Source: Nitrospirota bacterium | GTDB lineage: Bacteria; Nitrospirota; Nitrospiria; Nitrospirales; Nitrospiraceae | Reading direction: 5' to 3' | Assembly: GCA_016219645.1 (NCBI GenBank) | Contig: JACRLR010000010.1 | Span: 64,552-128,551 of the forward strand | Length of the DNA: 64,000 nucleotides | In this document: piece after piece, positions 1 through 64,000 of the stretch | How positions within the stretch are numbered: position 1 is the stretch's first letter | How the letters are laid out: the number at the start of each line of letters is the position of its first letter | Translations under genes and position numbers: made by a program | The notes under the pieces: generated by a model | Database searches by the model: none | Seen by the model: only the letters and a program-made list of their open reading frames with translations | Told to the model about the DNA's origin: nothing

Positions 1-26
1 GACCCCACCAGGCAAGATGGGCTTCT

Positions 27-129
27 AGTGCGTGAAGCGTCGTTCGTATCTCGTATCTCGTCTCTCGTATCACGAGACACACGTCCCTCTCGACCACATA
101 CGCTTCACGATTCACGCTTCACGAGTTAC
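27..129. repeat. Family D low-complexity palindrome (CGTGAAGCG/CGTATCTCG units)
   Basis: The spacer holds degenerate units such as CGTGAAGCG and TCGTATCTCG, followed by their approximate reverse complements (CGCTTCACG, TTCACGCTTCACG). The whole forms a long imperfect hairpin just beyond the stop codon of the minus-strand ProA-like gene, so it may act in transcription termination. A second member of the same style lies at 61350-61423. Confidence 0.6.
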
Positions 130-1490
130 GGCCTCTTGAGCATGATCGCATCAAAATACGTCTCCGGCACCGGATGCGGGTACCGGAGTTGACCCGATCC
201 AAAGGCGACATACTTTTCGCAGGTCAATTGCTCAAGGCCAATCGGACCCTTGGCATGGAGACGAGAGCCGCTGAGCCCGACATCGGCGCCCATACCGTAA
301 CTGTCGCCGGCATTGAGGCGGGACGACGCATTCACGAGCACGGCGCCGGCATCCACTTCGCGTGTGAACCGCATGGCCGCATCATAGTTTGTCGTGGCAA
401 TGACGGCGGTAAGACAGGGTCCTTGCGCCACAATGTGTGCCAAAGCATCATCCATATTCGCGACCATTTTCACTGCCAACAGGGGCCCCTGAAATTGCGT
501 ATGCCAATCCTCCTCCTTTGCCGGAATGATCGAGGCATGCCCGGTCATAGCCATTTGCCCCATGAGAGCCATAGTTTTGGGACAGGCCCGTACCTCGATT
601 TTAAACTCTGCGAGCATACGGTTGATCAACGGAGGCAAGAACTGCCGCCCGATCACCTGTTGCACGAGCAGCTGGTCGAGGGAATTCGAGGCCCCAACCT
701 CCTGCGCTTTGGAATTGATTGCGATATTTTGAGCCATCGGCATATCGGTGTCGGCATCGACATACATGGTCGTAAGCCCTCCATCCGTGCAGAGCACCGG
801 TATCTTCGTCTGTTCGATGACTGCCTTCCGGAGAGCGGCTCCTCCTCGAGGAATAATGGCATCGAGACTCTTGCCGGCCCGGATGAGCTCGACCGCTACG
901 TCTTTATCCGGACGTTCGATAATCACCCATGCGCCTGCCGGTATCCCATTTTGTTCCGCTGCTTCCTGCAGGCCGGTCGCAATCGTCTGTTGCGTCAAGC
1001 CCCATTCAGGCGCGCCACGAAAAACACAGAGGTTACCCGACTTGAAACAGAGTGCGATCGACTCCACGGTAATGAGCGGGCTCAGTTCTGATACGACACC
1101 GATCACACCGATCGGGACGCGGACACGGCTGACTTGCAATCCGTCGAGCCGTTCCCATCGTGAAGTGACTTCGCACACCGGATCCGGCAGGCCTGCGATC
1201 ATACGGAGGCGATCGACCATCTGCTTGATATCATCTGCTGTCATGCGAAGGCGGGCCACGGCGGCTTTCATCCGGTCCTTCATGACGTCGGTTTCGAAGG
1301 ACTTTCCAACCGCATCCACATCCTTGTCATTTGCCGATAGGATCTTCTCCTCGTCAGCCGCTAATCGGTCCGCCATGGCCCGCAGGGCTTTTTCCTTTAC
1401 AGGACCAGAGAGAAGTCTCAGATCTCGCGCGGTTTTCCTGCAATCCTTCAAGAGTTTATCAAGGTAGAGCTTAGCTGGAACTTCAGGCAT
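126..1490 (-). CDS. ProA-like protein (gamma-glutamyl phosphate reductase family) lacking the catalytic Cys
   Basis: The 454-residue protein matches the ALDH-fold glutamate-5-semialdehyde dehydrogenase family over its full length, including the VPIGVIGVVSE segment near 125 and DAIIPRGG near 210. ProA reduces gamma-glutamyl phosphate in proline synthesis using a Cys in a motif like QRPSxCNxxETLL. Here the aligned segment is QEVGASNSLDQLL, so the nucleophile is Ser268, and the preceding CH of the ProA CHxYVD motif is replaced (TTMYVD). It is also longer than E. coli ProA (about 417 residues). GTGAGG lies upstream of the start. No proB is adjacent. It is either a neofunctionalised paralogue or an inactive ProA; family membership is firm, activity is doubtful. 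Confidence 0.85.
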   Translation of the reverse strand: MPEVPAKLYLDKLLKDCRKTARDLRLLSGPVKEKALRAMADRLAADEEKILSANDKDVDAVGKSFETDVMKDRMKAAVARLRMTADDIKQMVDRLRMIAGLPDPVCEVTSRWERLDGLQVSRVRVPIGVIGVVSELSPLITVESIALCFKSGNLCVFRGAPEWGLTQQTIATGLQEAAEQNGIPAGAWVIIERPDKDVAVELIRAGKSLDAIIPRGGAALRKAVIEQTKIPVLCTDGGLTTMYVDADTDMPMAQNIAINSKAQEVGASNSLDQLLVQQVIGRQFLPPLINRMLAEFKIEVRACPKTMALMGQMAMTGHASIIPAKEEDWHTQFQGPLLAVKMVANMDDALAHIVAQGPCLTAVIATTNYDAAMRFTREVDAGAVLVNASSRLNAGDSYGMGADVGLSGSRLHAKGPIGLEQLTCEKYVAFGSGQLRYPHPVPETYFDAIMLKRP

Positions 1491-1606
1491 TATATCCTCA
1501 CGAAGTATGTGCCATGGCGCAAAGTATGTTATCCCTGTTTGACGTCATCAAACATGTGGCGGCGACTATAGCACGCGGTTTTTTCACACGCAAAGCTGGG
1601 AGAGAC

Positions 1607-1703
1607 GGAACAATACCCGTGTCGGCCTTTTGCTCCCGGAACGCGCACGATCGGAATGTGCTCGTTCGACGGCCGCAGTCAGACCGAACACGCGTACTGT
1701 TCC
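1607..1703. repeat. Family A palindromic element
   Basis: Arms beginning GGAACAATACCCGTGT and ending ACGCGTACTGTTCC are complementary apart from scattered mismatches. They enclose the core seen elsewhere in the window (CCGGAACGCGCACGATCGG followed by TGTGCTCGTTCGACGGCC). The length (97 bp) and sequence closely match the innermost units at 40097-40193 and 45014-45110. Confidence 0.75.
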
Positions 1704-1745
1704 AGGTAAGGACAAACGAGCTTGGGGGAGTTGTTTACTTTGTTT

Positions 1746-1844
1746 GAGGGATGGTCCGGATGAGTCCCCCACTGCGCGCGTCCAACGAGGGCTTTCTGAA
1801 GCCGCGCGTTGCGCGAGCACGGGGGGCTCACCGGACCGTCCCTC
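1746..1844. repeat. Family A palindromic element upstream of threonine aldolase
   Basis: The left arm GAGGGATGGTCCGGATGAGT pairs with the right arm, which ends CACCGGACCGTCCCTC. Between them is the conserved core GCGCGCGTCCAACGAG...GCGCGTTGCGCGAGCAC. It sits in the leader of the downstream gene, ending about 50 bases before its start codon. Confidence 0.8.
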
Positions 1845-1894
1845 CCCGTGCTAGAATGCGCCGCCACAATCTTGCGGCGTCCCAAAGGACCACT

Positions 1895-2926
1895 ATGATC
1901 GACCTGCGAAGCGATACGGTCACGAAACCGACAGACGCGATGCGAGAGGCCATGGCACGCGCAGATGTGGGAGACGATGTCTACGGAGAAGATCCCACTG
2001 TCAACCGGCTCCAAGACATGACTGCGGCAATGTTTGGGAAGAAGGCCGCTCTCTTCGTCCCCTCTGGCACGATGGCGAATCAACTTGCGATTCGCCTCCA
2101 TAGTCAACCGGGCCAAGAGGTGATCGTCGAAAGCAGGGCCCATATCGTGCGGTATGAACAGGGAGCCGCTGGAGCACTGGCAGGAGTCCAACTCCACTGG
2201 GTCGCAGGCGATCGAGGGCTCATCTCAGCCGAGCAGATCGAGGCAGCCGTCCGCCCCAAAGATCCACATACTATTCAAACAGCGCTGATCTGCCTTGAGA
2301 GCACTCACAATAGCGGCGGGGGGACCATATATCCTCTGGCAACAATCGAGCGGATTCGTGCTGTGGCTGCAACGCATGGCATTCCCATGCATTTGGACGG
2401 GGCACGGCTGTTCAATGCGATCGCCGCAACGACCCTGCCACCGGCGTCCTATGCCCAGCATTTTGACACGCTTTCGGTGTGTCTCTCAAAGGGACTGGGG
2501 GCGCCGGTGGGCTCGCTGCTGATGATGAATGATCTGACGCTCCTCGACAAAGCCAAACGGCTGCGCCGCATGTATGGCGGCTCGATGCGTCAATCCGGTA
2601 TCCTCGCCGCTGCCGGCATCTATGCCCTGGAACACCATATCGAGCGATTGAAAGTGGACCATGACCACGCCAAGCGGTTGGCACGAGGGCTGCAAAGTGT
2701 TCCGACGGTCAGAATCAACCCCCACGATGTCGATACGAACATCGTGATCTTCGATGTCATCGGTCACCGCCTTGCTCCCCCGGCAATTGTGGCGGCGCTG
2801 AAGAAAGAAGGGGTCTTGATCAATGCTCTCGGTGGCAACAGTTTTCGTGCCGTGACGCATCTGGATATCTCTAGTGCCATGACTGATGAAGCCTGCGCGA
2901 TCCTTTCCCGTGTTCTGGCAAACTGA
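1895..2926 (+). CDS. ltaE: Low-specificity L-threonine aldolase
   Basis: This PLP enzyme of fold type I cleaves L-threonine (and allo-threonine) to glycine and acetaldehyde. The start was placed at the ATG that opens MIDLRSDTVTKPT, the canonical N-terminus of the family; reading frame upstream of it runs through a palindromic repeat and is not coding. The 343 residues are a normal length. VCLSKGLGAPVGSLL contains the PLP lysine at about residue 203, and MHLDGARLFNA is the cofactor-binding stretch. It stands alone between two transcriptionally unrelated groups. Confidence 0.93.
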   Translation: MIDLRSDTVTKPTDAMREAMARADVGDDVYGEDPTVNRLQDMTAAMFGKKAALFVPSGTMANQLAIRLHSQPGQEVIVESRAHIVRYEQGAAGALAGVQLHWVAGDRGLISAEQIEAAVRPKDPHTIQTALICLESTHNSGGGTIYPLATIERIRAVAATHGIPMHLDGARLFNAIAATTLPPASYAQHFDTLSVCLSKGLGAPVGSLLMMNDLTLLDKAKRLRRMYGGSMRQSGILAAAGIYALEHHIERLKVDHDHAKRLARGLQSVPTVRINPHDVDTNIVIFDVIGHRLAPPAIVAALKKEGVLINALGGNSFRAVTHLDISSAMTDEACAILSRVLAN

Positions 2927-2985
2927 AATCACGACTCATTGACAGCTCTCCCCCTGAAATCTAGAATGCCAGTCATGGGGTACCT

Positions 2986-3213
2986 ATGCCGTTGACCGTT
3001 GTATCGTTCAAACACATCACCCAAATCCTAGGGGTCACTGATTCTCTTGGACTGAACCGGGAATGGGTCGAAATTCCCTTGTCCCCACAAAGCCCGGGCG
3101 CCGTCAGACGATTGACTAACGGTAAGCTGGAAATTGTCGTCGATGCGGACCAACCCTTCGAGGATTGGCTGCAATCGCTCCCGCGACACATTCAGCTCGC
3201 ACAGGGAGCTTAA
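2986..3213 (+). CDS. Small conserved-looking protein, unknown function
   Basis: A 75-residue acidic to neutral soluble protein without a recognised motif. It ends one base before the start of the nucleotidyltransferase gene, which suggests translational coupling and argues that the ORF is real. No signal peptide or membrane segment is visible. It may be a partner of the downstream nucleotidyltransferase, but nothing in its sequence proves it. Confidence 0.6.
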   Translation: MPLTVVSFKHITQILGVTDSLGLNREWVEIPLSPQSPGAVRRLTNGKLEIVVDADQPFEDWLQSLPRHIQLAQGA

Positions 3214-3214
3214 G

Positions 3215-4000
3215 ATGGACAGCCCTACGGTTCAACCTGTTCCAACATCAGAAGAATTGAAGGCGGAACTCCTGGCGATTCCAGAACCGCCGGAACAACC
3301 GGACCCAATAGATGAGCCGGGTTTTGAAGAGCTTGTCGCAATCGCCGTGCGCCATGTCCGTGGTCGTCGTGGAGGGGACCTTGTCAGTGTAATCCTGGTA
3401 GGATCCAGCGTTCGCCGCGCGATCACGGCCCACAGCGATATTGATCTCATTGCCCTGGTCAAAGGACAGGCCGACAGCCACGAAATCGTCCGTGTTTCCG
3501 ACCGCCTGGCTGACATCCGATATCGTGGACATCAAGAGTTTGAGGAGGATCTCCCCTACTCGCCACGTCTCCCGTCTCTCCTGCGCAAAGCTCGGATCCT
3601 GTTCGATCACGACAATATCGGCGCGAAGTTGATCGAACGGGCCAATCACCGGTTTCGACAGGGACCGCCCCCCGTCACCATCAACGAACAGATTCGGATG
3701 AAGGCAGAGTGTTTCCATTGGCTGGGAAAGGCGCGAGATCTGGCAGACAAGCCGGCAACCGCTCAGTACATACTCTCGATATTTTTTGATGACTTTATCA
3801 ACTCGTTCTTTCGGCTTCGGGGCTTCTGGCTGACTGCTCCGATTGAGGCGCCGAAGTTTATGGCCTCCCGCGATGCGGAGTTAGGTGACCTTGCTGGACG
3901 CTTCCTAACTGCCGCAACCTTGCCGGAACGGCTCAACTTTGGCCGCGACCTCGCCGATATTCTCTTTAAGGACGTCCCGAATCCTGCCCGAATCGACTGA
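3215..4000 (+). CDS. Nucleotidyltransferase-domain protein (pol-beta fold)
   Basis: The ATG at 3215 is preceded by AGGGAG and follows the upstream stop by one base. In the 261-residue product, GSSVRR at about 63-68 and SDIDL with Asp75 and Asp77 form the GS-x10-DxD active-site pattern of stand-alone nucleotidyltransferases. A helical C-terminal region of about 130 residues (FHWLGKARDLADKPATAQY) resembles HEPN or substrate-binding helices of kanamycin-nucleotidyltransferase-like proteins. Substrate is unknown. With the 75-residue gene it forms a two-gene unit closed by a terminator at 4030-4051. Confidence 0.8.
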   Translation: MDSPTVQPVPTSEELKAELLAIPEPPEQPDPIDEPGFEELVAIAVRHVRGRRGGDLVSVILVGSSVRRAITAHSDIDLIALVKGQADSHEIVRVSDRLADIRYRGHQEFEEDLPYSPRLPSLLRKARILFDHDNIGAKLIERANHRFRQGPPPVTINEQIRMKAECFHWLGKARDLADKPATAQYILSIFFDDFINSFFRLRGFWLTAPIEAPKFMASRDAELGDLAGRFLTAATLPERLNFGRDLADILFKDVPNPARID

Positions 4001-4029
4001 CAGGCGAGGCAGAGCAGCGCTTAAACCTT

Positions 4030-4051
4030 CCGCCTAACCCCGGCGGTTTTT
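4030..4051 (+). terminator. Rho-independent terminator after the nucleotidyltransferase gene
   Basis: CCGCC (4030-4034) pairs with GGCGG (4042-4046), a GC-only stem that is followed directly by TTTTT. It lies 30 bases past the stop codon and before the gnd ribosome-binding site. Confidence 0.75.
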
Positions 4052-4078
4052 CTAGCATCCTGCTAGCAAGGAGTCACA

Positions 4079-4972
4079 ATGGAAATCGGATTCATCGGGC
4101 TTGGGAAAATGGGCATGAATATGGTGACCCGATTGCAACGCGACCGGCACCGGGTGGTGGTCTACGATCGGTCGGCCGATTTGATCAAACAGGCCGAAGC
4201 CGTCGGCTGTGTCGGCGCGACCTCGCTCGCAGATCTCGTCGGCCAGCTCAAGGCTCCACGCGCGGTCTGGATCATGGTCCCCTCCGGTGTAGCGACGGAA
4301 GAGACCGTTCAAGCCGTTGCGGCGCTGCTCCAGGCTGGCGACACGGTGATCGATGGCGGCAATACCAGATTCCACGACGATGTTCGACGGGCCGCTGACC
4401 TCCAGAAACAGCAGATTCACTATGTCGATGCCGGCACCAGCGGCGGCATTTGGGGACTGACAGTCGGCTATTGCCTCATGGTCGGGGGCGACGAGGCGCC
4501 CGTGAAGCAGCTTGCGCCGATCTTCACGACGTTGGCGCCGGAACAGGGGTGGGCCCATGTCGGCAAGGTTGGCGCAGGCCACTATGTAAAAATGGTCCAT
4601 AATGGAATTGAGTACAGCATGATGCAAGGGTATGCAGAAGGCTTCGAGCTCATGGCGAAGAGCGACTATCAGCTGAATCTTGCAAAGATTGCAGATCTTT
4701 GGATGCACGGCAGCGTCGTCCGATCCTGGCTCTTGGAGCTGGCAGCCGGCGCCTTGAAAGAGGATCCAAAGCTGGAGCAATTGAGAGGCTATGTACAAGA
4801 TTCCGGCGAGGGGCGCTGGATGATCGCCGACGCGATCGAGAAGGATGTGCCGGTCCCGACACTTGCGACTGCCCTCTTCACTCGTTTCCGATCTCGGCAG
4901 AGCGAATCATTTGCGGAAAAAATGCTGGCCGCGTTGCGGAAGGCATTCGGCGGCCACGCAGTCCGACGGTAA
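4079..4972 (+). CDS. gnd: 6-phosphogluconate dehydrogenase, decarboxylating, short NAD-type
   Basis: Oxidatively decarboxylates 6-phosphogluconate to ribulose 5-phosphate in the oxidative pentose phosphate pathway. The 297-residue length matches the short GndA/YqeC class rather than the 470-residue enzyme. GLGKMGMNM at about 8-16 is the Rossmann nucleotide loop, GTSGGIWG is the substrate loop, and KMVHNGIEY carries the catalytic lysine. AAGGAG precedes the ATG. The zwf start follows after 15 bases, so the two oxidative steps are co-transcribed; no lactonase gene lies between them. Confidence 0.93.
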   Translation: MEIGFIGLGKMGMNMVTRLQRDRHRVVVYDRSADLIKQAEAVGCVGATSLADLVGQLKAPRAVWIMVPSGVATEETVQAVAALLQAGDTVIDGGNTRFHDDVRRAADLQKQQIHYVDAGTSGGIWGLTVGYCLMVGGDEAPVKQLAPIFTTLAPEQGWAHVGKVGAGHYVKMVHNGIEYSMMQGYAEGFELMAKSDYQLNLAKIADLWMHGSVVRSWLLELAAGALKEDPKLEQLRGYVQDSGEGRWMIADAIEKDVPVPTLATALFTRFRSRQSESFAEKMLAALRKAFGGHAVRR

Positions 4973-4986
4973 GGGCTCAGCCTTCT

Positions 4987-6531
4987 ATGCCACCGAATAG
5001 CCCCCGTATCGACATCAGCCCTTCACAGGAAACGATCCCCCCAGTCGAGCCATGTACGCTCGTCATTTTCGGAGGTTCCGGGGATTTGGCTCGCCGGAGA
5101 CTGATTCCTGCCCTCTACAACCTACTCCTCGACGGATTGCTCCCTCCACGGTATGCGGTGATCGGCCTGGGTCGCAAGTTGATGACGGACGAAGAGTTTC
5201 GCACCACGGTTCGTGATGGTGTCGTCGCACATTCCCGGCAAGCGTTGGCAGAGGACAAGTGGAAAGACTTCGCGCCGCATCTCTTCTACGTGTCAGGGGG
5301 AAATGACGATCCGAACACCTACGCCAAGCTGAAGTCCCGGGCAGAAGACATCGAACAGACCTTTCAGCTGCCAGGCAACCGGATTTTCTATCTGAGCATC
5401 CCTCCCAGTTCATTCGCATCTGTTTGCGAGGGGCTCGAGCAAGCCGGGATGGCTACGAAGCCGGAAACTCCGGCGCCGTACGCCCGCATCATCGTGGAGA
5501 AACCGGTCGGCCGCGATTTGGCTTCCGCCGAAGCGATCAACCATGTGACCGGGCGCGTGTTCGACGAGTCACAAATCTTCCGCATCGATCACTATCTGGG
5601 GAAAGAAACTGTCCAGAATTTGATGGTCGTCCGTTTCGCCAACAGCATCTTCGAGCCGATTTGGAACCACAAATATATCGATCATGTGCAAATCACGGTG
5701 AGCGAAGCCGAAGGTGTCGGGACCAGGGCAAGTTACTACGAAGAGGCCGGCGCCTTGCGCGACATGGTGCAGAATCATATGCTCCAGCTGCTCTGTCTGG
5801 TCGCGATGGAACCTCCCTATTCCCTTGATCCTGACGTGGTGCGCAATGCGAAGATGGAAGTCCTGCGCTGCCTGAGGCCTATCACCGATCAGGATGTCGA
5901 CCAGGTCACCGTCCGTGCGCAATACAGCGCCGGCACAACCCATGGCAAGCCCATCCCCGGGTATCGTCGCGAGAACGGCATCCATCCCGACTCCACGACA
6001 GAAACCTATGTCGCGCTCAAATGCTTCGTAGAAAATTGGCGCTGGGCTGGAGTCCCCTTCTATCTGCGCACGGGAAAAGCGCTCCCTCAACGAGCCAGCG
6101 AGGTCGCGGTGCAATTCAAGGATATTCCGCACATCTTATTCAACGCCAATGCGCAGCAACCGCAACCGCCTAATGTATTGGCATTGCGTATCCAGCCGGA
6201 AGAAGGGCTCTCGCTCCGCATCGTCTCGCGCGTACCGGGGACTCGCGCGGAGACGCACCCGGTGGAAATGGACTTTCAATATAGCGATGTCTTCGGTCGG
6301 CCCTCGCCTGAAGCCTATGAGCGGTTACTCTTGGACGTGATGGCCGGCGATGCGTCACGATTCATGCGGCGCGACGCGGTTGAAGCCTCCTGGGCCTGGA
6401 TTACGAAGATCCTTGAAGGATGGCACCGGCAGGGGTTGCGCTGGCTTCCTGAATATCCTGCAGGGACCTGTGGACCGGTAGAGGCTGATCGTCTCATCGA
6501 AAAGGATGGACGGACATGGCGGACATTATAG
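4987..6531 (+). CDS. zwf: Glucose-6-phosphate 1-dehydrogenase
   Basis: Oxidises glucose 6-phosphate to 6-phosphogluconolactone. The start is the ATG 15 bases after gnd; in-frame sequence upstream overlaps gnd and is discarded, giving 514 residues, near the usual 490-510. VIFGGSGDLARRRLIPALYN is the N-terminal coenzyme motif, VEKPVGRD lines the active site, and RIDHYLGKE is the substrate-binding signature with its catalytic His. It converges on the thioredoxin gene, with only about 10 bases between stop codons. Confidence 0.96.
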   Translation: MPPNSPRIDISPSQETIPPVEPCTLVIFGGSGDLARRRLIPALYNLLLDGLLPPRYAVIGLGRKLMTDEEFRTTVRDGVVAHSRQALAEDKWKDFAPHLFYVSGGNDDPNTYAKLKSRAEDIEQTFQLPGNRIFYLSIPPSSFASVCEGLEQAGMATKPETPAPYARIIVEKPVGRDLASAEAINHVTGRVFDESQIFRIDHYLGKETVQNLMVVRFANSIFEPIWNHKYIDHVQITVSEAEGVGTRASYYEEAGALRDMVQNHMLQLLCLVAMEPPYSLDPDVVRNAKMEVLRCLRPITDQDVDQVTVRAQYSAGTTHGKPIPGYRRENGIHPDSTTETYVALKCFVENWRWAGVPFYLRTGKALPQRASEVAVQFKDIPHILFNANAQQPQPPNVLALRIQPEEGLSLRIVSRVPGTRAETHPVEMDFQYSDVFGRPSPEAYERLLLDVMAGDASRFMRRDAVEASWAWITKILEGWHRQGLRWLPEYPAGTCGPVEADRLIEKDGRTWRTL

Positions 6532-6540
6532 CCACACAGG

Positions 6541-6855
6541 TCATTTCGACCATAGCTGTCTAGAGATTTCCTCTCTCGTTCCAAGACCACCGATGAATCG
6601 CGTGAATACTCCTTCTTGATAATAGGCCAGTGCCGGCAATGAGTGGATCTCCAGCTCCGCTGGAATCTGGAAGTTCTCCTCGACGTTCATTTTCAGGATC
6701 AAAACCTTACCTGCCACATCGTGCTCCAGCTTTTCGAGCTCACGCATCAGTGCCCGGCAACTCCCGCATCCTGGCTTCCAAAACTCCACCAGCACCGGAA
6801 CCTCGGCCTGGCTGACAACGTGGTCGAAATCCCGATCAGTCACGTCATGCATCAT
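6541..6855 (-). CDS. Thioredoxin-family protein with CGSC active site
   Basis: A 104-residue single-domain thioredoxin fold. FWKPGCGSCRALM carries the redox Cys pair separated by Gly-Ser rather than the Gly-Pro of classical thioredoxin, and HSLPALAYY contains the cis-Pro. There is no signal peptide, so it should be cytoplasmic. GGAG lies six bases before the first of two consecutive ATGs. The start follows the SGNH hydrolase stop by two bases, so the genes are coupled. The CGSC centre suggests a redox potential or partner different from TrxA. Confidence 0.88.
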   Translation of the reverse strand: MMHDVTDRDFDHVVSQAEVPVLVEFWKPGCGSCRALMRELEKLEHDVAGKVLILKMNVEENFQIPAELEIHSLPALAYYQEGVFTRFIGGLGTREEISRQLWSK

Positions 6856-6857
6856 GA

Positions 6858-7502
6858 TCAGCTCAGCTCCGTTCTCGCAAACACTTCATGGAACAAGCGA
6901 TCCGCAAATAAGCGATATCCGCTGGTGGTCAAATGCAGCCCATCGTTGGAGTATCCGCCCGCAAGCTGTTGTGACTCTGGGTCTACGGTTGCCGCGAAGA
7001 GGTCGAACAGCGCCAGGCGCTGTGATTCGGCATATCGTGCAATTAATCCATTGAGTTGGCGCCGCCGATCAAGGTGCTCGGCGAACCACCGACGCCCCTC
7101 CTCACTGCGAAGATCGTCACCCACTCTGATCGACGGAACGGTCACCGGCACCGGCTTGATCCCAGCCGCCGCAGCCAGTTCATACATCGTGAGGAGATTG
7201 CGCATGATGTCCGCCGGCGCGGCGTTCCATCCCAGATCGTTCGTTCCGCCAAGAATGACGACATGAGTCGGCTGCGGTGCAAGCACAGCCGATCGAAACC
7301 GCATCGCCATTTCTCCGGTCAGCTCGCCACAGATACCGCTCACAGACACACGGACGGCAGGCCCTGTCAATTCTTGCAAAAATGTCCCGTACGGTGTCAG
7401 GACACCTTGGGGGTTGTCGGCTGTGGGCGTCTGAAACCCTGCCGTCAGGCTATCGCCGAAACAGACAATGTGCCCTGACTCAATCATTGCTCTAAAGTTC
7501 AT
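6858..7502 (-). CDS. SGNH/GDSL-family hydrolase
   Basis: A 214-residue esterase or lipase-like hydrolase. The four SGNH blocks are visible: CFGDSLTAG with the nucleophilic Ser near residue 18, Gly in block II, GGTND, and the DGLHLT block with the catalytic His near 190. There is no signal peptide, so it resembles cytoplasmic TesA-like or arylesterase proteins. An internal ATG five codons in is an alternative start. It is the promoter-proximal gene of a pair with the thioredoxin and is divergent from the HEAT/HD-GYP operon. Confidence 0.87.
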   Translation of the reverse strand: MNFRAMIESGHIVCFGDSLTAGFQTPTADNPQGVLTPYGTFLQELTGPAVRVSVSGICGELTGEMAMRFRSAVLAPQPTHVVILGGTNDLGWNAAPADIMRNLLTMYELAAAAGIKPVPVTVPSIRVGDDLRSEEGRRWFAEHLDRRRQLNGLIARYAESQRLALFDLFAATVDPESQQLAGGYSNDGLHLTTSGYRLFADRLFHEVFARTELS

Positions 7503-7610
7503 TCTACCGGCCTGTCATCAGCTTCACAATGCCCTTGTTCCGCTTACTGCCGGAGGAAAATCAATTGGGGATTCCTCCCTATATACGGCTGCCAAAGAGC
7601 GGCTATTCTC

Positions 7611-7639
7611 TTGACGATTCAGAAACTCCACGGTACGAC
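7611..7639 (+). promoter_or_regulatory. Possible sigma-70-like promoter for the HEAT/HD-GYP operon
   Basis: TTGACG (7611-7616) and TACGAC (7634-7639) are spaced by 17 bases in the 146-base divergent intergenic region. The -10 box is weak. If it is real, the ATG at 7649 would be almost leaderless, which would favour the in-frame ATG at 7685. Confidence 0.3.
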
Positions 7640-7648
7640 TAACTCATC

Positions 7649-9490
7649 ATGGATGGGCTGAAAACAGACGGCGGTGGGCTACCGATGGCGCCTGCAAAGG
7701 AACCGGCCAATCCGGAACTGGCTTCCGTCAAGCGGGTTCTCGCACTGTTGGACAAGACTGCGAAGTCCAGTCGAACTTACGGGGCCGCGAATCCCGTCGC
7801 GCAGAAATTCTTCCAGCAATTGTTCGAAGGACTCACGGCACACCTGAACAATTACCACAAACTGGCATTTCTGATTCAACGTTCTGAGTTGTACTTCAAC
7901 GGGGAAGTTGTCTACCAATCTGAACAGGACTCAAGTAATGAAAGCGTCGCCTTCAAGCTCTATTCGGATGGCATTCGGGAGCTCGCGTTCCTCGAAGGCC
8001 TGTCTGCGGAAGACCTCACCTTCCTCCTCGATTCACTGTGGGACAGCGTCGAGTCCGAGGAGGAGGATGACGATATTGTGACTCGCCTATGGTCGAAAAA
8101 TCTCTCCGCCATTACGCTCGTGACCGCCGAAGAAATCGCCAAATCATCTGCCGGGGGAGAAGCCTTTGTGCTCCATACTGCTGGAATGCTGGAGGCATCG
8201 GAATCAAGCTTGAGGGAGATTCTCGATCGGGAGCAGACGCGCGCTAAGAAGGAAGCAGCGACAGAAGCTGGAGAAATTGGCGGCACAGGAGGCAGCGATG
8301 GCGTGACCCAGGCCGGCGAGAAATCGGGGGCGAACTCTAGCGGCCAGGCCGGCCGGTTTAAGTCCGGTCTCGCAGGCTACGAAGTCTCCGACGAAGAATT
8401 TGCTCAGCTGGTCAAGGAAATCGAGGCTGAAAGCGCCAGGGATCATACGACATACATTTTGGACATGCTCACCGCGATCTTGGCCTCGGAAAAATCTCCT
8501 GTCATCCTGACCAAGTTGCTCGATCTCTGGGGACAAGTCCTCGACTCATTGATGGCCCAAGGCAAATGGATCGTATTAGAAAGCGTGTTGGGACTCCTGC
8601 AAGTCACCGCCGAAATGAGACCTGATCTCGGCGACGACCACAAGAAACAGTTGACGTCTCTCCTCGATACCCTCTGTCGACCGGATCGGATGAGGATGAT
8701 TGAAGGGTATTTGAATAGGACGCCTGGCGCAGCCACAGATGGGTTGACAACGGTTCTGTTGTCGATGACGTCTGCTGGCATTCCCGCCTTGTGTGCTCTC
8801 TTGGCAAATCTGGAGGATGCAACCCATCAGGCGATCGTAGCTGGAGCCCTCGAGACACTCGCGAAAGATCAACCGGACCACTTGCTTCGTGGTTTGGCGG
8901 ACCGCCGACCCCGTTACGTCAGAAATCTCCTTGCAATCCTCCTCAAATGGAACGATCCCCGCTTTGCGGATTCCATCGAAAAACTGGTGCGCCACCCCGA
9001 CGTTCAAGTAAGGAAGGAAGTGGTGCGGGCCATCGGGATATTCCGCCCGAGCGGGAACGGTACGAAACTGATTTCGCTCTTGACCGATACAGAGGAGTCG
9101 GTGCGGTTTGCGGCGCTCAAACTGCTCACGACCGGTCAATATACGGCTCCGTACTCTGTGTGGTCACCACTCGTATCGGCAGACACATTTATGGATCGGC
9201 CTCTCAGTGAAAAGCGCGCGATATTCCAAGCCATGCGAGCGACGAGTAACGACGAAGTGATTCCGTTCTTTGAACATTTGCTCACGGAATGGTCCTGGAT
9301 CAACCGCAAGAAAAAGGATGAGCTTGCCGCCCTCGCCGCTGAGGCATTAGGGAAATTGGCTACTCCTGCCGCTCTCGCCGCCCTTGCGCTCGGCCAGAAA
9401 AAGGCCAGTGCCGCTGTACGGCAAGCGTGCGCCACGGCGCTCGTCCAGGCCCAACGACGACAACACCACCCCAAGCAGGCTGCATCATAG
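7649..9490 (+). CDS. HEAT-repeat protein, partner of the HD-GYP protein
   Basis: A 613-residue cytoplasmic protein. Residues about 1-200 contain YFNGEVVYQSEQ-type strands and helices like those found at the N-termini of HD-GYP-associated regulators. Residues about 200-240 are a Gly/Ser/Ala-rich linker, and about 260-600 are helical HEAT-like repeats (for example VRHPDVQVRKEVVRAIG and TEESVRFAALKLL). No catalytic motif is seen. The start may be the ATG at 7685 instead of 7649. The next gene begins 16 bases after the stop and shares the KTSRTYGAANPV/KTSRIYERTNSAL motif near its own N-terminus, so the two probably descend from a common N-terminal module. Confidence 0.8.
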   Translation: MDGLKTDGGGLPMAPAKEPANPELASVKRVLALLDKTAKSSRTYGAANPVAQKFFQQLFEGLTAHLNNYHKLAFLIQRSELYFNGEVVYQSEQDSSNESVAFKLYSDGIRELAFLEGLSAEDLTFLLDSLWDSVESEEEDDDIVTRLWSKNLSAITLVTAEEIAKSSAGGEAFVLHTAGMLEASESSLREILDREQTRAKKEAATEAGEIGGTGGSDGVTQAGEKSGANSSGQAGRFKSGLAGYEVSDEEFAQLVKEIEAESARDHTTYILDMLTAILASEKSPVILTKLLDLWGQVLDSLMAQGKWIVLESVLGLLQVTAEMRPDLGDDHKKQLTSLLDTLCRPDRMRMIEGYLNRTPGAATDGLTTVLLSMTSAGIPALCALLANLEDATHQAIVAGALETLAKDQPDHLLRGLADRRPRYVRNLLAILLKWNDPRFADSIEKLVRHPDVQVRKEVVRAIGIFRPSGNGTKLISLLTDTEESVRFAALKLLTTGQYTAPYSVWSPLVSADTFMDRPLSEKRAIFQAMRATSNDEVIPFFEHLLTEWSWINRKKKDELAALAAEALGKLATPAALAALALGQKKASAAVRQACATALVQAQRRQHHPKQAAS

Positions 9491-9506
9491 GTAAGGAGCC
9501 GCTGCC

Positions 9507-11105
9507 GTGAATGACATCAAGATCAACGAGACCCCGGTCGCGGAGGAACAAGCCCAGCCGATCCTGACCCATGAACGGTCTTTGTCGAGAAAAATCGCCC
9601 ATGGGTCTGAAGCCAGGGACATCCTTGACCAGCAGATGGCCATATTGGGCATTCAACTGGTCACACAGTTAAACGTCTTGATCAAGACCTCCCGCATCTA
9701 TGAACGCACGAACTCCGCGCTGGACAAACCAGTCGATACGATGCTGACTCTGATCAAAACCATGGCGCAGGATCAACCGCTGATGCTCCGTCTGCAAAAC
9801 GATTTCTTGTTTCTCGGAGACAGTCACTTAAAAGTGAACGCTCAGCAGATGGCGGTCGCCACCAGCATTATCGATGTCTTGAATGTCTGGAAAATTGGCG
9901 GCATCACTTTTTCGTTGGCGGTGGAGTCGAAGGATCTACGTGAGTTTGCCGCCCTCTTCGTCAGTCTTGACCCAGCCAAGAATACCATCGAAGACCTGCA
10001 GAAAGAGATCATTTCGCGGAATGTCGCGGGCATTGGGTTAGAAGAACAACGGGAACTGCAAATCCGCCCAGGAACCGGAGCGACAGCGTCATCGCAATCC
10101 GGAGATACGAACAGCGCGGGATCCGATGGCGTAAAAAACGTCGATTCAAAGGGGCATCGGAAAATAGCCGCTAAGAACGGCTACGTCAAAGTGGGAGAAT
10201 CCGTTGGATCTCTGACGAAAGCAGCCCGTGAGGGAGGAACAGTCAGCTTTAAACAAGCCAAACGAGCGATTCAAAACATCATCGATATCATGCAGGATGA
10301 CGAAGCGACGGTCCTGGGTCTCACGACCCTTCGCTGTCACGATGAGTACACACATAACCATTCGGTCAATGTGTCGTTGTTGTCCATCGCCCTGGCAAAT
10401 CGCGTCGGCTATCCAAAAGTGGAATTAGCCGACTTGGGCCTAGCCGCGCTGTTCCATGACATGGGCAAATCCACCATTCCCCTTGAAGTCCTGAACAAAC
10501 CGGGAGAGTTCACCGATGATGACTGGATGCTGATGCGCAATCACCCCACGGAGGGAGTTCTAATTTTGTCGAGAATGAGAGGCATCACGAATTTACCGGG
10601 GCGCATGGCGGCAGCGTCGTTTGAACACCATATGAATCAGGACTTTTCGGGATATCCGAAACTGGCCGTGCCCTGGACGCTCTCACTCACCGGACGTATT
10701 CTCACCATCGCAGACTGTTATGACGCCATGACCTCCTCCCGTGTGTATCGTCGAGAGCCCATGTCCCCATCGAAAGTATTGAATATGATGTTCTCGAAAT
10801 CCGGGAAGGCATTTGATCCGGTGCTGCTCAAGTTGTTCGTGAACTGTGTCGGTATCATTCCCATCGGCAGCCTGGTCATGCTGGAGACAAACGAGTTGGC
10901 GGTCGTACTCAAGCCTGCGGCAGACAAAGCGAATGCCGAACGACCCATCGTCAGAGTCATCGCCGATCCGCAGGGGGACTCGGTCGAGCACGGGCGCGAA
11001 GTAGACCTGACTGAGAAAGATGAGACCGGCGAGTTCCGCCACCATATCATCCGCTTGGTTGACAACACCGAGTACAAGTTTGACACCAGCCGTTATTTTA
11101 CATGA
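9507..11105 (+). CDS. HD-GYP domain phosphodiesterase
   Basis: A 532-residue predicted cyclic-di-GMP phosphodiesterase. Residues 1-170 share a helical N-terminal module with the preceding HEAT protein, and about 180-230 is a low-complexity linker. The HD-GYP domain covers about 270-450: HNHSVNVSLL, the metal-binding FHDMGKSTIP, HPTEGV, SFEHHMNQDFSGYP (the GYP motif), and IADCYDAMTSSRVYR. The C-terminal 80 residues look like a small beta domain. It has no membrane segment or receiver domain, so input probably comes through the N-terminal module or the HEAT partner. Confidence 0.9.
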   Translation: MNDIKINETPVAEEQAQPILTHERSLSRKIAHGSEARDILDQQMAILGIQLVTQLNVLIKTSRIYERTNSALDKPVDTMLTLIKTMAQDQPLMLRLQNDFLFLGDSHLKVNAQQMAVATSIIDVLNVWKIGGITFSLAVESKDLREFAALFVSLDPAKNTIEDLQKEIISRNVAGIGLEEQRELQIRPGTGATASSQSGDTNSAGSDGVKNVDSKGHRKIAAKNGYVKVGESVGSLTKAAREGGTVSFKQAKRAIQNIIDIMQDDEATVLGLTTLRCHDEYTHNHSVNVSLLSIALANRVGYPKVELADLGLAALFHDMGKSTIPLEVLNKPGEFTDDDWMLMRNHPTEGVLILSRMRGITNLPGRMAAASFEHHMNQDFSGYPKLAVPWTLSLTGRILTIADCYDAMTSSRVYRREPMSPSKVLNMMFSKSGKAFDPVLLKLFVNCVGIIPIGSLVMLETNELAVVLKPAADKANAERPIVRVIADPQGDSVEHGREVDLTEKDETGEFRHHIIRLVDNTEYKFDTSRYFT

Positions 11106-11209
11106 AGGTCTTTACACCCTGCGACCGGATCTCTTGACAGACCAGGGCCCTCCAGCTATTCTCGCACCCGCTGCACGATGTCCAGGGTTTACAACAAGGA
11201 GCGCGTGTT

Positions 11210-11773
11210 ATGTATATGATGGGAATTCTCTTGAGGCGGACAACCCTCACGTTGGCTGCCACGGCCATCCTGGTACTCACGGCGCTTCCTGCGGCACAGG
11301 CTGCCGACGCGTTCAAGATGGGAGTCGTCGATCCTCAGGCGGTGTTAGAAAAATCAAAGGCGGGCAAAAAAGCCCTGGATGGTTTCAAAGAATATGTCGC
11401 CACGAGGCAGAAATTGTTGGCCGGGGATGAAGAGGACTTGCGCAACCAGGAGAAGACGCTCAAGGACCAAATGGGGAAATTGAGTGACACCGAAAAAAAA
11501 GAAAAAGAGACCCAGTTCCGCGCAAAGGTCCAGGACTTCCAGAAACGGGCGCAGGAATTCAACCAGGAATTGCAGGGAAAGCAGAAGGAATTACTCGATG
11601 ACTATATGAAGCGAATTTCTTCGGCCACCAAGACCGTCGCGGAAAAAGGCGGCTTTGCTCTCGTGGTTGATAAGGGCAGCGAACAAGTCGTCAAAATTGT
11701 GATCTACAACAAGGACACCATCGATTTAACCGACCAGGTCATCAAAGAATTTGACCGGGTCAACAGCAAGTAA
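11210..11773 (+). CDS. OmpH/Skp-family periplasmic chaperone
   Basis: A 187-residue secreted protein. The signal peptide ends near ALPAAQAAD, after a hydrophobic stretch TLAATAILVLTALPA. The mature part begins with FKMGVVDPQAVL, the typical first strand of Skp/OmpH, then forms long charged helices (about 60-140) that make the jellyfish-like tentacles, and ends with the conserved VVDKGSEQVVKIVIYN strands. Skp chaperones unfolded outer-membrane proteins in the periplasm. AAGGAG precedes the ATG. There is no bamA or lpxD beside it, which is unusual for the family. Confidence 0.85.
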   Translation: MYMMGILLRRTTLTLAATAILVLTALPAAQAADAFKMGVVDPQAVLEKSKAGKKALDGFKEYVATRQKLLAGDEEDLRNQEKTLKDQMGKLSDTEKKEKETQFRAKVQDFQKRAQEFNQELQGKQKELLDDYMKRISSATKTVAEKGGFALVVDKGSEQVVKIVIYNKDTIDLTDQVIKEFDRVNSK

Positions 11774-11806
11774 CCCTCGTACGCCTTTCCTATTTCATAT
11801 CTCTCT

Positions 11807-11902
11807 GAGGGGTAGCCTGGGTGATCCTCTAGTGCGCGTGTCGAACGAGCACCTTCTGAGTGTGCGCGTTCCGCGAGCACGAGGACGACTAGGCTACCCC
11901 TC
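11807..11902. repeat. Family A palindromic element between convergent genes
   Basis: GAGGGGTAGCCTGGGTGATC pairs with the arm that ends CTAGGCTACCCCTC, enclosing the GTGTCGAACGAGCAC...GCGTTCCGCGAGCAC core. It is followed by TTTT and lies between the stop codons of the convergent ompH-like and rhodanese genes, so it could serve as a bidirectional terminator. Confidence 0.8.
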
Positions 11903-11911
11903 TTTTCCCGC

Positions 11912-12280
11912 TCAACGTTCAATGGGATAGCCTGCATCCCGCCAGCCTTTGATTCCCCCATCCATTGACACCACATTGATGTAACCCATACGCTGGAGTG
12001 CGTCTGCCGCTAATATGGACCGGTAGCCACCTCCGCAATACAGGAGAATGGCCTCGTCCTTATTAGGGATATATGTTTCCACATCACGCTCAATAATCCC
12101 TTTCCCCAGGTGTCGAGCCCCCTTCGCATGGTCCTTTGCATACTCGGTATCCTCCCGCACATCGAGAAAATGCTGTATGTCACCCCGATCGAGCCTGGTC
12201 TTTGCCTCTGCGACCGTACACTCCTTGACCCCTGCGCGTGCCTCGTTCACCAACTTCAAAAAGCCTGGATTATGTTTCAT
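11912..12280 (-). CDS. Rhodanese-domain sulfurtransferase
   Basis: The start is the ATG at 12280, preceded by AAAGGAGC; the longer reading frame upstream comes from a repeat and is rejected. The 122-residue single rhodanese domain has FLDVREDTEY near the N-terminus and the active loop LLYCGGGYRS, whose Cys carries the persulfide, followed by the DGGIKGWRDAGYP terminus. It is cytoplasmic and may move sulfane sulfur for thiolation or detoxification. No functional partner is adjacent. Confidence 0.92.
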   Translation of the reverse strand: MKHNPGFLKLVNEARAGVKECTVAEAKTRLDRGDIQHFLDVREDTEYAKDHAKGARHLGKGIIERDVETYIPNKDEAILLYCGGGYRSILAADALQRMGYINVVSMDGGIKGWRDAGYPIER

Positions 12281-12322
12281 CTTGCTCCTTTCCCCCATCC
12301 CCCTGCGTTGTAAAGTGAGGAT

Positions 12323-12469
12323 GTTGTAAAAGCCCGCCAGCTTCATGGGAAGGTTAAGGCTGAGGCTAAGGTTGAGCAAACAAGAACCTGTTCGACACTT
12401 AACCTTAACCTCGACCTAAGCCTTCTTCACTCGCTGCGGCTGTGCTGGACAGGTTTTTCCATCATCCTC
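12323..12469. repeat. Family B element with hexamer-period hairpin
   Basis: Outer segments TAAAAGCCCGCCAGC and GCTGGACAGGTTTTTCCATC frame a low-complexity palindrome (12350-12424) built from AAGGTT/GAGGCT hexamers and their complements (CTTAACCTTAACCTCGACCT). The same design recurs at 21691-21845. Confidence 0.75.
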
Positions 12470-12545
12470 TCAGCCTCTTCCCCAGCCCTGTCGTCCTTGT
12501 TGAAACGAATGGTACGCTCCTTGTCTCGAGAGTTTCGCAACAGTC

Positions 12546-13559
12546 TCAAAATAAGGCGGTTTGTTCAAGGCCAGGCCTCCGAAAGGTTGCGGGAACCGGC
12601 ATGTCACATAGCGCCGATAATCCCGCTTTTCGCCTGGAGATCTGGAATAATTGTTCGATCATGACCCAATAGGGTCCAGAGCCGCGATGGCGGTCGAAAA
12701 AAGCCCCCTCGCTGAGTGCCCCGCCACGCACCTCTCGAATGCGGCTCGTCATCTTAGCCATTCGATCAGGAAATGCTGCGGCCATTCGCTCCATGAACAC
12801 CGGCTCGACAGAGCCGGATAGACGGAGAAGTGTTGCCATGGCCTCTCCCGCTCCGGCTTGTTTCGCTCTGGCCAGGAGATCAGGCATATCCTCGTCGTTA
12901 AGACCAGGAATAATCGGAGACAACGAAATCCCAGTAGGGATCCCGGCATCCGCCAAAGTTGCCATCGCCTCGAAGCGTTTCCGGCTGGACGGCGCGTGGG
13001 GTTCGACCTTTCTCGCGACCTCGTCGTCCGAAAACGGTATGCTGAAATAGACATGCACCGACGCCTCCTGATGAAGCCGACGCAGGATGTCCAGATCTCG
13101 CTGTACTAACACCCCCTTTGTGATAATCCCCACCGGATTCCGATACTCAGCACAGACATTGAGACAGGCCCGAGTCAACTCCAGCGACGCTTCCAGCGGC
13201 TGGTAACAATCCGTGTTACCTGAAAACAATATCAATTCGCCTCCCCATGAGGGCTTCTGGAATACCCTGCGGAGCAGTGTCGGGGCATCCTTCTTCACAA
13301 TGATTTTGGATTCGAAATCACTTCCGGCGCCGAAGCCCCAGTACTCATGCGTCGGTCTGGCGTAGCAATAGACACAGGCGTGAAAGCAGCCACGATAGGG
13401 ATTGAGACTCCATCGAAACGGCAAGTCAGGACTGTCGTTTCGGCTGAGAATCTCACGAGCGGCATCTTCATACATGTGTAGTTTTACATGGGAAGCAGGC
13501 TCCAAGAGATCTCTGTGTTGCGACTCAAACGGATTAGGTGGATTCATGACCCTGCGCAT
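12546..13559 (-). CDS. Radical SAM protein, SplB/PA0069-like
   Basis: A 337-residue radical SAM enzyme. The cluster motif is CFHACVYC (CxxxCxxC) at about residues 57-64, within NPYRGCFHACVYCYARPTHEYWG, and is followed by SGNTDCYQP and GIITKGVLVQRD, typical of the SplB-like PA0069 family. No characterised substrate is known for these proteins; some resemble spore photoproduct lyase in sequence only. An ATG four codons in, after GCAGGG, is an alternative start. It is divergent from serS. Confidence 0.88.
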   Translation of the reverse strand: MRRVMNPPNPFESQHRDLLEPASHVKLHMYEDAAREILSRNDSPDLPFRWSLNPYRGCFHACVYCYARPTHEYWGFGAGSDFESKIIVKKDAPTLLRRVFQKPSWGGELILFSGNTDCYQPLEASLELTRACLNVCAEYRNPVGIITKGVLVQRDLDILRRLHQEASVHVYFSIPFSDDEVARKVEPHAPSSRKRFEAMATLADAGIPTGISLSPIIPGLNDEDMPDLLARAKQAGAGEAMATLLRLSGSVEPVFMERMAAAFPDRMAKMTSRIREVRGGALSEGAFFDRHRGSGPYWVMIEQLFQISRRKAGLSALCDMPVPATFRRPGLEQTALF

Positions 13560-13695
13560 ATTGCCATGCTGCTCAATTCGGCAGCTTCTGTCAACGGGGG
13601 CGCCACCTCAGCCAAGATAGAAGACCACCGCGCGATTGATTGACTAACCTCTACCTCGATGTTAAATTTCCTCCGCTTCCCGCGTTCACACACCT

Positions 13696-14982
13696 ATGTA
13701 CGATTTACGCAGCCTCCGCGACAATTTCGACGCCATCAGAACACAGCTTGGCCCGCGTGGCGCCGACGTCCCGTGGGATCACATCCGCACATTGATCGAA
13801 CAACGTCGTACGTTGACGAGTCAGGTCGAACAACTTCGCCATGAACTGAAAAAGGGATCGGAAGAGGTTGCCAAGCTCAAGAGAGAAAACCAGCCGGCGG
13901 ATGCCTCCATGGTGGCCATGAAGGCGGTGGGCGAGCAGATCAAGAAGGTGGAGGACGAACTACGGGTCGTTGAAGAGACCCTCACCGGTCTGAATCTTCA
14001 TATCCCCAATGTTCCACATGCTTCGGTGCCGGCTGGTAAGGACTCGTCCAGCAACCTGGAGGTGAGACGATGGGGAGCCCCACCCTCCTTCCCTGCACCG
14101 GCCAAGAGCCACTGGGAGATCGGTGAAACCCTCGGCATCCTCGACTTCGACCGGGCCGCCAAGATCGCAGGGGCAAGATTCGCAGTTCTGACCGGGGCCG
14201 GCGCACTTCTTGAGCGAGCTCTGATCAACTACATGCTCGATCTTCACACGACACAACATGGCTACCGGGAGGTCTTACCTCCACTCCTTGTCAATCGGTC
14301 GAGCATGACCGCAACCGGCCAGTTACCCAAGTTCGAGGACGATCTATTTCGCCTGCGTGATGAAGACCTTTTCTTGATTCCAACGGCAGAAGTGCCGGTG
14401 ACCAATCTTCACCGCGACGAGTCGCTCACCGAACAGGCTCTGCCGCTCCGATATACGTCCTATACCCCCTGTTTTCGCCGTGAAGCCGGCTCCTACGGAA
14501 GAGATACCAAGGGGCTCATTCGCTTGCACCAGTTCAATAAAGTCGAGTTGGTCTCCTTTGTAAAACCTGACCAGTCCTATGAGGAATTGGAACGACTCAC
14601 CGGCAATGCCGAAGCAATCTTGCAAGGTTTGGGACTTCATTACCGGGTTATGACCCTCTGCTCCGGCGATATGGGCTTTTCCGCCGCAAAAACCTATGAC
14701 ATCGAAATCTGGCTTCCCTCCCAGAACCTCTTCCGTGAGATCTCCTCCTGCAGCAACTTTGAAGGGTTTCAGGCCAGACGCGCCGGTATTCGATATAAAG
14801 GCGCATCCGGAAAAAAGGACGCAAAAATGGAGTTCGTCCATACCCTCAATGGGTCCGGACTCGCCGTGGGCCGCACCGTTGTGGCCATCCTCGAAAACTA
14901 CCAGCAACCGGATGGAAGCGTCATGATACCAGAGGCCCTGCGCCATTATATGAGGGGGATGGAACGGATCAAGAAAGAATGA
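13696..14982 (+). CDS. serS: Seryl-tRNA synthetase
   Basis: Charges tRNA-Ser (and tRNA-Sec where present) with serine. The 428-residue length is standard. Residues 1-110 form the N-terminal tRNA-binding coiled coil, and the class II catalytic core follows: motif 2 is [23 protein letters not shown], and motif 3 lies in [21 protein letters not shown] tRNA-Ser gene begins 70 bases after the stop and may be read through from serS. No terminator is visible between them. Confidence 0.97.
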
Positions 14983-15051
14983 GACACTTGAGGATATTAT
15001 CCCGTCGCCAAGAATAATGGTACGGGCTCCGGATCGGGGCAAGCATGGTAT

Positions 15052-15141
15052 GGAGGGGTGACGGAGTGGCCGAACGTGCCAGTCTTGAAAACTGGAGACC
15101 TCGCAAGGGGTCCGCGAGTTCAAATCTCGCCCCCTCCGCCA
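15052..15141 (+). tRNA. tRNA-Ser(TGA), CCA encoded
   Basis: The acceptor stem GGAGGGG pairs with CCCCTCC (15131-15137). The anticodon arm CCAGT-CTTGAAA-ACTGG exposes TGA, a long variable arm (GACCTCGCAAGGGGTC) marks a serine tRNA, and the T arm is GCGAG-TTCAAAT-CTCGC. The discriminator G is followed by an encoded CCA. Confidence 0.95.
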
Positions 15142-15609
15142 CCGATGAAATCGATGTATTGTTTTTCAGCCACTCCCCTTTTATGGCCATCTCACATGCT
15201 GCTTCCAGAGGAGTAGCCAGGGTTGACTCCATTATGGAGGGGCCTACCTCAGCTCGTATCCTTAAACTTACATATCCCCATGGGCTGACGGCCTAGGCAG
15301 TTGCTCTAGGTTCGTTTACTCATATAAATATCCAATCCCTACTCATTCTTCTGGACACATACAATCTCCAGTCATTGCTTATTGTTCCGATATAACTAAC
15401 TGATAGTTTTAATCAAATTATAGTGGCAATAGACCAACCTAACATTAATATCTTCCCCCTCCTTTAGTTCGGTCCCACCTACCTCTACGGTATTTTCAAA
15501 AATTCCCTCTTGTCCCATTATGACACTCATCAGTGTGATGAGATCGTATCGCGTCGTGGGATTAGACACGGTGCATAAAGCGAATAAAGCGCACAAAGAG
15601 ATCAGGAAA
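15142..15609. other. Gene-free spacer after tRNA-Ser(TGA)
   Basis: No credible reading frame, tRNA fragment or palindrome was seen here. The base composition becomes visibly more AT-rich from about 15300 to 15520 than in the flanking genes. It might be a remnant of DNA once integrated beside the tRNA gene, but no integrase or att-like repeat was found. Confidence 0.5.
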
Positions 15610-15753
15610 ATGGGGCTCAATAGTCGAGAGCTAGCGAACAACGCCTGCCCCTTCTGCGGAGCCCATAAGTATCACCTTGTACTTCGCTGGGACATGCAGC
15701 CACAAACCGATGGACTTTTTGCCCGCTGCGCTCAGTGCCAACGTCCACGGTGA
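15610..15753 (+). CDS. Small zinc-ribbon-like protein
   Basis: The ATG at 15610, preceded by AGGA, gives a 47-residue protein. CPFC and CAQC are separated by about 22 residues and flank HLVLRWDMQPQTDG; this is the four-Cys pattern of a small treble-clef or zinc ribbon. A longer frame starting at 15520 exists, but its N-terminus is low in plausibility. Function unknown. It lies alone between two tRNA-Ser genes. Confidence 0.55.
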   Translation: MGLNSRELANNACPFCGAHKYHLVLRWDMQPQTDGLFARCAQCQRPR

Positions 15754-16175
15754 CTGGGTGAGGCTCCCAGTCTAGCCTGAGAGCATAGGAAGACATTGGC
15801 ATCGTCTGGAAGGAAGAGAAGATGGACGTCATCACTTCATTGATCCAATACATGAAGTTGCGTAGAGTGCAGAGCAGGCAGAAACGACAAAAACGAACTG
15901 TGCTGCACATGTTGGCAGCCAGCGGTGTCGTCAGACCAGGCCATATTGAGCTCCGTTACACGAAACCATTTGCTCGATCGACCGCGCGCCGCGCATAAAC
16001 CCCGCAATTGGCCATTCGCCACCTGATATCCCTCCAGAGTTTTTCTTGATCGACGACGCGAATCGCTTGTGCCGCTCACATGGCCTGGGGTATGATCGCG
16101 ATCGCTTGCTGGTCTTCCTGTAGTGCCGACCTCCGTCGCAGTTGATCGGGAACCCTGCAATGAGCTGAGATCAGG
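15754..16175. other. Gene-free spacer before tRNA-Ser(GCT)
   Basis: Short frames occur on both strands but none has a ribosome-binding site, a recognised motif or neighbour coupling. No repeat family described in this window is present. Confidence 0.5.
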
Positions 16176-16268
16176 GGAGAGGTGGCCGAGTGGCCGAAGG
16201 CAACGGTTTGCTAAACCGTCGTAGGGGCAAAACCTCTACCGAGGGTTCAAATCCCTCCCTCTCCGCCA
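16176..16268 (+). tRNA. tRNA-Ser(GCT), CCA encoded
   Basis: The acceptor GGAGAGG pairs with CCTCTCC (16258-16264). The anticodon arm ACGGT-TTGCTAA-ACCGT exposes GCT, the variable arm is long (CGTAGGGGCAAAACCTCTACC), and the T loop is TTCAAAT. CCA is encoded. Confidence 0.95.
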
Positions 16269-16274
16269 CAGCCT

Positions 16275-16387
16275 AGCTGGTCTATCTAGTCTGTTTGGTC
16301 TATTTGGTTCGTCTTGTTTATTTGGTTGAATTAAACCAACGAAATAAACGAAACAAACCAAATAAACCAGTCAACCAGCCAGACCAG
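16275..16387. repeat. Family C pentamer-period hairpin between tRNA genes
   Basis: The left half repeats TGGTC/TATTT/GGTTC-type pentamers and the right half is their approximate complement (AACCAACGAAATAAACGAAAC). The long imperfect hairpin separates tRNA-Ser(GCT) from tRNA-Phe and could form a processing or termination structure. Confidence 0.7.
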
Positions 16388-16448
16388 GTGGCTTGATTTT
16401 TCTCTGACGATCCTGTAACAGTGCGTCGCTCATCTTGCCATGATTCGT

Positions 16449-16524
16449 GCCGAGGTAGCTCAGTTGGTAGAGCACAGCCCTGAAAAGGCTGGTGTCGACA
16501 GTTCAATTCTGTCCCTCGGCACCA
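16449..16524 (+). tRNA. tRNA-Phe(GAA), CCA encoded
   Basis: A 76-base cloverleaf: acceptor GCCGAGG/CCTCGGC, D arm GCTC-AGTTGGTA-GAGC, anticodon arm CAGCC-CTGAAAA-GGCTG with GAA, T arm ACAG-TTCAATT-CTGT, discriminator A, then encoded CCA. Confidence 0.96.
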
Positions 16525-17212
16525 TTTCTTTCCCACAATTTACATGCGGTTTCCTCCCGCTTTGGCATTATCGGCTCAGCATCGGATGTGCTCACTTCAG
16601 GCAGCGAGGCAACCTTCCGTCCTTCTGCGATAGCCGTCATATGGGTGGACACCTCTCTAGTCCAGTTGAGGTGGAGCTTGTCCACATCTCAGGCCTACCC
16701 GAATTGCCGTTCGCAATTCGCAGTCGCAAACTCCACGAATAATCCCGATCAGAAGCGGCTCAACGCTCCATTGATATCAACAAAGTGGGGCACCCGCTGC
16801 AACATCGTCCATTCGAGAATTCGGACTACGTACATTCTTGAGTGGCGGGCCGTGACCTGCCCTTGCTCTAGGTCGATATTCGTTTTTCTTTCGGAGAACC
16901 ATTGCCTGCGGGTATATAAATGAAGGGACGCCTTCCCCATCTGACCGGAATAATACCCACCGGTACGAGCACAGGAAGAAACAGAGGCGCACCGCATTAA
17001 ATTCGATTTATTGGTCCAGCACAATACTCTTCCATATTCGAATGTTGGCGACATGAGGCGTGACGACCTACGAAGGAGAGCAGACGTAGTCGGATAAGCC
17101 GCTGGCTCAATATTCCCAACCGCAGCTCCTAACGTAGGGCAAGAGATCGTGGTGTGCGCTTCCAGTTTTCCATGCACCAACGTGGCTATTTGAAGGTGAG
17201 ACACACGCGCCT
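16525..17212. other. Long gene-free spacer
   Basis: Reading frames on both strands (the longest is about 150 codons on the minus strand) show no domain, signal peptide or usable ribosome-binding site. No repeat family seen elsewhere in the window occurs here. It may hold the leader of the 17213 gene. Confidence 0.45.
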
Positions 17213-19663
17213 ATGAAACTGCGAGACCTGTGCCGTCGAGCATGTCTCTTTTTCTATCCCCGGGCCGACCCGAACCAATCACCAGTTGCGTTACACACCG
17301 CGGTGCCGGCAGTGATTAATCTCGCCGGTTTTACCAAGGGGATCGACAACGTTCATCTGGACGTGCAACTCAGCCCGCAATTCCAAGGCCACACTGAAAC
17401 ACTGCTTGCCGCATTAGTGGAGCAGGAAACGCAGGACCGACGTGTGGGTGCCACACGAAGAGGTCCGACGTTCCAACAATGGGAAGAATTTCGGAACCTC
17501 TACACCAGGATGATGGAGGCAGCGACGCATCAGGCCAAGTCAAAGAATGAGCCATCCCTGGTTCAACTGGCGCAGGTTGCGACAATTAAGTTCTTACTGG
17601 AAGAAGTTGACAGGAATCTCGATCACATGAGGCAGAAGTTACGACGGGCTCTCGCGTCGGATGGTCTGAGGTCGGACACTGTGCGCATCGAAGCGAACGA
17701 ATGGTTAAGTTGGCTCATTCAGAATAAAGCCAAACTGAAATACAAGATTCTCAGGCAGTTGCTGACGCCGATTCTCCAATCCGAAGAAGGAACCTTGGGC
17801 GAGCTGCGGCAGTCCCTTTGGGGGGAGCGGTGGTCACTGCCGAGAGAGTTCATCTCGAACCCCTTGTTATTGGCCGATAGCCCATTCGATGAAGAACTCC
17901 TTATGACTCATTACGTACTACTGGAGGAAGGAGGGATCCAGGATGGCGACCGAACCTACAGTTATGCCGCTATGGATCGGCTCATTCCCAATCTGTTCCC
18001 TACACCCATGTCGCATCATGGCACTAGGACCGCGCTGGCTCAGCCCGAGCAAGTTCTTGCCAGAACCAAAGCGGAGTTTCCCAAGGCGGCTAAGAAGCTG
18101 GAGCTGGGACAAGGATCCGTTGGAAATGAACCGACCAAGAGTAACTTCAGAGAGGTTCCTCGTCGAGAGGACTCTCCCAAGACCCAATTTGCCTGGGCCG
18201 AGGTACCAGCCAATGTCGATCTCCTATTTGACGACAGTTTGGCGACTAACCAAATCCAAGCGGCAAAGAGGTCCGGGGATGAATCAGCGAGAGCCTTGTG
18301 GAAGGCACAGCGCCGGTTTCAGCGGCGCATGCTGGCGACCGTCGAGCGACACTTTCGGCGCAATGGCCTCCTGATGCAAGTCGTAGCAGCGTTTGAAATA
18401 GTTCCCATTTACAAGGAATTGTCCGGCCTGCTCGCGCCTGGGGAACTTCACCGGTTTGTCGTGAACCAGGCGGCGCGTAAGGGGCTCCTGGAAAAAATTG
18501 ATAACAAACAAGGGCCGCGGCGTCCTGGTGAAATGGCTCCACTGATTCAGTTGAGTCAGCACATCGCCAAATTGTCACACCGCAAGGAACGCGACCTCCT
18601 GATCAAATTCGTGAAAGCATTCCTGACATTCCGACGCGATCTCACCCATTTGCAGATTCTCCGGCAGGCGGTCGCCGTCATTGAGTTGCGGACCAATCCT
18701 AACGACCTGCGTTTATCGCGGGCCAATCTGTCACTCCATAGGTTCTTGGGAACCGCAGAAATACAAACGTCTGTGCAGACAGTTCGCAATCACGTCATTC
18801 TCAAGGCCGACATTAGGGGATCGACGAAGGTGGTTGCCGAATTGTGCAACCGGTCACTGAACCCGGCCTCTCACTTCAGTCTCAACTTTTTCGATCCGCT
18901 CAATTCGGTGCTGCAGACCTATGGGGCCAACAAAGTGTTCATTGAGGGAGATGCCGTCATTTTAAGCATGACCGAACATAAGGAAACTCCCGAGCATCAG
19001 TTCAGCGCGGCACGCATGTGCGGAATCGGTAAACGGCTGCTGGACCTCGTACAGAAACAAAATACGTCCTGCCGCAAGAACGGTCTGCCAGAGCTGGAGA
19101 TCGGGATTGGAGTTGTCTACTGTGAGGGGCCGCCCACATTTCTGTTCGACGGCAACCAGCCCATTATGATCTCGCCCGCAATCGGCATGGCCGACCGGCT
19201 ATCGTCCTGCTCATGGATGCTACGGAATGAACAGACCAACCAGAAGCGAGTCGCTACAAACGTACAGATCTACGATATCCCCCAAGGCCATTCTCGGACA
19301 GAAGACAAGTTCGAAGGGCGCTTACGCTACAACGTGAACGGCATCGAACTGAACAAGGAGGGATTTGTGAAGCTCCAATCGGAGTTGACGTTGCAGGAGG
19401 TTACGCTCGTGCTGCCCAGAGACGACACACCAACTACGTTTTTCTTTGGCAAGTATCCAGACCTCAATGGGGCCCTACATCGGCTCATCATCCGGCTTGG
19501 TCACATACGTTCATTTGATCAAAGGCATCCACAGCTTGGCATTCCTATGTCCGAAGCCTTTTATGAAGTCATCGTCGACGACACTCTGCGGTCCCAGGTT
19601 GAGGCGGCCGTCAATGCCCACAAACCTCCGCTCAGATACCACCAGGCGCGCATAGCCCTGTAG
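17213..19663 (+). CDS. Large orphan protein with C-terminal class III nucleotidyl cyclase-like domain
   Basis: An 816-residue protein with no signal peptide. The first 500 residues are mostly helical and not recognised. From about residue 525 the sequence reads VILKADIRGSTKVV, then VFIEGDAVILSM (about 572-583) and LEIGIGVVYCEGP; this is the layout of class III adenylate/guanylate cyclases, with ADIRGST supplying the first metal Asp and GDAV the second. The domain is followed by about 120 residues that are not assigned. Whether it makes a cyclic nucleotide is unknown. It is monocistronic, lies next to a gene-free region, and is flanked downstream by a convergent methyltransferase gene. Confidence 0.72.
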   Translation: MKLRDLCRRACLFFYPRADPNQSPVALHTAVPAVINLAGFTKGIDNVHLDVQLSPQFQGHTETLLAALVEQETQDRRVGATRRGPTFQQWEEFRNLYTRMMEAATHQAKSKNEPSLVQLAQVATIKFLLEEVDRNLDHMRQKLRRALASDGLRSDTVRIEANEWLSWLIQNKAKLKYKILRQLLTPILQSEEGTLGELRQSLWGERWSLPREFISNPLLLADSPFDEELLMTHYVLLEEGGIQDGDRTYSYAAMDRLIPNLFPTPMSHHGTRTALAQPEQVLARTKAEFPKAAKKLELGQGSVGNEPTKSNFREVPRREDSPKTQFAWAEVPANVDLLFDDSLATNQIQAAKRSGDESARALWKAQRRFQRRMLATVERHFRRNGLLMQVVAAFEIVPIYKELSGLLAPGELHRFVVNQAARKGLLEKIDNKQGPRRPGEMAPLIQLSQHIAKLSHRKERDLLIKFVKAFLTFRRDLTHLQILRQAVAVIELRTNPNDLRLSRANLSLHRFLGTAEIQTSVQTVRNHVILKADIRGSTKVVAELCNRSLNPASHFSLNFFDPLNSVLQTYGANKVFIEGDAVILSMTEHKETPEHQFSAARMCGIGKRLLDLVQKQNTSCRKNGLPELEIGIGVVYCEGPPTFLFDGNQPIMISPAIGMADRLSSCSWMLRNEQTNQKRVATNVQIYDIPQGHSRTEDKFEGRLRYNVNGIELNKEGFVKLQSELTLQEVTLVLPRDDTPTTFFFGKYPDLNGALHRLIIRLGHIRSFDQRHPQLGIPMSEAFYEVIVDDTLRSQVEAAVNAHKPPLRYHQARIAL

Positions 19664-19743
19664 CCCGGCACCACTACCCCTTTCACATCACTCAATCGAC
19701 AGCTTAGCGGGAACATTCCCTCGGATAGATGAATGGGCCCGGG

Positions 19744-20550
19744 TCATTTCCGTTTGGGAAGCCGCGAGAAGTGGAATGCGGCAATCGCAACAGTCGCCGC
19801 AACGTTAAGTGACTCCACGTCACGGCTCAGGGGAATCGTGAATCGAGTGGTCGCCTGGCTGCTCAGTTGAGCTGACAAACCCCGACCTTCATTCCCGACA
19901 GCAAGGATGAGTCTCCGAGGCACCTGACGAATCTCGTCGATCGGAACAGTTCCGTTCCCTGTCGCTTCTGCCGCAAAAATCCCGCAGTCTTGACGAATCA
20001 ACACGGAGACGTCTCTGGCAATAAAGATCGGTAGGCTGAGCAACGAGCCGCTGGTCGCACGAACAACCTTGGGATGATAGACATCAGCAGATTCAGGCGT
20101 GAGCCACAGCCCACTGAGGTTGAGAGCTGCCGCCGTTCGAATAATAGCTCCAACATTCGTGGGATCTTGGAGCTCTTCCCCAAAAATTCCCAGGACAGTC
20201 GGCTGTCTCAGCACACTTCCTTCATCCCATGTCGGTTGCCGCACGACAGCGAGGATGCCTTGAGGCGCATCCAAATCAGATATCCTTGAGAATTGGAGGT
20301 CTGAACAGGAGTATTGTTTCGTCGAGGAGGCCACACGGATCACCCGTTCGTCCCGCCCCCCCCTTGGGAGATAGCCCTGGGTTGACACAATTGCCAGAAT
20401 CTGGTCGGGATACCGGGTTAGAAGATCCTCTACTGCATGGCTGCCTTCGACCACGAACGAACCACTCTGCGCTCGGACAGATTTTTCACGAAGAAGCCCC
20501 CGAATGTCGGCTCCTTGAGACCTTGTTAGAAGGGGGACTGCGGCAGCCAT
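19744..20550 (-). CDS. TrmH/SpoU-family RNA 2'-O-ribose methyltransferase
   Basis: A 268-residue SPOUT enzyme that methylates the 2'-OH of a ribose in rRNA or tRNA. The N-terminal about 100 residues match the RNA-binding substrate domain (FVVEGSHAVEDLL). The SPOUT domain has the three motifs: DPTNVGAIIRTAAA (motif 1, catalytic Arg and Asn), LAVGNEGRGLS (motif 2), and IPLSRDVESLNVAATVAIA (motif 3, SAM knot). The exact target, for example a 23S rRNA position, cannot be told from sequence. Confidence 0.92.
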   Translation of the reverse strand: MAAAVPLLTRSQGADIRGLLREKSVRAQSGSFVVEGSHAVEDLLTRYPDQILAIVSTQGYLPRGGRDERVIRVASSTKQYSCSDLQFSRISDLDAPQGILAVVRQPTWDEGSVLRQPTVLGIFGEELQDPTNVGAIIRTAAALNLSGLWLTPESADVYHPKVVRATSGSLLSLPIFIARDVSVLIRQDCGIFAAEATGNGTVPIDEIRQVPRRLILAVGNEGRGLSAQLSSQATTRFTIPLSRDVESLNVAATVAIAAFHFSRLPKRK

Positions 20551-20715
20551 CTTAGGCGGGATTCTTCACGAATGCGGTGGCACGGCGTTCGAGGCTGAAC
20601 CGGTCTGGATTCTCACAAGTAAGACAGAAACGAATCGCAGCTCACCACATTGACCGGACCACTGAGCGGATACTCACCAGTATCCTTAGCGAGTACGCAC
20701 CTGGATAGCACTGCT

Positions 20716-21057
20716 TCAGCGGCGTTTCCGTCCGGATGCCGCTTCGGCAGCTCGAATTCGTTGAGCCCGTGCCTTCGCCCGTTTGAGGGCGGTCAATTTT
20801 CCTTTGGTTCGATCCTGCTCATCCTGAAGCTTTTCGAACTGAGACTTGAGATAGAGTTTTTCCCGCCTGTGCAGCGAAGCGCATTCTTCTTTCGAAAGCT
20901 GAATCCAATCTCCACCAGTACGAGCCCGTTTGATCCGCTGTTCCAGCGACTCACGCAACTGCCTGGAACGCATGGTTAAGAGAGACTTCAAGGCATCCTT
21001 ACGACGCTGAACTTCTTCTTCTTCTGCGATAATTCCTCGAATATCCGTCCCTAACAT
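20716..21057 (-). CDS. Small charged coiled-coil protein
   Basis: The start at 21057 follows a strong GGAGGAGG; the longer frame upstream is rejected. The 113-residue product is almost entirely helical and rich in Arg, Lys and Glu (EEEEVQRRKDALKSLL), with a basic tail ending GRKRR. No domain is recognised. It is divergent from the HTH gene and separated from the upstream methyltransferase gene by about 165 bases that show nothing. It could bind nucleic acid or ribosomes, but this is a guess from charge. Confidence 0.7.
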   Translation of the reverse strand: MLGTDIRGIIAEEEEVQRRKDALKSLLTMRSRQLRESLEQRIKRARTGGDWIQLSKEECASLHRREKLYLKSQFEKLQDEQDRTKGKLTALKRAKARAQRIRAAEAASGRKRR

Positions 21058-21229
21058 GATCCTCCTCCTCACTGAATCGATAATACCCCCACGACGCACT
21101 ATACCCGATTTCATCAGGCATCTTCCACTGGGAGGGAAACATTCTTAAGTCATTGTGTTTCAAGGAAAATTATGCAGGATCCGCCCTAGGGAGGTTGCAG
21201 CATCGCCTCTGCTTGAGTATCATCAGGCC

Positions 21230-21691
21230 ATGGAGCTCGGACAACTGATTCAGGCCTGGCGTGTCTCGCAAGGTCATTCCATCGATGATTTGGCGGCCGA
21301 ATTACATCTTCAACCTCACCTCTTGGAGAAAATTGAGACGGGTGAGATTGACCCCTCCGCCTCCCTGCTGGAAGCGCTCGCCGGCGCATTGAAGATCCCT
21401 CCGGCCTGGCTCTTTAGCCACCCAACCTTATTTCGAACTCTCTTTGAAGATCCCGAGGACAAGACAGACTCCATCCCTCCGGGCCCCGATCCTGTTACAG
21501 AACGGATTCTCGCCGGATCACATATGGATCGGTCGCTGTATGTCCTGCTCACAGCAATTATGCAAAGCGGCGAACCGAAATTGTTGCGCGCAGCGGAAGT
21601 GAATTTGCGGAGCCTTGTCAAACAGGCCAAACAGGCAACGGTACCCTGGCAAAACCGCCCGTCGGGCCACTTCGAACCACCAAGCGACTAG
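21230..21691 (+). CDS. XRE-type helix-turn-helix protein
   Basis: The ATG at 21230 gives 153 residues. Residues 1-60 are an XRE-family HTH: LGQLIQAWRVSQGHSIDDLA, then the recognition region LQPHLLEKIETGEIDPS, as in Cro/C1-type and RodZ-like N-termini. The remainder is helical and unassigned. With no adjacent target gene it is probably a stand-alone regulator. A family B repeat begins at its stop codon. Confidence 0.85.
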   Translation: MELGQLIQAWRVSQGHSIDDLAAELHLQPHLLEKIETGEIDPSASLLEALAGALKIPPAWLFSHPTLFRTLFEDPEDKTDSIPPGPDPVTERILAGSHMDRSLYVLLTAIMQSGEPKLLRAAEVNLRSLVKQAKQATVPWQNRPSGHFEPPSD

Positions 21692-21845
21692 CACGACGCT
21701 GAAAAAGTCCGCCAGCGTGATTGCAAGGTTAAGGCTGAGGCTAAGGTTGAGCAAACACGAACCTCTTCGACGCTTAACCTTAACCTCGACCTACACCTAC
21801 TTCATACGTTGCGGCCTTGCTGAACGGCCTTTTTGAGCGTCCTGC
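21691..21845. repeat. Family B element, best-preserved copy
   Basis: The outer arms GCACGACGCTGAAAAAGTCC and GGCCTTTTTGAGCGTCCTGC are near-complementary. Inside, 21727-21800 repeats AAGGTT/AAGGCT/GAGGCT hexamers followed by CTTAACCTTAACCTCGACCT complements. The element fills the space between the convergent HTH and RlmI-like genes, suggesting a terminator-like role. Confidence 0.8.
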
Positions 21846-21880
21846 ATACAAACGACGATGTCATGCTACCGGCCTCATGC

Positions 21881-23074
21881 TCACAATACCTGTAGGATGA
21901 AGCACTTGAGGTAGCGCGTCTCGGGCATTGTGGCGAGGACGGGATGGTCACTGGCCTGTCCACGCTGTTCCAGCAAGCGAACCTGTCGTTGTGCATCGCG
22001 CGCGGCCAGACAGATCGCTGTCCACAAATCCTGCTCCGTCACATGGTGCGAACAGGAACTCGTGATCAAAAATCCCTCCGGCCTGGTCAGTCGTATCCCA
22101 TGCAAGTTCACATCTTTGTAGCCAGCCAGGGCCCGACTCACGGCCTGTTTACTGCGGGCAAAGGCTGGAGGATCGAGTAGCACCAGACCATAACGGCGCC
22201 CGGCCTGTTTCAGTTTTCGCATTTCCTCAAACGCATCCCCTGTTCGATAGACACAGCGATCATCCACCTTGTTTAACAGCGCATGTCGCTGCGCGAGCGC
22301 CAGGGCGTCTTCACTCACATCCAGTCCTTCAACCGACTGTGCCCCTCCCAGCGCCGCATGAATCCCAAACGCTCCGGTATGCGCGAACACCTCCAACACA
22401 TCTGCGCCGGCTGCATACTTCGCCGCCACTAGTCGATTCTCCCGTTGATCGCAAAACCATCCGGTTTTCTGGCCTCGTTCAACATCGACAAAAAATTGTG
22501 CCGGCCCCTCCTGGATGTTGATCGTCGTCGCACCGGCCCCCCGAAGAAATCCTTTCTCCATCGATAATCCTTCCAATATGCGACTCTTGGCATCGTTCCG
22601 CAGATACACTCTCGGGGCTCCGGATTCCTGACATAGAAGACCGGCCAGCAAGTCTTTCCGACGGTCCATGCCGGACGACAGGGTCTGCATGACCAAGACC
22701 TCGTCATATCGATCTACAATCAAGCCCGGTAATCGATCCGCTTCCCCATAGATGAGTCGATACGCGGTCGTTCCGGTGACGATTCGCTGACGCAATCTGA
22801 GGGCCTGCGCTAGTCGCCCTCTCCAAAACTGTTCTGTGATGGGTTCATCATCGAAGGTCAGAATCCGCACGCGAATCTTAGACGCAGGATTGTAGAGACC
22901 CCGTGCGTAGAATCTCCCGTCCGATGCCATGACATCGACCACATCACCCGCTCGCGGCTCACCCCTGACCTCCTCGACAAAGCCGGCATAGATCCAGAGA
23001 TGTCCTTGTGCCACTGCGGCATGGGAGCGAGAAAGACGGACAGAGCCTCGAGAATTGTCATCCTGAAGAGTCAT
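21881..23074 (-). CDS. RlmI-type 23S rRNA (cytosine-C5) methyltransferase
   Basis: A class I SAM-dependent methyltransferase with an N-terminal PUA domain. The start at 23074 gives 397 residues, the RlmI length; the extended frame is rejected. The PUA region is about 5-75 (HLWIYAGFVEEV, GDVVDVMASDG), then an EEHEE-like domain, then the Rossmann part with VLEVFAHTGAFGIHAA, DVSEDALALAQ and the catalytic LLDPPAFARSK. SSCSHHV is the second conserved Cys motif. RlmI modifies C1962 in E. coli; the target here is inferred. Confidence 0.9.
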   Translation of the reverse strand: MTLQDDNSRGSVRLSRSHAAVAQGHLWIYAGFVEEVRGEPRAGDVVDVMASDGRFYARGLYNPASKIRVRILTFDDEPITEQFWRGRLAQALRLRQRIVTGTTAYRLIYGEADRLPGLIVDRYDEVLVMQTLSSGMDRRKDLLAGLLCQESGAPRVYLRNDAKSRILEGLSMEKGFLRGAGATTINIQEGPAQFFVDVERGQKTGWFCDQRENRLVAAKYAAGADVLEVFAHTGAFGIHAALGGAQSVEGLDVSEDALALAQRHALLNKVDDRCVYRTGDAFEEMRKLKQAGRRYGLVLLDPPAFARSKQAVSRALAGYKDVNLHGIRLTRPEGFLITSSCSHHVTEQDLWTAICLAARDAQRQVRLLEQRGQASDHPVLATMPETRYLKCFILQVL

Positions 23075-23218
23075 TGCATACTTATCCAATGGCGCGAACC
23101 GAACGTCAACCCCCTCCGGGCATATCTGGTTACTTGACGGCTGCCTTGCGCTGTGGTTTGCTGCCCGTAGGCGCAAGATCGTGCATGATTTCCACTCGAT
23201 GAACCAGGAAACTTGAGA

Positions 23219-24874
23219 ATGAGTCAAATACCGACCATCGGTTCCGCTGTTATCGACCGGCTCCACCAATTGGGGGTCCGCCATATCTTTGGAATCCCCG
23301 GCGACTATGTGCTCAGCCTCTATAAATTGATCGAGGCCTCACCGATTCAGCAAATCGGGACCACCAGGGAAGATTGTGCGGGGTTCGCGGCGGATGCCTA
23401 CGCGCGAATCAACGGCATCGGCGCGGTCTGCGTGACCTACTGCGTCGGTGGACTCAATACCGTAAACGCCATCGCCTGCGCCTATGCCGAGCGGTCTCCG
23501 GTAGTGCTGCTCACCGGATCACCGGGGCTCTCAGAGCGTATTCGTACGCCGTATCTGCATCACATGGTGCGGGATTTTTCCACGCAACGGGAGGTCTTCG
23601 AGAAGATTACGGTAGCAGCCATCTCGTTGGATGATCCTTCGACCGCTGAACGAGAAATGGATCGGGCCTTTTCGTCAATGTTGCGCTATCGCCGCCCGAT
23701 CTACATTGAAATCCCTCGGGATCTCGTTCATACGTCCTTGGCAAACCCCTTACGCCCCTTGTGCCTCGACGACGAACCAAGTGAGAGCGCCGCACTGGAG
23801 GAAGCGATAGCGGAGGTCCGAACCATGCTGGCTTTAGCCAGCCGGCCGGCTATTTTAGCCGGTGCAGAAATCGGACGATTCGGGCTCCAAGATGATCTGA
23901 CCCGGCTTGTTGAACGGCTCAATGTCCCTATCGCCTCGACCCTGCTTGGCAAGTCGGTCATCCGTGAAGATCACCCGCTCTACGTCGGAGTATATGGCGG
24001 CCTCATCGCACGTGACGAGGTCCAACAGTTCATCAATGAATCCGACTGTCTGCTCATCCTGGGGTCGATCCTATCCGATGTCGAAGATCTCAATGCTGAT
24101 TCACCTCTGCTGTCGGAAGGGCGCACGATCCACGCGACAGCTGATCGTGTGGCCATCAAACACCATCGCTACGACGCAATCAGGTTTCAAGACTTTGTCA
24201 AGGCACTGGTGAGCAATCCCCTGCCTGCATTTCCTTCTCGCCCGCTTCCAACACCTCCCTCCCCCGCACAAATCTCAATTGCACCGGATGCCCCGGTGAC
24301 GTTGAATGGGCTCTTTCACCATCTCGATGGCCTGTTGAACGAGCAGACCCTTGTCATTGCCGACGTCGGGGAATCGCTCTTTGCAGCAGCTGATCTCCAT
24401 GTCCACCGGCGCTTCGAGTTCCTCTCCCCGGCCTATTACACCTCAATGGGGTTTGCCGTTCCGGCCGCCATAGGCGCCTCGTTCGCCGACCCCACGCTTC
24501 GACCGATTGTGTTGGTTGGCGATGGCGCGTTTCAAATGACGGGAACAGAACTTTCGACCGCCGTACGATATGGACAAACACCGATTGTCATCGTGCTGAA
24601 TAATCGAGGCTACTCTACTGAACGGGAGATTCTGGAAGGCCCTTTCAACGACGTCCACGAGTGGCACTATGAACGGATTTGCGACATGGTCGGAGGAGGA
24701 GTCGGCACGAGGATCACGACCCAAGGAGGGTTTGAACGAGGCCTCGCCATCGCCTTGGCCGATACGAGCCGCTTGCATGTGATGAATGTGCTGCTCGATC
24801 CGGCAGACCGCTCGGCCGGCATGGTGCGACTTGCCCATCGTCTTGCCAAACGCCTCTCCACGGATCGCCCCTAA
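23219..24874 (+). CDS. Thiamine diphosphate-dependent 2-oxoacid decarboxylase (IPDC/PDC family)
   Basis: The ATG at 23219 is used, preceded by AGGAAA; a TTG two codons upstream is less likely. The 551-residue protein has the pyruvate/indolepyruvate decarboxylase layout: an N-terminal PYR domain with the catalytic Glu in TTREDCAGFAADAYAR, a central domain, and a C-terminal PP domain with VGDGAFQMT...NNRGYSTE, the ThDP-Mg motif. It would decarboxylate pyruvate or an aromatic 2-oxoacid to the aldehyde. No alcohol or aldehyde dehydrogenase is adjacent, so the physiological substrate is open. Divergent from the RlmI-like gene. Confidence 0.9.
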   Translation: MSQIPTIGSAVIDRLHQLGVRHIFGIPGDYVLSLYKLIEASPIQQIGTTREDCAGFAADAYARINGIGAVCVTYCVGGLNTVNAIACAYAERSPVVLLTGSPGLSERIRTPYLHHMVRDFSTQREVFEKITVAAISLDDPSTAEREMDRAFSSMLRYRRPIYIEIPRDLVHTSLANPLRPLCLDDEPSESAALEEAIAEVRTMLALASRPAILAGAEIGRFGLQDDLTRLVERLNVPIASTLLGKSVIREDHPLYVGVYGGLIARDEVQQFINESDCLLILGSILSDVEDLNADSPLLSEGRTIHATADRVAIKHHRYDAIRFQDFVKALVSNPLPAFPSRPLPTPPSPAQISIAPDAPVTLNGLFHHLDGLLNEQTLVIADVGESLFAAADLHVHRRFEFLSPAYYTSMGFAVPAAIGASFADPTLRPIVLVGDGAFQMTGTELSTAVRYGQTPIVIVLNNRGYSTEREILEGPFNDVHEWHYERICDMVGGGVGTRITTQGGFERGLAIALADTSRLHVMNVLLDPADRSAGMVRLAHRLAKRLSTDRP

Positions 24875-24879
24875 CGACT

Positions 24880-24950
24880 GGTTTATTGGGTTAATTTAGT
24901 TCATCTAGTTCGTTTCGTTGAACCAAACAAACAAGACAAACCAACCAGAG
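24880..24950. repeat. Family C pentamer-period hairpin after the decarboxylase gene
   Basis: GGTTTATTGGGTTAATTTAG and GTTCGTTTCGTTG pair approximately with AACCAAACAAACAAGACAAA. The shorter stem AGGTGAAGGG...CCCTCTTCACCT follows at 24963-24995, with TTTTT in its loop. Together they could terminate the decarboxylase transcript. Confidence 0.65.
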
Positions 24951-25078
24951 TAACCCTGTTAGAGGTGAAGGGTTTTTCCACCACCCTCTTCACCTTCCAC
25001 TCCTGTTGCTCTCCGAATACCTAACAGTTTGGCCATTCACCGGTGGCATATCACCTGCACAGTTAGTGTAATATACTG

Positions 25079-25100
25079 ATGCACCGGCGCTACGGTGCAT
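25079..25100. promoter_or_regulatory. Perfect inverted repeat upstream of the glycosyltransferase operon
   Basis: ATGCACCG and CGGTGCAT form an eight-base perfect inverted repeat with a six-base loop. It lies about 86 bases before the first start codon and just after a TAATAT (25069-25074) that could be a -10 box, although no good -35 is visible. It may be an operator or a leader hairpin. Confidence 0.4.
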
Positions 25101-25186
25101 GCAGCATACGTTTTTGATGCCTATTCGTGATTGTGCTGCATCTCAGAGCCAGATTAGGCAGCCAAGACGTTCATAAGGAGGCTCCC

Positions 25187-26431
25187 ATGTCAGATTTCTA
25201 CCAAAATGGTGTCGTGACAGTGCTTCACCGCCTCGGACAGTCGAATCTCGATCAGCTTGAGCGCGAATTGGCCCGGTATGGGCGTGCGAATCCCATTGCC
25301 CTGGTCCTTCCCTCACTCTATTCAGAATTGGGACGCCCGGCATTGAAGGCTATCGTGGAAACTCTCGACAGCGTGTCTTACCTGAACGAGATCGTCATTT
25401 CATTGGATCGTGCCTCGGCCTTGGAGTTTCGCATGGCGAAAGAGTTCTTTTCCGTACTCCCCCAACGGGTGCGTCTGATCTGGAATGACGGTGCGCGCAT
25501 CCAAGCCATCCTCAAGCTCTTGGTCGACCACAACCTCGATGTCGGATTGCCGGGCAAGGGACGGGGCTGTTGGACCGCCTTCGGCTATGTGTTGGCCAGA
25601 AACAACAGCCAGGTCATCGCACTCCATGACTGCGACATCACCAGCTACAATCGGGAATATCTGGCACGCCTCTGTTATCCCATCGCGAATCCAAATCTCG
25701 GTTATGAATTCTGCAAAGGCTATTACAGCCGCGTGACAGACCGTCTCCATGGGCGAGTGACCCGCCTGTTCATCACCCCCCTGATCCGAAGCCTCCAACA
25801 GCTTGTGGGACCTCATTCGCTTCTGACGTTCCTCGACAGTTTTCGGTACCCGCTGGCAGGGGAATTCGCCATGGTGCGGGACTTGGCCTGGACCAACCGT
25901 TTTCCAGGTGACTGGGGTCTTGAAATCGGCGTCCTCGCGGAGGTCTACCGGAACTGTGCCTTGCGCCGCATCTGCCAAGCGGATATCGCGGATGCCTATG
26001 ACCACAAACATCAAGAGCTCTCAGACCATGACCCCGATGTCGGCCTTCTCAAGATGTGCGCGGATATTACGAAATCCCTTTTCAGGAATCTGGCGAGCGA
26101 AGGCGTCATCTTGTCCGACGGAGTCCTCAAGACGCTGCGGGCAACATATTTGCAGGCAGCGCAAGAGGCGATCAGCCGCTACGAAAACGACGCGGCGATC
26201 AACAGCCTCACCTTCGACCGACACCAAGAGCGAACGGCGGTCGAAGTCTTCTTGAAAGGAATGAAACTTGCCACAGAAGGCTTTCTCGAAGATCCACTGG
26301 GCGTCCCCATGATTTCCAACTGGAGTCGTGTGACACATGCGGTCCCGGATATTTTCGAGCGCCTCGTCGAGGCCGTTGAAACAGACCACGCATGGGACCC
26401 CAAAACTGAAGCAGCAACCAAATCGCCATGA
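25187..26431 (+). CDS. Probable glucosyl-3-phosphoglycerate synthase (GT81-like)
   Basis: A 414-residue GT-A glycosyltransferase, started at the ATG after AAGGAGG. The family transfers glucose from NDP-glucose to 3-phosphoglycerate. LPGKGRGCW near 120, the DCD metal motif at Asp148/Asp150 in ALHDCDITSYN, and RYPLAGEFAM fit GpgS-type enzymes. The next gene overlaps by four bases (ATGA), and the operon ends with a mannosyl/glucosyl-3-phosphoglycerate phosphatase homologue, which strongly supports the assignment. Mannosyl donor use is the main alternative. Confidence 0.82.
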   Translation: MSDFYQNGVVTVLHRLGQSNLDQLERELARYGRANPIALVLPSLYSELGRPALKAIVETLDSVSYLNEIVISLDRASALEFRMAKEFFSVLPQRVRLIWNDGARIQAILKLLVDHNLDVGLPGKGRGCWTAFGYVLARNNSQVIALHDCDITSYNREYLARLCYPIANPNLGYEFCKGYYSRVTDRLHGRVTRLFITPLIRSLQQLVGPHSLLTFLDSFRYPLAGEFAMVRDLAWTNRFPGDWGLEIGVLAEVYRNCALRRICQADIADAYDHKHQELSDHDPDVGLLKMCADITKSLFRNLASEGVILSDGVLKTLRATYLQAAQEAISRYENDAAINSLTFDRHQERTAVEVFLKGMKLATEGFLEDPLGVPMISNWSRVTHAVPDIFERLVEAVETDHAWDPKTEAATKSP

Positions 26432-27762
26432 ACACGAGCCGCATATCCCTCACTGCACCGACTGAAGCACGCATCCAAGAAATTGGCTCCGCTGATATCC
26501 TTGTCGGGATACCGAGCTACAACAACGCAGACACGGTCGGGCACGTCGTTCAGGCCGTCAGCGTCGGTCTCGCAAAACATTTCCCTGGATATCGGGCTGT
26601 CCTGGTCAATTCCGATGGCGGCTCTTCTGATGAGACCACCGCCATTGTTGCGCGCACGACTATCGACTCCCAACACTTCTTCATCTCCGACCATCAAAGC
26701 ATCCTGCATCGGATCGTGACGCCATACCATGGGATTCCCGGAAAAGGGAGTGCTTTTCGAACCATCTTCGAGATTGCACGACGATTGAAGGCTAGAGCCT
26801 GCGCGGTTGTCGACGCAGATCTCCGCAGTATCTCCCCGGAATGGATCGAACTCTTACTTCGCCCGATCATGGCAGAGGGATACGACTACGTCGCTCCCTA
26901 CTATCTGCGCCACAAATACGACGGGACAATCACGAACAGTCTCGCCTACCCACTGACCAGGGCTCTGTACGGACGACGGATCCGCCAGCCTATTGGCGGA
27001 GAATTTGGTTTCTCCGGTGAACTCGCAGGCCACTACCTCGACCAGCATGTCTGGGACTCGGAGGTGGCCCGATTCGGTATCGATATCTGGATGACGACGG
27101 AAGCCATCGCCAGCGGCGCAAGGGTCTGCCAAAGCTTCCTCGGCGCCAAGATTCATAATCCCAAAGATCCTTCGGCCGATTTATCAGCCATGCTGGTGCA
27201 AGTGATGGGGGCACTCTTTGCCTTGATGGAGCAACATGAAGGTCTCTGGTCTCGACAGGGAGAATCACAACCGGTTCCACTCTTTGGATTTCCCTACGAA
27301 GTCGGGATCGAACCGGTGCATGTCAACGTGGAGCGGATGGTGACACACTATCGACAGGGCCTTGCCGACCTTGAACCCCTCTGGCAACAGATTTTGGCAG
27401 GCGACACCATCACTCGATTGCGAAACCTCCAGGGCACAGCCGGCACTGACTGCCGTATCCCCGACGAGTTGTGGGTCCAGGTGGTCTACGATGCGGCCAC
27501 CGCCTACCACAAACGCATCATGCCGCGCGATCACCTCTTGAAAGCCCTGACTCCACTGTACCTAGGGCGTACTGCCTCATTCGTCCAAGCCACCCAAGGC
27601 CTGACCTCCAAGGAAGCAGAACACAAGATTGAAGGCTTGTGCCGCACGTTCGAACACATGAAATCCTATCTGATTGAGCGTTGGCGACCGCTGACACTGC
27701 AACCTGTCTCGTCGGCTCTATTACGCCACACAACCGTAGCCGCAGGAGGTGATCATGGATGA
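26428..27762 (+). CDS. Second family 2-type glycosyltransferase of the solute operon
   Basis: A 444-residue GT-A enzyme. The fold is shown by DILVGIPSYNNADTV near 25, SDGGSSDET, GIPGKGSAFR, and the VDADLRS metal motif with Asp129/Asp131; a long helical C-terminus follows. Because a GpgS-like gene and a phosphatase are in the same operon, it may add a second sugar to make glucosylglucosylglycerate, as known in Persephonella, or make a related glycoside. It overlaps the previous gene by four bases and the next by eight. The acceptor cannot be read from sequence. Confidence 0.8.
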   Translation: MNTSRISLTAPTEARIQEIGSADILVGIPSYNNADTVGHVVQAVSVGLAKHFPGYRAVLVNSDGGSSDETTAIVARTTIDSQHFFISDHQSILHRIVTPYHGIPGKGSAFRTIFEIARRLKARACAVVDADLRSISPEWIELLLRPIMAEGYDYVAPYYLRHKYDGTITNSLAYPLTRALYGRRIRQPIGGEFGFSGELAGHYLDQHVWDSEVARFGIDIWMTTEAIASGARVCQSFLGAKIHNPKDPSADLSAMLVQVMGALFALMEQHEGLWSRQGESQPVPLFGFPYEVGIEPVHVNVERMVTHYRQGLADLEPLWQQILAGDTITRLRNLQGTAGTDCRIPDELWVQVVYDAATAYHKRIMPRDHLLKALTPLYLGRTASFVQATQGLTSKEAEHKIEGLCRTFEHMKSYLIERWRPLTLQPVSSALLRHTTVAAGGDHG

Positions 27763-28462
27763 GTTTATTGATCAGGCACTTCTCAAACCGCTGCAACTCC
27801 TCGGACACCAGTTGCTGACCGTGCTCCCCAATGTGCTGGCCATGGGTATTATTCTGCTCGGTGGCCTCCTCACCGCATGGGCGTCCGGTTTCTTCGTTGA
27901 ACGACTGCTTCGCGTCATCGGATTCGACCATCTCTGCGATCGACTGGGAATGAATGCGGCGCTCTTGCGTGGCGGGGTCAAGACGGATCCTTCCCGCCTG
28001 GTTGGCCGCGGCATCTATTGGACCGTGATCGTGCTGGCTTCGATCGCGGCGTTAGGAGCCCTGAACCTCGCTCCAATCAACCAATTCGCCCAGTCACTGC
28101 TAGCCTATGTCCCCCACTTCGTTACGGCAACGGTCATTCTCCTGGCTGGATATTTTCTCTCGAACTTCACATCCAGAGCTGTCCTCATAGCAGCCGTCAA
28201 CGCCGGATTGACTCCGGCCCGACTCATTGCAGCCGGTTCCCGCTGGGGAATCCAGATTCTTGCAGGAGCCATGGCGCTGGAGCAACTCGGCATTGCGCAA
28301 CACATCGTGGTCGTGGGATTCGGCCTTACCTGGGGAGGGATTGTGCTGGCCGGAGCGATTGCATTTGGACTCGGCGCAACCGATCTTGCCAAAGGATTTC
28401 TCGAGCGACGACTCGGGGGACGGCCAAAGTCCAGCGTCGTCGATGATCTCCATCACTGGTAA
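27755..28462 (+). CDS. Conserved TM-helix membrane protein (MscS-related, CmpX-like)
   Basis: Starts at the ATG after CAGGAGG. The 235 residues contain about four or five membrane helices (near 25-45, 85-110, 125-145, 170-190 and 195-215) in the repeated pattern of the conserved TM-helix family. GYFLSNFTSR and GLGATDLAKGFLERRLG are characteristic. Unlike MscS it lacks the cytoplasmic beta/alpha-beta vestibule. Its place inside an osmolyte synthesis operon suggests a role in membrane tension or solute release. Confidence 0.8.
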   Translation: MDEFIDQALLKPLQLLGHQLLTVLPNVLAMGIILLGGLLTAWASGFFVERLLRVIGFDHLCDRLGMNAALLRGGVKTDPSRLVGRGIYWTVIVLASIAALGALNLAPINQFAQSLLAYVPHFVTATVILLAGYFLSNFTSRAVLIAAVNAGLTPARLIAAGSRWGIQILAGAMALEQLGIAQHIVVVGFGLTWGGIVLAGAIAFGLGATDLAKGFLERRLGGRPKSSVVDDLHHW

Positions 28463-28474
28463 GAGCACAAATCC

Positions 28475-29308
28475 ATGCCCAATTTGATCGTCTATACGGA
28501 CTTGGATGGCTCACTTCTGGATAGCACGACGTACTCTTATGAAGCGGCCTCACCAGCTTTGGCTGCACTCCGTGAGCTAGGAATTCCACTCGTCTTGGTG
28601 TCGAGTAAGACACGCGCGGAAATGGAACCACTCCGCCGACGTCTGGCCCACTGCGATCCCTTCATTGTCGAGAACGGTGGAGCGGTGTTTATTCCTCACG
28701 GCCTGTTCGACTTCCCCTTGGAGCGGATGCGAACCAGGTCTCCCTACCAGGTCATCGAATTAGGCCTCCCATACCACATGCTGCGCGAGGTTCTGAAACA
28801 GATCGAAGATGCTGTCGAAACGCCATTACAAGGCTTCGGCGATCTGTCGGTAGAATCTATCATGCAGGTGACCGGACTCCCCTATGCTGACGCTCTCCTG
28901 GCCAAGCAACGGGAATATGACGAGCCGTACCTCCTGCAAGGCCCTCAGGCACTCGTCGAAGAAGTCTGCCGCCAAATCGTTACACGCGGCCTGCGATGGA
29001 CAAAAGGAGGGCGATTATTTCATCTGACCGGGGAAAATGACAAGGGGGAGGCCGCTTCCGTGCTCCTGCGCTGCTACCTCCGCCAACAGCGCATGAACGG
29101 ACAGACGGACCGGATCGAAACCGTCGGCATCGGGGACAGCATCAATGATGCCCCTCTGCTGGCCATGGTGAATTACCCGATTCTTGTCCAGAAACCGGAC
29201 GGATCATATGACCCCGACATCCACCTGCCGGGAATCGTCTATGCCAAGGGAATCGGGCCGGTGGGATGGAATGAAGCAGTGCTGGAACTCCTGGATCAGG
29301 TTGCGTAA
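28475..29308 (+). CDS. Mannosyl/glucosyl-3-phosphoglycerate phosphatase (HAD-IIB)
   Basis: A 277-residue HAD phosphatase. Motif I is VYTDLDGSLLD with the nucleophile Asp9, motif II is VSSKTRAE, and motif IV is GIGDSINDAPLL. The IVENGGAVF and LPYADALLAKQREYDEPY segments are those of MPGP family phosphatases. It would remove the phosphate from the glycosyl-3-phosphoglycerate made by the first gene, releasing the compatible solute. The gap to the previous gene is 12 bases. It is the last gene of the unit. Confidence 0.88.
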   Translation: MPNLIVYTDLDGSLLDSTTYSYEAASPALAALRELGIPLVLVSSKTRAEMEPLRRRLAHCDPFIVENGGAVFIPHGLFDFPLERMRTRSPYQVIELGLPYHMLREVLKQIEDAVETPLQGFGDLSVESIMQVTGLPYADALLAKQREYDEPYLLQGPQALVEEVCRQIVTRGLRWTKGGRLFHLTGENDKGEAASVLLRCYLRQQRMNGQTDRIETVGIGDSINDAPLLAMVNYPILVQKPDGSYDPDIHLPGIVYAKGIGPVGWNEAVLELLDQVA

Positions 29309-29320
29309 CCCGTATTATTT

Positions 29321-29467
29321 ATGAGGCTGAGGGACAGGCTCCGCCGCTGCGGCAGAGCCTGTTCCTGTTCAGACCGTGCGCTCCGTCGCCCTAGACGGTG
29401 CCTGTCCCTATTTGGACGGGGACAGACACCACGCGCAGACGCGGAGAAGGGTGTCAGTCCCCTCCCA
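29321..29467. repeat. Composite GGGACAGGC-type palindromes
   Basis: GGGACAGGCTC pairs with GAGCCTGTTCC, and GGTGCCTGTCCC pairs with GGGGACAGACACC nine bases further on; GGTGTCAGTCCCCTCCC follows. These stems fill the space between convergent genes. The motif differs from families A to D. Confidence 0.65.
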
Positions 29468-29911
29468 TCAATCCTCTTCCGGATTAATAGTATGGAGCCC
29501 TGCAGAACGACAGGCTGTGAGCAATTGCGTGTCGGCACTGACGACAGTCAGCCGCAGAGGCTTGAGCTCCATAGCCAACGCCAGATGCAAAACCTGTGGT
29601 GTTCGGAGTGCAGGATACTCCAACGCAATCTCTTTCGTCGCTAAGTACGTTTGCATCGTCGGGGCGATGAACTGATATAGCCCTTCCTGCGATTCCCTCT
29701 CGAACTTATGGATCACCGAGTAGCAATCATCCCGAGTAATCTCTTCATGGTGCGCTCGATTGGCGAACGCCGTATAAAAATCCGTCACCGACCACGTCGG
29801 CAGAATCACCACTTTACTTCGCTTCACCATGAGCCTGTTAATGATACGTGTGCCGCGCTCCATACTGTATCGTTTTACCAGCGCTGTCGAGTCGAGATAA
29901 TAGTACGGCAT
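29468..29911 (-). CDS. PIN-domain ribonuclease toxin, VapC-like
   Basis: A 147-residue PIN domain. YYYLDSTALVKRY supplies the first acidic residue (Asp7), and VSADTQLL near 127 the late Asp. The usual mid-domain acidic residue before LHLALA is not Asp (the local sequence is TPQVLHLALA), so the metal site may be altered. It is encoded four bases after a small basic protein that is the likely antitoxin, giving a type II toxin-antitoxin arrangement. It lies at the end of the lipoprotein gene run. Confidence 0.8.
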   Translation of the reverse strand: MPYYYLDSTALVKRYSMERGTRIINRLMVKRSKVVILPTWSVTDFYTAFANRAHHEEITRDDCYSVIHKFERESQEGLYQFIAPTMQTYLATKEIALEYPALRTPQVLHLALAMELKPLRLTVVSADTQLLTACRSAGLHTINPEED

Positions 29912-29915
29912 GCGA

Positions 29916-30194
29916 TCACACCCTCCCCTTCAGAATAATGGCAGCCAAGGGGCCCGACATTTTCGATAGACGATCTTGGAGCTCATCGAGCGGGAGTTCG
30001 TCATATCCTTCCTTACGGAACTTGTCAGCCAGATTCCCTTGATTGAACGACACCGTGTCGTTCTTCAGTCGCTCTCCCAGCCGACGCTTCGCCAAGCGGC
30101 TGGGAACCCGTTGTTTTGTAACTGTCAACCCGCGGCCACGGCTGCGTGGTGCGCGAGTTGTTGTTCGTCCTGCTTCCGAGCTCGACTTGGCCAT
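29916..30194 (-). CDS. Putative antitoxin of the PIN toxin
   Basis: A 92-residue protein with a highly basic first 40 residues (RAPRSRGRGLTV) and an acidic helical C-terminus (LPLDELQDRLSKM). It has no standard AbrB or RHH signature. The role is inferred from its position: four bases upstream of the PIN gene, same strand, with GAGAAAGGG before the ATG. If it is an antitoxin, the basic region may bind DNA and the acidic part the toxin. Confidence 0.6.
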   Translation of the reverse strand: MAKSSSEAGRTTTRAPRSRGRGLTVTKQRVPSRLAKRRLGERLKNDTVSFNQGNLADKFRKEGYDELPLDELQDRLSKMSGPLAAIILKGRV

Positions 30195-30212
30195 ACATTC
30201 CCTTTCTCCAAG

Positions 30213-31382
30213 TTAGTGGGGTGCTGACGCCGGCGAAGATATCAGCCCGTCCCGCGGGCATCCCGCAGGCTGGCTTGCTCGAGCCGGCAATTCCGTCTCT
30301 CCAAACACATGCCCTGCAACGGCCTTTGCCACATCGGCAGAAAACTCTTGCTGCATGACACGCACAACCCTGGCTGTCGCCTCACGCTCCGACAAATGGC
30401 CTTCCTTCCCACCCTTTGACAAGGCGCCGACCACCCGCTGGCTGGTCAAATCCACAACTTCGAGATCACTACACCATCGAACGAACTTGAACAGAGGATC
30501 GCGGACGTCGATCGGCCATACCCTTACCATGCCTCGCACGAGCAACTCCGGTGATGGTCCGCTGGAAACGCCGCCGCTCGAAGAGCGATCCTCCCCCCAC
30601 GGCCGGCTCGAGACCTGCAGTCCTTCCCTCAGCAATCCTTCCGTCAAGGCGCGCTGTACCGGCTCAGCCTGGTTGCCGGTCACAGCAACTGCCAGGATCA
30701 GATTCGTGGCAAGGAACTGTTCGAGTTCGTGTGTGAGTTCGCTTACTCGGTAGGCTGCGGGGGTACCCTGCCCGCTCGATCGAATCACGCGGAGGTCGGC
30801 ATTGTAGGTCTCCCGGAGCACCAAATTTCTCGCAGCCCGTCTGAGTGCTCTGACTTTGGCTATCTTATCGTCCGGGGGCCGTCGAGCCTCCTGGACATCG
30901 TCGCTGATTGATCGATCCAGCTCCGTAATGCGCTCCATGAATGCAGTCTCTGCCTGGGACCGGTGCATCCCCGCGAGTGCATAGTGGAGTCCTGTGTGTA
31001 CATCGACCCACCGGTCGACAATCCGGACATTCTCCAATACTTTATCGGTCGAGACGCTCGTCAGATTGTCCAGCGTCAACCGCCGCTCCTCGCTGCTATG
31101 TCCGCGCTGCTCGATCACCAGATATGACTCCCAGTCCTTTGCCTGCGCATTGACCTCAGCTTTGAAAATACGGGCCACCGCTGCATAAGCCCGATCCTCG
31201 GCTGCCGCTCGATTCTCCGCCTGTCCCACACCAACAAGATATTGCCCAGAGGGATAGGTGGTACTCACTCCATCGACCCAATCTGGTTTCGCTTGTCCTC
31301 CAAACCATGCACAGGCGGTTAACGCAATTGATGCCATGACCACCACTCCGATTCGGCTCGCGACACATATTCCGTTCATCAT
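30213..31382 (-). CDS. LPP20-family lipoprotein
   Basis: A 389-residue exported lipoprotein. The signal peptide ends in a lipobox LTAC (Cys near residue 24). An LPP20-like region at about 35-150 (PSGQYLVGVGQAENRAAAEDRAYAAVARIF) is followed by a less typical C-terminal half. The start overlaps the upstream gene's stop (ATGA), so it belongs to the four-gene lipoprotein operon. LPP20 proteins are surface or outer-membrane lipoproteins of unclear function. Confidence 0.82.
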   Translation of the reverse strand: MMNGICVASRIGVVVMASIALTACAWFGGQAKPDWVDGVSTTYPSGQYLVGVGQAENRAAAEDRAYAAVARIFKAEVNAQAKDWESYLVIEQRGHSSEERRLTLDNLTSVSTDKVLENVRIVDRWVDVHTGLHYALAGMHRSQAETAFMERITELDRSISDDVQEARRPPDDKIAKVRALRRAARNLVLRETYNADLRVIRSSGQGTPAAYRVSELTHELEQFLATNLILAVAVTGNQAEPVQRALTEGLLREGLQVSSRPWGEDRSSSGGVSSGPSPELLVRGMVRVWPIDVRDPLFKFVRWCSDLEVVDLTSQRVVGALSKGGKEGHLSEREATARVVRVMQQEFSADVAKAVAGHVFGETELPARASQPAGCPRDGLISSPASAPH

Positions 31383-32857
31383 GGCATCACCCGCTGAATG
31401 AGCACGGCAGTCTCGCCTGGCCCAAGGAACAGGGTGCGCATGGTCTCCGGCAGCAGAGCATCATGGGATTCGCTGGGCTGCACCCGGTAATGCCCCGGCG
31501 GAATCCAAACCCGTGCGAGATGGATTTCATCAGGCAAGGTCTGCCAACTCCGCTTGTCCGCTTCCTCCGATGCCACTGCCCATCCTTTCGTCAGCAACCC
31601 AACGAGAAGACCGACCCACGGGCCCGCATCTTTTCCCGCTGCCTGCTGAGCCCCTCGCGTCGTTGCCTCGGCCATCGCGTGCTTTGTGGCGGCACGGGCG
31701 AGAGCCTTGCTGGTTATTACAGCCATCCGTTCTGAGAGGGCCTTATCTGCCAAGGCCGTCACGTTATGCACCAGTTCAGTGTTCACCGTCACGGGTGTGC
31801 CATTGTCAGGAATGAGACTGACTCGATCAAGCGGCACATGCGTTTTCTGCGGAACGAGCCGTGGCAAGGCCACGCGAACAACCTGCCCGTTTAGCCCGTA
31901 CATGACTGTGTCTACACCCCGATTCCGTTCCGATTGTGAAAACCCACGGTTCAGGAGCACCAATTGGAGTGCATCGAGACTGATCGGTATGTCAAGAAAC
32001 CTATCCTCCTTGCGTGGGGCGCGGCCATTATAGCTGATCACAACAACTTGAGCGAGTTCTTGCAACGCTTGACGAGCCTCCCATCTCGCATCGGGGAAGA
32101 GAGATTGGTACCCAGACAATTCTTGAGTAAAGTGCAGCGCCTCAGCTGTTCGCAGTAGGTCAATGGGCAGCTGGGATGGAACGGGGGTGTGTGACCAGGT
32201 ACGGGTCGCCTCAAAGGCCTCATAGGCCTTTCGATAGGCAATAAATGCATCATTCACCTCACCGGTACTCTCATAGAGTATGCCGCTCAAATAGCGCGCA
32301 AAACCGTCATCCCTATAGGCATTCTTCTCAGTGGTTCGATCCGACAGGACGTTGAGCCTGTGGTCGATACGTCGTGCCTCGACCAGCGCATCTTGCCACT
32401 GACCCAATACCGCATAATTGAGTGCCTTTAGCACATTGATCAGCACCTGTTCGTAGGGATCACCCTCATAGGGTAACGCCGTATCATTCGTCATGAATGC
32501 AAGGGTTTCCGTTCGAATCTTTCGTGTGTAGAGACGATCCAATTCCTCCTCAGCCTGCTCCAATACTGCGTTGCTCTGCTGATAGTCGCCGGCGAGGTGG
32601 AGAGTCATGCCCCGATCCATGCCGTAAAGCAGGCGGCTCTTGTCGCCATACTCTTTTTCAGCCGATTGGACGATGGCATCGGCACCCTTGGGATTATGGG
32701 CTCGCAGACTTGTTTCAATGAGGGCATAGCGGTTGACTGAAGGGCCGCACCCTGCCAGCAGGACGAATGCCAGCAGGGCGAAGAAAGACTGAGTGGAAAT
32801 GAAAATGCCCCACCGGGCCGGAACAGAGACGGTGGGGCTTGAGGCAAGAAGGCTCAC
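31379..32857 (-). CDS. COG3014-type lipoprotein
   Basis: A 492-residue lipoprotein; its signal peptide ends LLAGC, with the lipidated Cys near 37. Helical repeats follow (about 60-230), including MTLHLAGDYQQSNAVLEQAEE and ALNYAVLGQWQDALVEARR, TPR-like units typical of COG3014. The C-terminal half carries beta-rich segments and a Gly-rich helix (GPWVGLLVGLLTKG) that may contact the membrane. It is encoded with LpoB-like and LPP20-like genes, a conserved grouping that suggests a cell-envelope complex. Confidence 0.82.
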   Translation of the reverse strand: MSLLASSPTVSVPARWGIFISTQSFFALLAFVLLAGCGPSVNRYALIETSLRAHNPKGADAIVQSAEKEYGDKSRLLYGMDRGMTLHLAGDYQQSNAVLEQAEEELDRLYTRKIRTETLAFMTNDTALPYEGDPYEQVLINVLKALNYAVLGQWQDALVEARRIDHRLNVLSDRTTEKNAYRDDGFARYLSGILYESTGEVNDAFIAYRKAYEAFEATRTWSHTPVPSQLPIDLLRTAEALHFTQELSGYQSLFPDARWEARQALQELAQVVVISYNGRAPRKEDRFLDIPISLDALQLVLLNRGFSQSERNRGVDTVMYGLNGQVVRVALPRLVPQKTHVPLDRVSLIPDNGTPVTVNTELVHNVTALADKALSERMAVITSKALARAATKHAMAEATTRGAQQAAGKDAGPWVGLLVGLLTKGWAVASEEADKRSWQTLPDEIHLARVWIPPGHYRVQPSESHDALLPETMRTLFLGPGETAVLIQRVMP

Positions 32858-32872
32858 CGAAGGTGTAGGAGC

Positions 32873-33484
32873 CTAAAAAATGGAACGTTTCTTTTCGACG
32901 ACTTTCTTGATCTTCTTCTGACCGAACCAGACCTTGGCATTGCTCTCCAAATCCACCATCTGCAGATCGACCTGGTAGAACACCGCCTTCGTCCCCTCGG
33001 CCTCATCGAGGATCGTCGCAATGGAGCCTTTCATCATATAATCAGCACCGATCTCTTTGCCCGGAGCCTTCTGTGTCTCCTCGAGCGCATACATCGCTTG
33101 CTCTTTGCGCTCGGTCCGAAGCTCCTCACGATCTCCCTTTCCTGCCACAAACGTCACTTTTTGTGAGTTCGTGAGCTCACGTTCAAGGTCGGCCACAAAC
33201 GTGTTCACATTGATATGCTCATGGCTGCTGTTCAGGATAGTCCCGACGACGACGACCGGCTGGCGATGCTTCGAACTAGAGAAGTTGTTGAGCCACTGAT
33301 ACCCCAGCGCTTCTTTGACCATTGACTCCGCGACCATCCTCGAATCGGTATCGTTCCAGCGGCCGCTCAGATCCGTGACGACTTCGGAGTCGACCCTAGT
33401 CACTTTCGTCTCTTGCGCACAGCCGCCCAGTAATACCACTGTCAGCACAAGGAGACCGACTCGCCCCCGATCCATCATGATCAC
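32873..33484 (-). CDS. LpoB-like penicillin-binding protein activator lipoprotein
   Basis: A 203-residue lipoprotein with lipobox LLGGC. The domain has the LpoB pattern: TDLSGRWNDTDSRMVAESM, VVVGTILNSSHEHINV, then GADYMMKGSIATI and VFYQVDLQMVDLESNAKVW. In enteric bacteria LpoB activates PBP1B from the outer membrane; here activity is inferred from fold alone. GGAGG is followed five bases later by a GTG at 33484, with ATGs two and three codons on; any of the three may be used. Confidence 0.85.
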   Translation of the reverse strand: MIMMDRGRVGLLVLTVVLLGGCAQETKVTRVDSEVVTDLSGRWNDTDSRMVAESMVKEALGYQWLNNFSSSKHRQPVVVVGTILNSSHEHINVNTFVADLERELTNSQKVTFVAGKGDREELRTERKEQAMYALEETQKAPGKEIGADYMMKGSIATILDEAEGTKAVFYQVDLQMVDLESNAKVWFGQKKIKKVVEKKRSIF

Positions 33485-33533
33485 GCGTACCTCCTCGCAG
33501 ATGTGCCAATTGGCGGTCGATCAGTAGGCATGT

Positions 33534-34100
33534 TTACCGTGGGGCCCGTTTCTCTTCTTCCTTCTCAAGGCGCTCAAAAAGCCGATCCGCATTTTTCCTC
33601 ACGTAATCGCGCACCTGTGCATTCAGTTCCTTCGCCTGTTCAAGATTATTCTTCATCTCCTCGAGATTCAGCTTGGCCAACACGTAGTATGTGCCCGTTT
33701 TGTCATCCTTGTAGCGCTCGATAGGCCTCACGCCGCTGAGGGTCGTGGTCGTCACAGTCTTAATAGCCCGCTCGACATTTTGTTCCTCCGAATTTTTCGT
33801 AAAGTCTCCGGCCGTCGTCGAGGCGGCATAATCACGCATCAAATAGCCTGTGTAGGTTTCAAAGGTCTTGGCGATTTCAGCTCTGGCACGATTTTCAGCA
33901 GTATCCCAGGCTAGCGGTTCATTCCGAACACCGGCCACAGCGCCGACGCCATAAAAGCCTTTGCTATCTTTCTCGTTAAACGCCCCCGACCCCTGTTTCA
34001 CCCATTTCGGAGGGCCACCGCATGCAACAAGTCCAATCATCAGGGCCATCGCCACGCCTACCCCGACCAGCCTTGACTTGAACCCTAGTGTGCTATTCAT
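33534..34100 (-). CDS. LPP20-like lipoprotein, first gene of the lipoprotein operon
   Basis: A 188-residue lipoprotein with lipobox GLVAC. The mature domain contains KGFYGVGAVAGVRNEPLAWDTAENRARAEIAKTFE, a clear LPP20-type segment, and a C-terminal helix rich in Glu and Lys. GGAGG precedes the ATG. A gap of about 50 bases separates it from the LpoB-like gene. Together with the three genes below it forms an LPP20 / LpoB / COG3014 / LPP20 set on the minus strand. Confidence 0.85.
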   Translation of the reverse strand: MNSTLGFKSRLVGVGVAMALMIGLVACGGPPKWVKQGSGAFNEKDSKGFYGVGAVAGVRNEPLAWDTAENRARAEIAKTFETYTGYLMRDYAASTTAGDFTKNSEEQNVERAIKTVTTTTLSGVRPIERYKDDKTGTYYVLAKLNLEEMKNNLEQAKELNAQVRDYVRKNADRLFERLEKEEEKRAPR

Positions 34101-34287
34101 GTGACGCCTCCATTGGTAATGATCAGGGTAGTGAATCAGTTACGCCCCAGCGGCTGACTCCATCAACTCACGTTCGAGATTTCAAACAAAATCATGCTAA
34201 CATGCACCCCCACTTCAGTCAACGAAACAGACGGCCGATATCCCGTCTCGCTGTTCCGCATGTGTAACTTAACAGGAAAATATTTCC

Positions 34288-34403
34288 GCAGGATGCTCAA
34301 AAAGACTGATCAGCAAGGCCGCAGCGAATGAAGCAGGTTGAGGTCGAGGTTCAGGTTGAGCGAAGATCTGACTCTCCTCTCTCAACCTCAGCCTTAACCT
34401 TCC
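34288..34403. repeat. Family B element (one outer arm) upstream of a small gene
   Basis: The outer arm GCAGGATGCTCAAAAAGACT is followed by GCAAGGCCGC and a hexamer-period hairpin (AGGTTGAGGTCGAGGTTCAG / CTCAACCTCAGCCTTAACCTT). The second outer arm is missing; the element ends in TTCCCTGAAGGAGG, so the ribosome-binding site of the 34420 gene lies right at its edge. Confidence 0.65.
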
Positions 34404-34419
34404 CTGAAGGAGGATACCC

Positions 34420-34590
34420 GTGGCAGATGTGCAGATCGATGACGGCATCATTAAAATTCTCAGCCTGGAGGTTCAAGACCCCAAGGCGGCACAAGTCCTT
34501 GCCGCATATCCTCAAGTTCGTTGGGCAGAAATAACACGGAAAGCCGTCAAGATTGGGCTGGGGTATCTCAAAGGAGGCGAAAGAGCCTAA
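34420..34590 (+). CDS. Small protein with a WAEITRKAVKIGL-type helix
   Basis: A 56-residue reading frame with a GTG start seven bases after GAAGGAGG. The segment PQVRWAEITRKAVKIGL resembles the helix of small RHH antitoxins (the VNWSEVVREAI pattern), but no toxin gene is adjacent. It is sandwiched between two family B/C repeat elements. The strong ribosome-binding site and ordinary codon usage support coding; function unknown. Confidence 0.55.
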   Translation: MADVQIDDGIIKILSLEVQDPKAAQVLAAYPQVRWAEITRKAVKIGLGYLKGGERA

Positions 34591-34593
34591 CGG

Positions 34594-34725
34594 CAGACTG
34601 CTGAAAAAGCCCGCCAGCAGAAAAGGACTGTTATTTGGCTTAGTTAGTTTGTCTCGTTTGTTTGGTTAAACCAGACAGACCAGACGAACCAGATAAACAA
34701 AACAACCAGTTTGAGCATCCTGCTA
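34594..34725. repeat. Family B outer arms enclosing a family C pentamer hairpin
   Basis: GACTGCTGAAAAAGCCCGCC on the left and TTTGAGCATCCTGCT on the right are the family B outer arms. Between them is a pentamer hairpin (TTGGCTTAGTTAGTTTGTCT / AACCAGACAGACCAGACGAA) instead of the hexamer type. It abuts the 3' end of the minus-strand caspase-like gene. Confidence 0.75.
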
Positions 34726-36117
34726 CGGTTTCGACTGTGCCACCGCGGCTCTGGCACGGGCGTGATTCCCGCCAAGCTCTAGATACCGCGTAAAGGCCTC
34801 GACCGATTTTGCGTGATCCTTCATTTCGTCGGCGTAGAGGATGCCAAGGGAAAAGTAGACATCCGTGTAGTCGGGATTGACCACCAGTGCCTCCCGCATC
34901 GCACGCTCAGCCTCGGCATACTGTCCGCGTTTTTCATAGATCAACCCGAGCGTATAGGGAGAATCCGGATTCTTCGGCGCATACTGCATTGCCAACATCG
35001 CCGCCGCCAACGCAGCGTCAAGGTTCGGCAACACTTCCAGCAGCACATAGCTCTTGAGCACATAGGCGTCGCCGAACGTGGGGTCGTATTCTAGTGCTGT
35101 GTTCAGCAGTCTCAGGGCTTCTTCCGAGGATTTTCCTGATTGGAGGAGCGCGTATGCCTGTTCATATCGCATCTTTGCAGCCTGGCGCCGATCGGCCGGA
35201 GACTGGGGAACCGACCCACTAAGAAAGGCAGCCTTTCGGCCCTCGATCAACACTGTATCCCCTTCCCCTTCGAGCTGTACAAAAATGGGATGCTGGACGT
35301 CCTTTGTCCGTTCCTGAACTCGTTGCTTTACATACTCCCCGACCTCTGAGGCCATGAGCCAACCGTTTTTGTTACGATCTGCCAGGCCGCTCAACCCATC
35401 GAGCAACACCTGCACAAAGAGACTCCTCCCATTTTGCTGACTCAACAACTCACCCTTATCGCCCGCTGTTAATACTTGTACTGCTCGGCGCTCCGTATCA
35501 TCTTCTGGTGCCAATCGTCCTTCGAGCGAGAGTGGTTGAGCAGTACTCACCTCCCACCCACGAACCGCAGTATTCAAGAAAAAGAGGGTGTGTTTAGATG
35601 CGCTGCGCCGGCTGAATTCTTTGAGCTGTTCAAACGTTACCGATTTGGACAGGTTCCCGATCTGCGAATCCCAAGGGACGAGGTATCCCAACTCCAGACC
35701 GTCAAGATCCTGCGTCACACCTGCATGCCCCCCAAAATAGAGCACAAGCCGATCGTATCGACCGACCTTGCGGGGCAGGAAATCCGAAAGCGTCTGTTGC
35801 AGACGTCGAGCACTTGCGTCCTTGTCGTAGAGCTCAATAACCTCGTCGAAGCCCAACTGACGGAACGACTCCGCTACGGCTTTCGCATCCTCGATCGCGC
35901 CGGGAATTTTGGGGGCCAGAAGATAGTTCTCGACCGCAACGATAATGGCCCACGACTTGTAATACAGCCCTTCCGGCTTCCCCAGTTGGGCTGATGCCGA
36001 GAGCGGACAGACCATGACTGCAATCACGCACACAAGGCAGGCAAAAAGAACGGGACGAGCTCCTCTGGGCACAGCGGTCAACAGTAATTGGGTCGGCCTC
36101 AACATGAGGTAGCGCAT
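34723..36117 (-). CDS. Secreted caspase-fold/TPR protein lacking the catalytic Cys
   Basis: A 464-residue protein with an N-terminal hydrophobic export signal (about 20-43, ending ASAQ). Residues about 50-290 follow the peptidase C14 layout: KSWAIIVAVENYLLAPKIPGA, then VLYFGGHAGV with the His dyad residue at 131. Where the family has DACxSG, this protein has FFLNTAVRG, with Ala184 at the nucleophile position. The C-terminal part (about 315-460) holds three TPR-like units. The loss of Cys suggests a pseudopeptidase scaffold. Confidence 0.82.
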   Translation of the reverse strand: MRYLMLRPTQLLLTAVPRGARPVLFACLVCVIAVMVCPLSASAQLGKPEGLYYKSWAIIVAVENYLLAPKIPGAIEDAKAVAESFRQLGFDEVIELYDKDASARRLQQTLSDFLPRKVGRYDRLVLYFGGHAGVTQDLDGLELGYLVPWDSQIGNLSKSVTFEQLKEFSRRSASKHTLFFLNTAVRGWEVSTAQPLSLEGRLAPEDDTERRAVQVLTAGDKGELLSQQNGRSLFVQVLLDGLSGLADRNKNGWLMASEVGEYVKQRVQERTKDVQHPIFVQLEGEGDTVLIEGRKAAFLSGSVPQSPADRRQAAKMRYEQAYALLQSGKSSEEALRLLNTALEYDPTFGDAYVLKSYVLLEVLPNLDAALAAAMLAMQYAPKNPDSPYTLGLIYEKRGQYAEAERAMREALVVNPDYTDVYFSLGILYADEMKDHAKSVEAFTRYLELGGNHARARAAVAQSKP

Positions 36118-36262
36118 AACAAATCACCGTACTCTTGCGTCTGCGAGACTGTCAAGAAACAGGGGGGCGGATACCCTTCTTATGCATGGTTGAGTTCCCC
36201 TTCTCTCTCCATCATAATATGCCGATTCTGCATTGTTCGCGACCTGAAGGAGTCATTCCGCC

Positions 36263-38149
<1,887 letters not shown>

Positions 38150-38220
38150 TGATTCACGCCTGTGCGAGGGCAGCTATGACAGCACCATCGACATGAGCCA
38201 CAACAGAACGGAGACTAGTT

Positions 38221-38700
38221 ATGGTTATGAACAGGGCAGCAGGCTTTAGGATCACCGTGACAGTGGGGCTGCTAGCTATTTGCCTAGGCGCCGTCAGTCC
38301 CCTCGGCACTTGGGCCGCCGAACCAGCCAAGAAGGAGATGAAAGGGAAAAAGCAGCCGCAAGTACGCAAGAATTTGTCCGCCCCAGAAACCGCTGGTCTA
38401 AAATTCTCCACGGCAGAAACTGCGGGAAAAGCTCCATCCTGTTTTGGTGAGGCACCAACGCTTGAGAAAGTCACGCCGGACGAAGGGAAAGCCGGAGATA
38501 AAGTCGTCATTACGGGGAGCAACTTCGGCCAGGCTGCATGTATGCGGGGCATCTCTTTCGGTCCAGGCCACCCGGCTCAGTTTCAACAGACCAATAACAG
38601 CATCACGACCACTGTGCCAAGCGGCGTCAAGAAAGGCCTGGTGCTTCTCACCGTCACCACGGCTTCGGGAGAAAACTCAAAGACGTTCCTCATGAAATAG
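38221..38700 (+). CDS. Secreted IPT/TIG-domain protein
   Basis: A 159-residue exported protein. The signal peptide (about 1-33, FRITVTVGLLAICLGAVSPLG) is followed by a Lys/Gln-rich linker and a single IPT/TIG immunoglobulin-like domain at about 75-159: TLEKVTPDEGKAGDKVVITGSNFG, then PAQFQQTNNSITTTVPSGVKKG. Such domains occur in surface and matrix proteins. It begins about 70 bases after acs and may be co-transcribed, although a functional link is not evident. Confidence 0.82.
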   Translation: MVMNRAAGFRITVTVGLLAICLGAVSPLGTWAAEPAKKEMKGKKQPQVRKNLSAPETAGLKFSTAETAGKAPSCFGEAPTLEKVTPDEGKAGDKVVITGSNFGQAACMRGISFGPGHPAQFQQTNNSITTTVPSGVKKGLVLLTVTTASGENSKTFLMK

Positions 38701-38706
38701 AGGAGA

Positions 38707-38801
38707 GAGGGCAGACTAGATGCCTCCCGTGCTCGTGCAACGCGCGGTCTGGGAAGACCCTCGTTGGACACGCGCAATAGGAGACCATCTAGTCCGCCCT
38801 C
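38707..38801. repeat. Family A palindromic element (inverted core)
   Basis: GAGGGCAGACTAGATGCCTC pairs with GACCATCTAGTCCGCCCTC. The core is in the opposite orientation to that at 1746 (GTGCTCGTGCAACGCGCGG ... CTCGTTGGACACGCGC). It starts seven bases after the IPT/TIG gene's stop codon. Confidence 0.8.
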
Positions 38802-38960
38802 AAGGAAGAAGGTGAAGAGCGGTGGTCGCTCGATGCGCGCAGTGAAGAGCAACCTTGGCCGCTCCTTTGGAGAGCGGTAGAGGATTGGAATGTGCTCGTT
38901 CGACGCGCGCAATCGAGGATCGACCAGGTTACCCTTGAGGGGGGGGGGGAATAGGAGGTA
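38802..38960. repeat. Partial family A units ending in an 11-G run
   Basis: Half-elements are joined here: GGTCGCTCGATGCGCGCAGTGAAGAGC, then GGAATGTGCTCGTTCGACGCGCGC. The CAAGG and CCTTG ends are complementary. A homopolymer of eleven G residues lies at 38939-38949, followed by GGAGG. Confidence 0.6.
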
Positions 38961-39028
38961 TGGAGAGCGTGCGGAGTAGAGGGCTCTCTCGGCCACTCCC
39001 CTAAAGAAAGAACTGTATAGCTTGGAGG

Positions 39029-39259
39029 GTGCTTGTGCAACGCGCGGGGCGTAAACCAGGCGAACCGATTTATCTCACGCGTCACATCCTAGGCCTCTTT
39101 CTCGCCGTGGCCCTTCCCATCGTACTGCCCCTCCTGTACCACCGCTACATAGGGCCGCTAAGCTTTGCCACTCAATTCGTCGCAGGGCTCATCATCGCTC
39201 TGGTCGGAAGCCTCGTGCTCTATTTCGCCTACCGGTCCTCGGCTCGCAACGAGCCGTAA
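39029..39259 (+). CDS. Small two-helix membrane protein
   Basis: A 76-residue protein with hydrophobic segments at about 20-38 and 46-68 and a short charged tail. Two in-frame GTG codons (39029 and 39035) follow GGAGG; the sequence around them, GTGCTTGTGCAACGCGCGG, matches the family A core GTGCTCGTGCAACGCGCGG at 38730. So the ribosome-binding region and the first seven codons seem to derive from the repeat. Function unknown. Confidence 0.6.
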   Translation: MLVQRAGRKPGEPIYLTRHILGLFLAVALPIVLPLLYHRYIGPLSFATQFVAGLIIALVGSLVLYFAYRSSARNEP

Positions 39260-39278
39260 AACGGGCCACGTTCACCCT

Positions 39279-39806
39279 TCACACCTCACGTCTATCGTCC
39301 TTCCTACTCGGCTTCTGATGGACCCAGGTATGGGGATCCGTCGCGTCCGCAAGATAGGCTTGCCCGAATCCCAGGACCAGGTGCGCGCCCTCTAGCCGAA
39401 GTTCCCAGAGAGAAAAATCCCCGAAGCCAAACAACATGGCCGATTGGGGAAAGCGAGCCAAGTACCGCTCCTTCACTTCTTCGTAGATCGGCGCACCAGC
39501 ATCCAACAACACAGCCTCGCCTTGAAGATTCATCCGCCGCAGGGCCAGCGGATTCTTTCCTGGCCTGTCAGGCTCCGAGACAAACAGTCCGACACGGGGG
39601 TCGCGCGACAGATGTTCGCTGTGCAACGCCAGGCGGCTTACATGAATATAGGCACGTGCCCAGTGTTCGCCAATAACATAGGGTACATGCGAACCAAACG
39701 GCCTCCCGTCTCGAAGCGTCAGCAGAACCCCCGTACGGACCTCCCCGGTCAGCTTCTCCCACGCAGTCTGAACCTCTTCATTCGACAAAGCTTCAGACAT
39801 TGCCAT
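39279..39806 (-). CDS. Pyridoxamine 5'-phosphate oxidase-like (FMN-binding split barrel) protein
   Basis: A 175-residue split-barrel flavoprotein. TGVLLTLRDGRPFGSHVPYV, ALHSEHLSRDPRVGLFVSEP and RMNLQGEAVLL fit the HugZ/PPOX family, in which FMN or heme is bound at the dimer interface. FGFGDFSLWELRLEGAHLVLGFGQAYLAD at the C-terminal end is the HugZ-like tail. A heme-related or general reductase role is possible; the exact substrate is not evident. Confidence 0.83.
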   Translation of the reverse strand: MAMSEALSNEEVQTAWEKLTGEVRTGVLLTLRDGRPFGSHVPYVIGEHWARAYIHVSRLALHSEHLSRDPRVGLFVSEPDRPGKNPLALRRMNLQGEAVLLDAGAPIYEEVKERYLARFPQSAMLFGFGDFSLWELRLEGAHLVLGFGQAYLADATDPHTWVHQKPSRKDDRREV

Positions 39807-39900
39807 CGAGATACCTCCATACTATTTTCCCACTTTAGCCCGGAGGGGAACAGCCAGACGGTCCTTCACAGCTTGCCTTTCCCCATTCCATATCTCTCTC

Positions 39901-40308
39901 AGGGGGTGGCCTGGACGATCCTCGATTGCACGCAACTTTCTCACCCGCCCACCCGAGCGCGCCAAGACGCGCTCTTTACCCAAGCGAGCACCTTCTGATT
40001 CCCAAACTTTCCAAGAGAGAGTAGGCAGATTGTTCTTTACTGCGCGCATCGAGCGACAGAACTGTTCCCTCCAAGCTTGCTCGCTTGCCCTTGTCTGGAA
40101 CGGTACCCGTGTCAGGCCTGACTGCGGCCGTCGAACGAGCACATTCCAATCGTGCGCGTTCCGGGAGCAAACGGTCGACACGGGTACCGTTCCGCCCGTT
40201 TATCGTGGGGGCTCTGCGAGCAAGAAGAACGGTCTGCCTACTCCCTCGCATCGTTCTGAGGCCACGCGCTTTGCGCGAGCACAGGGGACTCACCGGGTCA
40301 CCCCCCCC
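39901..40308. repeat. Three-level nested family A palindrome
   Basis: The outer arms (GGGGGTGGCCTGGACGATCC at 39902; CTCACCGGGTCACCCCCCCC ending 40308) enclose a middle palindrome at 40021-40241 (arms GTAGGCAGATTGTTCTT and AAGAACGGTCTGCCTAC). The middle palindrome in turn encloses an inner 97-base palindrome at 40097-40193 (arms GGAACGGTACCCGTGTC and GACACGGGTACCGTTCC). Each level has its own copy of the GCGCG core flanks, so units appear to have inserted into the cores of older units. Confidence 0.8.
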
Positions 40309-40362
40309 TGCTGGAGGACTTTATCAACAGTCTGCTTGCAAGCGTTCACGTACTGCACTCAC

Positions 40363-40620
40363 CTACGCCTCCTGCATGCGCACGAACTGACGCGCCGCGA
40401 CCAGATCCTGTCTGGTGCAGAGCTGCTTCTCACGTAACAGATGCTCCAGCGCCGCAATCCTGGCGGTCATCTCTGGCAACATGATATCAACCTGCTCACA
40501 CAGGTCTTGCAGCCGTTTGTTGAGCGCAGAATCTCCTCGCTTCGCAGCAGATTTCTTCCTCGCCCGTCCAACTGCCCGACCTTGCACTCGATTCCGTGAA
40601 ACGATTTTCTTGGTTGCCAT
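40363..40620 (-). CDS. Small basic/coiled-coil protein
   Basis: An 85-residue protein. Residues 1-30 are strongly basic (KKIVSRNRVQGRAVGRARKK) and about 35-70 predict a helix or coiled coil (LQDLCEQVDIMLPEMTARIAALEHLL). GGAGGAACT precedes the ATG, a good ribosome-binding site. No known domain. The composition suggests nucleic-acid or ribosome association. Confidence 0.6.
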   Translation of the reverse strand: MATKKIVSRNRVQGRAVGRARKKSAAKRGDSALNKRLQDLCEQVDIMLPEMTARIAALEHLLREKQLCTRQDLVAARQFVRMQEA

Positions 40621-40907
40621 AGTTCCTCCATATTGAGCCTTCGTCGTAAAAAGCCATGATACACCGTGAGGACCCTATCAGCACGTACCATTTCCCAGCA
40701 GTCAGACCAGGCTTCTCACCCACCTCACCCTGGTTCCGCAAGACCCCACAGCAGCGGTCGACCCTCGATTCATCTCTTACGTTGACACCACAGGTCCCCT
40801 CACAGGCAGGGTGATTTCTTCGGAGGAAAACGGTATTCTTGGTAGTGAACGCCTACGCTACAGCGCATCCTGCTGACATTGTTTCGGCGAGAACCAGGAA
40901 GGAATCC

Positions 40908-42542
40908 ATGAGTTCGACCACAGGCACCACAACATCGCGCCAATTTAAAAAACTCCTCTTGTCGGATCAACTGGAATTCATCTGTGAAGCCCACAATGGC
41001 ATCAGCGCAAAAATCGTTCAAGAAGCCGGGTTCCGCGGTATATGGGCCAGCGGCCTTTCCATTTCAGCTCAGTTCGGCGTCCGTGACAACAACGAAGCCA
41101 GCTGGACCCAGATACTTGAGGTGCTGGAATTCATGTCCGATGCGGTCACCATTCCAATTCTCCTCGACGGCGACACGGGATATGGCAATTTCAATAACAT
41201 GCAACGACTCGTCCGCAAGCTGGAACAGCGCCACATCGCCGCAGTCTGCATCGAAGACAAGCTTTTCCCCAAAACTAACAGTTTTATTAAAGGGGATGCT
41301 CAACCGATGGCGGACATGCAGGAATTCTGTGGCAAGATCAAGGCGGGCAAAGACGCCCAGACCGATCCGGACTTTTGCATCATTGCCAGAGTGGAATCCT
41401 TCATTTGTGGCTGGGGATTGGCCGAGGCCCTGCGTCGCGCCGCAGCCTACCATCAGGCAGGTGCAGACGGCATCCTCATTCACAGTGCTCTGTCGGTGCC
41501 GGATGAGATCATTTCGTTCAAACAGGAATGGGGAAACCGATGCCCCGTCGTGATCGTGCCCACCAAATACTACGCCACCCCCACAGATGTGTTTCGGCAG
41601 CATGGATTTTCCATGGTGATTTGGGCGAATCATATGTTACGGGCCGCCGTAGCTGCCATGCAGAAAACCGCGCGGACCCTCAAGGAACAGGAACACCTGC
41701 TCTCCATTGAAGACAAAGTTGCACCGGTTTCCGAAATCTTCCGCCTACAAAACGCCGCTGAACTACAGGAAGCTGAAGACCGGTATCTTCCCAAAGGAGT
41801 CGAGGACACCTCTGCTATTGTACTGGCTGCATCCCGCGGCCAGGAATTGGGAGAACTCACCGAACATCAGCCCAAGACGATGGTCGCCATTCAGGGGAGA
41901 CCGATCCTCTCCCATATCGTGGACGCCTACAATGCAGTGGGAATCAAGGATATCGTGGTGGTCAGGGGCTATAAGAAAGAAACCGTCAATCTGCCCAACC
42001 TGACCTATGTCGACAACGACGACTTTGCTGATACCGGCGAACTGGATTCCCTGCTCAAAGCCCTCCAATCCTTAAAGGGTCCTGCACGCAGTACGATCGT
42101 TTCCTATGGCGACGTGCTCTTCAACAAATATATTCCCCAGTCGCTCTGTCAGGAGAACGATGATTATGTCATTTTTGTCGACAGTAACTGGCAAGAGCAG
42201 ACCAGTTATGCTCGCCTTGGCGGATTCACCGAGTGCACCATTCCCAATTCGAGAAGGGCCTTCAATGCCAAGATCTATCTCAAGCAGATAGGGGACAACA
42301 TCCCCCAAGCATGCATCCACGGGGTCTGTATGGGATTCCTCAAAGTCTCAGCAGGCGCAACCAAACTCATCACCGACATCATCGTGGAACTCCTGCGCAA
42401 CCCTGCCAACCGTAAGGCCAACATCTCCCAGCTACTCCAGGAACTCTTGAGACGGCGGTATCCTGTGCGAGTGCTCTATACCGCCGGTCACTGGCTCGAC
42501 ATCAACAGCCTCGACGATGTCGTCCAGGCAGGGAGTTTTTAG
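40908..42542 (+). CDS. Phosphoenolpyruvate mutase fused to a CTP:phosphonate cytidylyltransferase-like domain
   Basis: A 544-residue fusion; the ATG at 40908 follows AGGAAGGA. Residues about 10-290 are PEP phosphomutase: [10 protein letters not shown] binds Mg and [10 protein letters not shown] (Glu116-Lys118) is the catalytic loop; it rearranges PEP to phosphonopyruvate, making the C-P bond. Residues about 300-544 form an NTP-transferase domain ([15 protein letters not shown], then [13 protein letters not shown]), like PntC, which activates aminoethylphosphonate as the CMP derivative for transfer to lipid or glycan. No phosphonopyruvate decarboxylase or transaminase is adjacent, although a ThDP decarboxylase lies 16 kb away. 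Confidence 0.9.
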
Positions 42543-42660
42543 TCTATTTCATACGCCGGGGTGTGTTCAGACCGCGCGAAACATGTAATCATTCCCGCGC
42601 CGAGGTGCGAGTTCCTACGTGCTTTTCTCGCTTGTCGTGCTAGTCCCGCTCAATACGTGA

Positions 42661-43842
42661 TCACGGACCTACCTTGATCTCAATCGGTGTAATTGTTGAG
42701 GCGGCGACCCGTGTCGTAAAATACCCACCGTTGGTATTCGCTCCCCAGCATTTCACGACTCTCTGCTCTTCAAGCGAACAGTTATGCAAAAGCCCGACAG
42801 CGACATCACGGGCGGATCGTAAAGTAATGACCTCATCGGGTGTGGAAATACCCTGTTGATGGGCCGGGCTAGCTGGATCATCCTGGGCCGTGTATCCTAG
42901 TTGCCCTGTTTGGTTCAATCCCCAGCAATTGACTGTACCCTGTCGCAACAACGCGCAGGCATGAAGAGACCCTCCATCAACTTTTATCGCGGAAGTGATA
43001 CCTTTGGTTTCCACCGGAACTAACGCCTCCTTACTGGTTCCATTCCCTAGCTGGCCTTTCCTATTGTCGCCCCAACACTTTACCTTCCCATTGACGACCA
43101 CCGCACAACTAAAATTGTTCCCCATACCGATTGCCACAACCGACTGGGTCTCTGCCACCTCTACCGGTGTTGATGAATCTGTCTTTGTGCCGTTTCCCAA
43201 TTCCCCCCATTGGTTACTTCCCCAACAGCGAACGGTTCCAGCCTTGAGAACCGCGCAGGTATGGCTAAGCCCGGCACTCAGAGCGATGGCCGTCGTTACT
43301 CCTTTCACCGGAACTGGGACTGAGGAGTCGATCTGAGTTCCGTCCCCTAACTGGCCCCGGTCATTGCGGCCCCAACAGCCAATCGAACCGGCCTTGTTAA
43401 GCGCACAAGCGTGAAAGAATCCCGCAGTTACCTCTGTAGCGGAATGAAAATCCTTAACCAGGACAGGGGTTAACGCCGCTGTGGCGCTGCCATCACCAAG
43501 CTGGCCATATTGATTGCCTCCCCAACAACGGACTGTTCCATCAGCCAGACTCGCGCAGGAAAAATTCAGCCCCACGGCGACATGGCGAGCCGCATCAATC
43601 CCGGCTACCGCTACCGTTCTTCCATAGTCTTCCGTACTCTTACCATTTCCTAGACGACCATCGCGATTGTTCCCCCAACAACGGATTGTGCCATTGCTGA
43701 GTACAGCACAAGTGTGCCCTCCCCCTGCCGCGATAGACAATACTGACGGAGATTCATGGCCCTGGGCGAAGGAGGGAGAAATCCAAATGACAAGTCCTAC
43801 GAAGACCAACACGAGAGCGAGTGCTTGAACCCTTCTGAGCAT
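42661..43842 (-). CDS. Secreted RCC1-repeat beta-propeller protein
   Basis: A 393-residue exported protein; the ATG at 43842 follows AAAGGACAG. The signal peptide (LALVLVFVGLVIWISPSFAQ) leads into about seven RCC1/ATS1-type repeats of about 50 residues, each with a pattern like GHTCAVLSNGTIRCWGNNRDGRLGNG, making a seven-bladed propeller. The conserved Cys pair in each blade (CAVL...RCWG) probably forms a disulfide, consistent with export. Such proteins are common surface or periplasmic binding proteins; the ligand is unknown. Confidence 0.9.
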   Translation of the reverse strand: MLRRVQALALVLVFVGLVIWISPSFAQGHESPSVLSIAAGGGHTCAVLSNGTIRCWGNNRDGRLGNGKSTEDYGRTVAVAGIDAARHVAVGLNFSCASLADGTVRCWGGNQYGQLGDGSATAALTPVLVKDFHSATEVTAGFFHACALNKAGSIGCWGRNDRGQLGDGTQIDSSVPVPVKGVTTAIALSAGLSHTCAVLKAGTVRCWGSNQWGELGNGTKTDSSTPVEVAETQSVVAIGMGNNFSCAVVVNGKVKCWGDNRKGQLGNGTSKEALVPVETKGITSAIKVDGGSLHACALLRQGTVNCWGLNQTGQLGYTAQDDPASPAHQQGISTPDEVITLRSARDVAVGLLHNCSLEEQRVVKCWGANTNGGYFTTRVAASTITPIEIKVGP

Positions 43843-44081
43843 TCTGTCCTTTCTCAGCCTCAAGCAGATAGGCCTAGGACCTGGGCATCTGACTCAACAA
43901 TCGACAATAAGGAGAATGCCGGCGCAGAACCATCGCCGATCAAGATGTTACGCTAGGCTAGACTCTGGGGAGGAGAGAGTCAATCACTGGCGGCAATCCC
44001 ATACTTTATGCTTTCAGATCTCATTACTGCTAGGATGTGAAAGAATGTGTTAGCCCCTGACAGTGACAAGAAGGAACTGGT

Positions 44082-44900
44082 TTGAACAGAACAACGCTCG
44101 TTGCCACATTCATTGCGGTAACTCTGATTGGACCCCCTACCTCATTCTTCGCAGAAGCGAGCGGGAGATTTACCTTAGGCTATCCCGGTGGATCATGGAT
44201 TGGCCACATGTTCTTCGGAACGACAAGCTGCTACGCTCAGACTACGGATGCCGATACGGCTGTTCCCGAAACCACCACCGCCCCCACCGCTCCCACTACC
44301 CCCGAGAGTTCCAGCTCTGCCGGAATCCTTCTGATCCTCCTGCTTCTGGGAGTTGCGGCACTGGTTTATTTCCTCAAAATACAACGACCTTCCCTCCCAG
44401 ACTTTTCCGGGATTACAGGTCGCGACCCATCCATCGACAATCTGCCGGCAAGGCGGTCCGGTACCACCAGGCAGAAACTGTCAGCCGATAGCATCACTTC
44501 CATTGATAAAGCAGCCTTCCAACAACTCCTGACCGACGTTCAACGGGCCTGGAGCACACAGGACCTGACCGAATTGCGGCAGTTCGTCACGCCGGAGATG
44601 CTGAACTATTTCAGCGCCGCCCTGGCCGATAATACCAGTCAAGACATCCGGAACCATGTGGAGGATGTCGTGCTCCTCCGTGCGGAGATCCTGGAAGCCT
44701 GGACTGAACAGGCAACGCAGTACGTGACAGCGGGACTTCGCTGGAGTGCCCGCGACTATAACGTATCCCTGACGAAGCAGCGCGGTGAACCAGGCTATAT
44801 TGTCGAAGGCAGCGAGGAGAAGCCGACCGAATCCGGCGAAGCCTGGACCTTCATGCGATCCCCAGATGGGAAATGGCTGCTCTCAGCGATTCAGCAGTAG
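44082..44900 (+). CDS. Tim44-like domain membrane protein
   Basis: The TTG at 44082 follows AAGGAACT and gives 272 residues. A signal-like segment at the N-terminus (about 5-27), a Thr/Ala/Pro linker, a membrane helix (about 80-100, GILLILLLLGVAALVYFL), then a soluble C-terminal domain with DKAAFQQLLTDVQRAWSTQDL and LRQFVTPEMLNYFSAALAD. This is the bacterial Tim44/MRPL45 family, which binds membranes or precursor proteins. The translocase link is not demonstrated in bacteria. It is divergent from the RCC1 gene. Confidence 0.83.
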   Translation: MNRTTLVATFIAVTLIGPPTSFFAEASGRFTLGYPGGSWIGHMFFGTTSCYAQTTDADTAVPETTTAPTAPTTPESSSSAGILLILLLLGVAALVYFLKIQRPSLPDFSGITGRDPSIDNLPARRSGTTRQKLSADSITSIDKAAFQQLLTDVQRAWSTQDLTELRQFVTPEMLNYFSAALADNTSQDIRNHVEDVVLLRAEILEAWTEQATQYVTAGLRWSARDYNVSLTKQRGEPGYIVEGSEEKPTESGEAWTFMRSPDGKWLLSAIQQ

Positions 44901-44903
44901 GAA

Positions 44904-45250
44904 GGGATGGGGCCTGATCATCTTCTGTGCTCGCGCAACGCGCGGCCTCAGAATGATGCGAAGGAGTAGGCAGACCGTTCTTCTTGCTCGCAGAGCCCCC
45001 ACGATAAACGGGCGGAACGGTACCCGTGTCGACCGTTTGCTCCCGGAACGCGCACGATCGGAATGTGCTCGTTCGACGGCCGCAGTCAGGCCTGACACGG
45101 GTACCGTTCCAGACAAGGGCAAGCGAGCAAGCTTGGAGGGAACAGTTCTGTCGCTCGATGCGCGCAGTGAAGAACAATCTGCCTACTCCTTCTGGGAGAG
45201 TCGAAGAATCAGAAGGCCCTCGTTGGACGCGCGCAGTGGAAACCACACCA
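44904..45250. repeat. Nested family A palindromes, inverted near-copy of the 39.9-40.3 kb array
   Basis: The middle unit at 44966-45186 is 221 bases, the same length as 40021-40241, and is its reverse complement with few differences; the inner unit 45014-45110 is 97 bases as well. The similarity extends beyond the arms, for example AGAATGATGCG...CGCGCGG against ATCGTTCTGAGG. The outer arms are not complementary here, so this copy lacks a complete outer level. Confidence 0.8.
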
Positions 45251-45275
45251 GCCGCCTCGCTGGATGCAGGTGAAA

Positions 45276-45365
45276 ACTCAAGTTCCGCCTCGTTCAACGG
45301 CCGCACGTAGACCAACATGGGTGCCCTTCCAAGAAGACAAACGAGCAAGCTTGGAGGGAGCATTA
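45276..45365. repeat. Partial family A unit
   Basis: GCCTCGTTCAACGGCCGC and AGACAAACGAGCAAGCTTGGAGGGA repeat pieces of the nested arrays (compare CAAGCGAGCAAGCTTGGAGGGA at 45120). No complete pair of arms is present. Confidence 0.55.
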
Positions 45366-45475
45366 TAGAAAATTCTCGTCCGATGCGCGCAACTGCGCCC
45401 CCACCCGATAGTTGCTTTCCAAATAAATTAAGAATACTGTTCCCGAAATTCGCCTTCAATGCTCGGGAATAGATC

Positions 45476-46270
45476 ATGGCAGTTCACACACTCATGTCCA
45501 TGCCTATCTTGGCGTTATGTAGGACACAAAAAGCTATAGCAGCGGTTGTTTTTGCAGGATTTGTAACAGGCACCTTCGTTCCCTACCTCGTGTTCGGTTC
45601 TGGGCCGGATGATCCTAGCTGTGGACGATTTGACTACAGCCGGCAGTGTGATCTCTCGCCGACTCTTTTCCTGATTGTGGATGTAGTTATAGCCGTTCTC
45701 CTGGCGATACTCTTTCACTATTTGTCAAATCGAAATCAGAAACGACTAGACCAGATCATCGCATCTCAGGAAGCCCTGAGGAATAGACGGATGGATTATG
45801 CGGCCCAGCATCTGAAGCAGCTCTTTCAGCTCACCCTTTTCACGATGAGCGTCACGAAACGATCCCTCGCTCACTATAACCTAACAGTAGGGTTACCAGA
45901 TGATGAGAAACCACTGTGGATGCGGTCTGTGACACTCTCTGAGCTCAGGAGAGATGAAGCCAAGTTGGGGCGTGTGTTGCAATCAGTGCGGAGTCTCCTC
46001 ACTGCCGCAAATGACGTGCTCGACCCTGACATGGTGAATAGAGTGGATGGGGTGTGTAACTATCTTGGCGAAATATCTGTTGAGCAAAATGCGGACGGTA
46101 CGATGGAGTTCCCGAAATATGATGTGTGCAGAATGAAGGTCAATTATTTGATCGAGTTGCTTCAAACCTATTCCCGTGAGACTCGTTCGTTCAAAGACAT
46201 TGTTGAAGAACCATATGGAAATTCTCCCGTTGAGTCTGAACCTGATCTGGCAGAGGAGGTGAAACACTAA
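45476..46270 (+). CDS. Membrane-anchored helical protein of unknown function
   Basis: A 264-residue protein with two hydrophobic segments (about 20-42 and 63-83, LFLIVDVVIAVLLAILFHYL). The intervening loop has two Cys (CGRF, RQCD) that could pair outside the membrane. The long cytoplasmic part is helical (NQKRLDQIIASQEALRNRRMDYAA) and charged. Visible base composition is more AT-rich than the window average. The next gene starts directly after its stop codon, so the two form an operon; I recognise no domain. Confidence 0.7.
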   Translation: MAVHTLMSMPILALCRTQKAIAAVVFAGFVTGTFVPYLVFGSGPDDPSCGRFDYSRQCDLSPTLFLIVDVVIAVLLAILFHYLSNRNQKRLDQIIASQEALRNRRMDYAAQHLKQLFQLTLFTMSVTKRSLAHYNLTVGLPDDEKPLWMRSVTLSELRRDEAKLGRVLQSVRSLLTAANDVLDPDMVNRVDGVCNYLGEISVEQNADGTMEFPKYDVCRMKVNYLIELLQTYSRETRSFKDIVEEPYGNSPVESEPDLAEEVKH

Positions 46271-46777
46271 ATGGCACCACGTGATGACAACGAGCGAAAT
46301 CTAAGCGGTCGTGATTATCGAAAGGCATTCGGTCAATTTTCATCCAATAAAACTCAAAGAATTTCGACATTGAAACCTGTCGAGGTTCAACTGGATGCGC
46401 AAGCAGATGCTGGCGGAGGAGTCCACACGATAGATTTCAACAAAGGCGATATCATCATTAAACAGTCAGGCATGTACCTTATCATCGCAGGTCCGCAGGT
46501 CGGTAAGGTGAGGGGTGCCACTCCCCGGTGGATCGATCTTTGGCTGAGGGTGAATAACATCGATGTACCGAATTCGAACATACGGGCTGTCCTAATCGAT
46601 CCCGAGGAAAAGACTGTTGCCATCATGAATTCTGTGTTGCCTCTCAATAGAGGCGACACACTGAATATCGTGATGGCAGCGGAGACAATCGAGGAAGGCA
46701 TGGGGCTCGAGGCGATCGCACCGGATGGTGAACCTACAATCCCGAGTATTATTGTCACAGTCGTACAACTGGATTGA
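46271..46777 (+). CDS. Small beta-rich protein, possibly C1q/TNF-like fold
   Basis: A 168-residue soluble protein. The middle resembles a jelly roll of C1q/BclA type: FNKGDIIIKQSGMYLIIAGP, WIDLWLRVNNIDVPNSNI and LPLNRGDTLNIVMAAE. No signal peptide is seen. It is encoded immediately after a membrane-anchored protein, so the pair may act together. The fold assignment rests on pattern only. Confidence 0.55.
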   Translation: MAPRDDNERNLSGRDYRKAFGQFSSNKTQRISTLKPVEVQLDAQADAGGGVHTIDFNKGDIIIKQSGMYLIIAGPQVGKVRGATPRWIDLWLRVNNIDVPNSNIRAVLIDPEEKTVAIMNSVLPLNRGDTLNIVMAAETIEEGMGLEAIAPDGEPTIPSIIVTVVQLD

Positions 46778-46871
46778 AGGTAACAGTGCTGGCGGTTGTT
46801 TACTTGCGCCGGTTGGCGCTGAGAAAGGTTCCAGGAACCGTTCTCCTACACGCTCGCTTGTGATCTTTCAG

Positions 46872-47125
46872 GAATGGGGGCTGATTGATCTTCCACTGCG
46901 CGCGTCCAACGAATGCCGGTTCATCTGGTCTATCTTGTCTATCTGGTTTGTCTGGTTGATCGGGCCGGAAACTCATACGGAAGAACCAGGCGGACCAGAA
47001 AGACTCGCCAGTCAGACAGACGAACCCGGGGGAGTGGTCAGATTGCCCTTTACTGCGCGCATCGGACGAGCACAGTTTCACCGTGCGCGTTCTGCGAGCA
47101 AGAAGGGCACCTGGCCGCTTCTCCC
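46872..47125. repeat. Family A units with an inserted family C hairpin
   Basis: GGAATGGGGGCTGATTGATC starts a family A left half that stops at TCCAACGAATG. There a pentamer hairpin (46919-47022, TCATCTGGTCTATCTTG.../...AACCAGGCGGACCAGAAAGA) begins. A complete family A palindrome follows at 47028-47125 (GGGGGAGTGGTCAGATTGCC / CACCTGGCCGCTTCTCCC). The left arm is the same sequence as the arm at 58025. Confidence 0.7.
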
Positions 47126-47133
47126 TTATCCCC

Positions 47134-47871
47134 CTACCTCCACCCGTCCCCGTTCGTCCCGCCTCCGAAGCCTCCGAAGTTCCCACCGAAGCCGCCCTGG
47201 CCAGTCCCCCAATACTCACCCTTTTGAATTCGTTTGTAGGGATGCCGGAGGTCCGGTCTGCTAATCCACCAGAAAAATGAGAATCCCCCGACAGCGGTAA
47301 ACAGGGCAAGCCAGAACCCCAAACCTTTCGAATGGCCCTTCGAGATGTCGCCGACACGCACATCCTGCGCGGGAGAGGCGAGAGCCACCACGGTGCGATA
47401 GAGCCCTTCGCCGAAATGTCCCAACTCAATCGACGGCTGTAAGGACTCGCGCCCGACTTGATTCATCACCGTGGGAGTAATCACCGGCAACATCTGCCTT
47501 CCCAGCGTGATCGCAGCCTGTCGTTCCTGCACCGCAACCAGCACCAGCATGCCATGTTCTTGTTGTGTCGATCCGATCCCCCACTTTTCATATATTGCCG
47601 TCGCATACTCATTGGCCGACCGGAATGGCTTGATACTCGGCACCGTGACCACCACCATCTCGACGCCGGTCTTTCGTTCAAGATCCTGACAGACGGAACG
47701 AATGCGCTCTTTCCAATCCCCATCGATGGCCCCTGCGTGATCGCTCACATACCCCCGTGGTTCAGGCAACGGAATCGCGGGCCGTTCGTAGGACACCGCA
47801 TGGGCTACGCCCTGGAACAGAATAAGGAAAAGTACCACAGCCATAGCATTGAACTTTGTCATCGCTGTCAC
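47134..47871 (-). CDS. TPM-domain membrane protein
   Basis: A 245-residue protein with signal peptide (VLFLILFQGVAHAV), a TPM domain at about 35-165 (YVSDHAGAIDGDWKERIRSVC, EMVVVTVPSIKPF, HGMLVLVAVQERQAAITLG), a membrane helix near 185-205, and a Gly-rich tail (GGFGGNFGGFGGG). TPM proteins occur in photosystem repair and membrane quality control; the bacterial role is not settled. It overlaps the next gene of the strand by four bases (ATGA). Confidence 0.88.
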   Translation of the reverse strand: MTAMTKFNAMAVVLFLILFQGVAHAVSYERPAIPLPEPRGYVSDHAGAIDGDWKERIRSVCQDLERKTGVEMVVVTVPSIKPFRSANEYATAIYEKWGIGSTQQEHGMLVLVAVQERQAAITLGRQMLPVITPTVMNQVGRESLQPSIELGHFGEGLYRTVVALASPAQDVRVGDISKGHSKGLGFWLALFTAVGGFSFFWWISRPDLRHPYKRIQKGEYWGTGQGGFGGNFGGFGGGTNGDGWR

Positions 47872-48617
47872 AGCTGCGATAGTTGCGCGACTGCGCGAGT
47901 CAGCAACGTCGTGGTCTGTAGATACCGGTCAAAGAGCCGAGGCATTTCATGGTGGCCCGGAGATATCTGGCCGCGTTTGAGCAATAGGATATCCTGCAAT
48001 CCCTGCAGATCCAGCTTCAACTGCTCAGCGACGTCCTTGATAACTGCCTCTGAGAGAAAGAGGGCCGGTCGATCGAGAAGACGCTGCACGCCGCGCAGCA
48101 GTGGAAGAAGTGACGTGATCGAGAGGGGCAGTAAAATTGCCGTCGCCTCGTCAGTCCCGTTCCCTTCGACATACCGCTGGCGTAGACGCAAGAGATGGCT
48201 CATGAAACCCTGGACCACGGCCTCTTTCAGCCGATCGGTCTTCACGTGGAATCCAATGAAGGGATCACGCCCGGCTAAGACGCGATGCTGTTCCTGAATT
48301 TCTATAAACTCAAGGGGAAATACCTCTGCAGATATGCGCAGCTCCTCTTCCGTCAGAAAAAGGGGAGCCACAATCTGTTCCTTGCTCCACTGACGATGCA
48401 ACGTGCTGTACTGTTTAAGGACTGCGCTGTCATATGACGATACCAGAAGGAGGATATTCAAATTGGATCGCCCTGGGAGAAATTCACCCCGGATAGCACT
48501 GCCATAGAGTAATACACCTTCCAACAACTCCCCGAACTGGCCTTTGACCCCCTTCACGTAGGTCTGCAGCAGCTTCTGTGTGTCGTCGGGCAACCCCTCG
48601 ATCAGACGTTCAGCCAT
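47868..48617 (-). CDS. Nucleotidyltransferase-fold protein with substituted Asp pair
   Basis: A 249-residue protein. LYGSAIRGEFLPGRSNLNILLL has the GS signature of pol-beta nucleotidyltransferases, but the metal-binding DxD is NxN (Asn-Leu-Asn). The rest is helical. If the site is truly lost, it may be a substrate-binding protein rather than an enzyme. It is co-transcribed with the TPM gene. Confidence 0.72.
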   Translation of the reverse strand: MAERLIEGLPDDTQKLLQTYVKGVKGQFGELLEGVLLYGSAIRGEFLPGRSNLNILLLVSSYDSAVLKQYSTLHRQWSKEQIVAPLFLTEEELRISAEVFPLEFIEIQEQHRVLAGRDPFIGFHVKTDRLKEAVVQGFMSHLLRLRQRYVEGNGTDEATAILLPLSITSLLPLLRGVQRLLDRPALFLSEAVIKDVAEQLKLDLQGLQDILLLKRGQISPGHHEMPRLFDRYLQTTTLLTRAVAQLSQL

Positions 48618-48629
48618 TCCAATGGTTCT

Positions 48630-49904
48630 TCACAACGACATCGGATGTGGAGATCGCTCATTCGAACGCACATCGGGAAGAAACCCCGCAGCGATCACGC
48701 GATCGATCATATTAAAAGGCGGTACGGTTCGTAGCCCTGCCGTGGTCGACAGAACCTGATAGCGCAGCCGCGCATTTCGATCCAGAGTTTGAAATACGCG
48801 ATCACGCAAAAAGGCCACAACGGGATTTGCCGTATTCCAATAAAATACCTGTTGATCAGCCAATCGCTGCAGCATCGTCACTTGGGGCCGCCTCGCTCGT
48901 TCAAACTGGCTCAGCCTGGCTGCTGAATAGTCTCTGTCAACGAGACAGCCCGGCAACAAATCGGATAGTGCCATGGCATCCACCATCGCCTGCATACGCC
49001 CCTGTGACGCATGGGGATTCATCGCATGGGCGGCATCACCAATCAGCACGGCGCCATCTGCGACCCATGTTGGCGTACGCACCCGCCCTGTCGGCATATA
49101 GGCGGTCTGCGTCCAATCGTTCAGGTGGCGAAATAGCCCTGCAAACTGCGGCGCGATCTGGCTCCATGCCTGCTGTAATGCAGGGATCCCCCGTTGCTTC
49201 ACCGCCTCCATCGAATCCTTGGGAATCATGTAGAAAATATAGACCTTGTTTCCTGTCGCCGGGAAGAGTCCTAAGATCGTTCTCTCCCCGATGTAGTAGA
49301 ATGCTTCCGAGACCGGGTCCTCCGACTCGAGAATGGCAATGAGATAGCCATCCGGGTACAGATACAGATCCGCCGGGATTTTCAGTGCCTCGCGAACCTT
49401 TGAAAATGCTCCATCGGCGCCGACGACGATCTTCGCACGGATCGTGCGTATACTGTCGGGCCCTGTCGTAGACAGCCCGACTACGCGAGGGCCCTCCCGC
49501 ACGAGCCCTGTAAATGATGTTCCATAACGGAGCGTGACGCTCTTTTGCTGCTGCACCGCCGCAACAATGGCATGGTGAGCCACATTCGGAAGCGTCACGA
49601 TGGCACGGTTGTACGGCGCCGGGAGATCACCATAGTCGATACTGCAGAGGCGTGTCCCCCCTGCTCGACAAAAATGGAAGTGCCGTACGGATCTCGTGGC
49701 ATCGGTCGGCAATGATGGCAAGACGCCTAAACGGTCGAGTATCTGCTGCCCGTTAGGTTGGAGAATCTCTCCCCGCAGGCCCTTCGGCGGTCCGACAGCC
49801 TGGTCCAACACCATGGTGCTGACCCCTTGTTTAGCCAGCGCCAGGGCCAAGACGGCGCCGCCTCCTCCCGCCCCTACGACTGCAACATCAGTCTCCTCAG
49901 TCAT
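48630..49904 (-). CDS. FAD-dependent monooxygenase (UbiH/PHBH family)
   Basis: A 424-residue flavoprotein. GAGGGGAVLALALAKQG is the N-terminal FAD loop, GADGAFSKVREALK the DG motif, and LIGDAAHAMNPHASQG the second FAD motif with GD. It probably hydroxylates a quinone or aromatic substrate. No quinone biosynthesis gene is next to it, so the substrate is uncertain. The gene ends 12 bases before the NTase-like gene. Confidence 0.88.
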   Translation of the reverse strand: MTEETDVAVVGAGGGGAVLALALAKQGVSTMVLDQAVGPPKGLRGEILQPNGQQILDRLGVLPSLPTDATRSVRHFHFCRAGGTRLCSIDYGDLPAPYNRAIVTLPNVAHHAIVAAVQQQKSVTLRYGTSFTGLVREGPRVVGLSTTGPDSIRTIRAKIVVGADGAFSKVREALKIPADLYLYPDGYLIAILESEDPVSEAFYYIGERTILGLFPATGNKVYIFYMIPKDSMEAVKQRGIPALQQAWSQIAPQFAGLFRHLNDWTQTAYMPTGRVRTPTWVADGAVLIGDAAHAMNPHASQGRMQAMVDAMALSDLLPGCLVDRDYSAARLSQFERARRPQVTMLQRLADQQVFYWNTANPVVAFLRDRVFQTLDRNARLRYQVLSTTAGLRTVPPFNMIDRVIAAGFLPDVRSNERSPHPMSL

Positions 49905-49917
49905 CGCTCCTCATACA

Positions 49918-50030
49918 GAAAGGTTTAGGTTGAGGTCGAGGTTGAGCCTGAAGGTACAAGAGAGTTAGCAGAACTCTCCTCTTTCTCGACCTTAACCTTA
50001 ACCTTAGCCTCAACCTTCTTACTCATTTCC
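49918..50030. repeat. Family B-type hexamer hairpin
   Basis: GGTTTAGGTTGAGGTCGAGG and CTCGACCTTAACCTTAACCT are complementary halves of a degenerate hexamer palindrome with the loop AGTTAGCAGAACTCT. It occupies the gap between the FAD enzyme gene and the 3' end of the PLD gene. Confidence 0.7.
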
Positions 50031-50568
50031 ATTCTTTAAATCTCGTGTGATCGTTCCACATTGCCAGGAACTTCTCCCGGGCCCTGACCGTAATAGCAGG
50101 GTCGGTAATGACATCGAGCCGTTCATCGTTATAACTATTGCCGCTCGTCGTGTGGTTCATCGACCCCGTCGTGTTCACTTCGTCATCGATCACAACCTGC
50201 TTCAGATGCATGAGCCCATCGTGCTCGTTTACGAGAATAGGAATTCCCGCCAGATGCAGCGTGGTGAGTGCTGTGCGCTGTTTGACATCTTCTGTGCGCT
50301 GGCGATCGGTGATCATTCGCACATCGACTCCCCGTTTCTTTGCTGCAACCATTGCCGCCACTGCACGGGGAGAGGTCAACCCATACACCGCCACATAGAG
50401 ATAGCGTGTCGCCCGCCGGTAGAGTGCCGTCAGACGATCCAACGGCGCGTCGTCCGGCCCATAATAGACTTCCACCGTCGCGCTCCAGCCGGCCCCGACT
50501 GGACACGCAGCTATCAGCATGACAAGACACAAAGCCCGTACGAAAAGGTTGGACGTGACAATTCTCAT
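50023..50568 (-). CDS. Secreted phospholipase D-like (Nuc-type) endonuclease
   Basis: A 181-residue exported protein; the ATG at 50568 opens a signal peptide (LFVRALCLVMLIAACPVGAG). The mature domain has a single HxKxxxxD motif (HLKQVVID) followed by TTGSMNHTTSGNSYNDERLDV, the pattern of the Nuc/PLD-type DNase that dimerises to complete its active site. The longer upstream frame overlaps another gene and is rejected. It is a periplasmic or lipid-anchored nuclease candidate. Confidence 0.85.
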   Translation of the reverse strand: MRIVTSNLFVRALCLVMLIAACPVGAGWSATVEVYYGPDDAPLDRLTALYRRATRYLYVAVYGLTSPRAVAAMVAAKKRGVDVRMITDRQRTEDVKQRTALTTLHLAGIPILVNEHDGLMHLKQVVIDDEVNTTGSMNHTTSGNSYNDERLDVITDPAITVRAREKFLAMWNDHTRFKEWK

Positions 50569-50584
50569 CGAGGGCAGACCGGAG

Positions 50585-50962
50585 TCATTCGCATTCGAAC
50601 AGCATCTTGAAATGGTCATCCGTGCCTTCCCAAGCCTGGGGCGCACTTGTGGCGAGCCACTGCTGGAGAAACTGTTTTTGGCCCGGCGTGAGCAGCTGTT
50701 TAATTTGGTGTGAGCGGCCTTGCAGGGGCTGGAGAAATCCAACCCGTTTCTGGAAATCCAACATCGCCGTGCGGACATACATACTCGTGAAAGCCGTAGG
50801 CATGTCCCCCTCGCCCTCGCCCTGAATCCAGACCGATAAAAACCGCTCTAATTGGAGTCCGGAACTATCCATGGCAGGATCTGTCTCGTGAAACAACTCG
50901 TTTTCTGATTCTTTGAGCGGAGTGGCCTCAGTGGACCTGAACATGAAGTTGCGGTTCCACAT
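50585..50962 (-). CDS. Hypothetical protein
   Basis: The ATG at 50962 (after GGAAGGGATC) gives 125 residues; the longer frame from 51106 is less likely because no ribosome-binding site precedes it. The product is soluble, with FLSVWIQGEGEGDMPTAFTS and QQWLATSAPQAWEG as its most distinctive stretches. I do not recognise a domain. It ends 17 bases before the PLD gene and may be in the same transcript. Confidence 0.55.
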   Translation of the reverse strand: MWNRNFMFRSTEATPLKESENELFHETDPAMDSSGLQLERFLSVWIQGEGEGDMPTAFTSMYVRTAMLDFQKRVGFLQPLQGRSHQIKQLLTPGQKQFLQQWLATSAPQAWEGTDDHFKMLFECE

Positions 50963-51162
50963 GTATTGATCCCTTCCAAAAATGCATACTGGCGGCGGAT
51001 CACGGACAAAGTCAAGCCGCCTACCTAACCCCCGCAACGCAGCCCCTGCAATACTCAGCGGGACCTGAACGAGCGTGAGTCTCGCCACGGAGTGCGCTTG
51101 TGCCACATTCCACTCCTTGCGTATAATGCAAGCCCTATCCGATTCACCAAGGAGATATCAAT

Positions 51163-51843
51163 ATGGAACAGCATCAACGGAAAGAGGGAGCGCCCGCGGT
51201 TACCGACGATCCAACGGCACGAGACATTCTCCGGCAAGCCTTCGAAAAGACTGCGCGGTGGCAGAAGGACTTTAAGGGGTTCACCGCCGATCTGACAGTG
51301 AATGTAAACGGAAAAGAAACCAGCGGACCAGTCATGGTGAAGGGCCCTCGTGAGGTATCAGTTCAACTGGGCGATGCAGAGGTGCAGAAGTGGGCGCAGG
51401 AACAGCTCGGAATGATCGCGGTGCATCGCGGCCCAAGGACCTTCGAGGAATCGGACGGCAAATACTCCCTCACCATGGAAGAGGACGGGCACCCCTTCGG
51501 CACAAAACTCATCATTCACGGGTCGAATTCGTTTTATCGCGTCAAAGACCAACGCATCACCCAGATCAATCGCACGATGGCGCACCCGGGCATGACGCCT
51601 TTTGCCTTTACGATCAATGTGGAAGAGAGCGCGGTGACCCAGGACCAGAAACATCTGACGACGAAGTACAGCGTGTACTACTATTCGCCGACCGACAAGA
51701 AACTGAACAATGTGGAAAGCTTTACCGACAGCCATGTGCGCATCGGATCATCGGATTTGCCCGCCACCCGCAGGATCATTACTTACGAAAACGGCGAAGT
51801 GGTTGTGAAGAATCTGACGTTCACGAACCACAAGCTAATCTAG
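51163..51843 (+). CDS. DUF3386-family protein
   Basis: A 226-residue soluble protein of the DUF3386 family. GKYSLTMEEDGHPFGTKLIIHGSNSFYRVKDQRITQINRTM and TKYSVYYYSPTDKKLNNVE are matching stretches. These proteins are found in cyanobacteria and some other phyla, with no established function. AAGGAG precedes the ATG. The following DUF5069 gene starts two bases after its stop. Confidence 0.8.
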   Translation: MEQHQRKEGAPAVTDDPTARDILRQAFEKTARWQKDFKGFTADLTVNVNGKETSGPVMVKGPREVSVQLGDAEVQKWAQEQLGMIAVHRGPRTFEESDGKYSLTMEEDGHPFGTKLIIHGSNSFYRVKDQRITQINRTMAHPGMTPFAFTINVEESAVTQDQKHLTTKYSVYYYSPTDKKLNNVESFTDSHVRIGSSDLPATRRIITYENGEVVVKNLTFTNHKLI

Positions 51844-51845
51844 CG

Positions 51846-52277
51846 ATGGACTTGCGTACCGGCTTTCCTCGCAGCATGCGCGCGAAGATGGAAGGTTACG
51901 TCCATCTCGCGCGCATGATCGACAAATGCCGCGCCGTCCTGGCCGGCACCGAGGGCGAATACATCTACCCCTGCCCAATGGACGAACGACTCATGGAATT
52001 CGCAGGCATAACAGCCGATCAGTTCACCGCAGCCGTCAAAGCCAATCCAACAGACGAAGCAGTAGCAAAATGGTTCAGTCAGGCGGCGAAGGCACATCCT
52101 CCGGCCGAAATGGAAGTATGGAACCAGATGATGCTGAGTCGTGGGCCAAGCTCTCCTGAGAGCATGGCTCGATTCAAGAAGTATCTCGACGCCGTCGATC
52201 CATCTCGCACCGACCTCACCGCCTGGTCAGACCTCCAAGATTTAGAAGAGAGCCGAATGGTCCCGCTCCGATCATAA
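51846..52277 (+). CDS. DUF5069-family protein
   Basis: A 143-residue soluble protein opening MDLRTGFPRSMRAKMEGYVHLARMIDKCRA, the conserved start of DUF5069. It is mostly helical. The pair with DUF3386 may be functionally linked, but neither has a known role. The start codon, two bases after the upstream stop, indicates coupling. Confidence 0.8.
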   Translation: MDLRTGFPRSMRAKMEGYVHLARMIDKCRAVLAGTEGEYIYPCPMDERLMEFAGITADQFTAAVKANPTDEAVAKWFSQAAKAHPPAEMEVWNQMMLSRGPSSPESMARFKKYLDAVDPSRTDLTAWSDLQDLEESRMVPLRS

Positions 52278-52368
52278 TCCACGCTGAAGCCTTCAACTAT
52301 CGATGAAGACATCAGCGACGACGGGACAAGTCAAGCAAACCCTCGTAATTCAATCAAAGCAAGAGCAT

Positions 52369-52467
52369 GAGGGGAGCGGTCACACAGTCCTTTTTGCTCG
52401 CAGAGCCCCACGGTGAAGCAGTGGTCGCTCGATGCGCGCAGTAGAGGACAATCTGACCACTCCCCTC
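52369..52467. repeat. Family A palindromic element
   Basis: GAGGGGAGCGGTCACACAGT pairs with CTGACCACTCCCCTC. The core has GCTCGCAGAGCCCC and GGTCGCTCGATGCGCGCAGT. Similar arms occur at 47028. Confidence 0.75.
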
Positions 52468-52610
52468 TAATATGTTTGAGGGGAGAATGAAAAATGATGA
52501 GTGGCCTGACAATTCTTAGTACTCGCACAACGCGCCCGGGTTCGTCTGTCTGACTGGCGAGTCTTTCTGGTCCGCCTGGTTCTTCCGTACGTTTCGAGTG
52601 AACATTTAGC
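52468..52610. repeat. Half family A unit joined to a half family C hairpin
   Basis: GAGTGGCCTGACAATTCTTA and ACTCGCACAACGCGCCC are a family A left arm and core. TTCGTCTGTCTGACTGGCGAGTCTTTCTGG then runs as in the family C hairpin of 46919-47022, with no partner arm. Confidence 0.55.
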
Positions 52611-52709
52611 CTTCCTGACATCACTATCCCCTTCTGCACGGTTGATTTCTCCGGCTGTTGAGCGTAGGAATTGACCCGATAGATGCACTAGCCTTACCGG
52701 GAACTTTCT

Positions 52710-53993
52710 ATGTCAGAGCCCACCATTATCTGCCCGACCTGCAAGACTGAGATCAAGCTGACAGAATCCCTTGCCGCTCCATTGATCGAGTCAACCCGGC
52801 GCGACTACGAGAGACGGCTAGCGCAGAAAGACACGGACATTGCCAAGAAAGAAGAGTCGCTGCGTGAGCGAGAAGCAGCTGTCTCAAAAGCCACACAAGC
52901 GATCGACGCTCAGGTGGCCGAGAAGCTGCTGCTTGAACGCGCAAGGATCGTCTCAGAGGAATCCAAGAAGGCCAAACTCGCCCTGCAAACGGATATTGAC
53001 CAGAAAACGAGAGAGCTCACCGAACTGCAGGACGTCCTCAATCAACGCGAAGTCAAACTCGCCGAGGCTCAAAAGGCACAGGCCGATCTTATCAGGCAAA
53101 AGCGTGAACTGGACGATGCCAAACGGGAGCTAGAACTCACGGTCGAAAAGCGAGTGCAGGATGGGCTTTCCGCCACTCGCGAGCAGGCCAAGAAAGAAGC
53201 GGAGGACGGTCTGAAGCTCAAGGTGATGGAGAAGGAGCAAACCATCGCTTCCATGCAGACCCAAATCGAAGAACTCAAGCGCAGGGCTGAACAGGGATCG
53301 CAGCAACTCCAAGGTGAAGTCCAGGAACTAGAACTGGAAGCCATGCTCAGAGCAAAGTTCCCAAAAGACACCATCGAGCCTGTCCCCAAAGGCGAATTCG
53401 GCGGAGATGCCCTACAGAGGGTCATAGGCCTGCTCGGTCAGCCCTGTGGAACCATCTTATGGGAATCCAAGCGCACCAAGAATTGGAGCGACGGCTGGCT
53501 GGCCAAACTTCGCGACGACCAGCGGACCGCCAAGGCAGACATCTCTGTAATCGTCAGCCAGACCCTTCCGAAGGGCATCGAGTCCTTTGATCTGGTCGAA
53601 GGAGTCTGGGTCACACATTCACGATCCATGCTCTCCGTCGCAGTCGCATTGCGCCACTCCTTAATCGAAATTGCCTCAGCTCGGCAAGCATTGGAAGGAC
53701 AACAGACCAAGACGGAAATGGTCTATCAGTACCTCACCGGCCCACGGTTCCGCCATCGGGTCGAAGCCATCGTCGAGGCGTTCTCTTCCATGCAGGAAGA
53801 TCTCGACAGGGAGAAAAAGGCCATCACGAAGCAATGGGCAAAGCGAGAGGAACAGATCGAGCGGGTCATGCAGGCAACGGCTGGAATGTATGGAGATCTA
53901 CAAGGCATTGCGGGAAAAACGATTCAGGAAATTGAGGGCCTGGGCCTCCCATTGCTCGACATTCCCAAGACTGACTCGGAGACGGAGGTTTAA
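52710..53993 (+). CDS. DUF2130-family protein (zinc-finger, coiled coil, nuclease-like domain)
   Basis: A 427-residue cytoplasmic protein. A CPTC zinc knuckle lies at residues 9-12; about 25-210 is a charged coiled coil (QKTRELTELQDVLNQREVKLAEAQ); about 215-350 is the DUF2130 core with FGGDALQRVIGLLGQPCGTILWESKRTKNWSDGWLAKLRDDQ, whose E-x-K pattern suggests a restriction-endonuclease-like fold. Function unknown. It lies 140 bases before the small-protein/ATPase pair. Confidence 0.85.
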   Translation: MSEPTIICPTCKTEIKLTESLAAPLIESTRRDYERRLAQKDTDIAKKEESLREREAAVSKATQAIDAQVAEKLLLERARIVSEESKKAKLALQTDIDQKTRELTELQDVLNQREVKLAEAQKAQADLIRQKRELDDAKRELELTVEKRVQDGLSATREQAKKEAEDGLKLKVMEKEQTIASMQTQIEELKRRAEQGSQQLQGEVQELELEAMLRAKFPKDTIEPVPKGEFGGDALQRVIGLLGQPCGTILWESKRTKNWSDGWLAKLRDDQRTAKADISVIVSQTLPKGIESFDLVEGVWVTHSRSMLSVAVALRHSLIEIASARQALEGQQTKTEMVYQYLTGPRFRHRVEAIVEAFSSMQEDLDREKKAITKQWAKREEQIERVMQATAGMYGDLQGIAGKTIQEIEGLGLPLLDIPKTDSETEV

Positions 53994-54133
53994 TGACTGA
54001 GCGAAGGTAGATAGGACTACTCGCGCAGGCCGGACATATCGAACTGGTAGCACAAAGGGCAACACTCGAATGTTTCAAATACCGAAAAAGAGTCCATGTG
54101 GATTGACCCATTTACAGCTGTGGGCATACATTC

Positions 54134-54382
54134 ATGGCACGGCGGAACCTTGCTTGTGTGAGAGTATCCGCATTACTTGTGACTCCGATGATTAAATCAC
54201 CCGCAGAAGAAAAATCCTCAGATGTTCCCACGCAGGTTTTCGAGGAATTTCTATATGCCCTTGAGAAAGCCAACGTTTCGACCGAATTGGTCACACGGCT
54301 TCGCAAAACTCTAATGGAAGATCGCGTCCTTACCGAACATGCACTGAAGGTAGCCGTCCTTGGACAGGAGACATTGCCTTGA
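54134..54382 (+). CDS. Small protein coupled to the ABC ATPase
   Basis: An 82-residue frame; the internal ATG at 54188 would give 64 residues and better hydrophilicity. The predicted product is helical and soluble (FEEFLYALEKANVSTELVTRLRKTLM). Its stop codon overlaps the ATPase start (TTGA), so translation is likely to be coupled. This supports a partner or regulator role for the ATPase. I find no recognised domain. Confidence 0.65.
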   Translation: MARRNLACVRVSALLVTPMIKSPAEEKSSDVPTQVFEEFLYALEKANVSTELVTRLRKTLMEDRVLTEHALKVAVLGQETLP

Positions 54383-56835
54383 TACTGGTGGATTCCATAA
54401 CAATCAAAGAGTTTCGCGGTATCCGCGAACTAACCCTGGAATTTAAGCAGAAAAATTTTGCCATCTGTGGCCCCAACGGTACGGGCAAGAGTGGCGTGGT
54501 TGATGCTCTTGAATTCGCCCTGACTGGAAACGTATCGCGTCTTTCCGGGGAGGGGAAAGGCGAAGTCTCCCTCAAGCAACACGCACCCCACGTAGACATG
54601 CGGGACAACCCAGACAAGGCACGTGTTACGGTCAAGGTTACAATCCCCAAGCTGAATAAGACAGTCACTGTCGAGCGAAGTCTGAAGAATCCAGCTGTTG
54701 CACAAGTGACGCCAAACGATGCCGATGTAATCGAAATACTCGATCAAGTGAAGTCTCATCCCGAGATCGCGCTTTCCCGCCGTGAGATAATTCGATATGT
54801 GTTAGCGACTCCCGGCAAACGCGCTGAGGAGGTCCAGGCGCTCCTCCATCTCGATCAAGTTGAGCGAGTCCGAGTAGTTTTACAAAAGGTCGCAAATAGT
54901 TGCGAGAAGCAGTTAGCTCCTCTCGCCACGGCAGTCACTCAAGCCCGAGAAAACCTATTGCGTGCAACAGGTATATCCGACGTGAAAACGGAGCGATTGC
55001 TTGCCGAGGCGAACACACAACGCACTATTATTGGGCTCCCCGCGCTTGTAGACCTGACTGACTCAACATCTCTCAAGGACGGAATGGCAACGCCAAGCTT
55101 GGCACAACCCCAACATATTCCCAAGGCTCAAGCCCTCGCTGATATTGGAGCCGCCCGCCAGACTCTCACTGAGATTACAAGCGCTTCAACTACTGCAAGT
55201 GCCGCTCAAGCACTGGATGCGCTTAACGCTCTTGCCAGCGATCCAGCCATCTCAGCGAGTGTGGAAAGAGAGAGTTTCTATGTAATCGGGATGGAGATGA
55301 TTGAAGCTGCAGCGTGTCCGTTCTGCGATATCGCATGGGATCTCGTCGATCTCAAGAAGCACATTCAAGCCAAGCTAGATCATTTGAGAGCGATATCTGA
55401 CAAACGCAAGAAAATCGAGAAGATGATCGCCCCTCTGATCACATCCCTTCGGAAAGCTCATTCTGCCATGAACAACTTGACTGGACACGCCGCCACTGCG
55501 ACACCGCCAGTGGTCATTGAAGAAGTCATCTCCTATGGAACAAGTTGCAGAACTGCCATCGATAAGTTGACATCCTTCCTGCCAGTGAATGAAACGATTA
55601 CGGCTCTGAATAGTATGTTGATGGTGCCCACGGGGGCTTTCGAAGCCATCGATAGACTCGACCAAGTAGTCGCTGCCCTACCTGAGCCGACTAAGCAAGA
55701 CGCCGCTAGAGACTGGCTTTCGGTCGCGCAAGAGCGGCTTGAATTCTGGCGTGATGCAACGCGAAAGAATAAGGCCGCGACAGAACAAGCTCAGAGGGCA
55801 CGGCAGGTGTCTGACATATACGCTACCACGAGTGACAAGGTACTTGCGGGAATCTATGAGGCTGTCGAGAAAGATTTTGCCTCACTTTATCGTTATGTCA
55901 ACCGCGAAGATGAAAACACGTTCAACGCTCAACTCGTCCCATCTATGGGAAAGCTTGGTTTCGGTGTGGACTTCTACGGCCGTGGTTTCTTCCCGCCAGG
56001 CGCTTATCATAGTGAGGGTCACCAAGACAGTATGGGCTTGTGCTTATATCTCGCGTTGATGAGACACCTCCAAGGTACCGGGTTCACTCTTGCCGTGCTC
56101 GACGACATTCTAATGTCCGTGGATGCAGGTCACCGACGTGAAGTCTGTGCCCTCCTGAAGAAGGAGTTCCCGAACACACAGTTCATCATGACAACGCATG
56201 ACCCAATCTGGTTGCGCCACATGAAGACGGAGGGAATCATTGATGGACGGTCAGCACTACAATTCAGAAATTGGAGCGTAGATCAGGGACCAACTAGATG
56301 GGACGCGCGAGACGTATGGAAAGAGATCGAGGACTACCTCAATAATAATGACGTACGAGGTGCGGCATCTCTCCTGAGGCACTATCTTGAATACGAATCA
56401 GCTGAATTGTGTCACAGACTGCGCGCGCCCGTTGAGTTCCGTGGCGATGCTCAGTATCAGCTCGGCGAGCTTCTACCCGCAGCGATCAAACGCATGCGTA
56501 CACTCTTTGCGCGTATGAAGGAGTCGGCAAACTCATGGAACCAACAGGAGCTTGTAGACCAACTTGCCGCACGCGATACCAAATTTATCAAACTCGCCAC
56601 AAGCTCGAACGCTGAGCAATGGCAGGTAAACGTGGCAGTGCATTACAATTCTTGGGACAATCTGTGCAAGAAAGACTTCGAGCCCGTAGTAGAAGCGGTC
56701 CGCCAGCTACTCAGTGCATTCACTTGTTCAGATTGTGACGAGTACCTCCGCGTGTCACCTGACCGCGAAACTCCTGAATCGATTCGATGCGAATGCGGTA
56801 AAACAACCTTCAATCTTCAGAAAAAAGTCCCGTAG
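54379..56835 (+). CDS. Rad50/RecF-like ABC ATPase with zinc hook and C-terminal Cys cluster
   Basis: An 818-residue SMC/Rad50-like ATPase, starting with TTG in the overlap. Walker A is GPNGTGKS at 31-38. A CPFC (Cys313, Cys316) resembles a zinc hook within short helical arms. The ABC signature region is SEGHQDSMG near 545, Walker B is AVLDDIL with Asp575/Asp576, and the H-loop is TTHDP near 607. The last 40 residues have CSDC...RCEC, a zinc-ribbon-like module. It resembles ATPases of phage-defence systems such as RloC in layout, but no nuclease effector domain is evident. Confidence 0.85.
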   Translation: MILVDSITIKEFRGIRELTLEFKQKNFAICGPNGTGKSGVVDALEFALTGNVSRLSGEGKGEVSLKQHAPHVDMRDNPDKARVTVKVTIPKLNKTVTVERSLKNPAVAQVTPNDADVIEILDQVKSHPEIALSRREIIRYVLATPGKRAEEVQALLHLDQVERVRVVLQKVANSCEKQLAPLATAVTQARENLLRATGISDVKTERLLAEANTQRTIIGLPALVDLTDSTSLKDGMATPSLAQPQHIPKAQALADIGAARQTLTEITSASTTASAAQALDALNALASDPAISASVERESFYVIGMEMIEAAACPFCDIAWDLVDLKKHIQAKLDHLRAISDKRKKIEKMIAPLITSLRKAHSAMNNLTGHAATATPPVVIEEVISYGTSCRTAIDKLTSFLPVNETITALNSMLMVPTGAFEAIDRLDQVVAALPEPTKQDAARDWLSVAQERLEFWRDATRKNKAATEQAQRARQVSDIYATTSDKVLAGIYEAVEKDFASLYRYVNREDENTFNAQLVPSMGKLGFGVDFYGRGFFPPGAYHSEGHQDSMGLCLYLALMRHLQGTGFTLAVLDDILMSVDAGHRREVCALLKKEFPNTQFIMTTHDPIWLRHMKTEGIIDGRSALQFRNWSVDQGPTRWDARDVWKEIEDYLNNNDVRGAASLLRHYLEYESAELCHRLRAPVEFRGDAQYQLGELLPAAIKRMRTLFARMKESANSWNQQELVDQLAARDTKFIKLATSSNAEQWQVNVAVHYNSWDNLCKKDFEPVVEAVRQLLSAFTCSDCDEYLRVSPDRETPESIRCECGKTTFNLQKKVP

Positions 56836-57008
56836 AAATGGAACGGTTATCAGGCCCCATTTCGTGGTGCGCGGGAGGAGAAAACAGGGAGATTCTGAAT
56901 TTTCAGATGAAAGCTACTGAGCTCGTTTCTTAATACCCTGCACGCTCGCACGAGAGCGGACAGACTCTCCCTCACCGCGCCCACCCTAGCCTGCTCTTCC
57001 CTGTTCCC

Positions 57009-57515
57009 TCAAGTCTTGAATCCGATGCGGCGGGATTTTGGTGTCGGCTCCGCCATCAATTCACGAATGGCTTCGAAGACGACACGAAACTGGCCGTCAT
57101 ACTTCTTCTCCAGATCTGTGAGGCGTCGGGCAAGAACTTTGTTCGAACTAATCATCTCACGCAGACGAACAAAGGTGCGCATGATGGCGATGTTCACTTC
57201 GATGGCGCGCTTGCTATGCAACACGCTGGACAACATTGCGACACCCTGCTCGGTAAAGGCATAGGGCGCATGCCTTCTGCCACCCCACTTCGAACTTGAT
57301 ATCGCAATTTGCGATTTCAAGTTTTCAAACTCCGCTTTTGTTAACTGGAACATGAAATCACCGGGAAAACGATCCTCGTTTCTTTTGACGGCTTCGTTCA
57401 ATCTTCCCACTGTGACGCCGTAGAGCTGAGCCAAATCGCTATCCAGCATCACGTTATGGCCACGGATCAGAAGGATTGTCTGTTCAATTCGTTCGCGAGG
57501 TACCAGAGCGCTCAT
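57009..57515 (-). CDS. ORF6N-domain DNA-binding protein
   Basis: A 168-residue protein with an N-terminal ORF6N (KilA-N related) domain, about 1-110: [38 protein letters not shown], then [23 protein letters not shown]. The C-terminus is a coiled coil ([21 protein letters not shown]). These occur in phages and free-standing accessory loci; here there are no other phage genes. GAGG precedes the ATG. Confidence 0.9.
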
Positions 57516-57805
57516 ATTTCCTCTCCGCTACGCTCAATCCACCGCGAGGATGAAAGTAGACACTCTGTCCTTTCTATAACATCAACATACAGAAAACAAA
57601 ATGGAAGCATTATGCGTGAGAGGTGCCTGTCAAATGCTGCAATAATGAGCAGATGACTGAGGTCTCATATGAGAGCGGCAGGGACTATGACGTATAACTG
57701 GAGGGGTTGATCTGGTCTTCTTTGCTGTCCGAACGGGCTACCCATATGAACAGAGTGAGGGGCAGAACTGAATGGATAGTGCCAGATAGTTTCCCATCGC
57801 CTCAG
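57516..57805. other. Spacer without visible gene
   Basis: The interval between the ORF6N start and the family A repeats contains no credible frame. TTGTCC-like and TATAAC-like hexamers near 57560-57590 could hold the ORF6N promoter, but none stands out. Confidence 0.4.
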
Positions 57806-57996
57806 AAGAGGGCTCCCTAGATGGTCTCTCACTGCGCGTGTCCAACGAATGCTGGTTCATCTGGTCTATCTCGTCAATCTGGTTGGTCGAACCTGAAATT
57901 CATCCGAAAAACCAGACAGACCAGAAGACCAGCCCACCAGATAGACAAACCCAGGCGCGTTCCGCGAGCAAGAAGGGCACCTGGCCGCTCCTCCCC
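57806..57996. repeat. Family A unit interrupted by a family C hairpin
   Basis: GGCTCCCTAGATGGTCTCTC and ACTGCGCGTGTCCAACGAATG begin a family A unit. A pentamer hairpin (57853-57952, TGGTTCATCTGGTCTATCTC) then starts at the same core position as in the 46.9 kb copy. The unit resumes with GCGCGTTCCGCGAGCAAGAA. Confidence 0.7.
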
Positions 57997-58024
57997 ATCC
58001 TTCGAAACTCGCTCGCTATCTTCA

Positions 58025-58121
58025 GGGGTGGGGCTGATTGATCTTCCACTGCGCGCGTCCAACGAGGGGAGTCCACGACCGCGCGTTGCGCGAGCACAGA
58101 AGATCGATCAGCCCCCACCCC
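58025..58121. repeat. Family A palindrome, near-perfect arms
   Basis: GGGGTGGGGCTGATTGATCT and AGATCGATCAGCCCCCACCCC are complementary with only a couple of mismatches. The core between them is GCGCGCGTCCAACGAGGGGA...GCGCGTTGCGCGAGCAC. It sits 10 bases before the cupin stop codon and could terminate that transcript. Confidence 0.85.
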
Positions 58122-58131
58122 ACTCCCATCT

Positions 58132-58452
58132 TTAAGATGGATTCGGCGCGACGAACACGAGGACTTTCAGGCGCTGGTCTGTGTGGTTCTTCACACCATG
58201 TTCTTCTCCGGCTGGCGCCATGGTCCCTTGCCCTGGACCAAGAACCTGTTTCTCTGAACCGACCTGAAACGTACCCCGCCCCTCAAGCACGAGATAGACC
58301 TTATCCTGCTCGCCGTGGGTATGGCCTTTCTGTTCCTGCCCCGGCTCGAAGCAATAGACGTCACAAAAGAATCGTGGCGTCTGAAAGATGTTGTTCTTCT
58401 TCATCTTCTCAGAGCTAAACCGCTGATAATCAGATAGATGTACGACGTTCAT
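58132..58452 (-). CDS. Cupin-domain protein
   Basis: A 106-residue single cupin. CFEPGQEQKGHTHGEQDKVYLVLEGRG is cupin motif 1 with the His/His/Glu ligand set, and PGQGTMAPAGEEHGVKN is motif 2. It is a small metal-binding barrel without an assigned substrate. The ATG at 58464 overlaps the stop of the upstream gene (TAATG), so the start may be four codons earlier. Confidence 0.87.
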   Translation of the reverse strand: MNVVHLSDYQRFSSEKMKKNNIFQTPRFFCDVYCFEPGQEQKGHTHGEQDKVYLVLEGRGTFQVGSEKQVLGPGQGTMAPAGEEHGVKNHTDQRLKVLVFVAPNPS

Positions 58453-58463
58453 CCTCAACTCCA

Positions 58464-59363
58464 TTAGAGTGGTTGCGAAGGCGTTTGACGATGCTTATGG
58501 GCCGCCAGAATGGAATCGACTGAGATGACATGATGCGACAACCCCAAATCCTTGGCCGGAAGCCCCATCGCCAGACCAAGTAACTGCGGCAGATGCAGGA
58601 TTGGTAAGTCGAGTTCCCGGCTGACCGCGCGGCCTGCCCGTTCCTGATAAATATCCAGACTCATGTGACAGAGAGGACAGGGCGTGACCATAAAATCGGC
58701 CCCCTGCTCCTTCGCTTCCTTCATATGTGCCCCTGCCATCGCGACAGCGATGGCTTCCTTTTCAAGGATGATGGGGAACCCGCAGCATTTGGTTCGCCCG
58801 GCATAGGCCACCGGTTCGCCGCCGACGGCCTTGATGACTCGATCGAGAGATTGAGGGTTTTCAGGATCGTCAAAGCCTAGCTCCCACGAAGGGCGCAGGA
58901 TATAGCAACCATAAAAGGGGGCGATCCGAAAGTCGCTCATCGGCTCAGAAGCCAGGGCGCCCAGGCGAGCCAGCCCGATGTCACGAACGACTATCCACAA
59001 GAGATGTTTCACTTGGACGTGACCGTGATAGGTCAGCCCTTCCGGCGCAAGAAGGGCATTCATACGGTCTCGGGTCTCTGCTTCAGTCTTCAATCGACGA
59101 TTGGCTGCGCTCATCACCCCCTGGCAGGTGCCACAGATCGTCATAATATCCAGCCCGAGCGCCTCTGCTTGCGCGAACGTTCTGGTGTTGAGCGCCAGAG
59201 CCGTATCTGGGTTGGCTTCGGTCACGACACCGGCGCCGCAGCAGGCTGCGGAGGCAAGCTCGACGACTTCGATTCCCAGTCGGCCAATAATCGCCCTCGT
59301 CGATTGATAGAGCTCAGGCGTCGCCCCTTGCGCCGCACAGCCGGGATAGAGAGCAAATTTCAT
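58464..59363 (-). CDS. HdrB-like CCG-domain subunit (succinate dehydrogenase/heterodisulfide-reductase type)
   Basis: A 299-residue protein starting at MKFALYPGCAAQG; the upstream extension is rejected. It has two Cys-rich CCG domains (LASAACCGAGVV, CGTCQGV; then AYAGRTKCCGFP and TPCPLCHMS), the ligand sets of HdrB and SdhE-type subunits, which bind a noncubane [4Fe-4S] cluster. Together with the SdhB-like gene nearby it could form an electron-transfer module linking succinate or thiol-disulfide chemistry to quinones. Confidence 0.86.
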   Translation of the reverse strand: MKFALYPGCAAQGATPELYQSTRAIIGRLGIEVVELASAACCGAGVVTEANPDTALALNTRTFAQAEALGLDIMTICGTCQGVMSAANRRLKTEAETRDRMNALLAPEGLTYHGHVQVKHLLWIVVRDIGLARLGALASEPMSDFRIAPFYGCYILRPSWELGFDDPENPQSLDRVIKAVGGEPVAYAGRTKCCGFPIILEKEAIAVAMAGAHMKEAKEQGADFMVTPCPLCHMSLDIYQERAGRAVSRELDLPILHLPQLLGLAMGLPAKDLGLSHHVISVDSILAAHKHRQTPSQPL

Positions 59364-59448
59364 GGGTCTACCGTGGGGGGAAACGGGACAGTGTCCTGGT
59401 GAGAGAGTCTCGAAGATCCTCCAATGCAACCACTGTTTTCGTCTTTAC

Positions 59449-59796
59449 CTATTTAGCTGCTTGATTGTCCCGTTCATAGGGCTCCATCTCGATCTGTTCC
59501 ACTGTGCGCTGCAGACGAGTCCACTCGCCCGGATTCATCGTCACGAACTCCAGGCCGAATTCCCGTCCTCGTTTCCACCGGACGATGGCTTGCTGAATCT
59601 GAATGGGGGATTCCTGACCTGTCGTCACGATTCGAACCTCCAGGGAGACCCCTGGCTGAACGTCAACGGCGCTTTCAATGCGGCAACCGCCGATGGAGAG
59701 ATCAACGATATCGCCTTCCCCACCAACCATGCCGACGGAAGAAAACGAACTCCGAAAGTGGACATGAAACCGGAGGTTTTTCCGAAGGTCCATCAC
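59449..59796 (-). CDS. PilZ-domain protein
   Basis: A 115-residue single PilZ domain. RKNLRFHV is close to the RxxxR cyclic-di-GMP motif and VDLSIGGCRI is the DxSxxG motif. It would bind c-di-GMP and could be a receptor for signals controlled by the HD-GYP protein encoded 50 kb upstream. It lies between the HdrB-like gene and the RtcB remnant. Confidence 0.87.
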   Translation of the reverse strand: MMDLRKNLRFHVHFRSSFSSVGMVGGEGDIVDLSIGGCRIESAVDVQPGVSLEVRIVTTGQESPIQIQQAIVRWKRGREFGLEFVTMNPGEWTRLQRTVEQIEMEPYERDNQAAK

Positions 59797-59822
59797 CGCA
59801 CCTCGAAGGAGGGAGGATCTAT

Positions 59823-60389
59823 TTATCCCTTTATATTCCCTATTGGGCGTAATTCCAATACTTTTTTTGTGATCCCGGCGCGCTCTACCGATTCGACGAC
59901 GTCAGAGATGTTCTTGTAGGCCAGTCCCGCCTCCTCGGCGAGACCCGACATCGAAACGGCCTTGACCAGGATGCCACGCTGTGGCATCTGTTGCTGCAAC
60001 TCCCTTCCACGGATGGTTCGCTTGGCTTGCGCCCGGGACATCGTTCTCCCGGAGCCGTGCATCGTCGAGCCACCACAGATGACCGGCTGCCCTGTCTGTC
60101 GAAACACTTCCGGCAGCTCCGGACTCCCGGGCCCAAATGCCCTGGTCGCCCCTTTCCGGTGCACCACCACAAGGCCTTCTGCATACCGTTCCACCTTGGC
60201 GATTGGCAAAAGCCGTATTCGCGGCACAGTGGCAGGATTTGCCATACTCTCAACGAGAGCCTGGGTTGCACCGCGAAAGACATCCTCAAGCGACTCTCCT
60301 ATCGCTTCGAAGGCGAGATCGGCCAGGGCGACATCCTCGAGAAATCGAACGGTCCAGGCCATGGGAGTCAGACTCGCGGTATACCGCAT
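59823..60389 (-). CDS. Archease/RtcB chimeric remnant
   Basis: A 188-residue frame. Residues about 10-55 (VRFLEDVALADLAFEAIGESLEDVFRGATQALVESM) look like the archease N-terminus. Residues about 70-188 match the C-terminal part of RNA ligase RtcB: VVVHRKGATRAFGPGSPELP with the guanylylated His motif, then GSTMHGSGRTMSR and SGLAEEAGLAYKNISDVVESVERAGITKKVLELRPIGNIKG. The central RtcB metal-binding domain is missing, and so is the rest of archease. It is thus probably a decayed rtcB-archease locus still in frame, not an active ligase; a recent fusion cannot be excluded. Confidence 0.7.
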   Translation of the reverse strand: MRYTASLTPMAWTVRFLEDVALADLAFEAIGESLEDVFRGATQALVESMANPATVPRIRLLPIAKVERYAEGLVVVHRKGATRAFGPGSPELPEVFRQTGQPVICGGSTMHGSGRTMSRAQAKRTIRGRELQQQMPQRGILVKAVSMSGLAEEAGLAYKNISDVVESVERAGITKKVLELRPIGNIKG

Positions 60390-61345
60390 CGCGCTCGGCG
60401 GATCAGGGACTGAACATGACTCAACCCGGGAACTGCGTGACCGAAGGGATAAGGGATTTTGCCTTTGAACAACATCTTGATGCCCAACGGCAGTAGGTGC
60501 AAGAGGGCACGGGGTGAGAACCCGACCACTTTCAGTGGCATGATTGCTTCATTCAAACGCCCTTGCTGTTCGATCAGATCGGTAAAGCCAAGGACATGAC
60601 GCGCGCCGCCCGTCATCGACAAGCCTCGTTGGAGCGAGGCCCGCCGCAGCCGGATAATCGCCTCCATCGGTTTGACGTCTTTCGGGCAGACCTCCACGCA
60701 GAAGTTGCAGCGCGTGCAATCCCAGATTCCATGCTCGCCTTGAAGCGCCGACAGCCTGGCGCGGGTTGCCGATGGAGCCTCACGCGGGTCGGAGAGAAAT
60801 CGATCTGCCTTCGCCAAGGCTGCGGGGCCTGCAAACCCCTTTGACACTTCATGCACGGTACAGGCGGCCACGCATGCGCCACACATGATACAGGCATCCA
60901 CATTGTGAAACTGCGGGTTGCCCAGATCGGCCCGTCCCTGCCTCCGGGCCGCCATGCCTTCACGCGATGGTCGAGCTGCCGATACCAGCCAAGGATGGAC
61001 ACCGTGAATCTTTTCCCAGAACGAGGCCATATTCACGACCAGGTCCTTGATCACCGGCAAGTTGCGGAGCGGCTCGACTCTAATGTGCCCATGCCGCTCC
61101 ACTTCATTGCGGAGGGAAGTCCGGCAAGCCAATTTCTCGCTCCCGTTGATTGTCATCGCACAAGACCCGCAAATCGCGGAGCGGCAGGAGTAGCGGAGGG
61201 CCAAGCCCCCGTCGCATTCGTTCTTGATCCGAATGAGGGCATCCAGGACGGTCATCCCGCGCCCGACATCGAGCCGGAACTCCTCAGGGTGGCCGGTCGA
61301 ATCGACTTCGGGATTGAACCGTTGGATGGTGAAGGTCAGGCGCAT
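60368..61345 (-). CDS. sdhB: Succinate dehydrogenase/fumarate reductase iron-sulfur subunit
   Basis: A 325-residue subunit of complex II type. The N-terminal ferredoxin domain binds a [2Fe-2S] cluster (YSCRSAICGSCAMTING, then LACRT). The C-terminal half binds two further clusters (CIMCGACVAAC and CTRCNFCVEVCP). It is longer than typical SdhB (about 240 residues), having an extra C-terminal tail of about 80 residues. The SdhA, SdhC and SdhD subunits are not adjacent. Overlap of the next frame (22 bases) comes from the chimera's N-terminus. Confidence 0.93.
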   Translation of the reverse strand: MRLTFTIQRFNPEVDSTGHPEEFRLDVGRGMTVLDALIRIKNECDGGLALRYSCRSAICGSCAMTINGSEKLACRTSLRNEVERHGHIRVEPLRNLPVIKDLVVNMASFWEKIHGVHPWLVSAARPSREGMAARRQGRADLGNPQFHNVDACIMCGACVAACTVHEVSKGFAGPAALAKADRFLSDPREAPSATRARLSALQGEHGIWDCTRCNFCVEVCPKDVKPMEAIIRLRRASLQRGLSMTGGARHVLGFTDLIEQQGRLNEAIMPLKVVGFSPRALLHLLPLGIKMLFKGKIPYPFGHAVPGLSHVQSLIRRARCGIPRV

Positions 61346-61349
61346 AGAG

Positions 61350-61423
61350 GACGTGAGGCGTAAAACGTGAAACGTCAGGCGTAAAACGTGTGAAAGCTTT
61401 TTACGCCTTACGCCTTACGTCTT
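61350..61423. repeat. Family D low-complexity palindrome (CGTGAAACG units)
   Basis: ACGTGAGGCGTAAAACGTGA and AGGCGTAAAACGTG are followed by TTTTTACGCCTTACGCCTTACGT. The halves are complementary and end in a T-rich loop region. It lies just after the stop codon of the minus-strand peptidase gene and before sdhB's start. Confidence 0.65.
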
Positions 61424-61425
61424 GA

Positions 61426-62571
61426 TCAGCCCAGCTCGAACGTCTTCGGAGAGTTCGTCAGATTGCGACATCCGTCTTTGGTGACGAGCACCATGTCTTC
61501 GATACGGACTGCGCCGAGTCCGGGATAATACAGGCCCGGCTCGACGGTCACAACGTGGCCTTCTTGGAGCAGCGATCCGGTGCGGCTAATGCGCGGCATT
61601 TCATGGATGTCGAGTCCGACCCCGTGGCCGGTCCCGTGAAAGTAGCCCTGCATGCGCCCATTGACAAGCCCTGTCTTATATCCCGCCTTTTCAAACCGGC
61701 TGCAGATGCCCTGATGAATTCTTTTTCCATCTGCCCCATCTTTGATTTTTGTGATGGCCTCTTCCTGTGCATCCAGGACGGTCTTATACAGCCGCTTCAA
61801 TTCCGGACTCGGGGTCCCGCGGACGACGGTCCTGGACATGTCGGCAAAATACCGGTTGGTAGCGGACCGGGGAAACACGTCGAAGATAATGCTGCGATGA
61901 GCCGGTAACGGCCCACTACCTTCGTTATGTGGATCACAGGCCTGCTCCCCTCCCGCGACGATGGTATGTTGCGCGACACAGTCGCACTCCATTAAGTTGA
62001 CATTGATTAGCTTCTTGACTCGCTCCGACGTCAGCGGTATGCCCTCGAACCATAGTTGTCCCTCGTTGATCGAGGCCCGACGAAGCATGTCATGGGCGGC
62101 TGTGACGGCCTGTTCGGTCGCACGCTGAGCTGCCTCGATGCAGCGGACTTCTTCGGCGGTCTTGACTACACGTTGTTCGTAGAAGGGCTCCTTCTTCGGG
62201 TGCAACTGATATCCCAGGGACTGGAACTTGATGGCATGGCCGAAAGGAAAATTGGCAGGGACTCGGATCTGTGTGATGCCGGCTTCCCGCAACAAAATGT
62301 GGACGACCTCGACCGTGCCTGGCTCGGCAATGCCCTGCGTCTTTGCCCTCCCTTCGACCTCCGAATACGAGAGTACCCGATCGACGGACGATTGGCTCTT
62401 TGCCCGGTCCATCTCGAGGTCGCTCATCACCAGAATCCGCTCCCCTTTAATCTCCAAATAGATAAAGGGGTCAGGCGCAATAAACCGCGTCGCATAATAT
62501 AGATTCGCGTCGGTCTCGCTGGCTGCGATGAAGACCGTGGCATATTGAGATCGAGCGGTAGATGACGCCAT
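61426..62571 (-). CDS. M24-family Xaa-Pro peptidase
   Basis: A 381-residue metallopeptidase of the prolidase/aminopeptidase P group. The creatinase-like N-terminal domain (about 1-140) precedes the pita-bread domain: IIFDVFPRSATNRYFADMSRT carries the two metal Asp, YFHGTGHGVGLDIHEMP the metal His, and VEPGLYYPGLGAVRIED the two Glu. It releases an N-terminal residue in front of proline or splits X-Pro dipeptides. It is preceded by the family D repeat on its 3' side. Confidence 0.93.
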   Translation of the reverse strand: MASSTARSQYATVFIAASETDANLYYATRFIAPDPFIYLEIKGERILVMSDLEMDRAKSQSSVDRVLSYSEVEGRAKTQGIAEPGTVEVVHILLREAGITQIRVPANFPFGHAIKFQSLGYQLHPKKEPFYEQRVVKTAEEVRCIEAAQRATEQAVTAAHDMLRRASINEGQLWFEGIPLTSERVKKLINVNLMECDCVAQHTIVAGGEQACDPHNEGSGPLPAHRSIIFDVFPRSATNRYFADMSRTVVRGTPSPELKRLYKTVLDAQEEAITKIKDGADGKRIHQGICSRFEKAGYKTGLVNGRMQGYFHGTGHGVGLDIHEMPRISRTGSLLQEGHVVTVEPGLYYPGLGAVRIEDMVLVTKDGCRNLTNSPKTFELG

Positions 62572-62611
62572 AGGGAACCCGTTGGGAATCTAGCATGGGG
62601 TGGGGGGTCGG

Positions 62612-64000
62612 TCAAGGCGTGGAGGGAACCGGTTCGGGCGCGGGAGTCAATTCCTTCCTCTCATCCTTGACTTCGTCTGGTGTCATCAGGTCGATCGGTA
62701 ACATCAGCGTGTTCTTCAAGATGTCGAATGCAAGTTGTGCCAGGCCCGTCACACCGGTGGCAAATGACTTCATCGGCAGATACGTCACGTCCGGATCCTC
62801 TATCGAGCCCTTCACAGCAAACAGCGCCGTGGCAATGCCTTTGCGATCACCGGCAAAGAGCCGTCCAAAGAGCGGAATCGTCTTCAGGAATTGAGAATAG
62901 GATCCAAACGGGCTCACGGCCCAGACCATGTCGACTTGATCCGTCGGCAAATCGTAACTGCCGGCAGCCGTAATCTTGACGATCGGGCTATCGATGATCA
63001 GGTTTTCAGTCTCGAAGAGCCCGTTTTGCACAAGAATCGTCGCGGTAATCTTGTCATAGGGCAGTCCCTCTTTTTCCAGATCCACCTTCCCCTGTAACAC
63101 AGCCGGCAAATTCAGAATGCTGATGATTTTCCAGATCGCCCGTTCTTGCGATTTCAATATACGCCCGTCTTCAATGAGGAGATCAACCTTGCCGTTCAAC
63201 GTAGGATATAGCCCGTGGGGATTCCTCCCATGGCCCCGGATCGTCCCTGTTATCCGGGCTTCCCCTGTCGCGATTCCCGCTTTCGGGCCGAACAATTTCA
63301 GCACATCTTCGACCGGCAAACCTGTCGCCCGAAGCGAGATTTCAGCGTCGGCCGGTTGCTTGCGCGGCAGCTGCACCACGACACGACCGGCCACTTCTCC
63401 ATTGGGGGATCGGCCGGATACACGATCCAGATCGAGCACACCGTCTTGAATCATGACGCGGGCGGACAGGCTCCCGAATTTAATATGCTTGTAATGACCC
63501 CGCGCCATCGACACAGTTGCCTGGACCTTGCTCGTGGCTGCAAGGGTTTCCAGAAACTCGCGAATGGGCGACCGTTCGCCTTTTGGGATTAGGAGGTCGA
63601 GATCCATTTGATTGGACTCTATCTTTGTTGTAATCACGGGTTTCACTGCCCAGTTGCGAATTGTGCCTTCCAGGGTGACATCGCTGTCGCGGAGGCGAAA
63701 CGACAATCGTTTGATCTCAGCTACGTTCTTCACTAAGTGGGCCCTCAGATAGAGATCCTGGATGGGTCCCTCGACCCCACTGACGTTCATCAGGCCATTG
63801 GTTAATGCAAGCCACCCGGTAGTCCGCCAGGTTTTCCAATCAAAACCCTTTCCCTTCATGTCGAGCGACAATTCGATATTCCCAGCTTCAAACCCTCCCT
63901 TTGCAATCCATTCCGGCACGCGGGACAACGACAGCGTGCCGGTCGAAAGCGCCGCATCGATGGAGAATCGTTCGCCCAGCTGTATTTTGCCTTTGACTGG
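62612..64000 (-). CDS. AsmA-like outer-membrane assembly protein, N-terminus beyond the window
   Basis: At least 463 residues are visible; the frame continues without a start to the window edge, where it reads PVKGKIQLGERFSIDAALS. Beta-rich repeats such as FRLRDSDVTLEGTIRNWAVKPVIT and GEVAGRVVVQLPRKQPADAEISLRATG, and the ALFAVKGSIEDPDVTYLPM segment, fit the AsmA/YhdP/TamB-like family, which forms groove-shaped bridges for lipid transport to the outer membrane. A C-terminal Pro/Glu-rich tail is present. The gene is partial. Confidence 0.83.
   Translation of the reverse strand, partial: PVKGKIQLGERFSIDAALSTGTLSLSRVPEWIAKGGFEAGNIELSLDMKGKGFDWKTWRTTGWLALTNGLMNVSGVEGPIQDLYLRAHLVKNVAEIKRLSFRLRDSDVTLEGTIRNWAVKPVITTKIESNQMDLDLLIPKGERSPIREFLETLAATSKVQATVSMARGHYKHIKFGSLSARVMIQDGVLDLDRVSGRSPNGEVAGRVVVQLPRKQPADAEISLRATGLPVEDVLKLFGPKAGIATGEARITGTIRGHGRNPHGLYPTLNGKVDLLIEDGRILKSQERAIWKIISILNLPAVLQGKVDLEKEGLPYDKITATILVQNGLFETENLIIDSPIVKITAAGSYDLPTDQVDMVWAVSPFGSYSQFLKTIPLFGRLFAGDRKGIATALFAVKGSIEDPDVTYLPMKSFATGVTGLAQLAFDILKNTLMLPIDLMTPDEVKDERKELTPAPEPVPSTP

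What the first reader, a model, noticed from the sequence alone, without database searches (positions are those of the whole stretch)
1607..58121. A family of about 97-bp intergenic palindromes with variable arms and a conserved core
Copies at 1607, 1746, 11807, 38707, 40097, 45014, 47028, 52369 and 58025 share the design: complementary arms of 20-25 bases that differ between copies, around a core like GCGCGTCCAACGAG...GCGCGTTGCGCGAGCAC. They lie almost exclusively between genes. Compensatory arm changes imply selection on pairing. They resemble REP or MITE-like elements, but I do not recognise the family.
Basis: partly seen in the sequence, partly recalled or inferred. Interest (0 to 1): 0.75.

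Follow-up and report, generated by a model that had tools for sequence, protein, structure and literature searches.

The report
Stop-codon hairpin repeats of Nitrospiraceae
A Nitrospira-like bacterium and its relatives carry many copies of a long DNA/RNA hairpin whose stem letters change freely as long as they still pair, and which often sits, nearly always the same way round, just behind the stop codons of genes, which points to a structure-only signal at the ends of messages.

Summary
The nine copies are real, structured and intergenic, and belong to a family of at least 150 in the 3.65-Mb genome. R1, a model built from eight, hits 37 of 37 same-family genomes (58 of 62) and almost nothing else. 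All 23 outer-stem pairs change on both sides among 129 copies. At sucC|sucD, 22 orthologues keep the hairpin; 13 of 31 predicted pairs show kept double changes.
New: copies sit behind stop codons (39 of 114 gene 3' ends within 15 nt, 10.3 expected; 2 of 116 5' ends). Within 30 nt of a stop, 50 of 51 face one way, 17 of 17 in 29 other species. At orthologous stops species carry different arm types or unrelated hairpins. 40 of 133 copies have an orphan half-element nearby.
Three mobility enzymes tested are not consistently present. No tag or target-duplication signal, no Rfam match.
Most likely a REP-like mobile repeat acting as an mRNA hairpin behind stops: position, orientation and pairing shown; function and mobilising enzyme inferred or unknown.

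The parts
1607..1703 (-). full copy, GGAACRGTAC arm type
   Evidence: R1 90.6 bits; fold z -5.6
1746..1844 (+). full copy, GGTCCGGATGAGTCC arm type
   Evidence: R1 85.0 bits; fold z -7.8
11807..11902 (+). full copy, 9 nt behind the stop of a called minus-strand gene (11912-12280)
   Evidence: R1 80.8 bits; position
38706..38802 (-). full copy, 5 nt behind the stop of the TIG-domain gene 38221-38700; in relatives other arm types stand at the same stop
   Evidence: R1 92.9 bits; orthologues; Pfam TIG
40097..40193 (+). full copy nested in the apex of a split host copy
   Evidence: R1 91.8 bits; host arms -37.8 kcal/mol
40014..40249 (+). split host element (left half about 40014-40056, right half about 40209-40249) around the 40097 copy
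45014..45110 (-). full copy nested in a split host copy; lies in a 305-bp inverted duplication of the 40-kb cluster
   Evidence: R1 91.5 bits; duplication; host arms -43.8 kcal/mol
44960..45192 (-). split host element around the 45014 copy (approximate ends)
44904..44955 (-). orphan half of a further copy (GGGATGGGGCCTGATC arm type), 3 nt behind the stop (44898-44900) of the Tim44-domain gene
   Evidence: read from sequence; Pfam Tim44
45199..45420 (-). run of orphan half copies (three core halves) of different arm types
   Evidence: read by eye; motif pairs
46872..46912 (+). orphan left half copy, followed by a TGGTCTATC-type hairpin
47028..47124 (+). full copy, 9 nt behind the stop of the minus-strand gene 47134-47871
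   Evidence: R1 96.6 bits; orthologues
52370..52466 (-). full copy
   Evidence: R1 80.6 bits; fold z -7.8
57807..57994 (+). chimera: left half of one arm type, a TGGTCTATC-type hairpin in the apex, right half of another arm type
   Evidence: R1 34.4 bits; sequence
58025..58121 (+). full copy, 10 nt behind the stop of a called minus-strand gene ending at 58132
   Evidence: R1 85.0 bits; position

Best explanation
This is a Nitrospiraceae family of REP-like hairpin repeats. The unit is a 97-nt (mostly 92-102) imperfect palindrome: a near-invariant core of about 50 nt with a variable apex, and a 20-25-bp outer stem whose sequence is free as long as it pairs. SHOWN: the pairing constraint; recent copying (copies up to 98% alike at unrelated places); frequent placement directly behind stop codons (from overlapping the last codons to 11 nt behind) in one orientation; descent with kept structure at sucC|sucD; different arm types at orthologous stops. 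INFERRED: because the lock of position and strand concerns the end of a message, the element acts mainly as RNA, as a rigid hairpin just behind the stop codon that shields the 3' or intercistronic end from exonucleases, or slows termination and re-initiation, as reported for E. coli REPs within 15 nt of stops. It spreads as a non-autonomous copy by an enzyme not identified here, entering gene 3' ends and the apices of older copies. Deletions and recombination between nested copies then leave half copies and chimeras.
For: Stop adjacency: 39 of 114 gene 3'-end distances are <= 15 nt (overlaps of up to 19 nt with the called gene counted), 10.3 expected for uniform placement in the same gap, against 2 of 116 gene 5' ends. 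Orientation: of copies within 30 nt of a stop 50 of 51 face one way; of 3' ends farther off 29:34. Replicate, best-match loci of 29 other species: 39 copies, 0 genic, 17 of 36 3' ends <= 15 nt, 0 of 37 5' ends, 17 of 17 oriented, 7:12 farther off. Copies at least 88% identical to another copy already show 25:0 near stops. Covariation in 129 copies and in 22 sucC|sucD orthologues, 13 of 31 pairs with kept double changes. Copies with private arms (clusters of 1 or 2) are more often behind stops than those of the three big clusters (14 of 21 against 33 of 85, p = 0.028; clusters of 3-5, 3 of 8, left out) and lie in operons purS|purQ, sucC|sucD, pth|ychF and behind an ftsK-like gene. purS|purQ: sequence-unrelated long hairpins fill the same slot in other species. 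Excess of strong folds behind stops in relatives (14 of 124 with z < -4 in L136-152, against 13 of 295 in L154-200 and 2 of 99 in L203-215; my grouping of named loci by similarity).
Against: No expression data. 64 of 115 placed copies are not within 30 nt of a stop, and farther off there is no orientation bias, so many copies may do nothing. Young copies already show the lock, which fits targeted insertion as well as selection. 6 of 30 species have no hairpin at purS|purQ (gap 26-40 nt), and the hairpins there are not all strong against dinucleotide shuffles (z -1.1 to -6.0, one decayed case +0.4). 6 of 30 loci have none of this family at sucC|sucD and one a remnant. The age argument rests on p = 0.028 and an arbitrary clustering cut. 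Gene ends come from a home-made gene finder.
Confidence: 0.5

Rival explanations
1. Purely selfish miniature element: a transposase or other recombinase recognises the hairpin (core as binding site, stem needed for the fold) and inserts it in one orientation at gene 3' ends or into hairpin apices. Host genes gain nothing; covariation reflects the needs of mobility.
For: Near-identical dispersed copies (97-98%); young copies near stops already 25:0 oriented; orphan half copies next to 40 of 133 copies, 10 with halves on both sides, of which 5 with strongly complementary arms; different arm types at orthologous stops.
Against: No consistent enzyme among three tested: Y1_Tnp missing in 13 of 32 genus genomes, GIIM domain in 6 of 32, RVT_1 in 8 of 32, the last two absent from the own genome; several of these genomes are incomplete and other transposase families were not screened. 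No target duplication. Kept structure with double changes at sucC|sucD in 22 species goes beyond what mobility needs.
Confidence: 0.3
2. DNA-level sites: cruciforms or binding sites for gyrase, IHF-like or chromosome-organising proteins, placed where supercoiling collects behind genes.
For: Long stems can extrude; positions behind genes fit; E. coli REP/BIME precedents (recalled).
Against: A strict orientation relative to the gene within 30 nt of a stop (50 of 51) and none farther away (29:34) is hard to explain for a nearly symmetric DNA site.
Confidence: 0.1
3. Intrinsic transcription terminators.
For: Hairpin behind stop codons.
Against: No T run: the gene-sense flank behind the hairpin is 62-84% A+G in its first ten positions, and the other flank is purine-rich on the same strand too; several copies lie between genes of one operon; paralogues of the Tim44 gene show conventional hairpin plus T-rich sequences instead (by eye).
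Confidence: 0.05
4. Recombination sites of an attC-like or other site-specific system, with apex insertion as the normal reaction.
For: Nested apex insertions and exchange of halves.
Against: The conserved part is the middle, not the ends; none of the 12 half pairs 450-6,000 bases apart in held loci was recognised as a cassette, but the insides were not annotated; copies are dispersed.
Confidence: 0.04
5. Chance or an assembly artefact.
For: None found.
Against: Fold z -5.4 to -8.0; family in 37 of 37 family members by separate assemblies.
Confidence: 0.01

Closest known systems
E. coli REP elements close to stop codons (Liang, Rudd and Deutscher 2015, not read; known here from passages of PMC12306157, and a reference-list entry)
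   Same: Abundant extragenic palindromes, a share within 15 nt behind stop codons; ribosome stalling there is reported.
   Different: REPs are 20-40 bp (PMC3733652) and tagged; here 97 nt, no tag, hypervariable stem around a fixed core, 50 of 51 in one orientation at stops. 39 of 114 3'-end distances are within 15 nt here; PMC12306157 gives 446 of 4,072 E. coli REPs and cites 260 of 496 for the older set.
REPINs with RAYT transposases (PMC3116915, PMC2817692; passages read)
   Same: Non-autonomous, hairpin-forming, extragenic, compensatory changes reported, hundreds of copies.
   Different: In a REPIN the two outer ends are conserved and the spacer varies; here the reverse. REPIN doublets are described as randomly distributed in extragenic space. 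No standing RAYT partner here.
GTAG- and CGTC-tagged REP families (PMC3733652; passages read)
   Same: It reports REP dimers inserted within long palindromes in A. variabilis, H. neapolitanus and T. roseum, a precedent for palindrome in palindrome.
   Different: Tags not found here; the word Nitrospira does not occur in its main text.
Rickettsia palindromic elements, ERIC and other MITE-like palindromes (recalled)
   Same: About 100-150 bp, palindromic, dispersed.
   Different: No target-duplication signal here, 1 of 133 copies overlapping a gene, orientation lock at stops.
Group IIC introns (recalled)
   Same: Enter DNA next to hairpins behind genes, in one orientation.
   Different: No intron match in Rfam; GIIM domain in 6 of 32 genomes and not in the own genome.

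Membership tests
REP (tagged, RAYT-associated) | GTAG or CGTC tetranucleotide at one end | tested here: not met
   8 and 2 of 133 copies; no conserved tetranucleotide at either edge
REP (tagged, RAYT-associated) | cognate Y1 transposase gene flanked by the repeat | tested here: not met
   The only Y1_Tnp gene found in the genome has no copy within 28 kb among the 150 listed and has another palindrome beside it; 13 of 32 genus genomes show no Y1_Tnp at E <= 0.001, 7 of the 19 good ones
REP-like repeat in the wide sense | high-copy extragenic palindrome | tested here: met
   At least 150 copies, 1 of 133 overlapping a gene by more than 30 nt
REPIN | two conserved inverted outer ends around a variable spacer | tested here: not met
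   All 23 outer pairs vary, core nearly fixed
MITE of a DDE transposon | target-site duplication | tested here: not met
   Flanking direct repeats about as frequent as with swapped flanks; a repeated TCAGAAGG at some nested apex insertions is the only hint (by eye)
MITE of a DDE transposon | autonomous parent with the same inverted ends | tested here: inconclusive
   12 pairs of complementary halves 450-6,000 bases apart in held loci, read as pairs of separate copies, insides not annotated; the rest of the genomes was not scanned for this
Intrinsic terminator | T run behind the hairpin | tested here: not met
   Purine-rich flanks on the gene-sense strand
Group IIC intron or its derivative | intron RNA and maturase | tested here: not met
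   GIIM in 6 of 32 genomes, none in the own genome; no Rfam intron match
Known Rfam RNA family | match above gathering score | tested here: not met
   Only tRNAs in the window; four chance-like miRNA matches far below gathering score in three loci
REP-like role at stop codons | changes ribosome or mRNA behaviour at the stop | not testable with these tools
   Needs expression data

The most novel reading that the evidence does not exclude
In this genus the few nucleotides behind certain stop codons are a standing slot for a long hairpin, selected for structure alone. Unrelated repeat families (this one and at least four others at purS|purQ) replace one another in it, and within this family whole palindromes are exchanged in place while both flanks stay, by insertion at the stop-proximal edge followed by loss of the older copy between direct repeats. 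That would be a sequence-free regulatory layer at translation ends, kept supplied by mobile hairpins.
Probability: 0.3. Interest if true: 0.8.

Novelty: new variant of a known kind. Interest (0 to 1): 0.6.

Why it matters
If right, it turns an anonymous repeat into a testable rule: a hairpin of any sequence, but of fixed place and strand, belongs behind certain stop codons. It offers natural, many-times-repeated experiments on why REP-like repeats gather at stops, it gives a REP-like family with no standing RAYT to explain, and it warns annotators of Nitrospira genomes about 3' gene ends and about repeat-driven rearrangement.

Tried and rejected
Terminator reading: rejected for lack of T runs. 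RAYT: rejected as a standing partner. Group II introns and other reverse transcriptases: rejected as standing partners. Core as the mobile unit inside pre-existing palindromes: not favoured, since stem length is nearly constant (88-110 nt, one outlier of 52) and arms fall into shared types; a scan for core-less arms was not done. Target duplication: no signal. Autonomous version: none recognised in held loci. My first hand-written structure for the sucC alignment was out of register (53.4% of cells paired, slide +2 gave 68.0%); I replaced it by the RNAalifold prediction on the same alignment and did not run the shuffle and slide controls on that one. The measure 'hairpin starting within 15 nt behind the stop' did not differ much from shuffles in any of four sets (for example 0.604 against 0.628 in G000), since almost any sequence folds somehow; only the energy z-score separated the sets. 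For G000 that z result (80 of 298) is biased, as stretches were chosen for copies. Rows dropped before counts: of 208 cmsearch rows the best 150 were aligned; removing overlaps on the other strand left 133; 17 at stretch ends and 1 genic were left out of the position counts, leaving 115. TIG locus: 13 rows, of which L062 repeats L141; rows reaching less than residue 140 of the gene were dropped. Gene X: one of 22 (L232) did not reach the gene end. Phage and plasmid collections: no match to one copy and to the neighbouring E-type palindrome respectively. Papers: other searches gave listings of which I read only passages of the papers named.
Full report
OBSERVATION. The nine copies were read and folded. 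Each is one long hairpin, z -5.4 to -8.0, no shuffle as stable. A covariance model (R1) built from eight of them finds, in the window, the nine, their antisense images and otherwise only hits of E >= 0.19. In the own genome (G000, 3,648,813 bases) it lists 150 matches, E <= 2.6e-5; only 150 of 859 candidates were scored, and the stretches held copies beyond that list. In 494 kb (the window plus 40 stretches chosen around matches) 133 distinct copies were kept.

ANATOMY. In the orientation of the model: outer arm 20-25 nt, then a core like ACTGCGCGCGTCCAACGAGG, a variable apex, GCCGCGCGTTGCGCGAGCAC, and the complementary arm. Helix-to-helix length is 88-110 nt, most 92-102 (one outlier of 52). 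In 129 copies 93.2% of cells are paired, all 23 outer pairs have changes on both sides, and slid controls reach 48% at most (the alignment is fitted to the structure and copies are related). Without any alignment, own arms pair at -36.4 kcal/mol on average and swapped arms at -18.8 (132 copies). Left arms fall into 30 clusters at 17 of 22 identities: 62, 19, 16, 5, 3, 2, 2 and 23 single ones. [quoted passage not shown] On the gene-sense strand both flanks are purine-rich (62-84% A+G in the first ten positions behind the hairpin), with no T run.

POSITION AND ORIENTATION. A simple hexamer gene finder of my own gave 469 genes, 76% coding. One of 133 copies overlaps a gene by more than 30 nt; 17 lie at stretch ends; 115 could be placed between two genes. 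39 of 114 distances to gene 3' ends are <= 15 nt (small overlaps counted; 10.3 expected if each copy were placed uniformly in its own gap), against 2 of 116 distances to gene 5' ends. Of copies within 30 nt behind a stop, 50 have the model strand opposite to the gene and 1 the same (p = 5e-14); farther away it is 29 to 34. As an independent sample I took the loci around the best match of 29 other genus genomes: 39 copies, none genic, 17 of 36 3' ends <= 15 nt, 0 of 37 5' ends, 17:0 in orientation near stops and 7:12 farther away. Copies that are at least 88% identical to another copy, hence probably young, show 25:0 near stops, so the lock arises with or soon after insertion.

ORTHOLOGOUS SITES. 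(a) Behind the TIG-domain gene (window 38221-38700), 12 distinct loci (13 rows): 8 full copies by R1, of four arm types, and 4 decayed, halved or chimeric ones by eye. (b) Behind gene 47134-47871, 22 loci: R1 finds copies in 11 of the 20 fetched relatives with many different arms; by eye further loci hold halves or remnants, three (L216-L218) hold none, and one row (L232) is not the gene end. (c) Behind the Tim44-domain gene: several arm types in the orthologue group; a paralogue group has ordinary terminator-like hairpins (by eye). (d) Locus L097:15160 against the closest genome (G030): same stop side and same tail on the other side, but a different palindrome between them (by eye). (e) sucC|sucD (SucC above its NCBIfam cut-off; SucD cut by the stretch end and below it): R1 hits at the sucC end in 23 of 30 fetched loci, all 23 in the usual orientation, one further remnant, 6 without. 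22 of them aligned by sequence alone give 31 predicted pairs, 13 with kept double changes. (f) purS|purQ (both above cut-off): of 30 species, 7 carry this family (R1 in 6; L297 by eye), 6 a GTGATGGG-type hairpin, 5 a GCTGATGGC-type, 4 a GTGCTGAG-type, 2 a GAGGTTAAGG-type (one decayed), and 6 have gaps of 26-40 nt without one (class labels by eye). First pairs lie 0-7 nt behind the stop; z ranges from -1.1 to -6.0 where a hairpin was called, so several are not strong against shuffles. Pth and YchF are above their cut-offs; UvrA (cut by the stretch end) and FtsK are below the whole-protein cut-off.

NESTING AND MOSAICS. 40 of 133 copies have an orphan half core of the same strand within 130 nt, 10 of them on both sides, 5 with strongly complementary host arms (-30 to -44 kcal/mol). 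21 of 133 have some core motif on the other strand within 130 nt (full copies not excluded), so co-orientation is a tendency, not a law. The window cluster 44.9-45.4 kb holds a copy inside a split copy inside further halves. Chimeras with unlike halves occur at window 57807-57994 and elsewhere. This fits insertion into apices and at the stop-proximal edge, then deletion between direct repeats; that order of events is inference.

DISTRIBUTION. 32 of 32 genus genomes, 5 of 5 other genera of the family sampled (one genome each), and two weak single hits in another family of the order. In a phylum-wide draw, 58 of 245 genomes, all in the same family (one of them with a single match at E 9.6e-4); four listed family members lack it.

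PARTNERS. Y1_Tnp: one gene in G000 with no listed copy near it; 13 of 32 genus genomes have none at E <= 0.001, 7 of the 19 good ones (the control rings in 5 of 14 named genomes). GIIM: 6 of 32. RVT_1: 8 of 32; neither in G000. Other transposase families were not screened.

LITERATURE. Searches for Nitrospira with palindromic or intergenic repeats, MITE, or REP turned up no description (open-licence papers only; most listed papers not opened). Passages of PMC12306157 report E. coli REPs within 15 nt of stops, cite ribosome stalling there, and give only counts for Nitrospira moscoviensis. Passages of PMC3733652 report REP dimers inside longer palindromes. Passages of PMC3116915 describe REPINs with conserved ends and compensatory changes in the spacer. 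Passages of PMC2817692 and PMC6006769 were also read. Liang et al. 2015 itself was not read.

JUDGEMENT. Shown: family, covariation, stop adjacency, orientation lock, different arm types at orthologous stops, nesting. Inferred: action as mRNA hairpin (0.5), with a purely selfish targeted element as the main rival (0.3). It is REP-like in habit but fails the tests for membership in the tagged, RAYT-linked REPs and in REPINs; hence new variant of a known kind.

Noticed in passing
L293-L322, gap behind purS: At purS|purQ four sequence-unrelated long hairpins made of degenerate short repeats stand in the place of the described family in other species, starting 0-7 nt behind the stop.
   Followed up: partly
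L031:1940-2065: A different, longer palindrome lies beside the only Y1 transposase gene found in the genome; a similar edge (GCAGGATGCTGAAAAAG) also stands directly behind stop codons and by eye hosts copies of the described family.
   Followed up: partly
window 16296-16369, 46916-47025, 57855-57950: TGGTCTATCTGG-type hairpins, alone or inserted in the apex of the described element.
   Followed up: no
window 12325-12447, 21700-21822, 34288-34409: Another dispersed repeat of about 120 bp, 75-86% alike.
   Followed up: no
window 39980-40284 and 44925-45226: 305-bp inverted duplication, 94% identical, carrying nested copies.
   Followed up: partly
window 31-123, 49927-50016, 61362-61423: Hairpins built of ACGTGAAACG- and AGGTTGAGG-like degenerate repeats, resembling kinds seen behind purS in relatives.
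   Followed up: no
window 44893-47102 against L136: The closest relative lacks this 2.2-kb stretch with two ORFs without Pfam match and the composite repeats; by eye the breakpoints lie at hairpin remnants.
   Followed up: no

Follow-up and report, generated by a model that had tools for sequence, protein, structure and literature searches.

Nested hairpin repeats that occupy one another's apical loops in the genomes of Nitrospiraceae

The nest at positions 39901-40308 of the window (the whole stretch of 64,000 nucleotides of Nitrospirota DNA that was analyzed) consists of three stacked members of one interspersed hairpin-repeat family. The unit of this family is a hairpin of ~105 nt that lacks coding capacity and in which variable, covarying arms surround a conserved asymmetric core; this core is made up of a 5' part TGCGSSCRTCSARCGA, an apical loop and a 3' part GCGYTNCGSGAGCA, and the layout is common to the outer, middle and inner units. 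We consider it probable that these non-coding hairpins have been passively mobilized into loops by a recombinase acting on a folded strand and that gene conversion subsequently reshuffled the composites.

Results

The nest lies in a gap of ~560 bp between two minus-strand genes, a pyridoxamine-oxidase-like gene (39279-39806) and a small gene (about 40365-40619). An earlier note had described three nested palindromes in this gap, and repeat search and folding together establish that they are real and correctly placed. The repeat search recovered the arms of the middle unit (40015-40037/40225-40247, 87% complementary) and of the inner unit (40097-40113/40177-40193, 100% complementary), and the outer pair (~39902-39927 with 40282-40305; 20 pairs, -36.6 kcal/mol) comes from the fold. 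The 408-nt stretch folds with -193.1 kcal/mol on the plus strand (z -7.75) and with -193.9 kcal/mol on the minus strand (z -5.04), and on each strand 0 of 100 shuffles were equally stable. As the note had it, each inner unit is located in the apical core of the next unit out. Three elements had been overlooked: a small hairpin next to the middle unit (39955-39974), a single arm (~40308-40338) belonging to another palindrome outside the other three and, on the opposite strand at ~44.9-45.4 kb, the nest in a second copy.

On the plus strand, the left arm of the outer unit (39901-39927) pairs with its right arm (40282-40308) in the fold. The 5' core of this unit is damaged: alignment with other copies and folding reveal at 39927-39990 a core remnant (TGCACGC) together with a module that forms a hairpin of its own, GAGCGCGCCAAGACGCGCTC, at 39955-39974. 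The outer loop sequence CCTTCTGA follows at 39991-39998, left of the middle unit; its NTTCTGA is repeated at 40253-40259 and is a candidate target-site duplication. The middle unit comprises a left arm (40015-40040), a 5' core TGCGCGCATCGAGCGA (40041-40056), a 3' core GCTCTGCGAGCA (40211-40222) recognized by alignment and core matches, and a right arm (40223-40247), the arms being supported by repeat search and arm folding. Its loop holds the inner-unit leader CCTCCAAGCTTGCTCG (40057-40095), which copy comparison found to be common to stand-alone copies, then the inner unit itself (40096-40194), and finally the loop remainder TTTATCGTGGGG (40195-40210), which alignment and guest/loop typing assign to the loop class targeted by the inner guest type. 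The inner unit is complete and unoccupied, with arms, loop, a 5' core at 40123-40138 and a 3' core at 40152-40169, and matches the covariance model with 82.4 bits at 40094-40195. The remainder of the outer loop together with the outer 3' core, identified by alignment of copies, occupies 40253-40281. We infer the unit boundaries, since closely related strains yielded no case of an insertion.

A comparison of repeat flanks places the right arm of a further enclosing type of palindrome at 40308-40338; its left arm is unrecognizable here. This palindrome, also present at L087:1938-2070, is longer and of a different type (TAGCAGGCTGTT.AAAAAG..CC.CCAGCA), often surrounds outer units of the family and is also found empty. 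A module of ~48 nt (window 39941-39988), consisting of CACCCGCCCACCC and a GC-rich hairpin, reappears within the left halves of outer units as well as in the palindrome that surrounds them (L051, L053, L054, L083).

The levels of the nest also exist apart from one another. A search of the window's own genome with the 408-nt stretch gave 74 matches at many loci. At 12 loci of this genome that were aligned with the window the middle unit is free of the inner unit, and its core is then unbroken (TGCGCGCATCGAGCGACCACYGCTTTATCGTGGGGGCTCTGCGAGCA); the pair of middle and outer units is unoccupied at more than 10 loci; and the inner unit stands alone elsewhere with its characteristic leader.

The unit is a conserved folded structure with covarying arms and a conserved core that contains invariant unpaired bases. 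Among 55 unoccupied units, compensatory changes are found in 14 of the 19 predicted pairs, including pairs inside the conserved core (G-C/C-G and G-C/A-U), and the T and the C of the unpaired TC position are invariant. Double-change cells number 214 against 74 +/- 7 in shuffles, and paired cells amount to 93%, with the real structure outperforming all slid controls (34-52%). The arms have diverged widely between subfamilies and have retained their pairing. Such strong covariation, which extends to core pairs, is what functional RNA structures, e.g. processing or termination signals, duplicated as modules would display, and the plus strand of the units folds ~3 kcal/mol better on average. However, 30 units compared with the direction of transcription of the neighboring genes revealed no clear bias in orientation; Rfam, searched with the window and 12 loci, returned only three tRNAs at gathering scores; and no unit position is conserved between species at the two loci compared. 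Arm wobble pairs number 596 versus 480 by strand among all units and show no clear strand bias in the reduced, non-redundant set (278 versus 252). A functional RNA is an improbable explanation of the family.

The units are intergenic and reach tens to hundreds of copies per genome. With one mismatch allowed, the 5' core has 214 matches in its own genome of 3.65 Mb and the reversed control has none. A covariance model derived from the units was used for genome counts and detected between 22 and at least 127 copies in every one of 32 genomes from the genus. In an even sample across the phylum, the repeats were present in 44 of 47 genomes from the same taxonomic family (Nitrospiraceae, a name that we infer from those of the matching records) and in 0 of 151 others. 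The exact-core matches among those listed, all in genome contigs, belong to Nitrospira or Nitrospirota, and all are metagenome-assembled genomes. No match to the family was obtained in the viral contigs, phages and plasmids searched, which rules against spread by viruses, phages or plasmids. In the window, the model finds further units at 1605-1705 (-), 1745-1845 (+), 11805-11905 (+), 38704-38939 (-), 45012-45263 (-), 47026-47126 (+), 52369-52468 (-), 57805-57996 (+) and 58022-58122 (+).

Nesting follows rules of position, orientation and type. Altogether 83 of 302 units lie within another unit's apical loop, nearly all in the same orientation, in 43 combinations of guest and host arms that do not equal 43 events, because some pairs may share one origin and have later been reshuffled by recombination. 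Among 287 units from all loci examined, same-strand host cores are found in 78 (3') and 63 (5') cases and opposite-strand cores in 1 and 1. The spacing between guest arm and host 3' core is tightly clustered, at 17-22 nt for 67 of the 83 and at 6-7 nt for nine. In an unbiased sample of 464 kb in all (a 400-kb stretch and the 64-kb window), a host 3' core on the same strand lies at most 60 nt from 7 of 30 unoccupied units, an excess of ~14-fold (P about 4e-7) over the 1.6% expected for random intergenic positions. These numbers bear on the proposal that the units are ordinary MITEs of a DDE transposon, inserted in random orientation and nested through build-up in intergenic space. The units share with MITEs their inverted-repeat arms, here covarying terminal inverted repeats, as well as their non-coding nature and high copy number, but insertion is in one orientation where both are expected, sites are loop-specific, nesting greatly exceeds the random intergenic expectation and no transposase gene recurs next to units. 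We regard this proposal as close to untenable. A single insertion orientation speaks against a transposase that acts on symmetric ends.

The class of the target loop is predicted by the arm type of the guest. The inner guest type of the window is in TTTATCGTGG loops in 14 of 16 cases, the middle guest type and its relatives are mostly in CTTCNGAGG loops, and for a third guest type the loop is wholly replaced in 9 of 9 cases. At two loci (L049 and L052) a further unit is inside the inner type. Guest and host have the same arm type in 1 of 83 cases versus 7.3 expected (P 0.003). The earlier suggestion that the element inserts repeatedly into its own core is accordingly sound for the family, in which nesting in apical loops is far above chance, and fails at the level of the subfamily. 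Because the same types stand alone at unrelated sites, guest types move or have moved independently.

The same note had taken the nest as a relative age series. In 19 pairs, the arms of hosts pair less well than those of guests (-30.0 versus -38.9 kcal/mol, P 0.008), which would follow from a greater age of the hosts or from host folding having ceased to matter, and to this extent the idea receives support; against it, the middle and inner units form a block that is shared with the 45-kb copy and the outer context differs. This second nested array (44896-45391, minus strand), delineated by repeat comparison, has five successive 5' cores, all on the same strand, and other outer arms. The block is repeated near 45.1 kb on the other strand with only 2 differences over 40019-40244, and its flanks of ~75 bases have 15 differences between the two copies. 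That the middle and inner units are 99% identical within differing outer arms means that the nested block was moved or converted as one piece. Since the 40-kb and 45-kb copies have leaders of the same kind, conversion is no less likely than insertion.

Comparison with relatives does not bear out an age series at the level of the locus. Synteny around the 40-kb nest is kept, and in eight syntenic relatives with the adjoining small gene the arrays are absent from the gap. One relative (G017) has lost the left half of the array, so that it carries the inner unit but only the right half of each of the middle and outer units; identity to the window is 92% for the inner part and 95% for the right part, against 83% for the neighboring gene. 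The orthologous site is thus either empty or multi-level, and a single-level state was found in none of the relatives compared. The appearance of the whole array at once and without intermediates, which the note had named as evidence against its series, is in part what the 40-kb locus presents. At the 45-kb site, the array is absent in two relatives that share the downstream gene. The nested order is the order of assembly of the composite and not a dated history of the locus. In two relatives (L013 and L016, in G023 and G021) the same gap is instead occupied by ~1 kb in which CTGGTTTGT-rich sequences border a small predicted protein gene.

Could homologous recombination alone account for the nests? 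Under this explanation, insertion into loops would be rare and old, a few ancient nestings having been copied as composites via gene conversion between short cores. The near-identity of the 40-kb and 45-kb blocks in diverged surroundings of the same type, the existence of units with a mixture of arms and cores, and the recurrence of identical guest/host junctions in different hosts all agree with it. At least three guest/loop classes, the 43 arm combinations and the occurrence of guest types alone at unrelated sites speak against it, and we find recombination alone unlikely. Two paralogous nests (L071 and L072; G000:C16, about 231.5 kb and 226.3 kb) illustrate another change: in L071 the sequence between the inner and the outer 3' core seems to have been deleted, leaving a unit with mismatched arms, and deletion of this kind is a likely route of nest collapse.

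Discussion

Combining the covariation, nesting and locus data, we suggest that the units would be passively mobilized by a recombinase that recognizes a folded single strand, either on the lagging strand or in a cruciform, and links the element to a defined loop sequence in a strand-specific manner; that gene conversion between copies would spread and reshuffle the composites; and that deletions between repeated cores may erode them. Recognition of a folded single strand is suggested by the dependence on loop sequence together with the conserved pairing. The middle unit is flanked on either side by CCTTCTGA-like sequence, a candidate target-site duplication; for the inner unit none is clear.

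The mobilizing enzyme may be lost or host-encoded. Among the genes next to units at the loci examined, neither an autonomous transposon partner nor a mobilizing enzyme was found; transposase-type genes do not recur there and only housekeeping orthologues do. IS110 was rejected as the mover, with none in the own genome or in the other unit-rich genomes G025, G026 and G028. A RAYT (Y1 tyrosine transposase) acting on hairpins, as for REP elements, would fit a core with a CGTC-like tag and an imperfect palindrome, and orientation-specific insertion suits a Y1 enzyme. The window's genome has a single Y1 (RAYT-like) gene (L087; G000:C20:51681-52004), but it sits between inverted TTCTTGACTTTGCACT copies, a TIR-flanked type unrelated to the units, with no unit nearby, and three unit-rich, 99%-complete genomes (G025, G026, G027) are without a Y1 gene. 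We therefore reject RAYT as the mover and hold this explanation to be highly improbable. More specifically than the folded-strand recombinase outlined above, we raise tentatively, as a possibility that the evidence does not favor strongly, that the subfamilies are mutually parasitic with a guest-to-loop code and are inserted on one strand by a hairpin-specific recombinase, neither RAYT nor IS110, that was ancestral to the Nitrospiraceae.

Like REPs, REPINs and BIMEs of the GTAG and CGTC superfamilies, the units are intergenic, high-copy, transposase-less hairpins (PMC3733652, PMC3116915), and they share with REPs a CGTC-like tetranucleotide at an unpaired position. CGTC-tagged REPs, however, are 20-40 bp long with a stem of 8-9 bp that starts with AT next to CGTC (PMC3733652, PMC3116915), whereas the units are ~105 nt with variable covarying basal arms and a conserved apical core, lack such an AT-starting stem and have GAACG/GAGCG as the stem after CGTC; their C(G/A)TC is inside the conserved core with TC unpaired, not at the unit end, and no RAYT gene is flanked by the unit. 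REP dimers have been recorded within longer palindromes (PMC3733652, PMC3116915), but REPs form head-to-head dimers whereas the units nest in loops on the same strand. The short palindromic repeats of Volvox organelles similarly include palindromes in palindromes and composites of which some occur at several places, but the parts of that report available to us concern organelle DNA with repeats of ~50 nt, loops of 3-5 nt and unrelated sequence, and describe no guest-host loop specificity (PMC2670323). IS1397, IS621 and ISPpu9 likewise insert site-specifically into a palindromic repeat, at fixed positions in REPs, but they encode a transposase and target another family, whereas the guests here are non-coding and of the same family as their hosts (PMC1525189).

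In the open-access literature searched, outside which most subscription journals lie, we found no report of nested, mutually targeting bacterial hairpin families and no description of nested repeats in Nitrospira. Integron attC sites are hairpins of variable sequence that are recognized through their structure and unpaired bases. The likeness of the units to attC, a variable hairpin with unpaired bases, is a functional analogy only: the attC core is GTTRRRY whereas the unit core reads GTTCCGS, and attC sites are arrayed behind an integrase whereas the units are dispersed and nested.

The family provides a bacterial system in which non-coding repeats serve one another as landing sites and leave a readable record of insertion, and in which the structure, orientation and target specificity of the units are all measurable from sequence. 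In the genomes sampled, it is limited to a single bacterial family with a central part in nitrification, and because of this confinement a comparison of genomes should be able to find the enzyme responsible.
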